A DNA stretch of 64,000 bases from assembly GCA_022579005.1 (NCBI GenBank), contig MU401539.1:1-64000 (forward strand), in the 5' to 3' direction. The notes under the pieces were generated by a model that worked only from the letters and a program-made list of their open reading frames with translations, was not told the origin of the DNA and did not search any database. The translations under genes and the position numbers were made by a program. Shown one piece after another: positions 1 through 64,000 of this stretch; position 1 is the first letter of the stretch, and each line of letters begins with the position of its first letter. The stretch comes from Poronia punctata (lineage: Eukaryota; Ascomycota; Sordariomycetes; Xylariales; Xylariaceae).

Positions 1-1047
1 AAAAAGCATAAAAGCAAACTTAACTAAAATAAAAACAGTTTTTAAAAAGCTTTAACTATTTATAACTATAAAAATTTAAGCGTTTTATAACGTAGCAAGC
101 TATTTTAAGCACTTTATTAAAAGTTACTTATTACTTTTAGTACTATTAATAGCACTTACTAGTAAATTTAAAAATAAAAAGGTAACGCTAATATTTAAAG
201 CTGTTAAGGCTTAAAAAGCTATTTAAAAAGCTATTTTTAGTAATAAATATAAACTTTAGCTAAAATTACGCAAGCATATATATTATATAACTATATTTAT
301 ATAGTAAAAAATTAACACTATTTTTAATAGCTTATTTTTTAAAAAAGCTTTTGCTTATATAATAACGTTACTTTATACAAAAATATAAGTTATTAGTAAT
401 AATGCTAAGCTTATAATACTAGCGCTACTAAGTTAAAAAAAGCAAAGTAATAATTTATATAAACTATAAATTATTGCTAACGCTATATACTAAAGTAAAT
501 TAACTAGTATAAATAATGTACTTTATAAATATAATTAAGTATTATAGTATATAAATAGTATATTAAATAAGCAAATTAAACATGCTAGCTAATTAGCTTT
601 TAAAACTTACTAAAATAACGTATATAATATATAATAAATAATTAAAAACTATAAAAATTATTATAAAGCTTTAATAACTAAATTAACTAAACCTTTAAGC
701 TATTTATAAATACTTGCAATTTAGTACTAAATTGTTTAATAATATAAACTTAAATATAATTAAAAATTAGTTTTTAACGTATAAAATAAATAGTAAGCCG
801 GCTTTATTTAAAATAGCTTATTATAAACAAAGTTATAAAGCGCTACTATATATAGCTAAAACAGCTTACTAAGTAATAGTATTGCTATAAATACTAAAGG
901 TTATAAGCCTTTTAAAAATAATAAAAGCTATATATAAAAAATTAGGTTATTATAACGTTAGCACTTTTTAACAAAAGGTTTTAAAGTAATATTAGTACTT
1001 AAAAATTACTTTTATAAGCTAATAAATAGTAGCTAAATGCTAGCAAT

Positions 1048-1294
1048 TGTTATAATTAGGTTATAAAGAAAGCAAGGCTTTTAAAAGTAACTTGATGTAT
1101 TAATAGAAATTTTAAAGTAAAAAAAAAAAGAAAAAAAAGCTTTTAAAATTTTATAAAGTATGCAAACTTATATGCGCATGCTATAGTAAGGCTATAGCTA
1201 TTTATAAGTATAGGCCTTAGTATTTATAGTTAAAGGAAATAATAGCTATAAGCTACCTAGTTAGCTATATTGCTATTTAATTAATTTATAACTA
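1048..1294 (+). repeat. Dispersed direct repeat, copy 1 (LTR-like)
   Basis: About 245 bp aligns with 15,753-15,994 in the same orientation. Identity is clear despite scattered C/T and G/A differences, including a well-preserved centre (ATAGCTATTTATAAGT and TAATAGCTATAAGCTACC) and a purine run. Flanks do not match, so both ends of the repeat are visible. This copy begins TGTTATAATTAGG and the other TATTATAATTAGG. The shared end is TTATAACTA. A TG start and a CA end mutated to TA would fit a RIP-damaged LTR, but no primer-binding site or polymerase gene is readable. Confidence 0.7.
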
Positions 1295-4200
1295 CTTTTT
1301 TTTTAAAAAATAACTTGTTTTAAGCTATATTTAATTATTGCGTTTTATTATACGTTCTTTTATTGTATTTTTTATAATATACTTATTATTACTTTGTTAT
1401 TGTTTTTATAAAGTTTATTAAACTTATTTTTTTTTGTTGCTTATAGCTATTTAGCTAGTTAAACTAGAGGTTTTGCTGCTTTAAAATGTTTATAAATTTT
1501 TTTTAGTAATTTTACACTATTTTTAAAGTTTTTAGCTAAATACTATTTATTATTAATATTTTAACCTTTTTAATTAACTTTATATTATAGTTTATTATAA
1601 TATAGCTTTAATATTTATATTTTTTTAATTATAAACTTTTTTTTGCTTATTAGCTTTATAGCTTTTTTATTAAATTTTTAAATTTTTATTTTAATAAAAA
1701 GTTGTTTAAATATTTGCAAAGTTAGTTAATATAATACTTATTAGTTAATTACTATAAAGTTAGCACTTTAAAAGTATATATATTGCTTTTTTATAATAGA
1801 ATTTAAGATTTTTATTAGGTTATAAAATAGTTAAGTTTATTAAATAGTTAATTTATTTGCTATAATTACCGTTTTTTAATAATAAATATATAGTTTTTTA
1901 TATTAAAGTTAAGCTTTTTATAACTTTTATTAGCTTAGTTTATTATATACTATTATATTTGTTATAAATATGCTTTTACTATATTAACGTGTTTTTTAAT
2001 TTTATAAGCTTATTATTAAGCATTTTAATATAGTTAAGCTTTTTTTTATAATAGTTTTTTTATTTTTTATTTAGCAGTTTTATTTTTTTAATTAAAATAA
2101 AAAAGTATTAAAAATCTTATTTTTACTTTATATAGTAAAAGTTTTATAAACTTATATAGTATAGCTACTTAGGCCTAGTTTATTATAAGTATTTATTTTA
2201 ACTAATTATTTTAGTAATAGTTAATATAAAAGCGTAGTTATTAGTTTAAATATTTATTTATAATTTTTGCTTATTTTATAAACTTATAATATTTTACTAA
2301 AGCTAATATTTAAGTAATTTTAAAAACTTTAACTAATTTATTTATAAATGCTAATATAAATTATAGTTTTTAGTTTAATATTGCTATTATAAGTAAGCTA
2401 AATATTTAAAAAGGTTTTTTATAATATATTTAAGCTACTTATTATACTATTACTTTAATAGTATATAATATTATTTAAAACTTTTTATTTAGTTTATTTA
2501 TTATAACTATAGCATTATTAAAGCTATATTTATTTTTAAGCATTTGTTTAAAGTTAATTACTATATATTACTATATACGGTTTAATACTAATAAAAGTAT
2601 TAATTTTTTTAATATTTTATTTTTTAAAACTTTTATTAGTTAATATTATAAGCAATTAAAAACATAATAATTATAATTATTTTTAAGTTTAAGCTACTAA
2701 TATTGCTTAGCTATTAGTTATTAAGTTTTTTTTTTTAAATATACTATTAATATTTATTTATAAAGTTTTGCACTAAGTTTTGTTTATAAAAAAGGCAGGT
2801 TTAAAACTACTAGCTTTTTTTATACATTATTAGCTTATTTTATATAGTTTATAAGTTTTTTATTTTTTTAAATTTAAGTAGTATTTATATTTTTTGCTAA
2901 TATATTTACATTTTTAAGTTTTTTTTATTTTTTTATAATATTTTATTAATAAGCTAAAAGCTTATAAAAGCTTTTACTTTTTTTTAAAGTTTAAATGCTA
3001 ATATTTTAGTAAATATTTTGCTTATTTATTTTGCTATAAATTTAAAAGTTATTAGCTTAAAAAACGTTATATAGCGTTATAGTTTTTTTTTTTGCTTTTT
3101 ATAACGTTATGTTTTTTTATTTTTATAATAATATATTTATTACTACGTTTTCTTTTTTTAGTTTATAAGTTATTATAAAGTTATATTTAGCTAATAATAT
3201 AAAGTATTTTACTTATTATAAGTTAAAGTACTACTTTATACTAAAGTATTTTAAAGCTTTATAGTTTATAATAATTAAAAATAGTTTTTCTTTAGTAGCT
3301 AACTAATTTAGCTTACTACTTCTTTATTACTAGTACTATTACTAGCATTTTTTTATTATAAATATTATAATTTAACTTTGCTTTTTTTATTATTTTAAAG
3401 TAAAATATTATAAAGTACTATTTTTTACTTAAATAAAGTTATAATAAAGTGCTAGCTATTATTTTATTTAATATATTTATTTTTACTTTTATAAGTAAGT
3501 TATAGTTATAGTAATATAAAAAAAAAGCTAAAGTTAATATTTTTTTTAGTTTTTAAAACGCTTTTTTATAGCGCTTATTTTAAGTAAAGGTTATATTATA
3601 ATATATTAGCGCTATTAATAGTTTTACTTTTTAGCTATACTTATATATAAACTTTTTATAAAAATTATAAAATTTTAAAAATAATTATATATTTTTTATA
3701 GTTATTAGCGTTGCTTATTTTTAAACTATTTTAACTTTAATAAAGTTAACGCTAACGCTTTTAATACTTATTATATACTTTAAAAATTTAATTTAAATAA
3801 CGTAAAACTTAGATTTTTTAAGGTTTATTTATAGTCTTGCGTTTTTTAGTTATAGTAATACTTTTTTTATATATTTTTAATATTTTTTTATTATATTAAA
3901 GTATATTAAAATATTATTAATATAAGTATAGCAAAATTAGTTTAAGTAGTTAAATAGTATATTATTTATATATTTTTAAAATATTAATAGCTTATTAGTT
4001 AAATTAAATAAAAGTACTTTATATTTATATGCTTTATATTAAGTATAAAATATTATAAGATTTTTTATTTTTACTACTATTTAAATTTAATAAAATGCTT
4101 ATTATATATTAATTTTAATAAATATTTTAGCTTTATATATTTATAAAAAAGTTTTTTTAATTAAAAGTAAAAAGTAGTAGTTTTTTTTTATTAAGCTATT

Positions 4201-4470
4201 AAGCTTTTAGTAGTTAATATAAAAGCGTAATCTTTTATATAGTTTTTTTATAAATAATATTAGTAACGCTTATAAAGTATTGCTTAGCTTTATAAAATTT
4301 TTTTAAAAGTAGTTTATAAAATATTTTTAAACTACTTTTAACTTATTAAAAAATATTTTATATAATAAGCTATATTTTAAGTTATTAAGCAATTTTTTTT
4401 TAAAAACTTTATTAAATAGTTTACTTTTTACTATTATAAAAAAAGCTTATTTAAGTTTATTTTGCTAAAA

Positions 4471-4545
4471 GTACTATAGTAGGAAAATGTGTTTTAAAAT
4501 AATAATTGTTTTTTCATAATAATTGTTTTAAAAATAATAATTGTA
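4471..4545 (+). repeat. Left arm of an inverted terminal repeat pair
   Basis: The arm starts CTATAGTAGGAAAATGT after a TA and continues with three iterations of an AATAATTGTTTT-like subrepeat. Its reverse complement is found at 12,697-12,810, whose outer end is CTATACTAGGAAAATGT, also next to TA. Inverted termini flanked by TA are the hallmark of Tc1/mariner-type insertions, although the subrepeat structure is unusual for that class. Confidence 0.65.
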
Positions 4546-7500
4546 CTTGTTCAAGTACCTTGCTACTAAATTTATATAAAAGTATACTTTTTAAATTTGT
4601 AGATTTTTATTTATAGTGTTTATAGTAGCTTTAACTTTATATAAGCTGTAATTAAATATACTTTTTTTACTAAAACCGTTAATTTATAATACGCTTTAAA
4701 ATTAATATATTAATGTTAACTATGTTAGCTATTTTAATAAAATAATTAATTATTTTTTATGTTATTAGTAATATATTTATATAAGATTTTTAAAAGTTAT
4801 AAAGTATAAGCAATGTTGTAAATAAGCAAATTTAGTAGTAGCAACTATAATAATAGCTTATAGCTTTTATATAATAAATTATAAAGCTAAAAAACATACT
4901 ATTAATAATAATATTATTATTATTAATATTTTTTATATTATTATTTTAAGTAAAATAAAAGTTTATATATTTTTAAAACTAGTACTTTAAGGTATTATTT
5001 AGTAATTTAAAGTTTATATAGCTTAAACTATTAAAGTTTAGTATTATATATTTACTATTATATTAACTACTTTTAAATAAAGGCATACTTTAACTTAAAA
5101 TACTAAAACTAGCACTGCTAAAAGCAAAACTAGTAAGGTTTTATTTTAAAAAGCTAAAAATAAAAAAATAACAAGGTTAGCTAGCACTTTTTTAGCTAGT
5201 ATTTAATATATGTTATAAAAAGCTTAAAGTTAAAGTAGTAAAAAACTAATAAAAGCTAATAAAATATAATAAAATAAGCTTAACTTATTAAAGTTAATAA
5301 AAAGTATAAAATAGTATAATACTGCTAAAAAGTATACTAAAAGCAAGTAAAAGTGTTAAAATAAGCATTTTATAATTAGCAAGCTTAAATAGCAAAACTT
5401 TAAGCGCATTACTTTTAGCATTTAAAGCAGCTTTTTTTTTAACTTATTACTATATTTAAATTATAAAAAAAGTTAAGCTTAATAGTAGTATACTTTTAGT
5501 TAGTAAGCATATAATTATAAAAATTTTGCACTTTTTATTAAAAGCGTTAGTACGTTATAAAAGTTATATTATAAAGTAGCTAAGCTTGCTAAGCAGTAAA
5601 AGTTTGCTAAAAACTTATTTAATATACTAAGTATTAGTAATAAAAATAAAAATAAAAAAATTTATAATTTAATATTATTTTATTTATTTTAAGCTTTTGT
5701 TTAATAAAAGCAACTTACTTTATAAAAATATTAAGCAAGTTTTATTAAATAAACTAAAAAGCAGTATATAAATAATGCTTATTAGCAAAAACAAAGTTAA
5801 TATTTATAATATAATAGTTAACTTAGCTATATATAGCTTTAAAAATATTAGCATTAAAACGCTTACTAAAAAATTTAAATAAAGCTTATTAACTTTTAGT
5901 AATAAAAGCATTATAATTAAGCACTTTATTATATTGCTTAATTTAATTAAAAATATAAGCTTTATTAAAAAATAGCTATATTAGTATAGTAAAAATAAAA
6001 TATATTAAAGTTATACTTATATAAATATAATTAAATAAAAAATTAAACTTTTAGTTAGCAAAGCAATTAAAAAAATGCTTATAAAAAGTTTAAGCTATAG
6101 TAAGAAAAAGCTTAACATTAAGCAACAAAGTTTTAATAATATAAAAAGCTATTTTATTAGTACTAAAAACTATAAAAGGCTTATAAAACTTTTATTTAAC
6201 TATATTTTTTATAGCTATATACTTTTTATTAGTTAGTTTATTATAGCTTTTATATTTAAATAAAATATAATTTAAAAAACTAAAATTAATTATTGCTTAT
6301 ATATAAGCATATATAAAGACTTTAATAATATTAAAGTATAGCTTTTTAAAAGTTTTATTTTTTTTATTAAACTTTTTATTAGTTTTTTTAAAAGTTAACT
6401 AAGTTATAAAAATAACAGGTTTTATATTAGTAAGCTTTATAAGTATAATAATAGTTTTTAAAAAAGCTAAAGTGCTACTTAAACTAAAAATATTACTAAA
6501 AGTGTTGCTTAAGCTAGCTAACAAGCTTTTGCTAATAGTATTATAACTATAATTATAATTACGCTAATAAATATAATATTAAATTAAAAAAAGCATTTAT
6601 TTATTTGTTTTAGGTTTAAACTTATATAAATACTTTTAACACTATAAAAAATAATAGTAAAATGTTTTCTTGCTATAAAAACTTAGCAACTATAAGCGTA
6701 AGTAAAAATATAGCAACCTAGTATACTATTGCTACTAGGCAATTTTTACTAATTTAATATTTTTTAAAAATACTAGTAATTTAGTATATAAAGTAATAAA
6801 CTAAAAAAAAAGCAAAAAAAAGAAAAAAATAAAAACAAAAAAAAAGGTAGTATAGTATAAAAAGTAGTTTAAAGGCAATTTTAAACTTAAAAAAAAAGGA
6901 ATAAATTTAAAAAAAGCGCTTATAAAAAAAGAAAATAGCTATTAATACTTTTACTTTATTAAAATAATATAAAATAACTTACTATATAAAATTTGCAATA
7001 TTATTGCTGCTTTAAAAGCTTGCTATTAATACTGCAGTGCTTAGAAAATAAAAAGAAAAAAAAAGGTTTTAAAGGAAATTAGAAAATAAAAAACCTTTAT
7101 AACCTTTTAAAAGTAAGCTAATAAAGAAAAAGTGTATAAGATAGTATAGTAGTTATACTGCTTAGCATTAAAGTACTTAGGTACTTTTTTATATATAGCT
7201 TTTAAAATGCTATTATTAGTTTAAATATATTAATATTTGCAAGTCTTAGCTATATAAGTATATACTTTTATATTTATTAATAAAAAGTGTTAATAAAGGT
7301 ATATTAATAAAGAATTTTTAAAAGAAAATTTGCTAAGCTTAACTTATATAAATATATTTTTTAGTTTTTTAGCTTTATATTGTTTTTTTTGCTTTAAGTA
7401 TTTATTAATATACTTTAAAAAGTAACTAAAAGCACTGCTTTTTTTATTATAATGCCTTAGCTATAATAAGGCTTTTATAACGCTAAAAAGTATTAGCTAA

Positions 7501-10500
7501 AAAAGCTTAAAGGTTACGCTAGTAGTAAAAAGAAAAAAAGAAGAAAAAAAAAAAGAAAAAGATTATAGCAAAGGTTTTTTAAGCTAAAAGCAAAAAAGCA
7601 ATATAAGCAGTAAACTTTTTACTGCGCTTAACTTTAATGCGCTTATTTAAGGTGTAAATAATAAAAAATATATAATTAGCAATAATATTAAAAAGCAGTT
7701 TAATAATAAGCTATTTAATAGTAATAAATAAAAAACTAATAACAGTAATAAAGAAAATAATAGTAAGTAAATTTTAAGTTTTTAGTTTTTTGCTTTATAT
7801 ATTTATTAATATTTTATTACTAATAATTGCTAACTAATAAAAAAAATTAATTTTAATATAGTTAGTAATAGTGCTAGTATAGTAATAGTACAAAACTATA
7901 CTATATAGCTTAGCGCTTTTAATATACTAAAAGCACTTAAGTATAATAAAGGTATAAATAAAGCTTTTTAACTAGCACTATTTAATATAGCTAACAATAA
8001 AAATAAATTAAAAAATATAAAAAAAGGAGAAAATAAAAAAATAAGCAATTATAATAAAAATAGTTAAGAATTAAAACAAGCCCTCTTTATTGTTTTTATT
8101 ATTAAGGCTTTTTATAAGGCTATAAGTAATAATAAAAGATTTGCAGCAAATACGTTTAAACTTATTTTAATAAAGCAAAATAAGTTTATTAAAACTTTTA
8201 TAGTTAAAAAGTTTTTTGCTACATTTGTTAATCTTTAAAGCTTTAGCTACAATAACTAAACTATTTTATATAAAAGCTTTTAGCTTATTTAAAATAAAAA
8301 TAATAAGCTAATTTAAAATATTGTTAACCTTTTAAAGCAGCTTTTTACGCTTATTAATTAGCATTATAAAAAACTTTTTTTTATAAATATATATAAAGTT
8401 AACATACTTTTAAAAGTTAAAAAAATGCTAACTATAATAAAGCAACGCTACTAAAAAACTGCAGATTGTTTTAAAGCCTAAGCACTTAAAAAAAGGCTAA
8501 AAAAAAGTTGGAAAAAAAAAAAAAAGGCAAAAAAAAAAGAAAATATAGTAAAAAAGCTTTTAGCTTTTATTAAGCTAACGTTTTTTAACCTGCTATTTAT
8601 TATTAAAGCTTTTATAATATTAAATATTATAAAAAAAATAATATAAAAACTAAGTAAGTTTGTTAATTTACTAAAAAAGCTATATAAGTTTTATGCTTAA
8701 ATAAGCTTTAATTATACTTTTTAAAAAGTATATTTTTATTTGCTTTTAAAAAAGCAAGCTGCTATTTTTGCTAGCAATAATATTTATTATTAATATACTA
8801 ATACTAAGTATAATTGCTATTAAATTAAAAACTTTATGCTTAAGGTTATAAGCTTTTATATTAGTTATATTTTTAAATTTAGTTAAAATATAAAAATAAA
8901 ATTATATACTTAAAAAAGCTAAAAAGTTTTTACTTTTTAAATATAGCAATACTTTAATATAAAGTCCTTATATTTTTTTAAAATAAAGCTTAAACCTTTT
9001 TTACTTAAAAACAAGCTTTTTTTTCTTAGCAATAATTTATTTTATATTTTTAAAATAAATACTTATGCTTATATTGCTATATATAAAAACTATTATTATA
9101 GCAAATACTAAAAAAACCTAAGCATTTTTTAAAAATAGCAAAAAATAGTAACGCTTAAGTATTAGCTATTTTAGCTTAATAAGCATATAAAGAACTAAGA
9201 AAATATAGTATAACGTGTACTAGTGTTATAAAAAAACGACAGCAATATTAAAAAGCATATTATTTCTTTTTATTATACTTACTTTTTTTATAAAAAACTT
9301 AAAATAAACTATTATAGCTAGGATTATTTTAAGTTTAACTAAAACTAAAAATCTTTTAACTATATGCTTATAATCTTTTTGCTAGTAAAAACCTTTAATA
9401 ATAGTTTTAAAATATTTTTTAACTTTTATAAAAGTTTTATAAGCTATTATATTACTTTTTATAGTTTTTTTACTAAAAATTACCTTTATTTTAATAATAT
9501 TATCTTTTTTATTTTTAAGCTTTATAGTTTAAACTTTGCTAACGTTATTAACAAGCTTAGTACTATAGCAAATTTTAATAAAAAAGTAAAGATAACTTTT
9601 AATAATATAAATATTATTGTTTATATATAGACTATAGTGTTTATAAGCAATATGCTTTAGTAAGTAAGCGTTGCTAGTTTATTATAAGTAATTATTTATT
9701 AATATTATTTAAAAGCTAAAAACAGCAGCTTTAAAGGTTTTTAAGTATATAAGTTTTGCTATAACTACTATATTAGCTTTAAATAAACAAATATTAATAT
9801 AGTTAAATATAGCTGTTATTATTAACAAATTATAAAAATGCAAAGCTATATATCTAGTTTTTATAGTATAGCGCAAAATAAATATAGCTAGCAATAAAGT
9901 ATAAATATGCTTACTTTTGCTTTAAAAGCTATTAGTAAATATTTTTTATATTAGTATATAACTAAAAAATAACTAATAAATATTAATAACCTTTGCTTTA
10001 AATATTATTTTAATATGCTTATATAATCTTTATTACTTTAAATTTGCTAGCCTATTTAACTTTATACACTTTTTACTTTAAAACAGTATTTTAACAGCAA
10101 ACGTAGTAAAAAATTATACTTTTAACTTATAAGCTTTTTTATTTTTACTTAAAGCATAATATTTTTAGTTGCTAAAGCATTATCTTTTTAGCTATAAAAT
10201 GTTAGCATATAGTTTTTTAAAAAAAATAGTCTTTATTTTTTTTTAAAGCTAGCTTAAGCTTTATTACTTTAAAAAAAATTTAAAGCAAATACTTTTTAGC
10301 TTAGTAACCTTGTTAAATTTATTATCTAGGCCTATACTAATATAGTAAAAAGCGCTACTGTTTTAATTAAAAATATAGCACTTAAAAAATATTATAAAAA
10401 TGCTGCTAAAATAATTATAAAAAGTTAAAATACTTTTAATTATTTATATTATATTATAGCTATGTTTTTATTTTGTGCAGGTTTTATTATATTTGTTATA

Positions 10501-11979
10501 TTAAAAAATTTTGCAATAACTTAAACTAGTATAAATAAAAATAAAAATCTTATATTTTTAAAAAATACTTTTAACCTTAATATTTATATTAAAATATATT
10601 ATTATAATTTTATTATAAAATATAGCATAATAGTTAATTATAATATATTAACTAAAAAGAACTTTTATTAGTAAATAAAACTTAAAGTTTTAAAAAGGCT
10701 ACCTTATAGCTAGCATACATAACCTATAGTGTACGCATTTTAGATTTTTATTTTACTTACTTACTTTTTACAAAATCTTGTTTTAGGCCTTTTTTTATTT
10801 TATAAAATACTACATACTACTATACTAAAGTGCTAAAATTTATTATCCTTTTATTAATAGTATTTATAGTTAGTTTAAATATTATATATATAAAATAAAT
10901 TATTTTAATATTAAAAAGGTTTTTTTAATAAAGCTTAATAGTTAATTAACTTTATAGTTTGTTTTATAAAATACGTTTAAATAAAATAATCTTAAGCTTA
11001 TAACTTAAGTTTAATAACTTTATATACAATATTTTACCTTATTTAAGCGCGCTTTAGCGCAATTTAATAAGTATAAGCTAAATAAAAAGATATAGGCCTT
11101 TTAAAAACAAAATAAATTTAAGTTAAACATTAAGCTATTTGCTAATAAAATATACGTTAACTTATTTATTATTAACTAGATTTTTTTTCAAAAAATAAAA
11201 CATATTATATACGCTATTTAAAGTAACTTTCTTATGCTTTTTAAAGCTAGCAAAATATTAAACAACTTTTTTATTAGCCTTTAATTAGCTTATTATATAT
11301 ATTATAATAAGCTGCCGTAGTAGCTTTTAGCTTATAATTAAAATATTAAGCTTTAGTATATATAAAAGCTTATATTTAACTAATTTACTAGTAATAAAAA
11401 GTATATAGTTTACTTTTACTTTTATACCTTTATATAAACTTACTTTGCTTTTAGCTACTATTTTAAAGTATTAACTATTTTATTGCTTTTTTTATATTAA
11501 ATAAGGCTATTACTAAACAAAAGAACTACTAACTTTTTTATAAAAATAAACTTAAGCGCTTTATTTTTAGCAAAAGCAACGCTATTATGTTTAATAATAA
11601 TAAATATAGCTTTTTAAACTATATTTTTATTTTTAACGTTTATAATAAGCGTTATATTTTTGCTATTATAACCTTTTTAAAACAAACTAATAAATATAAC
11701 AATATTTTAAGCTTAAAATTATATATAAATAAAAAAAGGCCTTTGTTATTATTAGCATTACTACTATTTAGCTTTAGCGCTTATACGTTATTTTTATTTT
11801 TTTAATTAGCTATATTTTTAATAACTAAAATATTAAGTTATTATAATAGTTAGTAACTTAATAAGCTTTTTTATACGTTAACTAACTTTTTTATAAAAAA
11901 TTAATTTAATTGCTAACTTATTATAAGTTTTTTAAATTTATTTAATCTTAGCTAAAAGGTATTGCTAATATATTTATAG

Positions 11980-12254
11980 GGCTAATTTAAGTTTTTAACA
12001 ATTAATTAAAATAAGTGAAATTAATTAATTAATTAATTAATTAACTAATATAATTGCTAACACTTTAATAAAGCTAACTTAGTTTTTAATAATTAATTAA
12101 AGTAAGTAAAATTAATTAATTAATTAATTAATTAATTTAATTGCTAATATTTTAATAAGGCAGACCTAGCTTTTAATATTTGTTAAAGTAAGTTGATTTA
12201 ATTAATTAATTAATTAATTAATTAATTAATGTAATTGCTAATAAATTGCAGGGC
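11980..12254 (+). repeat. Three tandem ~90-bp units, each carrying a (TTAA)n microsatellite
   Basis: Each unit reads approximately GCTAA-CTTAG-TTTTTAATAATTAATTAAAG, AAGTAAAATT, then 20-40 bp of TTAA repeats, then TAATTGCTAATATTTTAATAA. The three units start near 11,980, 12,071 and 12,158. The third is less mutated (GGCAGACCTAGC and a final TTGCAGGGC), suggesting the ancestral unit had more G and C. Confidence 0.8.
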
Positions 12255-12292
12255 TTTTATATATATAAATATGTATATTATTTTATTATAGC

Positions 12293-12323
12293 TAACTTAA
12301 CCTAACCTAACTTAACTTAACTA
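12293..12323 (+). repeat. Pentanucleotide repeat (TAACT/TAACC)6
   Basis: Six consecutive 5-bp units of TAACT or TAACC. The period is five, not the six of the TTAGGG telomere repeat, so this is a microsatellite beside the right end of the candidate transposon. Confidence 0.8.
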
Positions 12324-12696
12324 AGCATTTTTTTAGTTTAAACCCTTTGCTTATAATAAGTAGATATTACTTTTAAAAATTAATTAAATACCTTTTTAAA
12401 CTAACTAAATATATTAACAAAAATAGGTTTAAAAATAGGCTTGCTTTTAGGTATTTAGTAGGCTTAGCTAACTAAGCTAGTTGTTTATATAATAAAAGTA
12501 GTAAAAATAGTAGTATAAATTATACAAAGTAGATTAGTATAATTAAAAGTACTAGTAAAAGTAGCATTGTTAATTAAGCTTGTTACCTAAATTACCTTAT
12601 AATTAAAAATTGTATACTTATATAATTTAAATTTAAAGTAAACCTAACTAAAAAAACTAAAAATCAAAAGCTTACCTTTATAAACTTATAGCGCAA

Positions 12697-12810
12697 AACA
12701 ATTATTGTTAAAAAAACAATTATTATCTTATAAAACTATAATTGTTATATAAAATAATAATTATTTTAAAAAACAATTATTGTTTTATTTTACATTTTCC
12801 TAGTATAGTA
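12697..12810 (-). repeat. Right arm of an inverted terminal repeat pair
   Basis: Read on the minus strand this begins CTATACTAGGAAAATGT and continues into several ACAATAATTGTTTT-like subrepeats, matching the left arm at 4,471-4,545. The adjacent outer dinucleotide is TA. The internal subrepeats are themselves near-palindromic (AACAATAATTGTT). Confidence 0.65.
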
Positions 12811-15752
12811 AATAAAAAGTTATAATATTTAAAAAGTATTATTTTTAGCGCTTCTTTTTTTAATTTTTTACTTTTTTTATTAAAAAACTTTTTAACTTTT
12901 TATTTTTTAATAATAAAGTTAATTTTTTTTATACTAGTTATTTTAACTTTTTTTTAAAATTAGTTAATTTAAACTATATATTAAAACAAAAAAGTAATAA
13001 ATAAATAAAGTTTAATTAATACTTTTTTTTTATATTAAGCTATTTTTTTTTTTTTTAATATAAACTTTATATATTTAATATTTACTTTTTAAAAAAGCTT
13101 TATTTTTAGTGCAGTTTTTTAAATAAGTTATTTTTTATAGTTATAATTATAGCTTATTTTATTTTTTTAAAGTTAGTTTTTATAAAGTTTACTTAAAAGT
13201 TTTTATTTAGCTTTTTTTTTATAAAAACTAGTATTGCTTTGCTTTTTAGCTAAGTAATAGTTTTTTTTAATATTTATAAATAAGTATTTTTATTTAAAAA
13301 ATAATTAAATTTTATAAATAAAATTTAAAAAAATACAAGTTAGTAGTTTTTATAATTTAGTAATACTTTATATTTAGTAAACTATAGTTTTTTTAGTATT
13401 ATATTATATTATATATATAGTACTATTAAAAAAACATTTTTAAATATTTATTTATTTATTTAAAAAGTAGTTATTATAATTTTATATATTTTTAGTAGCT
13501 TTTTTTATTAAATTTAGTTACTATTTAATAGTTAAAGTTTATAATAGTTTTTAAATTTAAATTAGTTTTAATTTTTATTGCTAGCAGCATATTTATTATT
13601 ATATATATATTAGCTTTTATATTATTTAAAACATTATTTATTTATAAAAAAGATTTATTATTTAATAGTATATAGCTAAATATAAAAAAGTTTTTTTTTA
13701 TGCACTTATTTATTATATTTATTTTTTTATACGCGTTAATATTTAATAATACTTTTTTTAAATAAAAGTTTATTTGTTTTAAAGTTATTTTTTAAAGTTT
13801 GCTTTTTATTTTTTTCTTTTAAAAAGCATTAGCATTATAACTATAAGCTATAAAAATTGCTTAGATTTAAGCTTATTAGTTTAAGCTATTTTTTTTTAAT
13901 AAGCAATTATAAAAAGTATGTTTTTATTTTTTATAATTAAAGCATTAGCTTTTAATAATAAAGGCTTTTATTTTTTTTAGCTAACATTTTAAGTTATAAT
14001 TATAAAAAAAGTTATAAACTAAGTTTGTTTTTATTATAAAGTTATATATAGTTTTTTATAACAATATATAGTTTTATTATGTTTATTTAAATTGTTTTAA
14101 TAACGTTATTATTATAAAAGTTGTTTATATTGCTTATAAGCTTTTAAGCTAGCTTGCGTTTATTTTTTTGCTAAAAAATATAAACTACTTATATATAGTA
14201 TTAAATAAATATATTAAAGTTAATATTATTATTAAAATATTAAGCTATAGTTTTATATTATAAGTAAGTAACTAGTTTATTATAAAACTTTTTTTTTATT
14301 TAGCTTATAAGATTTTTTACTTACTAATAAGTTATATAAAATTATTTTTAAAGTTTTAATAGTTAGCTAAGCTTTTTATTTTTAACTTTTAATACTTAAC
14401 TTTAATATATTATTTTTAGTTTATATTTTTATATTTACCTTTTAAGTAATTTAAAAGCTTAGTTAGTATATTAATTACGTTAAAGTAGTTATTTTATAAG
14501 TATAGCTATAAGTTTTTAGCTACTATACTTTTAAAGTATGCTTTAATATTAGCTAGTTTAGCTTTATTGTTAATAAACTAGTTTTTATTAGCTTTAAAGC
14601 AATTATATATATATTATAGCTATATTTTAAATATAACTTTGTTTTTATTTTTTTTATTATAAAAAGTAAACATTTTTATTTTTGCAAATTTACAAAGCTA
14701 TTTTATTATAATAATTAAAGTTATAATATTTTAAAATAAAAACTAGCTATAAGCTAGCAAGTTTACTACTTATTAGTTAATATTAATAATTTAACTTTTA
14801 AAGCAATTAATTTCTTTATATATTAACGCTAGCTTTTAAGCTATATAGTTTATAATTTTATTTTAGTTTAGTACTAGTAAAGGTATACTTTTATTATAAT
14901 TACAACTTTAGTTTTTTATTAATTACTTTAAGCGTTATACTTTAGTTTTAAGCTTTATTTTTTTAAAACTTTTAAATAAGTTAAAAAGTAAGTTTAATAA
15001 ACTAAGTTAGCTATAGTTTATTTACTATTTAATAATAAGTAATATATTAAGTTAGCTTAAACTTAATAAATAATTAGTATTAAAGTTTAAATTTTAAATT
15101 CTTAAAATATTATATTAAAATAAGTGCTTATTAAGTTGTTAAATACTTTAATATTTATAGTTTTATTAAACTTAAAAATTACTTTGCGTTTATTTTTAGT
15201 AAAAGCTATAAATAAAAAATTAAGTTTATTTATTTTTTTAATATATAGCTTAGTAAAAATCTTTATAATATTTTATATTTTTTAATAAGATTTTTTAATT
15301 ATAAATATATAGCAAAAGTTTTTAAAAGTATTTTTAGCAAAATATTAATTAAAAACTTAAGCTTACTTTACTAAAATATTAAAAGTTTTTTTATTTTTAA
15401 ATCTTTTAAAGTTATAGCTTAAGATTTTAGTACTTATTTTTTAAAAAAAATAAAAAACTATAATAAATTATTTATAAGTTTTTATTTATAAGATCTTATT
15501 AATTTTTAAAATAATTTTAGCAAAGTTATTATTTAAGTATAGTGCTTTAGCTAAAGCTTATTACTTTATAGCTATATACATTTTTGTGCGCTTTTTATTT
15601 TTTTAAGCTATAATTTTAGTTAATATAAGTAGCTAAAGTATTAGTTTTAATAAACTAGTTAAGTAGTACTACTAAATTAAGTTAGTTTAATTTAAATTAA
15701 ATTAATAAGTTAAAGTAATATATTTTTTAACTTATATTAATAACTTTAAAAT

Positions 15753-15994
15753 TATTATAATTAGGTTATAAAAAAAGCAAACTTTTTAAAAGTAACTTAA
15801 TTTATTAATAAAAATCTTAAAGTAAAAAAAAAAAAAAATCCTTTAACATTTTATAAAGTATGCAAACTTATATATGCACGCTATAGTAAAGCTATAGCTA
15901 TTTATAAGTGCAGGCCTTAAAATTTATAGTTAAAGAAAATAATAGCTATAAGCTACCTAGTTAGCTATATTGCTATTTAACTAATTTATAACTA
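15753..15994 (+). repeat. Dispersed direct repeat, copy 2 (LTR-like)
   Basis: Second copy of the ~245-bp repeat at 1,048-1,294, same orientation, with most differences being transitions. If the two are the LTRs of one element it would span about 15 kb, long but possible with nested insertions. Two solo LTRs or two copies of a non-autonomous element are equally compatible. Confidence 0.7.
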
Positions 15995-17280
15995 TAATGC
16001 TAACTTATAAAAAAGCCTAAGAAAGTGCTTTTAAACTTTTAGCTTATAATATTGCTACTATTATTAATTTATTAAGCTATAAACTATATATTAATGCTAT
16101 AAAAGCTTATACTAGTAGCTATAAAATATGTAACTTTATAAGTTAAAGCTAAATTTGTTAAAAAAGCAGACTTTAAAAATATACTTTTTATAATTAATTA
16201 AATTAGTTATATTTTTAAATACTTTTATAAATAAATTAGTAATAATAATAGTGTGTTTATAAGTAAAAAAGCTATTTAATAGTATAAAGCTAATAGATTT
16301 AAGCTAATTTATATAATATTACTATAGCTATAAAAAAAATAAAAAAGTTAAAAAGGTTAATAAAAACTTAAAGCATATAATAGTTAAAAAACAGCTTGCT
16401 TATAAAAATTTAAATTTAGTTATTTTACTTTAAATTATAGTTTAAATTTATAATTAAATTTTAAAACTAAGTAGTTATAGCAGTTTTTTTTTATTATTTA
16501 AAACTTAACTACTATAAAGTTATTTTATTTATAAAGTTACTAATTATGTTTATAAACTAACTAAAAAAAAAAAATTATATACTAATAAAAGTTAGCAATA
16601 CTTTATAAAGCACTTTAAGCTAAAGCTAACTATAATAGCGTAAAAGCTTTAAAAAATATAATTTAAACTTATTTATATAAAAAAAAAAGCTTAATTTAAA
16701 TTTATATAATAAAAGATTAAGTATTGTAAATATGCTAAAAAAGCTATAAATAAAAGCTTTATTATAACAGCTTTTAAGCTATTATTAGTAATTATTTTAA
16801 TAATACTTATACTATTTAAAGCTTTAAAAGTATTATTATAAAAAATAAATATAATAGCATATATTTATTTTTAGCTTATTTAGCAAACAGGCACTTTATA
16901 TAAAGCTTATAATATAGTAATAAACAGCTTTTAAAACAAAACTGCTAATAGCTATAAAATATGCTAAAAAATAAAACGTTAATATAAAAATATTAAAAAT
17001 AATAGCTTTAAAAATGTTATAAGCAAAAAGATAGCTTTATAAAAAAAAGATATTATTTTTAAAAAAAAGTAGTATAGGTTTTAATTTACTTATATATTAA
17101 AAAAGCAAACAAATAATTAAAAAAAACCTTTATTTACTATATTAAAAAAAACCTTTTAGTACTAATATAAAAAAATGTAATAAAAATACTAAGTTACTTA
17201 AATTAGTAGTATAAGTATATAGCCTTACTTCTTTGCTTTTAAGCTAAAGGGGTATAATAGTTAATACATAGCTTTATACT

Positions 17281-17850
17281 TATAAATCTACCTTAGTTAC
17301 TATTATTATTACGGATTTAGTAAGCCGGAGCTACATGCACATAGGGCCGTGTACCTAGGACATAGGCTCTGCGTATAATTTTGGCGAGGGATTACTTACA
17401 CTGTAACTTAGCTGTTAGCAGCCGCCTGCTACTGCACTACAGCAGACGCAGCACAGGTCCTACAGCAGATCCAGCACAGCCCTTTAGAATAGCATGATAG
17501 ACACTGGCTATCTAGGCCTTAGCCGCTACAAGAAACAGTTCCAGAACAACGCCGCAAGCGCCAACATGTATGGCTATCAATACAACGCCAAAGGCATGGC
17601 CAGGATCTAGCCGAGGACCCTAAAAAGGATTGTAGCGCCTTACACTTTGCCGCCTGTATCGAACGATCTAAACGTGATAAACGGTTACGTACCTTAGCAG
17701 GGCTTGCTAGTGGCTAACAAGCCTTGCGTAAAGGTTATAGTGCAGCAAGCCTACCTAGGTTTATAAAGGTAATATAGGTTATAAGCCTTGTATAAGGCCA
17801 ATAAGCTTTGCAAATTAAATAAGCCTTGTAAGTTTTTTAAAAAAGTGCGT
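17281..17850. other. Lightly mutated island within the RIP block
   Basis: About 570 bp of near-normal base composition surrounded by AT-rich sequence on both sides. It includes CAGCAG/GCAGCAC-type trinucleotides, a short open frame (listed separately), an imperfect hairpin around 17,700-17,724 (GGCTTGCTAG, TGG, CTAACAAGCC) and several AAGCCTTG copies. Its 3' part (17,800-17,832) matches 27,117-27,149 at the right edge of the RIP block. It may be a later insertion, or a segment RIP did not reach. Confidence 0.6.
17523..17714 (+). pseudogene. Open 64-codon remnant of unknown protein
   Basis: A 64-codon stretch lies between two in-frame stops (TAG just before it, TAA at 17,715). It has no ATG at the start and is rich in Arg, Gln, Lys, Ala and Leu, including QRRKRQH and IERSKRDKRLR. 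Upstream the same frame is interrupted three times within 60 codons. This looks like the tail of a decayed basic protein, conceivably from a transposon, but I do not recognise the family. Confidence 0.25.
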
Positions 17851-20529
17851 TATAAATTATTTACTATACCTACTATAAATTTACAATTAAAGCGCTAAAA
17901 TATTATAGTTAAATTTTTAATTAATCTGTTAAAAAATACTTTTTAACCTTTACGCTTTTATATACTTCTTACTACTACTACCCTATTTTTATTTTTACTA
18001 CTTATAATTAATTTTAGTGCTACTATTTTTATTAATTAATTAATCTATTATAATTATTTTTATTTTATTAATATACTAAAACTATTATAACTATTTAGAT
18101 TAATTAAAAATATTTATTAAATATAGTTAAAAGTTAAGTATAAAGTAAAAATAATAAATTAAAAGTAGCTAGTATACTTTAAGTGTACAATGTAAATTAA
18201 AAAAGTGCAATATATAAGCTATTTTTAAACATTAGCATTTGCTAAGTTAAGCAAAAAAGTTAATATTATTTAAAAAAAATACTTTTGCTAACTAAGACTA
18301 TATTATAGTTTTATTATTAATAGTTATACTATTGCTTTTATATACTGTTTTATAGCTAATATAAATAATAATAGCTATTATACCTCTTTTTAGTTATATT
18401 TATATAACTAGCTTAGGTATTATATAACTTATTAGCTTTTATATCTTTTAAAATTTTATATATAAAAGTAAAAAAAAATATATTTACGTTTTTTTCTAAC
18501 TTTTATTACTATAACTAGCTTAAGCATTTTATTAGCTTTTGTATTTTAAAATATATATATAAAAAAAAACATACTTTTGTTTTTTTTTAAATCCTATTAT
18601 CTTATTATTTAAAATTTCCTTATAAGTATTTAACTTGTTAATTAACCTATATATATTTAAATAAACTTAAATATATAATATAAAGCTTTTTAAGCAAAAT
18701 AGCATTAATTTTAATAATAAAGAAATTATTATAGTTATAATAGATTTTAAAAAAATTAAGTATTTTATTTTTTTTGTTTAAAATAGTAACTAGAAATAAA
18801 ATAATAAAAATGTAGTTATTATAAATAAAAATCTAGTTAACAAAGCTTATTATAAGCTTTAAAAGAATATTATAAGGTTTGTTATATTAGTATTAAATAT
18901 AATAGCTTTAAAAAAAAACAAAATAGCGCATATTTTTATAAAACGTTTAAAGTTAGCAGCATTTAAATAGTTATTAGTTATATATAAAATTTTAGTAAGC
19001 ACTTAAAGTTACTATTTGCTAGCATAATATTAGTATAAAATTATAAAAAAAAAAGCTTATTTTATAAGGTATTTTATATTAAAATTATAAAATATAAAAT
19101 ATTTAGTGCTTAAAATAGCTATTAAAACTTTAATACTATTATATAATTTATAGTTAAAATTTTATAAAGTTGTTTTATATTGTTGCTATAATATAGTACT
19201 TAATTATATGTAGCTTAAACGCTGCTAAATGCTAGCAGTTAACTTTTTATAATAAATATTTAAATTTAATAATATAACCTTTTTATTTTAATTTATAGTT
19301 AATAGCTATAGTTAATAACTTTTTAACTTATTTTTTTTTATAGTTACTATTATAACTTTTTTAGTAGCTTTATATTACTAAAATAAAAATTATTTAATTA
19401 AAGTTAATATAGCAATTTTAATTTAGTTTTTATATTTGCTATATATAAGCGCAATAAAAAGTGCGTTAAACGTTTATTACTAACGCTATAATAGTTCTAG
19501 CCTAGCTTATACTATATAAAAAATAGTATGTACTTATTAGTAAAGCTAAACTTGCTAGCATATTTTAAGTAGCTTTAAAATATATAAATTTTTAGTTGCT
19601 AATAATTTATAATATAAGCAGCATAAAAAAAAGCTTAAAACTTATTAAATATTTTATAATATTAAGTTAAAAAAAGCTAGTTATTATTAATAACATAAAA
19701 CGCTAAAGACTTAGTAGCTACTTTTATAATAACAATAATATAATAATAGTTATAGTTAGCTTTGCTAGCAATATTAAGTTTATACTTTTATTTATTATTT
19801 AAAAGCATATTTTTTTAATTTGTTTAAAGTAATACTAAATTAAAAAGTATTAAGTATTTTTTATATAAAATATTTATTTTATTAATTAGTTTTAAATTAA
19901 TATTTTAATATGTATTTTAAAGCAAAAAATAAATAGTAAGTTATATATTAACTTTTAATAGTAGCAACTTTTTAATATTAAAATAGTTAGTTTTATATAC
20001 TTTTTTTTTTATTTATTTAAAGTTAAATTAGCAAATATTAAATAATAAATTTATTATAAGCAAACTTATATTTGTTTTTTTTTAAAAGTATATTAGCATT
20101 AACTAGTAGTGTATATTTTTTTGCTATTAAAAAATAATGTACGCTTATATAAATATTAAAACAGGTTATAAACTAAATATAGTTGTTTGCTTGCTTAAGT
20201 TTAGTAACTTTAAAGTTTTAGCTTTTTATAAAAACTATAAAAGCATTTTTTATTATACTTTTTTAGCTAGTTAAAAGTAAAGTAAAAGGGCTTATTAGTT
20301 TTAGTTTAAAAATAAAGGTTAAAATAGTAAATTTAATATAAGCTTTTACTATAAACAGTTTTTAAGTATTAGCTTAGCTATATATATATAAGTTATTAAT
20401 AATAAATTAAAAAGTAAAAAAGCAAAGCTATTAATAAGTTGCTTTAGTAGCGTAAATATATTTGCTAATTTTTGCTTTTTTATAAGCTAGTACTTTTAGG
20501 CTTATTAAAATATTGTTAGACTTTGCTAA

Positions 20530-20720
20530 CTTAGCATACGCTTTATATAACGGATGGAGCATATGACCTGGATCTAAAGGTATCGGAAGTACCTTAGGTA
20601 ACCAGGTACATGGTGACCTTATCTTAGATAAGGTGAGATACGCTGCGCGTATCTTAGACTATTATGTAATATGTACCTATACTTAAAGGGTACTGGAAAT
20701 ATATAAAGCACCTTAGACCT
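20530..20720. other. Second lightly mutated island with three adjacent palindromes
   Basis: Near-normal composition again appears inside the AT block. It holds three back-to-back inverted repeats: 20,589-20,609 (outer arms GTACC/GGTAC), 20,616-20,634 (ACCTTATC-TTA-GATAAGGT, perfect 8-bp arms) and 20,636-20,654 (AGATACGC-TGC-GCGTATCT, perfect 8-bp arms). No coding frame is visible. Composition fades back to AT-rich after about 20,720. Confidence 0.6.
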
Positions 20721-23700
20721 AGTTAGATATTTTTATAGATTATAGTTAATTATATTACATTTTTAAGCGTATGGTTTTACCTTTAATGCTTTGTACCTAT
20801 TTTAATCCACTTTGTTTGCTGCAACTTATCGTTAGACTTTAATAATATAATTAATAACGCTTTATTTTAACGTACTAAGTTATTTGTAGCTTTTTATAAA
20901 AAATTAATAATAAATATATTTAGGTTTTAACTAAGTACAAAAAAAGCTAAAGATAATAATAAACTATTAAGCGTAAGCAGATAAAGAGTAACTTTTAAAA
21001 TAATAAAGCAAGGATTAAAGTTGTTTTTATTTAAAAAAAAACAGCTAAATATAAAGTTATTATATATAAGCTAACTTTTTACAATTTGCTAGTATATTAT
21101 TAATAAGCAAATTATATATTAAGTTAAATATGCCTTAGTACTTAAAATGTACTAAGTTAAAAGGTTAGGTTAAAATTAAGTTAAAAGCAAAACTAATTTA
21201 AAAAAGTGCTAGTTTATTATTGCTTAAACTTTACTAAAAAGTATAAGCTTTTGTTTTTGTTATTATAAGCTTGCTTTTTAGCTTTTAGCGCATTTTAATA
21301 GCTTAGTAGTAATAGTAGCTATAAGTTATAATATTAAAGTTTAATATATTACTAGGCTTTTTTAACTTTATAGCTTATTAACTAATATAGCAAAATTAAT
21401 AAAATTTGTATGCTTTAAAGCTATAAAACTTAAGTTTTTATTTTGCTAAAGTATATTGCTAATATAATAAAGCGTTAAAATTACTATAATAACTATTAAG
21501 TTATAGCTTAAGTTAACTTTAACGCTTTTATTTACGTTTTTAAAAAACTATAAAGCTTTAATTATGTTATTAAAGTTAAAACTATAAAGGCTTAAAGTAA
21601 TAAAGAAAATGTTTGCTAAATAGTTACGCTTTTTGCTAGTTAAAGTAGCTAGTATTGTATATAAGCTAATAAAGAATTTATAAAAATTTTAATAAATATT
21701 AAAGCTATTAATAAAAACTAAAATTAGGTATAAAATTATAGTTTTAAAATATTTGTTTTATTTTTTAAAAATAGCTTTTTTATATATGCTAAGCTTTAGC
21801 TTTATATAAATTAAATATGTATAGTATATAAGAACTAGCTTGCTTTAAATAATAGCTTAATAGATATAATAAATATACTTTTTTGTTAAAGGCGTATACT
21901 TGTATTTTAGCATGCTGCTTTGCTTTATAGCTTTTATAGTAGCAATATTAAAGCTTAGATTATTTATAGTTTTGCTTTAATAATAGTTAATATATATGCT
22001 TTTGCTTTTAAAATTTTTAATTACATTTTTTTTAAGAATATATATAATTTTTGTGTTTAAAATAAGTTTTATATTATTTTAGTTTGCTAAAATAGCTTAG
22101 TTAAAAAAAAGATAAAAAGAAATTAAACTTGCTAAGCGTTTGTTAACATAAATAAATAGTTTTTAAATTTATAAGATAATATTGCTTTTTACTTTAATAT
22201 AATAATTTATTTAATAGTTTTGTTTAAAGCTATATATACGTTTTATATAGGCTATTTTAAAATTGCTTTTATTTGTAGCCTAGCATTTATAAGCTAAATT
22301 AGCGCAAATATAAAAAACTACGTTAAATAAAAATATAGTATTAATTTTATTTTTGTTAGCGTTTAAAATATAAGTAAAAAATTTAAATATAGTATAAAAA
22401 AAAATGCTTAGCTATAAAAATAAAAAAGCTTATAAAGATTATTAACAAAATAAGCTAAACTTTAATATATATTATAGCTAATGTTAAATTAAAAAAATAT
22501 AGTAAATAAACTAACTAAGTTAATAGCGTAAAACTTAAATATTATTGTTTTGCTATTAACGTTGTGTTTTTTTAGCTTTTTAGTTGCTTTTTTTATTAAA
22601 AGCTTTTTAATATTAAGTAAAATAATAGCTTTTTTTATATTTATTAAAAAAAACTTTTTTAATATATAATTTTTAAAAGTAGCAAGCTAAAAAGGCGTAA
22701 ATAAAATATTTTTAATAATAGTATTTATATTATTGTATATTTTAAAAAAAGCAAGTATTTTTTAAAAGGTAGCATACTTAGTTTAATTTATGCTAAAAAC
22801 GTAAGCATAAAAGCTTAAAGCAAGCTAAAAATTAAACATTTTAAAGAAAATATTTTAGTAATAAAGTATAAAAGTAAAAGTGTTTTTTATTTTTTTTTAG
22901 TTTAGCTAAATAAAAATAGCTTAAAATATAAGCTATTATATAATAACTATAAAAAAATTTACATTTTTTTTAAAAGCTAATAGCTTAGTTTAAAGCTTAG
23001 CATTTTTATTAATAAAATTGTTATATTTTTAAGCACTTATAAGCTTTTATTAGTTAAACTTAGCAAGTAGCAAGTTAAATATTTTAATATTATTAACTTT
23101 TTTTTTAACTACGTTAAAGTTTAAAAGGCTTAAAAGGAATTAAAAGAATATAAAGTTATATAATTATAATTTTTTACTTTTTAAGTTATTTTTATTACTA
23201 TTTAAATTGCTTATTTGCTTTTTTATTAAGTTATTATTAGCTATATTTATATTAGCTTAGTTATTTTTAAGCTTAAGTATAAAGCTTTTATATTTATATT
23301 AGTTATTTTAGTTTTTTTAGTTTTTTTAGTTTTTTTAATTAGGTTTAGGCTTATTAAAAGGGATTTTATAACAAAAAGCCTTATTATAGCAATAAAGCTA
23401 GTTTTTATAATAAGCTTTTTATAGTATATTAAAAACATTATTAAGCTGTATAAAATTGTATAAAGTATAACTTTTTTAAAGCATAATTAAAAAATAAGTT
23501 AAAGTATAAAGTAAAATAAAAACTTATAGTAATTATAGCTAAAAACTGCTTTATAAGTGTTTTTTTTTAAAAGCATAAAGTATAAAGAAATTTTTAGTAA
23601 AAAGTGTATATAAAGTAGTTAGTTTAGTAACAAAAAGCAAAAGTACTAAGCTTAGTACAAGTTACTAACTAACTATATTATCTTACTTATATATAACTTT

Positions 23701-26700
23701 TTAAAATAAGCTTTATTTATAATTAATATTTAATTATAGCTTTTAATTAGCTTTATAGCAAACTTTAACTTTAGCGTATTTATAGCTTTAGTAAGTTTGT
23801 TTATATGCTTAACTAGCTAACTAAGTTATAAATGCTAACTTAATACTATATTTTAAGCTATATTTAAAGCTTTAAGTTATAAAGTATATATATTACGCGT
23901 TTTATTTTATTAGTAAATATTTATAACATTTTTTTTTATTTTTTTTTATATATTATTTAGTTTGTTATTAAAACATTGCTTATAAGTAGTACTTTATTAT
24001 TATATGCTTTAACTTAAAGTTTATATATTATATAAGTTATTTACTAGGTTAAGTACTTTTTATATAAGTATAAAGTTATAAATTATATTTATATTTAAAA
24101 ATTTTTATTGCTTTTTTTTAAACTTTATATACTTTTTTTACTTAGGTTTTTTTTTACTTTTTTATTTATTTTTATACTTTTTATTTATTTTTACTTTTGC
24201 TTTTTTTGCTTTTAATTTTTTATTATATAAGTTTATTTTGCTTATATAATTTTAATTAAAAAGCTAAGCTAAAAACTTTGTAAAAATGCTGCTAGGTTTA
24301 TAAAGAAAAAAAAGTTATAGTAGTTTATTATAAAGTTAAAAAAAGCTTGTTATTAGCAATTTTAAAAAACTAAGTAGTAGTAGTAGTTAGCTTAGTAAAA
24401 TTACTTAGCTTGTTAGTAATTAGCTTATTAGTAGTTAACTTATTAATATTACTTAGCTTATTAGTAGTTAACTTAGTAGGCCTACTTATTATAGTTTTAA
24501 AAACCTTTTTAAACTAATAATTATAACTTAATAAATACTAGTGCTTTTTTTAGTATTGCTAAATTTTTGTTTTTGTTTGCTAATAATATAAAAAACTTAT
24601 AGTCTAGCTATATTTAAAAACTATACTTTAAATATTTTTAGTTTTGCTTAGTTTATTAGCATATAAGGTAATAAATAAAATATTAAAGCTTATATATTAT
24701 TTTTAAAACTTGCTAGTACTTTTATACTTATAATATATTATTTTTATAAATATTTATTGTTTTTTAGTTATTTTATTTTAAAATTTAAAAAAACATTAAC
24801 TTTGCTTTATTTAAGCTTAGCTTGTTTTTTTAACTATTTAAGCGTAATTTAATATTATTAGGTTAGCAGCTAAGTAAGCTTTTAGTTTTTAAAAGCTAAC
24901 TAATACTTTATACGCTATAAATTATTATAGCTTTTAAAGCATAAAAGTTAAATTTATTTAATAAATATAAAGGCTTTTTTAAAGTAAGCACTAATTTACT
25001 AATATAACTTATATATTAAAGTTTAGTTTATTAATAATGTTTAAATACTTTTTAAAGTGCTTTAAGGCCTTTTAAAAACGCTTATTATAAAAACTTTAAA
25101 ATATTATAGCTTAATAAATAAAAGCATAAAGCTTATTAAAAAGCAATATTTTTAGCTATTTTTTAAGCTTTACTGCTTAGCTATATATATATAAAAAAAC
25201 ATAGCTATAATAAAAGTAATATTTAACTTAAAAAAGCTTACTTTTAAAGTTAAATAGTAAAGCGCTAAAAGTAAAAGCATTACTAATAAAGCTAAACTTG
25301 CTAGTATTATATTATAAGCAGCTATAGTTAAACAATTTAATAAAACTACTAAATTTTAGTTAATATTTAAGCTAAATATAAAATGCTATTAAAACTAATT
25401 TGTTTTTTATAGTAAATTTTTTATTTTTAATATAATATTTAAAATATTTAAAAAATATATTTTTACTGCTAATAATATTAATAAGCTTTAATAGTTTTGC
25501 TTTAATTAGCATAATAACTAATAGTTTAAGTTTTTTTTTATATAAAGTTTGCATTTATAGTGCTAAAAATTTGCTAAGTTTAATTTAAACATTTTTAAGC
25601 TAGCTGCTATTATTTATAATAGCAACTTTAACTTTATAAAAAAAATTAAAGCTTAGCAAAAGTATTAAAAAGTTATAAAGCTTTAATTATTAAAGCTTAT
25701 ATTTAACTTTATTTAAAAGCTATTTGCTAAGCTTATAAACTATAAGCAAACGTTTAAAAATAAAAATAGCTTAGTAGCATATTTTATTTAGCTTATATTT
25801 TTTATTTTAATACTGCTTATATTTTATTATATTAAAAGTACTATTTTTATTATATTTTATATTAATTATAATGCTAACAAGTAAAACAAGCAAACGCTTA
25901 AATAAAAACTTTAAATAAAATATTATTAATATATATTAAAGCTTAGCTTTTAAGCAATAATTTGCTAACGTTAATAAAAACATATTTATTTAGCTTAAAG
26001 TAGCTTTTAAGCGTTATAAAATAAGCAAAACTAATGCTACTTTTAATAAATATATTTAAGTTAATAAAACTTTTTCTTTTTTGCTTTTTAGTTATAAATT
26101 TAAACTTTACTACTTTTTGCTTAATAATTTTATAGCTAATTTATTTTTAGCAATATTAATAAAAAAATAATAGTAATAGCTATAGCTATAGTAATAAAAA
26201 TAAAAATAAAAATAAAAACAAAGTAAGGCCTTTAGCACTTTTACTTATATTACTTTGCTTTATAAAATAAAAAGCAGCACTAAAAGCACTTTTACTAACT
26301 TACGTTGTTACTTATAAAAAAATTATTATAAAAAAGTTTTTACTAAAAATAAAAAAAATATTAAGTATAAGTTTAGTATAAGTAAAAAAAAAAATAGTAT
26401 TATTATTTATTATTATATACTATTTTTAAGTTATAACCTTTTTAGCTTTTTGCTTAAGCTACTATAATACTAAGTCTTAAACTTTAATACTAATTTAAGT
26501 ACTAGTTTTTTTTTATATAATAATAGTAGCTTATTTTTTAGTTTAAATAATATAAGCAATACTTTTAACACTTATATAAAAATAGTTAGTAAGTTTTACT
26601 ATAGCAATAAATATATATTTTTATTAAAATGTTAATAAAGCGTTTAGTACTTTTTATAAAGTATTAGTATAAATTTACAATTGCTTTTTTTATATTTAGT

Positions 26701-27116
26701 TAATTTTAAAAGTATTTTTTATTTTATTTATAAAAATAAACATATACTATAATATAAAATATATGTTTTAAAAGGTTTTATTTTTTTTAGTTATAAAAAA
26801 AAAAATATAATCTACTTATAAAACATGCTAGTTTAATAATATATAAAATATATTATATTTACTAGCCCGGTAATAAGCTAGTTAGTTTTTAATAAGTTTT
26901 AGCTAGTTTTTTATTTATAATATAAATATAAAAACACATTAATCCGTTTTATTTGCATAAATATCTATAATTTATAGTTAGTATATTATATAATATTATT
27001 TAGCAAATAAAGGTATAGTACATGTTTAGTAAGTAATGCACTATTAATTTACTAATGTAAAATAAAAGTACCTTCTACTAAAATTTGTATAGAGAATATA
27101 TTTTAAAAATCTACCT

Positions 27117-27188
27117 AATAAGCTTTGCAAATTTAACAAGCCTTGTAGTCCTTATACAGGCCTTATAGTCCTTGCGCAAGGCTTGTTA
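27117..27188. repeat. Boundary hairpin at the right edge of the RIP block
   Basis: Arms TAACAAGCCTTG (27,134-27,145) and CAAGGCTTGTTA (27,177-27,188) are perfect 12-bp inverted complements around a 31-bp loop containing further CTTATA-AGG-CCTTATAG copies. The first 33 bp (27,117-27,149) match 17,800-17,832. AT-rich RIP sequence lies immediately to the left and ordinary sequence to the right, so this could be the terminal structure of a repeat element. Confidence 0.6.
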
Positions 27189-28406
27189 GTACCCACGGGA
27201 TCCCGCTAAGGTAAGGAACGTTGACAACAGTAATGATCAAGCGACAGCAAAGCTTGTGATAGCTTTACATGCGAGTAGAGTATCTATACGTTTTAAATAT
27301 GTATTAGTCTCAACAAGTGTCTAGTCGGTATCTAGTTGTAGGGTCTGATTGCTAATTAAGATATGACGAACTGATCGTAGCCTTTTGTTAACGCGGCCAG
27401 CGGCTATTTTCTTCTAGAATAGCCAAGCCAAGTCCTACAAAATCCAAGAGCGCACGAACTATTTGAGCACCCATGTCATTTCGGTCAGACTTACTCGTAG
27501 ATCGAGGACTCCTCAGATCCGATCATCCGACGGTCTGTCTTGCCCCGCAAAGTGTAAACTTGTTCCAGACAACCACGCGGTCGGTTCTCCTTTCTACCCC
27601 TAGTAAATACAAAACACGTATTACTGGTATTAACTAATCTTACCTAAGCTTAGGTTTTAACACTACTTACCTACTTGATAGGTTAAAGGATCTGCGAGTT
27701 CGACCCTTAACGGAGCCTTTGGTGGAGTAGGCCAGCTATTTTGGAATTTTGGTTCGTTTCGACCTACCGAAGCGGTTCCGAACTGGCTAACTTAGTTACT
27801 CGACAATAAATGTTTGCATTGTTTTCCACCATCAATTGATCTGTGAACCTAGTACTGTTATACAGGACAATCATTGTTTGGCTCTACCGTTTTACCGCAT
27901 GGTAGGCACTGAAACCTATACACTTAGGTTAGTAATCATTATTTACGGCGTATTCCGTGTATATATGGTAGGTCTCGATCATGTAGGAATTGGTAGGGAT
28001 TATAGGTACCTTACCTAAGAGTCAACGGTAATAATAAGGATATACTCGTAGGGTATGTGCCATGCTGCCATATGCATACCTAGCCTAACCTATTCTGGGT
28101 ACCCTGCTTACGTCGAACATCGGTAATGCTACCTCAACCTCAGGTGCTTTCACGTAACGGTTGTACTAGTATAGCCTATAGCCTTCGTCAGTCGCATCGA
28201 CTTATCCTTTTTCCCCTACCTCTTGCATTTACCCAATCGACCTGCGATTCCTTTTACCTAGGGTAGTATCAACAAACCTCTTATTTTACCTCCGCAGGCC
28301 TTGAGCAGACAACCTTACAGTAGACTGACAGGCCAATTGCACGTATACAAAATTGTTCTTGTAACATGACACACGCTGTAACCTCACACGTGTAACACCG
28401 CGCGAG
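27189..28406. other. Intergenic region upstream of the Zn2Cys6 regulator
   Basis: Ordinary composition, but no frame with coding character. The only notable site is a CACGTG (28,387-28,392), 15 bp before the regulator ATG. An AGTTCGACCC (27,697-27,706) resembles a Pol III B box, but no tRNA fold accompanies it. Confidence 0.5.
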
Positions 28407-29912
28407 ATGATCCATTTCGACCCTACAAAGCCGACCCCGCTGCGACGAGCCTGTGATCGTTGCCATCAGTCCAAGTTAAAATGCTTTCGAGATAATGACA
28501 ACGAGGATTGCCAGCGTTGCATGCGGGCCAACGTCAAATGTACATCCAGCCCGCCGACAAGGCCCCAGAGAAAGACCTGGGCCACCACCATCGCCGGCGC
28601 CGGCACCGGCATCACCACGTGGGACAGCAGTCCTACGCAAGCCACACGGCTAAATGCGGACGTTAGGCCTCAAGGATCAACGCCCACCTTTGAGGACAGC
28701 GCCGGGACGACACTGCTCCGGATGCGAGGCGCCAGTTCAACTTCAGTACCCGAAGACACCTCCATGACCGTATTCGAGGCACCCTCAGGAGGTGACCTCA
28801 ACCCGGCCCGGTACTCCAACCCCAACGGAAGTTGGCACGGACCTACATCAGCGGGGAATAGTGGGGCCGCAGATTTCAGCCATCTTATGACTGATTTTCT
28901 CAATTCTCACCAACTCAGCTCCCCCTTGCTGCCCGAGGTGGATGCTTATATGGATATGATAATGGACCAGGACCAGAACCAGAACCAGCCGCGGCCAAAT
29001 ACAAGTGCGACCAATATGGCCGGGATGACGCAGCCTGAACACTCACATTTCACCTCCTCGGACAATGTTAGCCGCACTGCGCCCTCGTCACCGCCACGTC
29101 CATGCTTAGCGTCTTATTCCGCACGGCTGTCGTCTGCGACCACTCTAGCCCCATCATCGACCTCGGGAAGGAGTGGTTTTGGCAGGGAAGGTACAGCCAG
29201 CGGGACGGAACGGAAGGGAAACGGCCGCATATATTGGCTCCGGCAAATATCCGACGTCAACATCAACTTGATGGAGCATTTAGACACGGTAGTACAATGC
29301 CTCAACTCGTGCGATGATGCAAACAGCAGACAACAAAACCCGTTTGGCATCGACGACACACTTCATTTATCACAGCGCTTCATAGATGTGCTCACCAACA
29401 TATGCTCTAGGCTACCAGCGACTAACAAGGGGGCCAGTAATTCGCCTTCGACGCTTCCGTCTTCGTCCTTCTCCCTGGACCCAGCGGCCGAACTACTGAT
29501 CTTTTCCGCCTATCTGCGGCTGATCGAAACCCATCACAGAGTCCTACGTCACGTGCAACTCTCGCTTGCACCAGACACTTTGAATTACTCCACTAGATGT
29601 CCCTTGCAGATGCCAGGTCTGACAATAGGATCCTTTTCGTTGTCGTCCAAGTCGGACACCCAGTCTCTACTTTTGGTCAACCTGATGGAAACGATGATGA
29701 CGCAGGCCCGGGATCTGGTAGCGGAGATATCATCGCCCAAGCATACGGCAGGGTACAGGGGCGACTTCAAAGTTTTTGGGGGCGTTTCGTTGGTCATTGT
29801 GCCGGATCTCGCGCTGAAAGCGATCCGGTCCCGCGAAGATTCGCTTTCGCGGATGTTCCATGATCTGAAAGACTCAATACGTAGTGTTGACTACCGTGAG
29901 CCTAGTCGGTAA
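28407..29912 (+). CDS. Zn2Cys6 transcription factor, AflR-like
   Basis: A 501-residue nuclear DNA-binding regulator. The binuclear zinc cluster is near the N-terminus: Cys16, Cys19, Cys26, Cys35, Cys38 and Cys45 (CDRCHQSKLKC and CQRCMRANVKC), followed by a basic linker. The middle is Ser/Thr/Pro/Gln-rich, including a short DQDQNQNQ run, typical of activation segments. The C-terminal third (from about residue 270) has the Leu-rich helical pattern of the aflatoxin-regulator C-terminal domain. The gene is a single exon. It is the first gene beyond the RIP block and faces the exporter 2.3 kb downstream. Proteins of this family usually control a neighbouring secondary-metabolite cluster by binding CGG-containing palindromes. 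Control of the fusidane genes starting 10.7 kb away is inference only. Confidence 0.85.
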   Translation: MIHFDPTKPTPLRRACDRCHQSKLKCFRDNDNEDCQRCMRANVKCTSSPPTRPQRKTWATTIAGAGTGITTWDSSPTQATRLNADVRPQGSTPTFEDSAGTTLLRMRGASSTSVPEDTSMTVFEAPSGGDLNPARYSNPNGSWHGPTSAGNSGAADFSHLMTDFLNSHQLSSPLLPEVDAYMDMIMDQDQNQNQPRPNTSATNMAGMTQPEHSHFTSSDNVSRTAPSSPPRPCLASYSARLSSATTLAPSSTSGRSGFGREGTASGTERKGNGRIYWLRQISDVNINLMEHLDTVVQCLNSCDDANSRQQNPFGIDDTLHLSQRFIDVLTNICSRLPATNKGASNSPSTLPSSSFSLDPAAELLIFSAYLRLIETHHRVLRHVQLSLAPDTLNYSTRCPLQMPGLTIGSFSLSSKSDTQSLLLVNLMETMMTQARDLVAEISSPKHTAGYRGDFKVFGGVSLVIVPDLALKAIRSREDSLSRMFHDLKDSIRSVDYREPSR

Positions 29913-32206
29913 ATAACACAAGGGAGAACCAAGGGGGAAGAGAAAGATAATACGAGGAGACGCGAAAAATAAAAGGACAGCAAATTAAAAAAAAATTGAG
30001 ATCAACGCAGGTAACAAAGCCTAGCTGAATATGCCCTTGCAAATTTAAGACGGATCCATAATCCCGTCACTATAATTACCTGCTTAGTCCAACTTATGGC
30101 GAACCTAGCAGCCTAGGCTGCCTACTTTAGGGAAGCTGGAGACTGCACTACTCGTATATTTGCTGCTATTTTCACACTAAATACGCACATGGTACGAGCT
30201 AATAGCGGCCCGTTCCATCGTGCCAAGAGCCGGCGCGGGGCAGAGGGGCCACACACATAGCTAACCTAAACTAAACGTATGCCGTGGCATTGTACCGGAT
30301 AAGTTGTATTTGACGAGCTTTCATCTTCAATTACAAGGTAAACATCCGCCCCATCTCCCTTTTCTTGAGCGCGGCCTCATCCGCTCATTTGTGACATATA
30401 CCCTAGTCGGCGACACCATTGATAACTGAGTGACCAACCTGCCAAAGACACATGTTCCGCTGCAGCGAGATAGTCTATACTGGCAATGGCGGAGTCAACT
30501 AGTCAGACCAAGGTCGGAAGCTGATCTGGTTAGCAGGACCCGAGACAAGGCCAAGAGTCGCGGCCATAGAAGACATCACCGTAGCTTCGGAAGTTCGGCC
30601 TTGCGACTCTTATCGTAGACCAAAATCCCGTCCGGGTTCTACCGTCACGCCTCCGCTTTTACCAGCACCTCCACCTCCGTCGCCTTGCCAGGACTCCCGA
30701 TACTCGGGCAACCACAACGCACCAGCAGCCAGAAGAGGCGCAGGTTGTCCTCGCTACGACTCCCGCCTAGGGATCCGCCGCCAAACGTACCGCCCAAAAG
30801 AGGCAAGGTACCCCGGAAAGACACCCGCCTGCCTGAAACCTCACCGCACCAATCGCCAAGCACAATGTTCGTGCGGGGCGGACGCAGCAGCTCGCAGGCC
30901 ACACGCCACGGGATCTAGATCCTACCCTTCGAACGCGCCGCACGGTCGTACCGCTAACGATACCTCCAACGGCGAACGATAACATTTTCGGGGTAACCTC
31001 TTCGTCATCAGGGTGGGGAAAGAAGAGGGTCGACATAATGTGCACGGCGCCGCCGCCTCGGCCGCATGCTTCCGGGTGTCTGCCCTTTGGACTTGTTCGT
31101 CGTCTCAGTTCTCGTACTGATTGCGAGTGGCTAGGTACGTTTGTGGGAGGTCTTGGGTTTTGCGCGGCAGGGTATCGACGGCTCACATTTCGTACAGGTA
31201 ATGATTGTACCTTAGGTACACCGCATTTGGATAGTACCGTGCACGTTTAGCGTGCACCTACCTAGTTCCCATGTCGAAGGAATGCAGATGTCTTCAGGAT
31301 GCAGATGCTTGAGAGAAGATAGTATATCTTTATGTTAGGAGCTTGTTCCCCGACGATATGATGCGACACTTGCATTAGGCATCTCTATCCGCCCGGTAGA
31401 GTACCTACTTACCTACCTGGTAATCACGATTTGTAAGTACACATAGCCTGCCCTCCCCGCCTACCTGTAACCTGCATAATAGTCCAATACGAGGCGCCGA
31501 AGAATGTGAGGAAACGCCAATTAGATCCTCCGAGGCTCCGCATCAGTGCCGGCGCCGAAATGTTAGAAAGCGCCCCCTTAATAACAAGACCATCCCTAGT
31601 CCAAATCTGTCGAGACTCTACAGGGTCCGACTACTTACCCGCAGTCGGCGGTGCACAGACCACCTGCAGACATGTGGGGATAGATACTTTGATACTTCGG
31701 CGCTTCGGTGACTTGCCGAAAGTAGTAGTCTTGGCACCGAAGTCCAATTGTTGCAAATCCGCCTATTACACCAATTCAGAGGACGCAATCTAATCCTCCC
31801 TTTGGTAATCAACAACAGGACAATCTCCAGATTTCTAGATTGGGGACCAAGAACCACAGGCTGGAGATGGGGACAACTTTGCAAAGCTGGATATGCTTAC
31901 CAACCCGCCGTAGAATTGGGGAGACATATCAAATCACCCGATCACCAGGCACAGGTTTTTCAAAGCGCCGAAATGATGTGGTCGCTTTTGTTTTCCCCTA
32001 GAATAGACTTTTCCCTCAAAGCCTTCTTCAAACCATGTGCCTTCGTTCGTTTCCCTCGATAGTGGTGAACTGAGTTGAGTTGTTCTGCTTCATTTCTCGC
32101 ATAGACATCCCCTTACCTCCTACCTCCGATAAAGGAACTGCCGCTACCGCTGCCGTATCCAACTTCCACCTGAACACTCGTCAACACCGCCCAACGCCGC
32201 CTCGCC
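29913..32206. other. 2.3-kb intergenic region before the MFS gene
   Basis: No supported gene. Positions 30,430-31,190 are GC-rich with several overlapping Arg/Pro/Ser-rich frames on both strands that look compositional. 31,200-32,200 is the likely exporter promoter. It has CGG-N5-CGG and CGG-N7-CCG at 31,698-31,718 (CTTCGGCGCTTCGGTG then ACTTGCCGAA), the kind of spacing used by Zn2Cys6 proteins. Confidence 0.4.
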
Positions 32207-34112
32207 ATGGAGGAGAAACAACAAGAGCCACAAGAACTGGCGTCGCCAGCTGAGCAGTCCAAAGCTTTGCCAGCGAGTGATGCCCAAGGAGGTGCAGTAA
32301 CCGAGCCCGCCGTCCAGGACGAAGAGGGCGATGGTTCCTTCAACAAGGGATGGCGGTTCTGGGTCGTCTTCGCAGCCGTCTGTTTTACTACCATGCTTGC
32401 CGCCATCGAGAGTACTGTTACGTCGACTGCTTTACCTTTCATCGTACATGAACTTGACGCCGGTGATTTGTACATTTGGTTTGTAAACGCGTATTTCCTG
32501 ACCAGGTACGTTAAACAGTCATCTCTTGGTGATTATCCTATCCTGCGCAGTCCGGGATACGAACAGGCTTGACTGACATCAAACGACCTTGACAGCACCG
32601 CCTTCCTACCACTTCTTGGGCAACTTTGCGACTTCTTCGGCCGACGATGGATGATGATGACCGTAGTCGCGCTCTTCGCCCTAGGGAGTGGCATTGCCGG
32701 CGGTGCAGCCAACCCGACCATGTTGATTGCTGGGCGCGCTGTCCAGGGCATCGGAGGCGGCGGCATCAATCTGCTCATCGAGCTAATCGTCTCAGATATT
32801 GTTCCGTTGCGCCAGCGAGGTTCATACTTCGGTATCGTATTCGGCGTTTTCTCCTTGGGCACAGCCGTTGGACCTCTCATCGGTGGCGCCATTGTTGACG
32901 GGACCACATGGCGTTGGGTGAGTAACTCCAAAGTGTCTTCCGTTGCAGGCGGCAAGACATGATTATATCATCGACTAACCGGGGATACAGGTGTTCTATA
33001 TCAACCTACCGGTTTCGGGGGTAGCCTTGATACTGCACGCCCTCTTTCTACACGTCAACCGTGACAGGGAGACAGGCGTCATGACCAGGCTGAAGCGCAT
33101 CGACTACGTCGGCAACGCCATACTCATCGCTAGCGTCGTCTCTGTGCTGATCGCGTTGTCATGGGGTGGCACAAGGTATAGCTGGTCCTCGTACCAAATC
33201 CTTGTTCCCTTGCTCGTCGGCATATTCGGCCTGGTTCTCTTCCATATCTACGAGGGGATGCCGTGGGTGCAAGATTTTCCCACGCTTCCCGAGCGCGTGT
33301 TCAAGCGTCGGACTCCGGCGGCCGCCCTGGTCATCGCGTTCGTCAACTTCATCTGCCTTTTCTGGGCCATTTACTTCCTGCCTCTTTACTTCCAAGCCGT
33401 CCTGGGCATGTCACCCACCATATCCGGAGTCGCGCTTCTGCCGACGGTCCTCTTGTCTGTCCTCACTGGCGCCTTCGCCGGCGTGGCGCTATCTAAGTGG
33501 GGTAGATACAAACCACTCCACATCTTCGCTTTCGTCCTCATCAGCCTGGGCTTCGGATTATTCTCACGCTTTGATCAGCACACGAAGCCCGTCGAGTGGG
33601 TTCTCGTGCAAGCCGTGCCTGCATTCGGACTAGGAATCATGATGTCGACCAACCTCTCCTCGGTGCAGGCCGACCTCCCCGAGTCCGACACGGCCGCGGC
33701 AACGGCCGCCTTCGCCTTCATGCGAGCCTATGGCTCCATTTGGGGCGTCTCAATTCCCGCGGGCATCTTCAATGCGCAGTTCGCCAATCAGTCGTGGCGG
33801 ATCGGCGATAAGGCGATCGAGGAACAACTGAGCCACGGCAGGGCGTATTCGTTCGCCAACGCCGCCTTCGTCCACAGCTTCCCGCAGCCGCAGCGCGATC
33901 GGATCATCGACGTCTACGCCCGGAGTCTGAAGGTCTGCTGGCAGGTCTCGCTCGGCTTTGCCCTCCTCGGCTTCTTGCTCTGCTTCGTCCAGAAGGAGAT
34001 CTCCCTGCGGACTACGTTGGAGACCAAGTTCGGCTTGGAAGAAAAGGAGAAGAGTACGGGATCTGAGGGTGATGAGGAGCTTCGGGTAGCGAGCACCCCT
34101 TCACCTACATAA
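32207..34112 (+). CDS. MFS drug/metabolite exporter, DHA2-like 14-TM type, three exons
   Basis: Exons 32,207-32,505, 32,596-32,917 and 32,991-34,112 join in frame to 580 residues. The introns (90 and 73 bp) have GTACGT...CAG and GTGAGT...CAG ends. The acidic ~45-residue N-terminus precedes the first membrane segment (FWVVFAAVCFTTMLAAIEST). Exon 1 to 2 splicing restores YFLTSTAFLPLLGQLCDFFG, with the MFS loop 2-3 signature GQLCDFFGRR at about residues 108-117. GRAVQGIGGGG and WRWVFYINLPVSG follow, the latter characteristic of fungal DHA2 family exporters of toxins and metabolites. Many further hydrophobic helices fill exon 3, and the tail is short and charged. It probably sits in the plasma membrane as a proton antiporter. 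Its substrate is unknown. It could export the product of the neighbouring triterpene cluster or serve the adjacent P450 gene. Confidence 0.85.
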
Positions 34113-35381
34113 GCTTCGTTAAGTCCGTCGAGCTCTTGCCACATCCAGGTCTCATAGTTCTCGAGATTGCTGTGATGGCCTTGATCGGGTACATAAGTAT
34201 GGTGAGTTGGAGACAGTCGGGTACCCACCTTGACTGCATAGAAGTCTCATTAATGTAGAGGTATGAGAAAATTTAAAAGGCCGGATTCATAGATGATGGC
34301 GTATACTCGGAGTTACTGCAACATATAGTCATAATAATACCATTCCAACGCAACGTGTTACTATGTCTCGCGATGAATCTGCGCATCTGGTGCCATCATA
34401 CAAAGGGAATTCGAGCCCAATATGCCCGAGAAACTGGTCTGTTTGAGGGGTTGCCTTCTTTCTGTCCGACAGTGCCCACACGGCTGAACCTATAATAGTA
34501 CATGGCCACATCATCCCGCCCGGCACTTTGGTCGGTGTCAATATCTACGCTGTTAACCACAATGAAAATTATTTCCCACATCCCTTTATGCAACATATAA
34601 ATTGGGACGTTGGATCGCAGAAGAGGGTGCGGAGAGGAGTGATGAGGTCAAGCTATTGCCTACTATGTAGCTCATAGTGCTACATTTGCTCCGTCCTCTA
34701 CAGCCCCCCGAGTATGTGCCGGTAAGTCGATGACCTACATGGAAACTAGTCTGGTAATAGCCAAGTTTCCATGGCCCTTTGACTTTAAACCGGCGCTTGG
34801 AAAGGTAGGGTCTATTGGTAGTGGCGTTGTCGGGTGGACCGATGGCAGACGACATGAGAGGGAGTACCAGCTAGATGATATTTTTACGCCGAGGCTTGAG
34901 GGACCGCATCTAGTATTCAAGCCACGTGGTAATCTAGGAGATGGCTTCCATAAATGCGTGCAAATTATTTTCAGACACAATCAGCGTATGTTGAGAGGAA
35001 GCCGGTAAATGTTCCACCACAATGCATCCGATGTGATCATGGAAGTGGCAAGTTAATCGTAGATAGGGGGAAGCACCCCTTGGTCCCCCAGTGCTGGTCA
35101 TGTCCTAGGTACCGCTACGCCGACTCCTCATGTGGCCGAATCCGAATTCTATTGAAATGTGTATACTACACGAAATAAGTTACATACTTTACGTAGCGTG
35201 TACGCCGAACTCGTGAATATGTTGCTTGGCAAAGACGGAATAACAAGAAAATGGTATTTTAATCACGTTTTAGCGCTTGTTACGTCTCTCACGATAGGCC
35301 CTTACAAGCGCCTGCTTCTTTGGCGTAACCCTCCCATAGAGTCAAGACAAAAATGCCACTATCAAGTTGACCGCTCGTTGC
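34113..35381. other. Convergent intergenic region
   Basis: Lies between the 3' ends of the MFS gene (+) and the seven-exon P450 (-). Short frames on both strands have no recognisable motif or coding character. I see no RNA gene. Confidence 0.5.
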
Positions 35382-37410
35382 TCACTCTGTCATTTCATAG
35401 TCCTTCCAGATTAGCCCCTCCGGCACTTCTTTCCACTGCATATCCTTATCGAGCAGGTCCTGCATTTTAGCCCACTCCTCTCTTATGCGTTCTGTCCTTT
35501 CCATCCTTGGTGTTATCGCAGCTGGGAAGGGCCTCGGCTGTGTGAATAGTCCATCTTCGAGGTCGTGCATATCAGGTAGTATCTCAACGCCGGTCTTGCT
35601 ATCAACAGCTCGACGGATGTTGAATCCCCAGAGGAGCCGTGATATGGCCAGGAACAAAGTTCTGTCTGCAATGTGCATTCCTTGGCATAGTCGCCGCCCA
35701 GCGCCGAAGACGAAGTGGTCCCTCTGGGTCACGTCCGCTAGTGTTGCCGATTCCGCCGAATTAGTCGAGTCGTGTACCCAACGGCCAGGATCGTAAAGGC
35801 GCGGGTTGGGGTAACGAGTTGGATCGTTATGTAATGTCCTATTCAGAAAGTCAGGGGCGTACGTGATTAGAGATCATGATAGTGTAACCTGGGACTCATA
35901 CCAAACATTATACATGACAGTGGCGCCCTTGGGGATTCGATAGCCCATGTACTCATCATCACGTATAACGGCATGCGGAACACCGAGGAGGGTGGTCGGC
36001 ATCCACCGCAAGCACTCCTTTACACAGCCCCTGACAAAGGGTAACTGTGGAAAATCATTCAAGTCTGGCATCCTACCGCCGCAAACTTTGTCGATCTCTT
36101 TCTGGGCAGCTTCCATGGCGTCCGGAAATATGACCATAGCTTGGATAAAACCGACCAAGATGGCAGATGTAGTCTCGGAACCAGCTTGAAGCAACGAGCC
36201 GGCCAAGTATGCAGCAAAGCGATCAGAGTAGCCCTCTGTATCCTGCATGCGTACGAGATCAGAGCAAAAGCAAGGCTAAAATAAATGTTAGTGAGATCGG
36301 TGTTGTGATACATGGATATCACTCGCCTTGGCTAAGCCGGCCCGTAGTTTCTCCCTTGTGTGAAGGTATTGTCCCGTAAAGAGGTTGAATTCGCGTTTGT
36401 GGATCTGCTTGGCATATTTTACGGTGGGAAGAAACACGTCAGGAAGCGATCTCAGGAGCGGAAAGGCGTCTAACAGCGCAGCCGTCTAGAGTCGTTAGAT
36501 ATTTAATTTGTGGTAGAGGCAGTCGTGGATGGGAAACCATCGACAACTTACTGCAGACCGAATCACATTTGACGTTTCGTTGAAGATCTAGGTAACGTCT
36601 TGTTAGTCACAGTCTTTTATGTCGTTGGCGCATACTTACACTCATGGCAGTCTTGAAATACTCGTCGTTGACTGAATTGATCCGAAACCCATATGTCATT
36701 TGAGTAAAGATTGAAGAAGTATAGCGGCGAATGTGTTGGGTGAATTCCGCCCTAAGGACTGAATGTCAGCTCATCCTTTCACAGTCAAATACTATCAAAC
36801 GCAGATTAAGCACACGAAAGGTAGCAGCTCGCTATGACTGAGTATATCAGTCTTAAACTTACGGATCGTTGAGGAATCCCATCAACATGGCTACACTCTC
36901 TAGGTCCTGATATGGCACATATGTAGAAGAAACCTTGACGTTCATGATTTGGTGGGCAATTTTCCGAATTTCTTTCCAAATATCACCATACTCCTATCCT
37001 ACGCGTCAGTTTCCTGTAGTTGAACGAGAAAGGTTGCGTACTAATAGCAAAACACGCAGACCGCCGCTAAGAACATCTTGGGCGATGTAGCTTGGTGGCC
37101 TGGAAGAATAAATCGCACTTCTTTTATCTAACAAGTCCTTGACGGCCTGGTCTGTGGAAAGGACTATAAGAACCTGGGTGCCTAAAATAAGTGAATACAC
37201 CGGCCCGTATTCCTGTGCCCATTTCTGAAATTGTATATGAGGTCTGGTAGCGGGGATTTGGTGCAGGTTACCGATCAAAGGTAAGGTTGGTGGTCCGGGA
37301 GGAAAGTTTGGGGGTTTCCTACCAACCCCTTTATAAACGGTCAATAATGGGATAATGATAAATACGAGGGAAACTACTGTCCACAAAAGCGTATACATTG
37401 TAAAGAACAT
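35382..37410 (-). CDS. Cytochrome P450, seven exons (microsomal)
   Basis: Minus-strand exons 37,410-37,042, 36,993-36,863, 36,751-36,640, 36,587-36,552, 36,485-36,327, 36,275-35,902 and 35,838-35,382 join in frame to 545 residues. The start was chosen because MFFTMYTLLW leads straight into a membrane anchor (LLWTVVSLVFIIIPLLTVY), followed by PNFPPGPPTLPLIGNLHQ. The I-helix is AGSETTSAIL, the K-helix ExxR is KECLRW, and the haem loop is FVFGAGRRLCQG with the ligand at Cys445. Intron 5 (36,326-36,276, 51 bp) appears to be GC-AG: donor GCGAGT, branch point CTAAC, acceptor TTTTAG. This joins GLAK to PCFCSDLVRMQ. The protein resembles the O-methylsterigmatocystin-oxidoreductase-like class more than the four cluster P450s. 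Its substrate is unknown. Confidence 0.8.
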
Positions 37411-39140
37411 GGAGTAAAGTGAAGGTTCATATAAAAGCAGTCTGAACTTGGACTTTGGGAAAATTATCAGTTTTATCATCGTCTGACTTAGGGAGAGTAG
37501 ATGACGCGGGGGCGGTGAGACGGCCGCCGGCCGCTCCCATGTCAATGTCAGCAGCACGTCGTCCCAACAACCAACAGCCTACTTGTGGGCATACAGATTC
37601 GGACTTATCGGAGATTTCTGTAATCCTTCACGTGGGGTTTTAATGTGGGGTTGTTACCCGCTCCGTGTAGGAGAGTGCCGGATGCCAACCTGTCCCGACC
37701 TGTCCCGATAACATAAGTATCCGGCGCCGGCAGAAAGACGTTCTAGTTACGGTGCATTGAGTCATCAACTACGTTCAAGAGATGGAAGGATAAGGGAACT
37801 TGTCAATGACTTTGGTTCAAGACTCCATAATCTAAACAATGTTTTGCTCTGGCACCTAAAGGGATTTGTGTTGCCCCCCTGATCGTCGGGAAACTAGATG
37901 ACGACAGCAGTCCACAAGCAAAGAATACGACGCAGCCTATAACAAAAAGGTACAAGTATATCCAGTCATCTAGAACACTTCAACAGTGTTACCGCACCAG
38001 GAGCACAGAAAGAAATCATGCAGGCTAAGTAACCATTACGGTATCAGTGAAACAAAGTGTTACCTCCATCAGAAAATCCCGAATTACTAGTTGCACGTCC
38101 TGACTGATATGGCACCAAGGCCATACATGCAGGAGCGGACAGTCATGAGATGGCTTATGCGACGCCGCCCACTAAGCAAACAATAAAACAATCAGATTTG
38201 GCCATCCACCAAAAGACTGCTGGACCTGGCTTCGGAGCAGGGCGACAAAGCCAAATGGACCGATGCCGCTTAGTTTCTTGTCGAATACATCGCACTAGAT
38301 CCATCTGGCCGTCGAGTTCCCCTTGAGTCCTCCTTGTATCGGGAGTAAAAGCCAACGCATCGTTCCTGTTAACCCTGTCCTCGTGAATCCCAAAATTGGC
38401 ATATCTACTAAAGTTGGACGTAGACGGCATTACAGCGAGCAACTACTTTACCTACAAACCACATAACGGTGGGGAAGTCCCTGTGGACGAAGTCTGGAGG
38501 TCGACACATAAACCTGGAAAGGACTTCGAAGAATAGGGGCGGGCACCTGCAAGACGTATAGTATCGCCTTCAATCGCTGTAACTACATCTTAAATACATC
38601 AGGTACGTCACTGCCTTTCGTCGAGCACATGTAGCTGGTGAAGGAACCTTACCTATCACCAGACAGCGTACGTGTAAGTCGCGAGCGTCACCAGCTACAT
38701 TGATCAATGCAGGTTGTCGCTACTAGTGGAAGGAGGAGTCGGTGTTAAATAGGTACCTACCTGACATAAGTTCGGCTCGTAACGGAGTGGCACTGGAGAT
38801 GGGCCCTAGCTGCAGTTGCCATAATGAAACAATCGGATCCTTCGCTTTCCACTTCATGATATGCTAGGTACCGCACCTATCGTTTTAAAATCCGACCATG
38901 CCTGGGTCTTTCCGGTTTACACGGAGGAAAACGTAGTTGGGCTACGCAATTGCCAAACCCCTGTAAGTTTGATCTTTCCCCCGGCCCTCTTTCCTTTTTA
39001 CGGAGGGAAGGGACGTACTTAGACAACCTACTTACCGTGGTCAACTACTTTGCCTATAAATACTGTCTGATCTCCGTTTTCCTTACTTTTCCTCTTTTCC
39101 TCTCCCACCTATATATCATACACACCACAGTAACCTGCGC
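37411..39140. other. Intergenic region upstream of the seven-exon P450
   Basis: No gene supported. A CG-rich cluster (GACGGCCGCCGGCCGC) lies about 110 bp upstream of the P450 start. At the right end, a clear core-promoter-like arrangement reads rightward: TATAAATA at 39,055-39,062, then about 45 bp of pyrimidine-rich sequence and ACACACCACAG. It points into the decayed region that follows. Confidence 0.4.
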
Positions 39141-39640
39141 ACCATTGTCGCGGAAAGCAGATCGAAGACATCGCGGATCATATCTCTCCTCAACAAGAAC
39201 CACGCGGTTAGAGCTGCAAGGTCTCCAAGTCCAAAAAAATTGGAATCCCTATAACGTACAAGACCCAACAGATAACCGTCCGGCCGATATGGTAGCAGAA
39301 TTCGACCACAAAAAACCCTAACCACCCCGACAATCATCGAAAAGCCCCAGGGCACAGCTATTCAAGGCCTCACTCAGAAACCCTTTCGGAAGACCGCCAC
39401 TTCCTACAATCATAGGACAAGTCAACAGAATCACATCTCATCTACTGATCCAAGGATCTATGTGCTATCACAACGTGGAGGCTTCCCCCGGCCTCTTACC
39501 CATCAGAGATGATGGCAAAGTGGTCGTACTTCTTCCCCATCCCGCACCTGTCTCCGGGACAACAGAAAACACGGCCTAGGGAGTACAGAAGCCCCGGAGC
39601 CGATGGAAACGCAGTACCGGAATCACCAGATAGTCCAGGC
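39140..39640 (+). pseudogene. Possible decayed reading frame of unknown function
   Basis: Downstream of a TATAAATA plus pyrimidine tract, one frame stays open except for a TAA near 39,319, running about 130 codons to a TAG near 39,579. It contains VQKNWNPYNVQDPTDNRPAD and later LPIRDDGKVVVLLPHPAPV. There is no good start codon. The CT-rich stretch 39,660-39,830 that follows resembles an intron or low-complexity sequence. I do not recognise the product. It could be the 5' part of the HNH-like remnant next to it. Confidence 0.25.
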
Positions 39641-39929
39641 TCAGACGGAAGTAGTAAGCCCAAGGTACTTAATCTTTTCCTTTGCTTATTATGTTCTTAT
39701 TTTGTCTATTCACTTGCTGACTTGCTTTTACCTTTTCTTATCCCCCTACTCCTAGTTTCTTATGCTTTTCTTATTCTCTCCGAAAAACTTCCTTATACCT
39801 TTCACTTATGAAGTCGTGTTAGAAGCGATGATATAACAATTAACACATCTTGGCCGGCATTCGGAGGCGACGGAAAATGCGGGCATCATCCCGAATTCGA
39901 GTGTGGGGCTTCCATATTAACGTGTGGCT

Positions 39930-40250
39930 TCCACCGGCCATTTCATGGTCGGTGGGGACATCGTCAAACTGACGACGGTGGACCCCGTGAGGCATCCCCT
40001 TCCGAGCAGAGTATTCCTCTGCAATATAATTTACACCAAGCACTACGAGCATCTGCTGCGGCCGAAGTGCTCGCCCTCATCTTTTGGGGAGACCCGGACA
40101 TAGACGGCAAGACGCGTGCCGCGGACGAGGTGGATGAGGATTGGAACCCAGCACCAAACTTGGTTGGGTTTCCAAAGCGAAGAGGTCCTCTTGGGCGGCG
40201 GCCTTTGCCATTCAGGATATGTACCGGGGACTTAACACTAACGACGAGAT
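39930..40250 (+). pseudogene. Decayed HNH-nuclease-domain-like gene fragment with frameshift
   Basis: One forward frame reads FMVGGDIVKLTTVDPVRHPL and then PSRVF. Near 40,010-40,020 the similarity moves to another forward frame reading PLQYNLHQALRASAAAEVL, followed by an acidic DPDIDGKT...DEVDEDWN tail. From memory this pattern (LTT-x-DP-x2-HPLPS, then a QW/QY-x-L-x2-AL-x-ASAAAE helix and an acidic tail) resembles the C-terminal end of a large family of fungal HNH-type proteins. The frame break and lack of an intact upstream part indicate a pseudogene. Assignment is by remembered pattern only. Confidence 0.35.
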
Positions 40251-40604
40251 GAACGCCGAATAGGATTGGGACACAAGTGAATCAAAGTCGCTTAGTAGGG
40301 AGAGTTCGAATCCCGGTCGACGGGGGAGTTCAACACATTGGCTGAACGGACATCGGCGTTGGGTGTCTGATACTGGAATTACATTATATTAACCTGTTTT
40401 CCTAGCACATTTAGCTACCTAGGTTCGGTCTTTGCTGTTATAATAGGTACCTTCGGTAATGCTTTGGTCATCACTTTCTACTTGCACAGCCCATTACTTT
40501 AGATGTCTTCGTTGTTTTGATTAGGTTTGGTTATACAAAAAACTAGAGGTGTGTAAATCCGGTGCCGCTGCAGCTTCGATCCTTATCTATATCTCCCGCT
40601 CACT

Positions 40605-42182
40605 CTACGCCTTGGCCCTGGTTACGATCATACGGCAATCACGCTCAGGCTTGGCAGGGAAGGATGCTATGAAGCACTTGGCAGGTAAGAGATTCGGAAT
40701 GCCGTCAGCATCGACATTGTCTGGCCCGAACTTGTTATTCGGGGGCAACGCGATATCGTAGTCTTTGAGGATATTGGCGACGATGGTCAGCATCTCGACC
40801 CAGGCCAGATTGCGACCGATACAATTCCTCGGGCCATACGAAAAGGTAAACAGTGTCTTCTTGGCCTCGTCGTTTCCCACGAACCTTTCGGGTCGGAATC
40901 GCCGGGGCTCGTCCCAGCTCTTCTCGTGCATGTTGACAGAGCGTAAGTTGACGTAAATCTCGGTGCCTGGTGGGATGTAGTGGCCTTGTAGCTCGATACC
41001 TTGACTAGGCGAGACGCGAGGTGTAAGCCCAGCCGTGGTTGGCGATACCCGCAGAGCCTCGCTGACACAGGCCTCGATATACGGAAGCTGGGCCAAAACC
41101 TCTTTATGTAGAATAAGATGATCGGGTGGGAATGCGGAGCGGACTTCTTTGACGGCCTTCTCGAGCTTGTCTGGATGTAATAGGAGCAAGTGAAAGACCC
41201 ACATGATGGCCGAGGATGTGGTCTCGCTACCGGCAAGCATCATCATGATACATTCGGCCTGGATCTCGGAAGGGGACATCTTGGTCTTGGATTCGGGATC
41301 TTCGGCTTCGATGAAAGCTTGCAACAGATCGGCTTGCTCGTCACCTCCTGCTGCCAGCAGCTGCTTGCGTATGTCGGCTGACTCTTTGCTGTACGTCGCC
41401 AGCTCTTGGTACATCCATTTCCACGGTCGCATGAGCCACGGGAAGGGGATGAGAGACAGCAGGCCAAGCACGACCGGGCTATCCAGCAGGTCCATGATGG
41501 TGCCGGATCGTTCCATAATGGAGGAACTGCCCTTGGACATGGTTCCGGGGTCACGGCCAAAAGCTACGGCGCTCATAATGTCAAAGGTGGCAAGCTGAGT
41601 GTCGACGCGATAGTTGACCTCTGCCGCCTGGCCGCCATTCTCGGCAATGAGCTTCTCCCACTTGGCCGCGATGGCCTCGTAACCATGTCGCTGGATGATG
41701 GGCTCCATCTTGTTTAAATAGGCGTAGCTAAAGTACGGACCCATCTGACGCCGCCTCCGAGCAGCTAGAACCGGGTCTCTCTGCGAGACGATGTTCTTGG
41801 TCCCACCATCGTCAAAGATGTCGAAGAAGGGGGCCTTGCAGAAGTTCTGGGTACCCAAAATAGTGCGCACGTCTTCTGGATTGCTAACGCATACGGCATT
41901 TGGCTTATAGACGTAAACATCGCCGTACTTGGCCATGTCCCTCTCTACTCTCTGCGCAACGCGACCGGAGAAATTGTCGAGATCACCTCGCTTGGAGGTC
42001 ACCCGGGCCAACACAGGACCGGGGATCTTGCGCAGGGGCGACAAGAGAAAGGCATGAAGTAATCTTGCCGTGAAGAAACAGACTATGAGGGCGAAGAGGT
42101 ATTGGTAGAAAGCGGCGTTTTTGGCCATGACAGTGGCTCTGTCAACCAGACGGCTGGCCAGATCCAGATCGATAGACAGCAT
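40605..42182 (-). CDS. Fusidane-cluster cytochrome P450, CYP5081-like (helB-type) 1
   Basis: Membrane-anchored monooxygenase, 525 residues from the chosen ATG at 42,182. An upstream in-frame ATG at 42,266 would add 28 residues, but the chosen start gives the same anchor-to-PGP spacing (about 55) as its paralogues. It has an anchor (YLFALIVCFFTARLLHAFLL), then SPLRKIPGP, the I-helix AGSETTSSAI, ExxR in SEALRV and the haem loop FSYGPRNCIG (Cys454). Exactly 69 residues follow the haem loop, ending with PERDCR near the C-terminus as in the three other cluster P450s. Single exon. It is the outermost gene of the cluster. It should oxidise the protostane skeleton at the ER. Which of helB1-helB4 it equals cannot be decided here. 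Confidence 0.85.
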   Translation of the reverse strand: MLSIDLDLASRLVDRATVMAKNAAFYQYLFALIVCFFTARLLHAFLLSPLRKIPGPVLARVTSKRGDLDNFSGRVAQRVERDMAKYGDVYVYKPNAVCVSNPEDVRTILGTQNFCKAPFFDIFDDGGTKNIVSQRDPVLAARRRRQMGPYFSYAYLNKMEPIIQRHGYEAIAAKWEKLIAENGGQAAEVNYRVDTQLATFDIMSAVAFGRDPGTMSKGSSSIMERSGTIMDLLDSPVVLGLLSLIPFPWLMRPWKWMYQELATYSKESADIRKQLLAAGGDEQADLLQAFIEAEDPESKTKMSPSEIQAECIMMMLAGSETTSSAIMWVFHLLLLHPDKLEKAVKEVRSAFPPDHLILHKEVLAQLPYIEACVSEALRVSPTTAGLTPRVSPSQGIELQGHYIPPGTEIYVNLRSVNMHEKSWDEPRRFRPERFVGNDEAKKTLFTFSYGPRNCIGRNLAWVEMLTIVANILKDYDIALPPNNKFGPDNVDADGIPNLLPAKCFIASFPAKPERDCRMIVTRAKA

Positions 42183-43265
42183 GGTGGAAGGTAACCTGCG
42201 ACTCGAGTCTGGGTGATGATTCTGCTGACACTCTACGACAGACTCATCCAGGTTCGTGTTGATCAAAGAAAAGAGGTCTCGGAGATTCTCTCGCTCTCAA
42301 ACCCCTTGATGACTTGGATATCGACATCCCGGTCAGAGCCGACCCGACATAATAGCGTCTTCACTTTATCGGGTCAACATACGGACTCCCAAGCCCAGAA
42401 ATCCAATGGACCATATCTGTCGAGTCACCTCGTATCTTGGGGTCCACAGTAGGTACAACCAGGAGATCCAAGGAGACAGGTCCATCTCCCAATGTACCAT
42501 GATGGTGTGTTCATATCCAAGTACTTCACTCTCAAGGTACTTGAATTGCAACAGGAGTATACGTAGTGAAACTGACGAAAGGGGACCAGCCTCAGGTGAA
42601 CTTGTGAAGGGATCTTGCCATGTGGGTCGCGCCAAGCGCCCGTCGTACAGTGTCAGATCCCACACACCACGGTGCCCACGGAACAAGGGTCAGGTTAGCG
42701 ACGGAAGAAACCGCACTTCTTACACAGTGCAAGATGGCCATATCGTTGCCCGCGGCATTCCAGCTGGTGCCCCTCCGCGGTCCGATTCCGCCTTCTGTGT
42801 TAATCACCTTTTTCATGCCATCATATGTTTACATTGAAACGTAGTGTGATAACAATAATAGATTTTGCAAAAGAGCTCTTCGAGGTTTTCCCGAAGCGAG
42901 AAAAACTAGTAAAAGCCACAGAAAACCCTGAATTCTTAGTATCTTGGAATTCTAGAAATGATTATTTGTGTTTTCTTTACGACAAGACGCGTCGTGCCAA
43001 GGGGACCGACTGGCGCCACAATGCTTGGGAATGGCAATCTTCCTTCTACTGTCATTCGAGACGTAAGCTCATACAGGTGGTCAATCCGGTTGTTATTACT
43101 GCTATACACGACGCTCTGAAGTGCGATGGGTGTATCGAGGACTTCTTGATCGCATCCCTCTAAGCCGACGGCGCTTCGCATGGCATATTAGAATAACAGC
43201 AGATGCATAGGAACAAAATGACCATACTGTAAATCTACCTAGTTATCTATACAAAATACGTTGTC
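42183..43265. other. Intergenic region between two tandem P450 genes
   Basis: Holds the 5' region of the left P450 and the 3' end of the right P450, both on the minus strand. Short frames on both strands lack recognisable motifs. I see no RNA gene or strong regulatory palindrome. Confidence 0.5.
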
Positions 43266-44864
43266 TCATGACTTCCTCCTAGCAATAACAATCCGGCAGT
43301 CTCGCTCCGGATACTTCGGTGTGGTGAAAAGTGTGCTCCTCGTAGGCATAATCTTCGGTCTTCCCTTCTCATCAACATTATGCGGCCCACAGACACTATC
43401 GAGCGGGAGAGAAATGTCATAATCCTTCAGTATGTTGGCTAAAATGACCATCATTTCGACCCACGCTAGGTTTCTGCCAATGCAATTTCTATGTCCGTAG
43501 GAAAATGCAAAGACGTTCCGTTTCGCCTCGTCATTGTCCATGAAGCGCGTGGGGTCGTAGTCGTACGGCCGCTCCCATATGTCTTTGTTTACGTGCGCGC
43601 CGTGGAGGTTGATGGCTACTTCTGTTCCGGGAGGGATGTAGTGGCCCTGGATGGTAACCCCATCTTTGTTGTTTATACGAGGTAGGAAACCGGATGTGAT
43701 GGGAGAATAGCGTAGCGTTTCGTAAATGCAAGCTTCGAGGAACGGGAGATGTTTCCGGCACTCGTCGAAGCCGATGGTGTGATCGGGAGCAAACTGGGAG
43801 CGGACTTCCTCGATGCAACGACGAAGGTGTTGCGGGTACAGAGTCAAGAGGTGAATAACCCAAGACGTGACGAAAGAGGTCGACTCGCTTCCTGCCAGCT
43901 GCATTGCTATACTTTCCGTCGAGACCTCGTGGGGGGTCATGCGGACCTTTTCATTTTCGGGGTCTTCGGCATCAAGGAGTGCCTGTAGTAGGTCCACCGG
44001 CTTCTCTTTACTCGACGGATCAGACAAAAGATCGCGTCGCTGACGGACCGATTCCTCGCTGTACGTAATGAAGCTATCGAATAACGACTTCTTCTTTTCG
44101 ATGAGCTTGGAGAATGGAGGGTAGTTGAGGAAGGGAAAGTTCTTGGTCATGCCCAAGTAGAAGCCCGTGGCCTCGATCCACTTGATGATGGTCGGGTCAT
44201 CGTTGGCTAGCGAGTTGAACTCCCTGCCAAAGGCCAGCGCGCCAATGGTGTCGAAAGTGGCATATTGCGTATCGTTGCGGAAGTTGACGGTGACGGGCTT
44301 GCCCCCGGCTTCGTCGAGCATGCGGTCCCATTTCTCTTTGATGGCGACGATACTGTACTTCAGTATAAGGGGTTCCATGCGGCCGAGGAAACCAAAGTTC
44401 ATGTAAGGGCCGAGCTGGCGACGTCGTTGACTGGCTTGGGCCGCGTCCCTGGTCGTGAAGATGCTCGCGCGACCCTTGATGTCGAGCATCTTGTAGATGT
44501 CCGTCTTGCGAAACTCATAGCTCGTGAGGATGGTTTTGATATCTTTGGGATTACTGATGCTGATTCCGGACGGCTTGTTCACGTAGATGTCGCCAAAGGT
44601 CTCGTAGTCAACCTGTACCGACTTGGACCCTTGAGCAAAGACGCGCTTGAGGATGGAATGGAGGGCAGAGACTCGTGAGAGTGTCGGTCCGGGAATCTTT
44701 CGCAGGGGTGAGAAATAGAGGTTATAGATGAGTCTGTAGACGAAGAGGATCAAGAGCCATGTCGCAACAAGACGACCATAGCCATATTGAGCTATCAGCT
44801 GATGTAGCTGTTGACCGTCGATTGTTCCCGATATCATGTCGACTGCTGGGACGATGAAAAGCAA
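43266..44864 (-). CDS. Fusidane-cluster cytochrome P450, CYP5081-like (helB-type) 2
   Basis: 532 residues in one exon. A second ATG nine codons in is also possible. The anchor lies at about residues 33-50 ([20 protein letters not shown]), followed by SPLRKIPGP. The C-helix region has [20 protein letters not shown], the I-helix [12 protein letters not shown] (Ser where most P450s have the first Thr), ExxR in YETLRY and the haem loop [10 protein letters not shown] with Cys461. The 69-residue tail after the haem loop matches the other cluster P450s. It lies between another P450 and the cyclase, all on the minus strand. Expected role: hydroxylation or multi-step methyl oxidation of protostadienol-derived intermediates. 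Exact position unknown. Confidence 0.85.
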
Positions 44865-46342
44865 AGCTGTAGTGAAGCAATCGCGGTTGTCATCAGAGGA
44901 GGCTGTTGCATAGACAACAATCCGTGCTCTGTTCGGTGATCAAGCTTCAATATTTCCTGGTGACCTGAACCTTGGCATGACGAGCCTTTGCCTTTGATCA
45001 TCACCGATACTTCCACTCGGATAAAAACATCAGACCATCTGTCCTATCTTCACCTCGGGGTACCCATATACCGGTAAGCCAAGACAGAGCATATCACCCT
45101 TGGCAAGTAACACATAACCAAACCCCTAGTTTAAGAAGCTAGGTAGAAGAAGTCTCTGACAAGGGTCTTTTCATTCACATGTCAGCCACACAGATAAGCA
45201 TAACTGAAGTAAGCACAGCGCTAAACTAGGCGCATAGTAATAACCTTTGTCGGCGGGTAGCGCAAGTCCATGACTGGATAGGATAGCATGACAGGTCAAC
45301 ACCGGTCCGGGAGACCGTCCTATTCGAAAGGCGAGCTAGGGCCTAGACCGAACTAAAAGAAAATATACCGGAGTCCGGAGGTAGGCCGGCTATATGATTA
45401 CCTACAGGTAATGAAATTTACAGGTATGGAGAAAGGAGAGTTGACTATTCTCCTCCACTAATTTGAAACGGCATAATATTTTCCGTTATTAGACACCACA
45501 TGTAGACAGGGAATACCTACCAGGTGAACAAGGTTTATACATATGTTGGAGAAAGTTTACCCACTTCACCCACGTTTTCCATTCTGGCGGGTCACTGTTC
45601 TGATATTAATATTAAAGTACGAGAAGCGAGATGTTACCCTACCCTACCCTCTACCTCCGACATCCCTGGATATAGTCCTGCATTAGCACGTTCCTGAACT
45701 TCCTATGTATCTCCGTGTAGTGGGTCTCTGACGGAGAGGGGCAAGGGTTGGAGAAGGGAGGGGGGTGTGGCGGGGGTAAGCGTGGGGTTGACATGGCGTC
45801 AAAAATGCCATGTCTGCCTGCATTTTATAGTCTACGTACCTAAGTATGTATCTTGTACTATTCAGAGGGCATACACGTACATGCCCAGACCGCTAAGCGT
45901 ACAAATTTTCCGGTGGCAATCAAACAACAAGAAAGAGTGCGGAAAATAGGATAGTACATTGCTAAAAAGGATAGTACATCGTACGTTTCGGCCCACGGTT
46001 CCTACAGATAAAGTGGATTGGCCGGGAATTCAACGTGCTTCGTCTTTTATTACGTACATACATGCGCAACAGTATCTGGTAGTCTATCCCCGTCTATCCC
46101 CCTGGCGTTGCACATCAAGAGGCAAGCCAAGGAAAGCAAGTCGTATCACAGAGGACTGAGAGGAGGATGTATGAGAGGTTGTATCATATTCATTCGTTAA
46201 TTGATATCACTAACTAAATCATAAAGAAAAAAAAAAGACTGCACTATGTACTGGGATATCAGAGTTGGTTGGTACCTGGACGTAAAGTCTGTAAAAGTCT
46301 GATCATCTGATGGGATGCAACTTGTAAACAAAAAACCCATGT
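44865..46342. other. Intergenic region between P450 2 and the cyclase
   Basis: Contains the promoter of the P450 to the left and the 3' end of the cyclase. Short frames (60-66 codons) have no family resemblance. Features are an A-rich run at 46,226-46,237 just beyond the cyclase stop, possibly part of its 3' end region, and scattered GTAGGTA/TACCTAC repeats common in this genome. Confidence 0.45.
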
Positions 46343-48556
46343 CTATGCGTCATCCCCAAACTCGTCGATATACTTGCCAAGAACGGCCAATGTGAAATGA
46401 AACTTGTAGTTGGGATATCTCATTCCGCCTGGACTGGCAAAGATTCCCTCGAGCGAACCTGGCAACCACTCTCCCGTCTTCTGCTGTTCCCTCACCAGCC
46501 ATTGGATCCCCCTCTTAATAGCAACGTGATCTGAGCAGTGCGCTGCTATCAATCCCGTAAGAGCATATGCCGTGCATGTGACCTGACTGCCTGCAGGATC
46601 CTGAATGTAACGTTTAAGCTTCAGACTGAGAAGATCTTCTCCCCAGCCGCCGTCCGAGTTCTGGTATCGGAGGAGGAACTGACACGCCTTTGCGCAAGCC
46701 TCGTTGTTGCTCTCGTCCAAGCCGGCAGTCTGTAGACCTTGGAGAGCAAACATGGTGGCATACGTAAAGCAGACGCCCCAAGTGGCGATCCATCCACCAT
46801 CGGGGAACTGGGATCCGTACAGGTAATTGATGCAGTTATTCATGCACGATGAAATCTCCTGGGCTCTGTAGTCTGGGTACTCCTTTCTAAAGGTATCGAG
46901 ACACATGAGCACGGAGCTGGTGCACTCGGGATACAGGTTATCCGTCATCACGTCTTCGTATAATTCGGTAATGTTGAGGAGTTCCAGCAGCTTAGGGGCA
47001 CGGATGGGCTCAAAGGCAGAATATCCGCCACAAGCATTCTCCATCCCCAGCAGCAGGTCCACAGCCTCTTTTAACCTGTCGTCCGAGACGAGCTTTGGGA
47101 CGACACCCGTAGCTTGTAGCTGTATCACGGCCCTGACGGTTTCTGCTGTCGTGTCAGAAACCGCGTAGGACTGGTCCTTGGTGCTAAAAGGCCATGCTCC
47201 TTTCGTAGATTGTCGGTATACATGGTGAGCGCCCAAGGGATCCTCACGGATCTGCGACGCTTCGATGAACTCGAGGGCTCTGAGCATGATTTCTCGGTTC
47301 TCGGGCTTCACAGCAAGACCGGAGTCGAGAGCGGCTTGGACGGTGAAGACGGTATCCCAGAGAGAAGTGCCGTTTGTTCCCGACGCTGCCAGTCCCTCGC
47401 GACACATCCACATGGGATCGATGATGCGTTCCTGCATTTTACTGATCCATTTGCTCTCCTTGCCGTGTGCGTGGAATAGGACAAGCATGTTGGATGCGAA
47501 GCTGACGGGAGCGATGCAGAGACCGTTTGTGTTGGTCACTTCGGCCTCTACCTGGAAGAGTGCTTCCCGGATAGCCGCCTTGCGCAGGAATGGCACCTGC
47601 CACCGTTCGTAGCCACAGAGAGCCTTGGTGACGAGCTTCTGGATGTTTGTAATGGGCGATAACCGATCGTGCTCGCTGATATTGTTCCGTTGCGCGAACC
47701 AGTCAATCTTTTCATACTCCATGTCGTATAATTCGCGCCGCAGCTCCTTGGTCAGGGGCGTGAGGGGATGAGAGAAGCGGGTGCCGTAGAGATAGCTCAT
47801 GCTGACAAAGACATTGCGTACATGCACCCACCAACGACCGGGGTTTAATGGTGTGGCAGCGGGTGCGAGGAGGGGTTCCGGAATCAGGGGGATGACTCCA
47901 TCCCAGTCATACACGCCCAGGACGCACATCCAGAACTTGCCCCAGGTTGGTAGAGCGCGAGCACTTCCCATCCGATGAAGCGCCTTGCGGGCGGCTGCGA
48001 GGACGGGATGGTCTGGAGAAACACCGAGAATGCGCAGCATCGTGTAGTTCATAGAGGTCCCGAACACGGTAGAAGAACTGTTTATCCACAAGCCCCAACC
48101 TCCCTCCTCGTTGGCAAAGTTCATCAGATAGCGAATCATCTCATCTTTCATGTGTTGTGGCAGCTCGATGCCGATGATATAGGAGGATATGACGATGCCA
48201 CTTGTGACAAACAGCGGGCCATCGTCGTTGCAGCCCCAGTGACCGTCTTGTGTTTGTAGACGCTTGAAGAAGTTCCAGCCGTTGTCTAGGGCTTCTCGGG
48301 GCGTGCTGGCGGGCTTGTTCTGTCGTAATTCGTACTCCCGGCCCAGCCAGTAGTTTTCTAGAAAGCTTTGAGGTGGTACGGACTTGTCGTCTTCACTGGT
48401 GTATTCCCAGATATGACGTCCGTTGTCCACACGGAGTCTCCATCTTGTGAGATCGGTACGGTACTCGGACGCTGCTGCTGTATCGTAGTGCTGCGCCTTT
48501 CCCACCACAACCGCCTCACGTCTTGTAGAGGTTTGGGAGACAGTTGTTGTAGACAT
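46343..48556 (-). CDS. helA: Oxidosqualene cyclase: protostadienol synthase
   Basis: 737 residues in a single exon, the normal length for fungal oxidosqualene cyclases. It converts (3S)-2,3-oxidosqualene to a tetracyclic triterpene at the ER membrane. Catalytic acid motif: DTTAE at 468-472, with Asp468 protonating the epoxide. Several QW-type repeats are visible (DGHWGCNDDGPLF about 104-116, EEGGWGLW 150-157, DGGWIATWG 586-594, SDGGWGED 634-641, TGEW 694-697). Near the C-terminus, ASPGGMR (707-713) corresponds to the APPGGMR segment reported to distinguish Aspergillus fumigatus protostadienol synthase from lanosterol synthase, which has NKSCAIS there. This points to protosta-17(20)Z,24-dien-3beta-ol, the fusidane precursor, so it is a dedicated enzyme and not the housekeeping ERG7. 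It shares a 1.67-kb divergent promoter region with the SDR gene. Confidence 0.93.
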   Translation of the reverse strand: MSTTTVSQTSTRREAVVVGKAQHYDTAAASEYRTDLTRWRLRVDNGRHIWEYTSEDDKSVPPQSFLENYWLGREYELRQNKPASTPREALDNGWNFFKRLQTQDGHWGCNDDGPLFVTSGIVISSYIIGIELPQHMKDEMIRYLMNFANEEGGWGLWINSSSTVFGTSMNYTMLRILGVSPDHPVLAAARKALHRMGSARALPTWGKFWMCVLGVYDWDGVIPLIPEPLLAPAATPLNPGRWWVHVRNVFVSMSYLYGTRFSHPLTPLTKELRRELYDMEYEKIDWFAQRNNISEHDRLSPITNIQKLVTKALCGYERWQVPFLRKAAIREALFQVEAEVTNTNGLCIAPVSFASNMLVLFHAHGKESKWISKMQERIIDPMWMCREGLAASGTNGTSLWDTVFTVQAALDSGLAVKPENREIMLRALEFIEASQIREDPLGAHHVYRQSTKGAWPFSTKDQSYAVSDTTAETVRAVIQLQATGVVPKLVSDDRLKEAVDLLLGMENACGGYSAFEPIRAPKLLELLNITELYEDVMTDNLYPECTSSVLMCLDTFRKEYPDYRAQEISSCMNNCINYLYGSQFPDGGWIATWGVCFTYATMFALQGLQTAGLDESNNEACAKACQFLLRYQNSDGGWGEDLLSLKLKRYIQDPAGSQVTCTAYALTGLIAAHCSDHVAIKRGIQWLVREQQKTGEWLPGSLEGIFASPGGMRYPNYKFHFTLAVLGKYIDEFGDDA

Positions 48557-50230
48557 CTTGGGTAGAAGGGGGCAGTAGGAGAGCGGGTATCAAAAAAAAA
48601 AAAAAAAAGAAGGCTGGATAGATGTCTTCAGCACCAGCCGTCGATCTACAGATTATCAGCGGAGCGGGTGTGCTTGATGTCTGGTACAGACCAGGGAAAA
48701 ACGGGGAGCAAGGGGCCTGCCTGCAAAAGAACGTTTCTGAGATCGAGCTAATATCGAGATTGGTAGCAGATAGCTTGAGTTTTAGATTGGTAGATGCTTG
48801 AGATGCCAGTGTCAAGACAATGAACATACAGATATGTATATGCGTATCAATAAAGCGCCATTATGGAATCCATACCCGTAGATCTTACCAAGTATTACTT
48901 TACTGTAACGATATCCCTCGTGTCTGATAGATACATGTACTTCCACAGGCGCCCTCACATCTAGTAAACCCATGACTAAACTACATGAGGAGATTGTAAG
49001 CATATCAACCTACATACTCGTACCCACCTCATATTCTGTCCCGCTTAATGTCCCCAGTAATACATCCTTCTCTTGATAGATATACGACGGGTGTGATTAG
49101 GAAATAAGAAGCATGTTAATTTCATTGCATATACTCCCTCCGTCGTTGTCGGGGTTAGTCCGCGTCCGACGCATAGATCCCAGCGAGTTGAAAACACGTG
49201 TAGGTCGGTCCGATGTAACAGAAGATTTCTTAGATTGTGAATAGATCGACAGGCATTGTCTCTCCAGTCGATATTAGGCAGGTGGTATTCTTCTCTCCGC
49301 GTTTGTCGTTTAAGTAGATGCGCTGTGGGACCGACTACCCACTTCAGCCGCCATCTTCAGCTGTCGACCAGGTAGGCAATCACGTGAAGACGAAGTAGGC
49401 TATCATTTTCTTTTTGTTGATACATCGTATTTTTCAAGGCATTAGTGGATCAGTGATCACACAGTAGATACATGGTTACCTACAAAATATCAGGGGCGTT
49501 CCCATCTTGTCTTGTCTGCTTCCATTACCGACTGCCAAGCCCTGGTTATAGTCGGCCGTTGACTTGGCAAGCCGGCCGGTGGCAAACAAGGTTACAAGCT
49601 GAAGCTTGAACACTACAAGAGCAGATCTTGGCACGCTATATCTATGAAAAAAAAGTCTTATCCTTTCCCGTACCTTATTAGACTGTCAGATCCTACGTGC
49701 CTACATACTGCCGGAGCGAATAGTCCCCGATCACGGCTAACTAATTAATTGTCGTAGCCTCGCATACCTATTCAAACAAGTAATCGGAAGGACCGTTCGA
49801 CCTTCGGAATCGGCCGTCAATCGCCGTAAGTACAACTAGGGGTGTGGGGATAATAACAACCTACATAGTAAACATTAGTACTCGCCCCCCATCTTAGTAC
49901 CAAAGTATCTAATCTAGGTAGCTTTATCAGAAGATGGATCTTATGCAGGAGGGACGGACCAAGCACCAGGGACGCCACGCCTGATTCTCATGTACACAGG
50001 TGGATATGGTGATTGTGGTGCCTTTCATCACTGTTGCCCCTGACGGCTTCTGTCGCTGCATATTCTGAGAGTACATATCTGTCTAGCTGTATGATCGAGA
50101 TTTCAGGGTACATGCACACATACTCTTTCACAACATACCAGTATCAATCACTTCTGTCATACCCACAATCTCAGAGATACCCTTACATCGATTACAGCCC
50201 CTCCTTATCACCCCTCACATCACAGCCAAA
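48557..50230. promoter_or_regulatory. Divergent promoter region of cyclase (-) and SDR (+)
   Basis: 1.67 kb between the two start codons. It holds an A17 run (48,592-48,608; pyrimidine tract in the cyclase leader), two CACGTG boxes (49,195-49,200 and 49,381-49,386), two copies of TCGGCCGT (49,552-49,559 and 49,810-49,817) and a CGG-rich patch beginning with the perfect CGG-AAGGA-CCG palindrome (49,785-49,795). Zn2Cys6 regulators bind CGG half-sites in such arrangements. Binding here is inferred. Confidence 0.6.
48592..48608 (+). repeat. A17 homopolymer
   Basis: Seventeen consecutive A on the plus strand, reading as a poly-T tract 36-52 bp upstream of the cyclase ATG. Pyrimidine tracts at this distance are common in fungal core promoters and leaders. 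Confidence 0.8.
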
Positions 50231-51025
50231 ATGTCAAAGACTTCAGAGACCGCGATAGTCACAGGCGCCGCTCAAGGCGTTGGCCTAGCAACAGCAAAGC
50301 TTCTCGCAGCCCGCGGTCTAAAAGTAGTCGTCAGTGACGTAAATGTCGAAGCAGGAGAAGCCGCCACGGCAGACATCAACAAAGAACACGGCGATGGAAC
50401 AGCCGTCTTCATCCCTTGTGATCTGTCCAAGACGGAAGACATCGATCAACTGATCTCCAAAACCGTTGAGAAATTCGGCACATTTTCCATCCTGGTCAAC
50501 AATGCCGGTTACTTGAGAGCACCTTTCCTAGCTATCGACGCTGAACACATCAAAGACACAATCGCCATCAATCTCACAGCCACGGTGTATTCCACCCACC
50601 AAGCCATCAAGTTCTGGGAAGACCACCCGGACATCAGGGGACAGGTCGTCAACGTGACATCTTCCTCATCCTTCAAGACCTACGCCAGTATCGCAGCGTA
50701 CGGCGCAGCGAAAGCCGGAGCGGCGCAATTCACGTTCGCTTGCCGCTCGTTCGGCCCGCGTATACGCATCAATGCTGTGGCACCTACTGCTATCGCGACG
50801 GCGTTTGATAAGAGCACCATCATGCGTGTGCCGACGGAAAAGTCTGGGCCAGGGTATACGCCCGAGGAGGAGATGAGGAATATGGGTCTTGCCCGTCTGC
50901 AACCGGAAGATGTCGCGAGGACGGTGTTGGAGTGTATTGATGATGAGACGAGGTTTGGAAAAGTTGTTCATTTAGATGCAACTGAGGGACAGACTGTGCA
51001 TGGAGGGTTCTTGGGAGAGGCCTAA
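50231..51025 (+). CDS. helC: Short-chain dehydrogenase/reductase of the fusidane pathway
   Basis: 264 residues, a classical-length SDR. Cofactor glycine motif TGAAQGVG (11-18), Asp36 at the end of beta-2 (VVVSDVN) suggesting NAD rather than NADP, NNAG at 90-93, catalytic Ser around 144-147 in a run of four Ser, and YxxxK as YGAAK with Tyr157 and Lys161. In helvolic acid biosynthesis the SDR works with a P450 in the unusual C-4 demethylation: after a C-4 methyl is oxidised to a carboxylate, it oxidises C-3 and decarboxylation follows. The position opposite the cyclase, and the cluster content, support this assignment. The C-terminal residues (EGQTVHGGF) contain no membrane segment. Its stop is 162 bp from the stop of the convergent P450. 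Confidence 0.88.
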   Translation: MSKTSETAIVTGAAQGVGLATAKLLAARGLKVVVSDVNVEAGEAATADINKEHGDGTAVFIPCDLSKTEDIDQLISKTVEKFGTFSILVNNAGYLRAPFLAIDAEHIKDTIAINLTATVYSTHQAIKFWEDHPDIRGQVVNVTSSSSFKTYASIAAYGAAKAGAAQFTFACRSFGPRIRINAVAPTAIATAFDKSTIMRVPTEKSGPGYTPEEEMRNMGLARLQPEDVARTVLECIDDETRFGKVVHLDATEGQTVHGGFLGEA

Positions 51026-51187
51026 ATGTAGGTAATTTCTAGGAGTTATATTGGCAAAAACAGGGAAATCGGGTAATACAGAAAATCCTACTACTAGAGA
51101 GACATGTTTACATGGTAAACGAAATTGTAATAGAAAGATAGACAACGATAATACCGCATCAATTTCTCTTTCTCTTACACATATAAT

Positions 51188-52759
51188 CTACACCACTCTC
51201 TTCCTAATCCTAAGTCTACAGTCCCTTTCCGAATCAACAGGCGCAAAAACAATATGACACTCGGAAGGCATCATCTTCGGAATCCCCCTTTCATCCAGAT
51301 TCGCCGGACCAAACACCGCATCCTCCGGCAACGAGATATCATAATCCTTTAGCAAATTCGCCAGAATAGTCATAATCTCAATCCAAGCCAGATTCCTCCC
51401 CACACAACTTCTCGGTCCATACGAAAAGGCAAAAATATTCCTCTTCGCCTCCTCGTTCCCGATAAATCTATCCGGAATAAACTTTTCCGGCTGATCCCAG
51501 ATATCCGGTCGATTATTCAGTGCAAGTAGATTAAACGCGACGACGGTACCCGACGGGATGAAATGCCCCTGTAACTCGAGATCCTTCGTCGAACGTCTAG
51601 GCATGAAACCCGAAGTAATAGGCGCATATCTAAACACCTCATAGACGAACGATTCGAGAAAGGGGAGATGATCACGACTATCCTTATACGTAACCGTATG
51701 CTCCAGCCGAAAACAACTCCTCACTTCCTCCGTAGCCCGTTTCAACGCATCCGGATACAGGGTAAGGAGATGCAAAGCCCAGGTAAGCGAAGCAGACGTC
51801 GTCTCGCTTCCAGCAAGTTGCATCCCCACACTCTCGGCCTGGACCTCAACAGCCGACATTTTGACTTTCGAATCCGGATCTTCCGCATCGATAAACGCTT
51901 GGAGCATGTCCGCGTATTTGACATCTGGGTTATTGCTCAGAGCTTCTTTTCGCTGCGAGACGGATTGTTCGCCATAGTTGACGAATTCGCGATATTTGCT
52001 CAACCATTTGCGTAGGAGGAGCGAAAAGGGGAAGTTGAGCATCCATTTGAAATTCATGCTGACGCCGATGAATACTGCCGTGGCAGAGATCCAATCGACG
52101 ATTTTGGCGCCGTCTGTCGGGTTGGAATGCACCCGTCCGAAAGCAAGGGCACTCATGATGCGAAAGGTAGCCAGTTGAGTGTCATTGCGATAATTAATCT
52201 CGATGGGGTTTCCCTTTGCGAGCTCCAGCTGTTTATCCCATTTCTGCTTGAGGGCTTGAATCCCATGTTCGAGGATGACGGCTTCCATCTTGGCTAGATA
52301 TCCCGGGCCGTTGAGGAAAGGGGTGATTTGTCTTCTTCTGCGACTCGCGAGCTGCGGATCACTGAATGTGACGAGATTGCTCATGACAGGGTCGGCGAGA
52401 TCTTTGTACATGTCGATCTTCCACGAGTCCTTGGCTCCTAGGACCTGTTGGACGTCCTTTGGATGACATATTGTGACGGTGTCTGGTTTGGAGATGTAGA
52501 TGTCGCCAAATTGGTAAAAGTCTTCTAGACCTGCTTTCGCTACTCTTTTTGGTAGCCTCCTCGAGATGGCCCTGAGAGGAGTGAGACGGGCTATCAATGG
52601 TCCTGGGATATGGCGCAAGGGGGAGAGGAATAGTGCACGGATGAACTTCCAGAGAAGGCCAACGACGACAATGATGAGTATGGTCTGTTTGATGCCGCTG
52701 TTCTGGATACGGAGGGTTTCTCCAATCCCTTGAAGTCCGTCTTTCATCAGGTTGGACAT
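51188..52759 (-). CDS. Fusidane-cluster cytochrome P450, CYP5081-like (helB-type) 3
   Basis: 523 residues from the ATG at 52,759. The frame stays open to an ATG at 52,864, but the longer N-terminus (SCLISHHMRRWLVWGSKHRQ) does not resemble an anchor, and the chosen start matches paralogue spacing. Anchor ILIIVVVGLLWKFIRALFL, then SPLRHIPGP; I-helix AGSETTSASLTW; ExxR in YEVFRY; haem loop FSYGPRSCVG with Cys452; 69-residue tail with SERDCR in place of PERDCR. It adjoins the SDR, the position held by helB3 in A. fumigatus as I recall its gene order, so helB3 is a tentative guess by synteny only. Confidence 0.85.
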   Translation of the reverse strand: MSNLMKDGLQGIGETLRIQNSGIKQTILIIVVVGLLWKFIRALFLSPLRHIPGPLIARLTPLRAISRRLPKRVAKAGLEDFYQFGDIYISKPDTVTICHPKDVQQVLGAKDSWKIDMYKDLADPVMSNLVTFSDPQLASRRRRQITPFLNGPGYLAKMEAVILEHGIQALKQKWDKQLELAKGNPIEINYRNDTQLATFRIMSALAFGRVHSNPTDGAKIVDWISATAVFIGVSMNFKWMLNFPFSLLLRKWLSKYREFVNYGEQSVSQRKEALSNNPDVKYADMLQAFIDAEDPDSKVKMSAVEVQAESVGMQLAGSETTSASLTWALHLLTLYPDALKRATEEVRSCFRLEHTVTYKDSRDHLPFLESFVYEVFRYAPITSGFMPRRSTKDLELQGHFIPSGTVVAFNLLALNNRPDIWDQPEKFIPDRFIGNEEAKRNIFAFSYGPRSCVGRNLAWIEIMTILANLLKDYDISLPEDAVFGPANLDERGIPKMMPSECHIVFAPVDSERDCRLRIRKRVV

Positions 52760-54108
52760 GGTTGTGACTGAGTGCTGCCTATGTTTACTCCCCCAAACGA
52801 GCCAACGGCGCATGTGATGGGATATCAGACAAGACCCTCCTCCTTGGTAGGTACATCCATACACAGGTAGGCAAGATGTACTACTACTACAGTACTACTA
52901 CTACCTGGACTACTTTTTTGGCCCAAGTTCCGTTTAACCGTTCTGGTCAAGAACTGTAACCGAGGAAGAGAGCTCGACAAGCGGAATACTCCGAAAGGGA
53001 ATAAATTGGGAACGATGGGACAGCGATAAGTTGTTATGCCGTAATTACACAAAAACTCCAATTTTCTTCGAACCCTCGCCTCTTCGGACTAAAACTAGGT
53101 ATTCTCTTCCAGTGACATCGCGTTATCTCGTCATTATTTAGTGGCGGCGAGGCGGGTAGCCAAGGATGAAGGCGTCGTCGAAGCTCTTGTAAGTGCTATA
53201 GCCTATAGGCTGTCTCTATCTTTAGTTGTTCTTGGCACGGAGAAGGGGCGTGTATTTATCTCTAGCGCGGTACAGGTACTTCATTGTCGGAGTGGGGGGT
53301 ATGTACAGCGCCTAAACGGGATGAATACGACAAGGTACTTGCAGGGGGAATACCCGGCAAACCTGTGATGAACTTTTATAGCCTACGATCTACATTACCT
53401 ACTTCAGCCGCACGTACGTAACAAACAAAAGAAAAGCCCCGCAAGGGCGTATCTGCCCCGTATTTCTCCTTGGACTGGGAAAAATACATGGATCTTCCCC
53501 AGAGTAGCCTATTCAACCTTAGTCATCGCTACCACGTCAAAACTAACATCCTAAGCTTCTTCATAGTCAACAGCCACCACTGCAATCAAGAGTTTTAGGA
53601 CCGGATGAGAACTGCCACTTTCCTGTTTCGGAGAGCGAAGATCGAGATGGGTAACACAGTTGACTAGGCCAAGAAACATACCGTTTACCAGTACCTGTGT
53701 ACTGCATTACGTTTCAACCATCGAGGACGGTAATGGGCCCATGTACTACATAACTTATGCACAGATGAGGCGATGTCTCTGAGCTTTGAACTGCTCGTGC
53801 GGGGCTTTGCAACGGGTTTCCAGGCCGGCGGGCAGAGCTTCTGGAAGAATGTACCCACCGCATATCTCTGTGATAAGATAACCAACTGCATTTGCGTGAT
53901 GGCCTGCCGACAGTGGGATCCGTGGGAAGCCGAGAGCGCGTGGGTGGGCTGAAGTTTGAACCGGTCAAGAATTCTCTGGGGATATTACCAGGAAACGGCC
54001 GATTATCACTCACTTCCACGAGGCATACTGTTGCTCCGCCAAGGTCCCTATCCCACCCCTGCACACCATCTGATCGAGTGGCATAGACAATTGACAAGTC
54101 TATCTGCA
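52760..54108. promoter_or_regulatory. Divergent promoter region of P450 3 (-) and acyltransferase 1 (+)
   Basis: 1.35 kb. Contains a CGG-AATACT-CCG palindrome (52,982-52,993) and AACGGCCGAT (53,994-54,003), about 105 bp upstream of the acyltransferase ATG. The latter is the reverse complement of the TCGGCCGT motif found twice upstream of the cyclase/SDR pair. Short frames here have no recognisable motif. Confidence 0.5.
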
Positions 54109-55500
54109 ATGGAAGACACTCTAAGACATCTCAGCCATCAGGCATACGACTTGTCTCCCCTCGACATCATCCCCAATCATTTGTACCTCACAAACATCTT
54201 CTTTTTTGAGAACAGCCAGCCAGAAAAGGGGAAGTTCATCCCTGAGGATGTCCTGAAAGACTCCTTCTACGATGCCTTGGGGAAATTCCCTATTCTGTTA
54301 GGACACCTGAAGCCTAATGGGTTGAACAACATGCATATTGTGGTCGAACCCGACCATCCTGTAATACCGGGCTGGGAGTCGTTCGACTCGCCCATCCATT
54401 TCGATGAGGTGAAGAAGCATGGATTTCACCGAGACCATTGGCCTCGAGGCCTCGACGTCGCAGATCCCCTTCTACACGCTGAGAAAGGGGTACCGCCAAA
54501 GCTAGTTCGTGTCCGGGTCTGCAGATTTGCAGATAACAGCGGCTTAGCATTGGTTGTGCGTTTATCTCACAGCGTTTTCGACGCAAAAGGGTGCACATTC
54601 TTCATCAACCATTGGGCGGCCTGTTGTCGTAGGAGACTAAAGCCGGCCGAGAATCCTGATCCAGTCGAGGAGCCTATTATGGATCGGGCCACGATGTATT
54701 CACATCTCTCCCCTGGTGTTCGACCCACGCCGCTGAGTTGGGTTCTATGGCCCGTCTCTTTTCTCGTCGTAAAGCTCCTCGTACTGGTAGAGATGTTTAG
54801 AGGCAAGCAGACGAGCACGGGGACGTCTCAGAGCCATCTCTTCTGCTTGTCCAGAGATAGACTGGAACGGCTCAAGAGGGACGGGCCAAAGGAGAAGCGC
54901 ATATCTGACAACGATATCGTCACCGCCCTCTTCACCATGGTCTATGCACAGTTATTGCAGACTAGGCAGCAGAGCGGTCGCGGTTCTAAGCTACCAAAGG
55001 AAATCACCGCCATAGTCCCATGCGACTTTAGACATCGACTAGGCGTGCCCGAGAACTACACGGGAAGCTGCGCCGTAGGTCTTTACGTGACCTGCTCGTT
55101 CGATCTATTAGTTCAGCCGATGGCGTCACCGGCCTTGTCTGAAGTAGCAGCCATCTCGCGTCGGACGATAGATGGCGTGGACGCAAAGATCATCGAAGGT
55201 TTCGCGAAACGGGCCATGATGGCTGTGAAGATGATGGGAGAAAAGGTGAGAATCCTGTATTCGCTCATGGTCGCGCAGGCTTTCTCGAATCAAAGCCGTT
55301 TGCCATTCTACGAGGCCGATTTCGGAGGTGGGCAGCCCCTGTTCTTTGCACCCATGGCTTATTCCAAGAGTCTTGCGGTTATAGTCCCTTCTCCTCCGTC
55401 AAGTCGGGATGTCCATGTTTTCCTGACGTTGGAAGTGGACGATATGAAAGTGGTCATGGGAAATAAAGACTTTCGGAATATGGTTGAGATTGTATATTAG
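54109..55500 (+). CDS. BAHD/transferase-family O-acyltransferase 1 (helD-type)
   Basis: 463 residues from the ATG at 54,109. The frame is open upstream to 53,956, but that extension reads like translated promoter and contains a candidate regulatory site. The catalytic HxxxD is HSVFD at residues 154-158, and the structural DFGWG motif appears as DFGGG in EADFGGGQP near the C-terminus. Both are placed as in fungal trichothecene 3-O-acetyltransferase-like members of the Transferase family (PF02458). A hydrophobic segment LWPVSFLVVKLLVLVEMF occurs mid-protein. These soluble enzymes move acetyl or propionyl from CoA to a hydroxyl. In helvolic acid assembly one of two such enzymes acylates the C-16 hydroxyl and the other acts on the C-6/C-7 side. 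Which one this is, I cannot tell. It converges on the flavoprotein gene with 171 bp between stops. Confidence 0.85.
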   Translation: MEDTLRHLSHQAYDLSPLDIIPNHLYLTNIFFFENSQPEKGKFIPEDVLKDSFYDALGKFPILLGHLKPNGLNNMHIVVEPDHPVIPGWESFDSPIHFDEVKKHGFHRDHWPRGLDVADPLLHAEKGVPPKLVRVRVCRFADNSGLALVVRLSHSVFDAKGCTFFINHWAACCRRRLKPAENPDPVEEPIMDRATMYSHLSPGVRPTPLSWVLWPVSFLVVKLLVLVEMFRGKQTSTGTSQSHLFCLSRDRLERLKRDGPKEKRISDNDIVTALFTMVYAQLLQTRQQSGRGSKLPKEITAIVPCDFRHRLGVPENYTGSCAVGLYVTCSFDLLVQPMASPALSEVAAISRRTIDGVDAKIIEGFAKRAMMAVKMMGEKVRILYSLMVAQAFSNQSRLPFYEADFGGGQPLFFAPMAYSKSLAVIVPSPPSSRDVHVFLTLEVDDMKVVMGNKDFRNMVEIVY

Positions 55501-55671
55501 TCTATAATGATAACACCATAATGTCTCAGTGTGAAATTCATGTAAGAATGGTCCTCAACTCTGCAAAGCAATGCGACAGTTGGTTACAGAATATCTTCTC
55601 TATTATCATAATATTAATATTTACAATTTATCAATTTCTTGACCTAGAAACTCATCCTATTCGATCCACCC
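55501..55671. other. Short convergent 3' spacer, AT-rich
   Basis: 171 bp between the stops of acyltransferase 1 (+) and the flavoprotein (-). An AT-rich patch (TATTATCATAATATTAATA, about 55,600-55,620) probably serves both 3' ends for polyadenylation. Confidence 0.4.
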
Positions 55672-57453
55672 CTATGCTCTAATACCAGTAGCCATGCTGT
55701 CGGCAGCAATATATGCAAACGTCAAAGCCGGTCCAAGAGTCGAACCCGCCCCAGGGTACGTCCTCCCCATAACACTTGCCGACGTGTTTCCACAAGCATA
55801 TAAGCCGGGAATCGTAGAACCGTCCTCCTTCAACACTCTAGCATGTTCGTCGGTTAACAATCCACCCTTTGTGCCTAGATCTCCGGGAACGACTTCGACT
55901 GCATAGAAGGGAGGTTTCGCTATTGGACCAAGGTTTGGATTTGGACCGACTTTTGGGTCGCCGAAATAGTTGTCGTACGTGTTGTTGCCTCGCCCAAAGT
56001 CCGTATCCACACCATCGGCGGCCATCGCGTTGAATTTACGAATCGTATCCATAAGCCCTGTCACATCGATGCCGATCTTTTGGGCAAGTTCTTCCAACGT
56101 GTCGGCTTTGTGTATGTAACCTGCCTCAAGCCCACGTTTCGGGTCTTGCCGAGGCATCAGCGATCCCAGTGCGTACCGCCTCCGATGGTTCTCGTCGACA
56201 ATCAACCACGCAGGAATAGCCTTGACCTTTTGGTTACGAGCGTATTGTTTGTGACCAGCATCGATGTACGACTCGGCTTCGTTCATGAACCTCGAACCTG
56301 TCGAATCCACGATGATACTGTAGGGTCTCGCCCGCTCCTGCAGGGAGAAGTAGTACTTGCCGAGGTTGGGGTCCAAGATACTCGGCCCCCACCAGGCCTC
56401 GTCCATTAGAGCTGTGGAGGCGCCGACCTCGACAGCGGCTTGGATGGCATCGCCCGTGTCTCCTTCCGGTGTGCTTGTCCACCGAGTGCTTGCTGGCGAA
56501 GGTCCAAACTGGTCTCTCATCTTCTGATTATGCGCAAATCCGCCAGCACACAGCAGAACACCTCGGTTCGCCCGAACTGAACGAATGTCATCACCTTGCC
56601 GTACCTTGGCACCCAAAATAGAACCGTCCGGGGCAGAGATCAGCTCCACAAGTGATGTCGAGCGCCAGACCGGCACCTCGGCCTGTTTGGCAAAGTATAA
56701 AAGTTGGGAGATGAGAGATTGGCCCATAGTTGTCGGGGCTTGTCCCTGCATCTTGAGCCGCATTCCGCGAAGTACGACTTGTACGCCCTTTGCGAAATCT
56801 CGGAATGATGAGCCCGCCCGCGTAAGACTGCTCACCTCGTCCGTGAACAAGGGAGGCGGCTGTCTCGGCCGGGCTCGTAGATAACCACTCCAATCTCCCA
56901 GCTTCTTCAGATCAAAGACATCCGGCTCCACGGTACGGCCCCATTGGCTCATACCGCCCGGCGCAGTGGGATAGTAATCCGGGACGCCTTTGCTGCATCT
57001 CCATTTGAATCCCAACTCGCGCAGGAAGTCGATCATCTCCGGCCCCTTTTCTAGAAAGGCAAGTTTACGTTCCCTTGAAGATGCGGGCCCGACGTCCCTG
57101 ATGACGCTCTCCATGTACTTTAATGCATTTTCCTTGCTATCTTCGACCCCTTGGGCGCGGACGTATGAATTCAGGGGTATCCAGAGACCGGCACCGGAGT
57201 AGGCTGACGACCCTCCCACCTGCTCGTTCTTCTCGATGACAAGTGGTTTGTGGCCGTGGGAGGAAGCTCGCAGGGCCGCCGTCAGTCCTGCGGCGCCTCC
57301 GCCAACAACCAGTACATCTGTGGTAGTATCGAATTTCGTGCCATTGTGCGCGACTGTGGCCGACGTCCTCGAGAGACGGGCTTGTCTAGGCCAGAACCGT
57401 GTTGAAAGTGCACTATGGCATCTCCATGATATTGGTGATCTCATGGCTACCAA
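55672..57453 (-). CDS. helE: 3-ketosteroid-delta1-dehydrogenase-like FAD enzyme
   Basis: 593 residues. After a ~42-residue Arg/Ser-rich N-terminal extension without acidic residues, the Rossmann FAD motif [11 protein letters not shown] begins (GGGAAG at 51-56). [28 protein letters not shown] and the C-terminal [19 protein letters not shown] are the typical blocks of the 3-ketosteroid dehydrogenase/fumarate reductase flavoprotein family. It should introduce the C1-C2 double bond into a 3-keto A ring, the feature that distinguishes helvolic acid from fusidic acid and cephalosporin P1. Its presence is the main reason to predict a helvolic acid-type product. Met4 is an alternative start. The extension resembles a mitochondrial presequence. 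Single exon, convergent with acyltransferase 1 and divergent from acyltransferase 2. Confidence 0.88.
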
Positions 57454-59126
57454 AGAAACACCGAGATAGGGGGGCAGTATCGAGCGAACGGAAGGACTGA
57501 CACGCTCTGCTTCGCGAAACTGTTGTCGTCCTTGGTCCTGACTGCGGCTCTGACGATAACTGCAGGAAGAACCCGGCGTGCTGCCCGGCCACTCGGACCT
57601 GGTACCAGCCTAACGAAGCAAAGGGAAGGTGTGACGATCAAACCCCGAGTTTGGAACTCCAGCAGGGAATCCAGAACAGCGGAAAGCGAGATGTGATTTT
57701 ACAGTACATGCCAAGTGCGCTAGGTATGCGTCGACTACCTAATGCTTCATTGAAGGATGGTCTGACTTTGATAATACTAACCGCCTCTTCCTTGTTTGTG
57801 CCGAGTCTCTCTTCTGATATGTACTTAGGCTATGTACTTGTCCATGTACATGTCAAGGGGGGTGTACCGAGCGATGTACCCAACTCTGCGGATACTTGGA
57901 GTAGGTTGACAGTAAGCAAGCAAACACCTGTCGGATCATGTTGCCAAGGGCAGTCTAGTCTACCTAGTCTTTCCCCAACTCCTTTGTACTATTTGCGCTG
58001 CCAAGCCAGATCTTCCAGGATCGAAGAAGCCCTAGCGGCGCCGGCGGCACTTGCTAACCCTGCAAGCCAAGTCTTGTGTTATCCAAAACTCTCACAAAAC
58101 AACGGTGATTAGCAAACCGTGGTCGAATTAGGCTAGATATTTTAACTTTTTTTCTGCCGTTCTGTGGCGTGCCTGCATTTCAGGGACCAGCTTCTTTTCT
58201 TGTTACACATTCTTGATCGACAATTACATAATTAATATCCTTTCGGAGGGCGAGATGCACACCCGTTTTATTTTCAGCCCCTAATAGGTATGTACTTATA
58301 ATCGGGGGTACAGTACTACACAGTACGCGCTTACAGTGTTGCATCCGTCCAATTTCCAACCATCTGGTTCTACCCACTTTTCTTCTCCAGCGCAAAAGCT
58401 GGAGATTGCAGAAATAATACCCGGCGTGTTTCAACAAAGCGATGTAACCTCGCCATGTTTAGAAAGACTGATTCATTGGGGACTGGACTCTGGAGTTTGC
58501 AACCTCGCGTATACAAGGGTCTAGACCAAGAATTCATCTGCAGCTTCAAGGTCTCCACTGATTGCACAACTGCAGCAGAAATGGTCTTTTCCCAATTCAC
58601 GCCTCATGTTCGCAGTACCGCCGATATCCGGATCGTCACCAACTTCACTATCGAGGTCTGCGGATGAATTCCGTCTTTCTTCTGGGCTTACTAAGTGCAT
58701 TATGTAGGTGCATCATCCGGCAAGGGAAGTACATCCTGACGTATTCCATCGTCCAAGTAAGATGGATCTCTGTACTGTTCCTCATCAATTTATACAACCA
58801 CCCCCGGGGAAGTTTTCCTACCTCGGTGCTTGGTTTCGGCAGTAGGACAACGACGTAAGAAAGATTAACGGTAGAACGAAAACTCTGAAGATGGTGGTAT
58901 TGGAAAGATACGAGTAGGTACACCTTCGGAAGAAGAAAAAAGCGGTTCCTGCCAAGACGAAGAGCGTAGCTCAGTCAACTGGCATAGCACATGAAAGTGG
59001 CGGGCCAGACTTTGTAAACAAACCATCTTATCACACTCGCAATCACATCTCGAAACCGAATCGCATCTGAAGAAGAAGATTGTTCGATAAACAAAAGAAC
59101 ACTTTCCATACTGCCTTGTCGTCGCC
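57454..59126. promoter_or_regulatory. Divergent promoter region of flavoprotein (-) and acyltransferase 2 (+)
   Basis: 1.67 kb between start codons. I see scattered CCG/CGG half-sites (for example ACCGCCGATATCCGGATC near 58,618) but no exact copy of TCGGCCGT. Frames such as a 153-codon one at 57,651-58,112 have no family features and are considered chance. Confidence 0.45.
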
Positions 59127-60602
59127 ATGGAGAAATACATACAAATCCAAAAGGCCGAGACCTTCCCGCTGTCAGCGTTTGACATGCAAGGGTCCTTCTC
59201 CAACATTCCCTACGTCTTCTTCTACGAAAATGTCAACGCCGAGGACGACACCGACTTCATGAGCAGCTCCTTGCTCAAACAATCTTTAGGAAAAGTCCTC
59301 GAGAGCTTCCCCATCCTCGTCGGTCATATCAGACAGAGAGGAACGGGCAAGATCGAAGTCGTAGTCGACCCAGAAAATCTCAACATCCCAGAGTTTAAAG
59401 AATCTACAGCCGACTCGATCACATACGATGACATCAAAGCCAAAAACTTCGCCTGGGATTCATGGCCCGACAACGTGACCACTGTCGGCGGCTACGCTTT
59501 ACCCGCGCCAGATGACGGCGAGATCAAACTATTAAACGTACATCTCGTACGACTCAAGAATAACACCGGCGTCATGCTCTTCATCAACATCCCCCACTAT
59601 GCTGTCGATGGATCTGGTTATTTCGCCTTTATCCAGAAATGGTCCGCCACAGCGTCTTCCATCCTGAACAGCAGAGACCTTCCCACCACACCAAAACTCG
59701 TCATCGACCGCACCTGCATCAACAAACGACTCCCCACCGACCGGAGACCCCTAGACAAACTTTCCGAATCCCTCTACAGCACGCCCAACCTCCTCTGCGA
59801 CACATTAGCCTGGCTAGCCCCCACAACCCTAGGCAAACTCCTCAGCAGACTCGGAAGTCTCTCCCGTGGAGAAGCCCACCTCTTCCACATCTCCCGCACA
59901 ACACTAACTTCCCTCCGCGACTCCGCCTCCCAACACATCCCCCCCGGAACCCGTCTCAGCACAAACGACATCCTAGTCGCCCTCCTCAGCAAAACCTACG
60001 TCCAATCGCAACCCCAACCAACCCCAAAACCCGGCTGGTTCAGCGCCGCCCCACCCCCAGCAACAGAATTCTTCGTCCGCATACCCTGCGACGCGCGACC
60101 GCGCCTGGGGATGAAAGGAGGAGAAGAAGAAGAAGAAGACGGGTTCACGGGAAACTTACTAATCCCCATGTTCGTCAAAAACACCCTCTCCTCTCTTTCC
60201 GAACCCACTTCCCCATCCACCCTCGCAAGCGCAGCATTAGAAGTACGGAAAACAATAAATTCCATCGACGCCCCTCTCATCGGCGCGTTTCACGACGTGA
60301 TATCCTCCCATCCGAGCGGCCATATGCGGCCATTGGCATTCGCGTCCCGGAATCAGACGACGTCGATGGTGACGACTTCGCAGACGGGTTTCGGACTGTA
60401 TAAGGCCGATTTCGGACATGGGACGCCCGGATGGGTTAGTTTGACGAGGGTGTTTGAGGGGAGTTATACTTTGGCGGCGTTTCTGGAAAGTGCGCCCGGG
60501 CAGGAGGAGGGGGTTAATGTTTTGCTTACGACGAATCAGGTTGCTATGCGGGGGGTTTTGGAGAATGAGTTTTGGAGGGGGAAGACGAGTTTGCTTTGGT
60601 AG
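59127..60602 (+). CDS. BAHD/transferase-family O-acyltransferase 2 (helD-type)
   Basis: 491 residues, one exon, same family as the acyltransferase at 54.1 kb but clearly diverged. Catalytic HxxxD is HYAVD at 157-161, followed by GSGYFAFI. DFGWG appears as DFGHG in YKADFGHGTPGW. A Gly/Glu-rich loop (GGEEEEEDG) sits between RIPCDARPRLG and the next strand and is probably a surface insertion. It uses an acyl-CoA donor to esterify a ring hydroxyl of the fusidane nucleus. Together the two acyltransferases match the helD1/helD2 pair. Gene order alone would suggest D1 for the left and D2 for this one, but this is not established. It faces P450 4 tail to tail. Confidence 0.85.
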   Translation: MEKYIQIQKAETFPLSAFDMQGSFSNIPYVFFYENVNAEDDTDFMSSSLLKQSLGKVLESFPILVGHIRQRGTGKIEVVVDPENLNIPEFKESTADSITYDDIKAKNFAWDSWPDNVTTVGGYALPAPDDGEIKLLNVHLVRLKNNTGVMLFINIPHYAVDGSGYFAFIQKWSATASSILNSRDLPTTPKLVIDRTCINKRLPTDRRPLDKLSESLYSTPNLLCDTLAWLAPTTLGKLLSRLGSLSRGEAHLFHISRTTLTSLRDSASQHIPPGTRLSTNDILVALLSKTYVQSQPQPTPKPGWFSAAPPPATEFFVRIPCDARPRLGMKGGEEEEEDGFTGNLLIPMFVKNTLSSLSEPTSPSTLASAALEVRKTINSIDAPLIGAFHDVISSHPSGHMRPLAFASRNQTTSMVTTSQTGFGLYKADFGHGTPGWVSLTRVFEGSYTLAAFLESAPGQEEGVNVLLTTNQVAMRGVLENEFWRGKTSLLW

Positions 60603-61022
60603 ATTTTTAGGTTCTACTGCAATTGAATGTCTGCTTAATCTGGATAAGATGATGTTCTTTTGTTGCATTTGTGGTATACAAGGTAACAGGTCACTTTGGT
60701 GATAACTCCGGGGGTAGCTACCCCGCATCCCGATGGAGATAGCTCCACCAGATTTCATTGTGAGAATGGCCTTCTTGGATGGTCCGAGTTAACTCAATCA
60801 AACTTTTCGGCTTGTAATTACACCTAGTTCAGACTATTCAAACATAAGCTCTAATCAACTTCTACTAGCAACAACCTTATCCAACATAAGAATCGATCGA
60901 TCAAAGCTACGGGACCATCCGCCATCTCATCAAACTTTGATGCCCCTCGCCCACTGCCCCTCGCCCACTGCCCACTAAATAAAAACAGATCGCTAGGTTA
61001 GCACGAGTCATGCTTCGTTGGT
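60603..61022. other. Convergent 3' spacer with a short tandem repeat
   Basis: 420 bp between the stops of acyltransferase 2 (+) and P450 4 (-). At 60,941-60,975 the 14-bp unit TGCCCCTCGCCCAC occurs twice, followed by half a third copy. No gene seen. Confidence 0.6.
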
Positions 61023-62663
61023 CTAGTCCGCCCTCTTATTCAAAATCATACGACAATCCCTCTCCGGGTTTGCCGGCATAGTCGCGACACCCAACTTCGT
61101 CGGCATGATCTTCGGCCTCCCATTCTCATCCACATTCTCCGGTCGGAAAATAGAATCCTCGGGAAGCTGCACGTCATAATCCTTGAACAGGTTCGCCAGG
61201 GTAATGATCATGACAACCCAAGCCAGATTCTTGCCGATGCAGACACGCGTACCGTATGCGAACGACAACATGTTCCGCTTGGCTTCGTTGTTATCCAGGA
61301 ATCTGCTCGGTTTGAAATCATACGGATCCTCCCATGATTCCTTGTGGATGTGCGCGGCGCACTTATTCGTGACAATCTCCACGCGAGGGGGGATGTAGAA
61401 GCCCTTGATGGTGATGCCCCGGTTATCCGCGATACGTGGAAACGACGTGCTTGCCGTGGGGATGCAGCGCAACGTCTCGTAGATGCAGGCTTCAAGATAA
61501 GGTAATTCCTCGCGACATTCGGCGTGCGTGACGACATGGTCTCTGGGGAACTTCCCGCGAACCTCGGCGACAACACGGGCGAAATCGGCGGGGTAAAGTA
61601 GGAGGAAATGGATGACCCATGAAATAACGGACGAGGTGGATTCAGATCCGCCTACCAGCATGGCGATGCTCTCGGCCTGTACTTCCTCGGGCGTCATGCG
61701 GATTTTTGAATCGGGGTCTTCCGAGTCGATCAAGGCCTGGAGGAGATCGGCTGGCTTATCGGCACCACTGTCGAGTAGTTTCCGTCGGATGGCGACAGAC
61801 TCTTTGCTGAATTCTACCAGCGAATCGTAGGATTGCCTGAGACGCCGTGCCAATATGCTAAAGGGCCACCGCTTAAGCAGAGGGAAGTAATGCGCCATGA
61901 GCATGTACGTAAGCGTGTTGTTGACCCAGCTGGTATAGTCGAGGTTGTTGGTCTCGAGCGCATCGAAATCCCTTCCAAAGACCAAGGCACCGGTGATATC
62001 AAACATGGCCAGTTGCGTGTCCAGTCTGTAGTTCACAATCGTGCGCTTTCCCTTGGCCGAATTGGTCTCGATCATGGCATCCCATCTATTCTTGAGGCTT
62101 GCAAACCCATGCCGGATGATATGCGACTCCATCTTGGCGAGATAGGAGTAGGCGAAGAAGGGATGTAATTGTCTCCGCCGTCTGTTCGCATCGACAGGCT
62201 CGATGAGGGTGCTCACGTTGGGAACACCCTCGTACTCGAAAATCCGGTACATGTCCGTCTTCCGAAACTCGCCCATGGCGAGAACCTTGCGCGCGTCCTC
62301 GGGATCGCAAAGAAAGACGGCATTGGGTTTGGCGAGGTATACATCTCCATGAGCTAGGTAATCCGCCTCTGCCATCTCAGCAGCCTTGCCAGACAAGATG
62401 TGCAGTGTGCCACGCTTCCCAGACAGACGCGCGGCCAGGGGACCGGGGATATGTTTCAGAGGCGAGAAGTAAAGAGCGTAGATGACCTGCCAGGCCCAGT
62501 AACCGACGAAAAGGCCGACGATGGCCCCAGGAAGGCCAGCCTTCTGGATCCATGATGGCAGTATCGGCAGATGTATCTGTATCTGGGACAACGACGAGGA
62601 CTGTGACGATGCCCAAACGAAGGGCCGGCTTTGCCAGTCGGGGAGAAGCGACTCGATAGCCAT
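61023..62663 (-). CDS. Fusidane-cluster cytochrome P450, CYP5081-like (helB-type) 4
   Basis: 546 residues, one exon, with a longer N-terminus than its paralogues (75 residues to PGP versus 54-60). Anchor AIVGLFVGYWAWQVIYALYF, then SPLKHIPGP; NRRRRQLHPFFAYSYLAKME in the C-helix region; I-helix GGSESTSSVISW (Ser at the first Thr position, as in P450 2); ExxR in YETLRC; haem loop FAYGTRVCIG with Cys475; 69-residue tail with PERDCR. It is the rightmost cluster gene. By analogy with known helvolic acid genes it should be one of the enzymes oxidising ring B (C-6/C-7), ring D (C-16) or the side chain, but the sequence does not say which. Confidence 0.85.
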   Translation of the reverse strand: MAIESLLPDWQSRPFVWASSQSSSLSQIQIHLPILPSWIQKAGLPGAIVGLFVGYWAWQVIYALYFSPLKHIPGPLAARLSGKRGTLHILSGKAAEMAEADYLAHGDVYLAKPNAVFLCDPEDARKVLAMGEFRKTDMYRIFEYEGVPNVSTLIEPVDANRRRRQLHPFFAYSYLAKMESHIIRHGFASLKNRWDAMIETNSAKGKRTIVNYRLDTQLAMFDITGALVFGRDFDALETNNLDYTSWVNNTLTYMLMAHYFPLLKRWPFSILARRLRQSYDSLVEFSKESVAIRRKLLDSGADKPADLLQALIDSEDPDSKIRMTPEEVQAESIAMLVGGSESTSSVISWVIHFLLLYPADFARVVAEVRGKFPRDHVVTHAECREELPYLEACIYETLRCIPTASTSFPRIADNRGITIKGFYIPPRVEIVTNKCAAHIHKESWEDPYDFKPSRFLDNNEAKRNMLSFAYGTRVCIGKNLAWVVMIITLANLFKDYDVQLPEDSIFRPENVDENGRPKIMPTKLGVATMPANPERDCRMILNKRAD

Positions 62664-64000
62664 GTTTGACTGCCTATTATACCAGGTATCAATGTAGGAT
62701 TGACAAATGCAGTAACAGACTGAAGCTTGATAGAGAACCAGATTAAACCGTCAGGCCTCTCAGATCGACTTTACTGCCTTGAACCTTCAAGTGATTGCAT
62801 ACATACCTCGACCCGGAGAAAAGATACAAAAATACCATGGCCATTGTTATCCAGCTGCATATCTTTCGCCATCAAATCGATCTACCTAATACCAGTATCT
62901 ACCTGTTAGAATGCGAGCTTGCTAACATACCGGTATCCCGGCAGAGGCAAAGCGTATCAGAACCGTCACTAACACCATGCCCTGTGCGCTAAAGTGCCCT
63001 ACACACTGTGCCCTAGTCAAAACTTCCCAAGTGGGGGGAGGGGAAGTAGATATTACCCGCACCGCATTCCCTGTCTATAAGAGAACTAGGGTCAGATCAG
63101 GTATGCATATCGGCCAGGGCCCCACGGCGTGAGCCTAAAGCAAAGTACCAAGACAGGCGTGTGATTAACAAGGACAAGTACAAAACGAAACAACTGCCAA
63201 TGCATGCGGGAGCTACTAGGTAGTCACCGGTCTCTACTCCTCTGCTGATGTTTTGGTATTTCCATCTTTTCATTGGATCTTCCTCAGATTAGAATTTTTC
63301 TCTACTAAAATAGCAAGTACGCCATTAATGCTTGGTTGCTTGTAGTTGCCACGTAGATACGTATTTTCACGGCATTAAGGGCTTGGTTGCCGCCGCTTAC
63401 TATTGTAAACGGCCGTTGCGAGCGGGTTATTTCAGATACAGGTGGAATATGGAAGTGCCTGGATTAACAAGGCAGTGGCAAGATAAGTGACACTTCCTAA
63501 GAAAGTAGTTACTTACTGCTGAGGGAGGGACCCTTAAGCCCAAGAATAGGTGTTGTACCTACCTAGTAGGTTAGGTGTTCGCTCTCCGTCTTCGTATACC
63601 GCGCCCTGTACCTACGTGGACCTACGTGTACCTATTTGAAGAAAACTTCCTAAATCCAGGGGCAAGCAGGTTCTTGGTCATGAAATTTCGCTGGGCGTAG
63701 GAGGTGGCGCCGCCTCCTACGTAGTTGGGTTCTCAAGATATAACGGCCGATGCTAACTGTCTGTGGCAGTGCTTTGAGTGTGGCTTGATGTGCCAAGGCA
63801 GATTGTAGCCAAAACTTGGGACATCTCAGGATGAGAGTGAGTGAGTGAGTGAGTGAGTAAGTGAGTGATGCTATTTGCAGAAAAGGCTGTCGAGTATAAT
63901 TGATTAATTAATTCAACTATGGCCTCTTGGTAAATAAAAGGCAGATAATAATAATAACGCCGAAATAATGTAAAGCTGTAAGAAGCTGTGAGGTAGTAAC
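62664..64000. other. Right flank; promoter side of P450 4, no gene seen
   Basis: No coding frame with family features. Possible regulatory sites are AACGGCCGTT, a perfect palindrome (63,408-63,417), and ACGGCCGA (63,743-63,750), matching the motif seen upstream of other cluster genes. Short GTAGGTA/ACCTACGTG repeats occur at 63,555-63,640. Confidence 0.45.
63834..63868 (+). repeat. (GTGA)n microsatellite
   Basis: About eight GTGA units, one interrupted as GTAA, close to the right edge of the window. Confidence 0.9.

What the first reader, a model, noticed from the sequence alone, without database searches (positions are those of the whole stretch)
40605..62663. Complete nine-gene fusidane (helvolic acid-type) triterpenoid cluster
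Cyclase, four same-family P450s, SDR, two acyltransferases and a delta1-dehydrogenase-like flavoprotein sit within 22 kb, all with intact motifs. This is the same inventory as the known helvolic acid cluster. The flavoprotein argues for helvolic acid rather than fusidic acid or cephalosporin P1.
Basis: partly seen in the sequence, partly recalled or inferred. Interest (0 to 1): 0.75.

Follow-up and report, generated by a model that had tools for sequence, protein, structure and literature searches.

The report
Intact fungal helvolic acid gene cluster
A stretch of fungal DNA carries what look like all nine genes needed for making the antibiotic helvolic acid; it is a clean new example of a known antibiotic pathway rather than a new kind of thing.

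Summary
Nine uninterrupted genes lie at 40605-62663 with intact motifs. Seven were placed against labelled relatives: the cyclase is HelA-like (PGGMR motif; 86% to Xylariaceae sp. FL0594, 65% to A. fumigatus), the four P450s fall one each in the HelB1, B2, B3 and B4 clades, the two acyltransferases one each in the HelD1 and HelD2 clades. The flavoprotein is a 3-ketosteroid Delta1-dehydrogenase with the catalytic residues kept, the only strong one found in the genome. Seven of nine Claviceps digitariae locus tags fit the gene order here; the A. fumigatus order differs. Only one SDR lies in the block, where the fusidic acid and cephalosporin P1 routes use a second. The nine A. fumigatus genes are published as sufficient for helvolic acid, which has also been isolated from a Xylaria endophyte. 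HelC and HelE rest on family, motifs and position, not on comparison with labelled orthologues; the host was not independently placed; the product is inferred. Verdict: real, intact, ordinary in kind: a new member of the helvolic acid cluster family, probably in a xylarialean fungus.

The parts
40605..42182 (-). HelB1-type cytochrome P450 (by analogy: C-4beta methyl to carboxyl), 525 aa
   Evidence: Clade with A. lucknowensis helB1 and M. robertsii CYP5081A (100/100); 89% to Nemania serpens, 64% to helB1 A. lucknowensis against 43-50% to labelled B2-B4
43266..44837 (-). HelB4-type P450 (by analogy: C-21 methyl to carboxyl), 523 aa
   Evidence: Clade with helB4 of A. lucknowensis and M. canis; 91% to Nemania serpens, 74% over 407 residues to helB4 A. 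lucknowensis
46343..48556 (-). HelA-type oxidosqualene:protostadienol cyclase, 737 aa
   Evidence: 86% to Xylariaceae sp. FL0594, 72% M. anisopliae, 65% A. fumigatus; PGGMR motif and tree
50231..51025 (+). SDR in the HelC position (by analogy: C-3 oxidation and decarboxylation), 264 aa
   Evidence: Pfam adh_short 1e-43; TGAAQGVG, NNAG, YGAAK; only match at E<=1e-15 in the genome, 75 candidates scored; not compared with a labelled HelC
51188..52759 (-). HelB2-type P450 (by analogy: C-16beta hydroxylation), 523 aa; an upstream ATG at 52813 would give 541 aa
   Evidence: Clade with helB2 of A. lucknowensis and A. fumigatus; 84% to FL0594, 64% to helB2 A. lucknowensis
54109..55500 (+). HelD2-type acyltransferase (by analogy: 16-O-acetylation), 463 aa
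   Evidence: Same half of the tree as helD2 of A. lucknowensis and A. udagawae, near a JGI-named helvolic C16-acyltransferase; 76% Nemania serpens, 60% the JGI protein, 47% helD2 A. lucknowensis against 31% helD1
55672..57444 (-). HelE-type 3-ketosteroid Delta1-dehydrogenase, 590 aa
   Evidence: PDB 7p18 3-oxosteroid 1-dehydrogenase 1.6e-118, 4c3x 3-ketosteroid dehydrogenase 1.5e-97; 4at0 Delta4-5alpha-dehydrogenase 4.3e-20; Y157, Y393, Y563 and G567 align with residues recalled as catalytic
59127..60602 (+). HelD1-type acyltransferase (by analogy: 6-O-acetylation), 491 aa
   Evidence: Clade with helD1 A. lucknowensis and a JGI-named helvolic C6-acyltransferase; 73% FL0594, 54% helD1 A. lucknowensis against 32% helD2
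61023..62663 (-). HelB3-type P450 (by analogy: dual oxidation at C-6 and C-7), 546 aa
   Evidence: Clade with M. brunneum helB3; 71% to it against 46-52% to labelled B1, B2, B4

Best explanation
This is an intact helvolic acid biosynthetic gene cluster. By analogy with A. fumigatus: HelA cyclises 2,3-oxidosqualene to protostadienol; HelB1 carboxylates C-4beta; HelB2 hydroxylates C-16 and HelD2 acetylates it; HelB4 oxidises C-21 to the acid; HelC oxidises C-3 and brings about decarboxylation; HelB3 puts 6-OH and 7-oxo in place, HelD1 acetylates O-6 and HelE adds the 1,2-double bond. Shown here: gene families, clades for seven of nine, intactness and order. Inferred: HelC and HelE orthology, each reaction, expression, and helvolic acid as the end product.
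For: Nine intact genes. Cyclase HelA-like with PGGMR (role of the motif in PMC8227516, passages). Each P450 in its own Hel clade, 100/100. Each acyltransferase with its own Hel type. Delta1-KSTD with the residues kept. Nine A. fumigatus genes suffice in A. oryzae (PMC5696383). Same order as Claviceps digitariae tags E4U55_004325 (B3), 4326 (D1), 4328 (D2), 4329 (B2), 4331 (A), 4332 (B4), 4333 (B1), 7 of 9 seen. Helvolic acid isolated from a Xylaria sp. endophyte (PMC3979440, title and start of abstract in a search listing).
Against: No metabolite or expression data. SDR and flavoprotein not compared with labelled HelC and HelE; the flavoprotein scores below the NCBIfam cut-offs of the Delta1-dehydrogenase models (677 against 789 bits for the best). 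A. fumigatus HelA lies outside the 17-row clade that holds the window cyclase, though inside the next larger group, which also holds 11 rows in which the PGGMR pattern was not found. A Hapsidospora chrysogenum P450 (P0187) sits in the HelB3 clade, and H. chrysogenum proteins are near the window's HelB2 and HelB4, so the P450s alone do not separate helvolic acid from cephalosporin P1.
Confidence: 0.9

Rival explanations
1. A helvolic acid-type cluster whose end product differs from helvolic acid (another acyl group, or a changed tailoring step).
For: The acyltransferases are the most diverged of the seven compared (HelD2 44-49%, HelD1 50-54% to the Aspergillus and Clavicipitaceae proteins); Sarocladium oryzae yielded several helvolic acid variants (PMC8877021, passages).
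Against: All nine genes are present with intact motifs; seven fall with the Hel types, the acyltransferases near JGI-named C6- and C16-acyltransferases.
Confidence: 0.08
2. A fusidic acid- or cephalosporin P1-type cluster.
For: Six enzymes up to the common intermediate are shared by the three routes (PMC8902786, passages). A H. chrysogenum P450 falls in the HelB3 clade, and H. chrysogenum HelB4 (78%) is the closest named relative outside Nemania among those compared. An epimerase-type (extended SDR) gene, with a weak 3Beta_HSD match, lies about 37 kb beyond the block (C86:99468-100460).
Against: A Delta1-KSTD and a HelD1-type acyltransferase are present; one SDR in the block, against a second one (FusC1, CepC2) in those routes; the distant epimerase-type gene lies among ordinary genes; window HelB2 and HelD2 lie apart from the Waltergamsia fusidioides proteins.
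Confidence: 0.02
3. A steroid, meroterpenoid or other triterpenoid cluster unrelated to fusidanes.
For: P450s, SDRs, acyltransferases and flavoproteins are common in such clusters (general knowledge).
Against: The cyclase is 65-86% identical to HelA-type proteins with the PGGMR motif, and six further proteins fall with Hel types.
Confidence: 0.005

Closest known systems
hel cluster of Aspergillus fumigatus (helA, B1, B2, C, B3, D1, B4, D2, E)
   Same: Same nine-gene inventory; HelA 65%, HelB2 59%, HelD1 50% (387 residues) identity.
   Different: Gene order: here B1, B4, A, C, B2, D2, E, D1, B3, against the order of Table 1 of PMC5696383, whose accession numbers run consecutively.
Helvolic acid clusters of Claviceps digitariae and Metarhizium
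   Same: Order: C. digitariae tags of 7 of 9 genes fit. The M. anisopliae table (PMC5088523, passages) lists P450, AT, FAD, AT, P450, SDR, OSC, P450, P450, the window order reversed; the passage does not say that rows are in genomic order. H634G_04070 (B4) to H634G_04076 (D1) has the window's spacing.
   Different: Protein identity 44-75% for the seven compared; no polyketide synthase recognised among the flanking ORFs read, unlike MaPKS18 beside the M. anisopliae cluster.
Hel proteins of Xylariaceae sp. FL0594 and Nemania serpens
   Same: Closest named relatives: FL0594 HelA 86%, B1 87%, B2 84%, D1 73%, D2 73%; Nemania B4 91%, B1 89%, D2 76%.
   Different: Not listed: B3 and B4 for FL0594; A, B2, B3, D1 for Nemania. 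The lists are capped or the candidates only partly scored, so absence is not shown.
Protostadienol synthase-like gene of Xylaria hypoxylon
   Same: A cyclase similar to the A. fumigatus protostadienol synthase in a xylarialean fungus (PMC8403587, passages).
   Different: Its neighbours showed no significant similarity to hel tailoring enzymes; here nine genes are present.

Membership tests
helvolic acid cluster | HelA protostadienol synthase (PGGMR motif, tree) | tested here: met
   the genome's other cyclase has NKSCMISYPNYK instead. Product not tested.
helvolic acid cluster | HelB1, HelB2, HelB4 P450s | tested here: met
   one window P450 in each labelled clade
helvolic acid cluster | HelB3 P450 | tested here: met
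   clade with M. brunneum helB3, 71% identity; the clade also holds a H. chrysogenum P450
helvolic acid cluster | HelD2 (C-16) and HelD1 (C-6) acyltransferases | tested here: met
   one on each labelled side of the tree; identities 47 against 31% and 54 against 32%
helvolic acid cluster | HelC SDR | tested here: inconclusive
   SDR family, motifs and position fit; no labelled HelC compared
helvolic acid cluster | HelE 3-ketosteroid Delta1-dehydrogenase | tested here: inconclusive
   Delta1-KSTD by PDB matches and residues; below NCBIfam cut-offs; no labelled fungal HelE compared
helvolic acid cluster | production of helvolic acid | not testable with these tools
   needs culture and LC-MS
fusidic acid or cephalosporin P1 cluster | second SDR (FusC1 or CepC2) in the cluster | tested here: not met
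   one SDR among the nine genes; none in the ten flanking-region ORFs; an epimerase-type gene about 37 kb away; FusC1 and CepC2 themselves were not compared
fusidic acid or cephalosporin P1 cluster | no Delta1-KSTD among the enzymes of the route | tested here: not met
   a Delta1-KSTD lies inside the block; enzyme lists of the routes from PMC8902786

The most novel reading that the evidence does not exclude
The nine-gene block moved as a unit between distant Sordariomycete lineages, keeping the Claviceps/Metarhizium gene order, and its diverged acyltransferases give a new fusidane in this fungus. Shared order with Clavicipitaceae and xylarialean closest relatives fit transfer as well as long vertical retention; neither was tested, as the host could not be placed independently.
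Probability: 0.1. Interest if true: 0.4.

Novelty: new member of a known kind. Interest (0 to 1): 0.25.

Why it matters
It adds an intact helvolic acid cluster with conserved gene order, probably in a xylarialean fungus, a group from which helvolic acid has been isolated (PMC3979440, search listing) and in which one survey reported only a cyclase without hel-like tailoring neighbours (PMC8403587, passages). It supplies diverged HelD1, HelD2 and HelB3 enzymes for work on fusidane antibiotics, and a data point on how the cluster spread.

Tried and rejected
Fusidic acid or cephalosporin P1 type: judged unlikely on the Delta1-KSTD, the HelD1-type gene and the single SDR in the block. Delta4-(5alpha)-dehydrogenase instead of Delta1: rejected, 4.3e-20 against 1.6e-118 and 1.5e-97. 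Further hel-like genes in the genome: with HelB4 as query 18 matches at E<=1e-15, four of them the cluster's own and 14 others of 24-37% identity, none of those above 31% over more than 200 residues (83 of 129 candidates scored); with HelD1 only the two cluster acyltransferases at E<=0.001; with the flavoprotein itself and two weak matches, 1.5e-13 and 1.2e-5; with the SDR only itself at E<=1e-15. These are lower bounds by the tool's own note. Recent transfer by base composition: GC3 of the nine genes 0.57-0.69 against 0.54-0.78 for ten flanking ORFs; no signal (for eight; the transcription factor and MFS exon were read one base out of frame there and were redone: 0.61 and 0.76).

Limits of the trees: one search used 85 of the 120 listed P450s (of 127 found); two of the 85 are the window's own; P0121, P0122 and 33 of P0203-P0240, mostly early-diverging fungi by name, were left out. 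One search used 27 of the 120. The cyclase tree used 43 of 120 listed (172 found), the acyltransferase tree 44 of 57 (two of the 13 left out are the window's own). The pattern for PGGMR was met in 22 of the 23 rows P0001-P0023 and in the window, and in none of the other 20 rows; in 13 of those 20 and in P0019 the search pattern found nothing at all, so their motif was not read. The trees are quick ones without bootstrap.

Led nowhere: the host's rRNA could not be fetched, so the host was not placed independently. Li 2020 on horizontal transfer of fusidane clusters (PMC7750971, known here only from a reference list) and the fusidic acid paper PMC6437595 are not held. Reports of a full hel cluster in Xylariales were looked for only, mostly as listings; I do not claim that none is in print.
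Full report
What is there. The window is the first 64,000 bases of contig C86 (150,797 bases) in a genome of 45.05 Mb and 573 contigs that, by size, introns and best matches, is fungal (inference). Between 40605 and 62663 lie nine long open frames without internal stops, each apparently a single exon. Pfam names them p450 (four), squalene/oxidosqualene cyclase, adh_short, Transferase (two) and FAD_binding_2. The usual motifs are present. In 200 base shuffles of the block the longest stop-free frame was 273 codons; the nine frames are 312-748 codons.

Cyclase. The best named match is Xylariaceae sp. FL0594 (86%), then Monosporascus (75%), M. anisopliae (72%), Nannizzia gypsea (71%) and A. fumigatus (65%). 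It reads ASPGGMRYPNYK; a PGGMR motif is tied to protostadienol formation (PMC8227516, passages). Of the 20 more distant cyclases in the tree, the seven in which the pattern was found read (S/N/T)C(M/A)I-x-YPNYK there, and the genome's own second cyclase on C70 reads NKSCMISYPNYK. The tree puts the window cyclase in a 17-row clade with Metarhizium, Claviceps and dermatophyte proteins; A. fumigatus HelA lies just outside it, in a 34-row group that also holds 11 rows where the pattern was not found.

P450s. A search with the four aligned P450s found 127 proteins, 120 listed. In a quick tree of 89 rows and a careful tree of 31 rows they fall one each into clades holding labelled helB1, helB4, helB2 and helB3 proteins, each clade 100/100. 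Identity to the labelled member of the same clade is 64, 74, 64 and 71%, against 41-52% to the labelled members of the other clades. A Hapsidospora chrysogenum P450 lies in the HelB3 clade on a longer branch, and H. chrysogenum proteins are near the window's HelB2 and HelB4. H. chrysogenum is, by recall, the current name of the cephalosporin P1 producer Acremonium chrysogenum, so the P450s by themselves do not settle the product.

Acyltransferases. The gene at 54109 lies on the helD2 side of the tree, near a JGI-named helvolic C16-acyltransferase; the gene at 59127 lies with helD1 and a JGI-named C6-acyltransferase.

Flavoprotein and SDR. The flavoprotein matches 3-oxosteroid 1-dehydrogenase 7p18 at 1.6e-118 and 3-ketosteroid dehydrogenase 4c3x at 1.5e-97, and the Delta4-5alpha enzyme 4at0 at 4.3e-20. 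NCBIfam ranks a 3-ketosteroid-delta-1-dehydrogenase model first, below that model's cut-off (677 against 789 bits). Tyr119, Tyr318, Tyr487 and Gly491 of KSTD1 (residues and numbers recalled; a 20-residue tag in the solved chain is assumed) align with Y157, Y393, Y563 and G567 here. In the genome two further matches are weak, 1.5e-13 and 1.2e-5. The SDR fits its family and motifs. No protein search was left for these two, so HelE and HelC are inferred from class and position.

Order. The window reads B1, B4, A, C, B2, D2, E, D1, B3. In Claviceps digitariae the tags run 4325 B3, 4326 D1, 4328 D2, 4329 B2, 4331 A, 4332 B4, 4333 B1; the unseen tags 4327 and 4330 fall where E and C would be. The M. 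anisopliae table lists the same sequence of families (PMC5088523, passages; that rows are in genomic order is assumed), and the tags H634G_04070 (B4) and H634G_04076 (D1) have the same spacing. A. fumigatus differs (Table 1 of PMC5696383).

How it works. The A. fumigatus pathway (PMC5696383: introduction, part 1 of 2 of the results, discussion) is transferred step by step; nothing biochemical was shown here. The branch point is in PMC8902786 (passages): HelB3, HelD1 and HelE lead to helvolic acid, CepC2, CepB4 and CepD2 to cephalosporin P1, FusB1 and FusC1 to fusidic acid. The block has the first set and one SDR. The nearest further SDR-like gene I recognised is an epimerase-type one about 37 kb beyond the block (C86:99468-100460), among MCM, Sua5, COG4, GH7 and Per1 genes.

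Surroundings. Bases 1 to about 27,000 are 13-24% GC in 2 kb windows, 16-17% over 9 kb pieces, with a RIP-like dinucleotide signature: composite index 1.15-1.22, against -0.16 and -0.37 for the two gene-rich stretches of the window. A similar block ends the contig. Between the AT block and the cluster lie a Zn2Cys6 transcription factor, an MFS transporter and a P450, the last two apparently with introns; whether they serve the cluster is unknown.

Host. The closest named Hel proteins are xylarialean, which suggests Xylariales, but this rests on the cluster alone. Helvolic acid is known from a Xylaria endophyte (PMC3979440, search listing), so the product would be no surprise there.

Verdict. 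The cluster is real, intact and of a known kind; interest is modest.

Noticed in passing
window 1-27000: AT-rich block, 16-17% GC over 9 kb pieces, with a strong RIP-like dinucleotide signature, ending about 13 kb before the cluster. A similar block (13% GC) lies at the far end of the contig, from about C86:144000.
   Followed up: partly
window 28407-37470: Zn2Cys6 transcription factor (28407-29912, +), MFS transporter (about 32207-34112, +) and another kind of P450 (about 35382-37470, -), the last two apparently with introns, between the AT block and the cluster; the nine hel-type genes by contrast look intron-free.
   Followed up: partly
L013 (G000:C70:151000-153500): The genome's second oxidosqualene cyclase, with the lanosterol synthase-like motif NKSCMISYPNYK, split over two frames as by an intron.
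   Followed up: partly
P0022, P0136, P0140, P0148, P0259 (Calcarisporiella thermophila): Relatives of HelA, B1, B4, B3 and D2 with tags 4065-4071 in one fungus; its three P450s and cyclase branch off first in their clades (midpoint-rooted trees), a possible clue to the cluster's origin.
   Followed up: no
listing: No HelB3 relative of FL0594 or Nemania serpens was listed although both have other Hel proteins; a search or annotation gap seems likelier than a loss, as FL0594 has a HelD1-type protein.
   Followed up: no
window 46343-48556: The cyclase reads DTTAE, as do 16 of the 23 rows P0001-P0023; FL0594 reads DCTAE and Claviceps digitariae DSTAE; three more distant cyclases (P0097, P0105, P0108) read DCTAE.
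   Followed up: no
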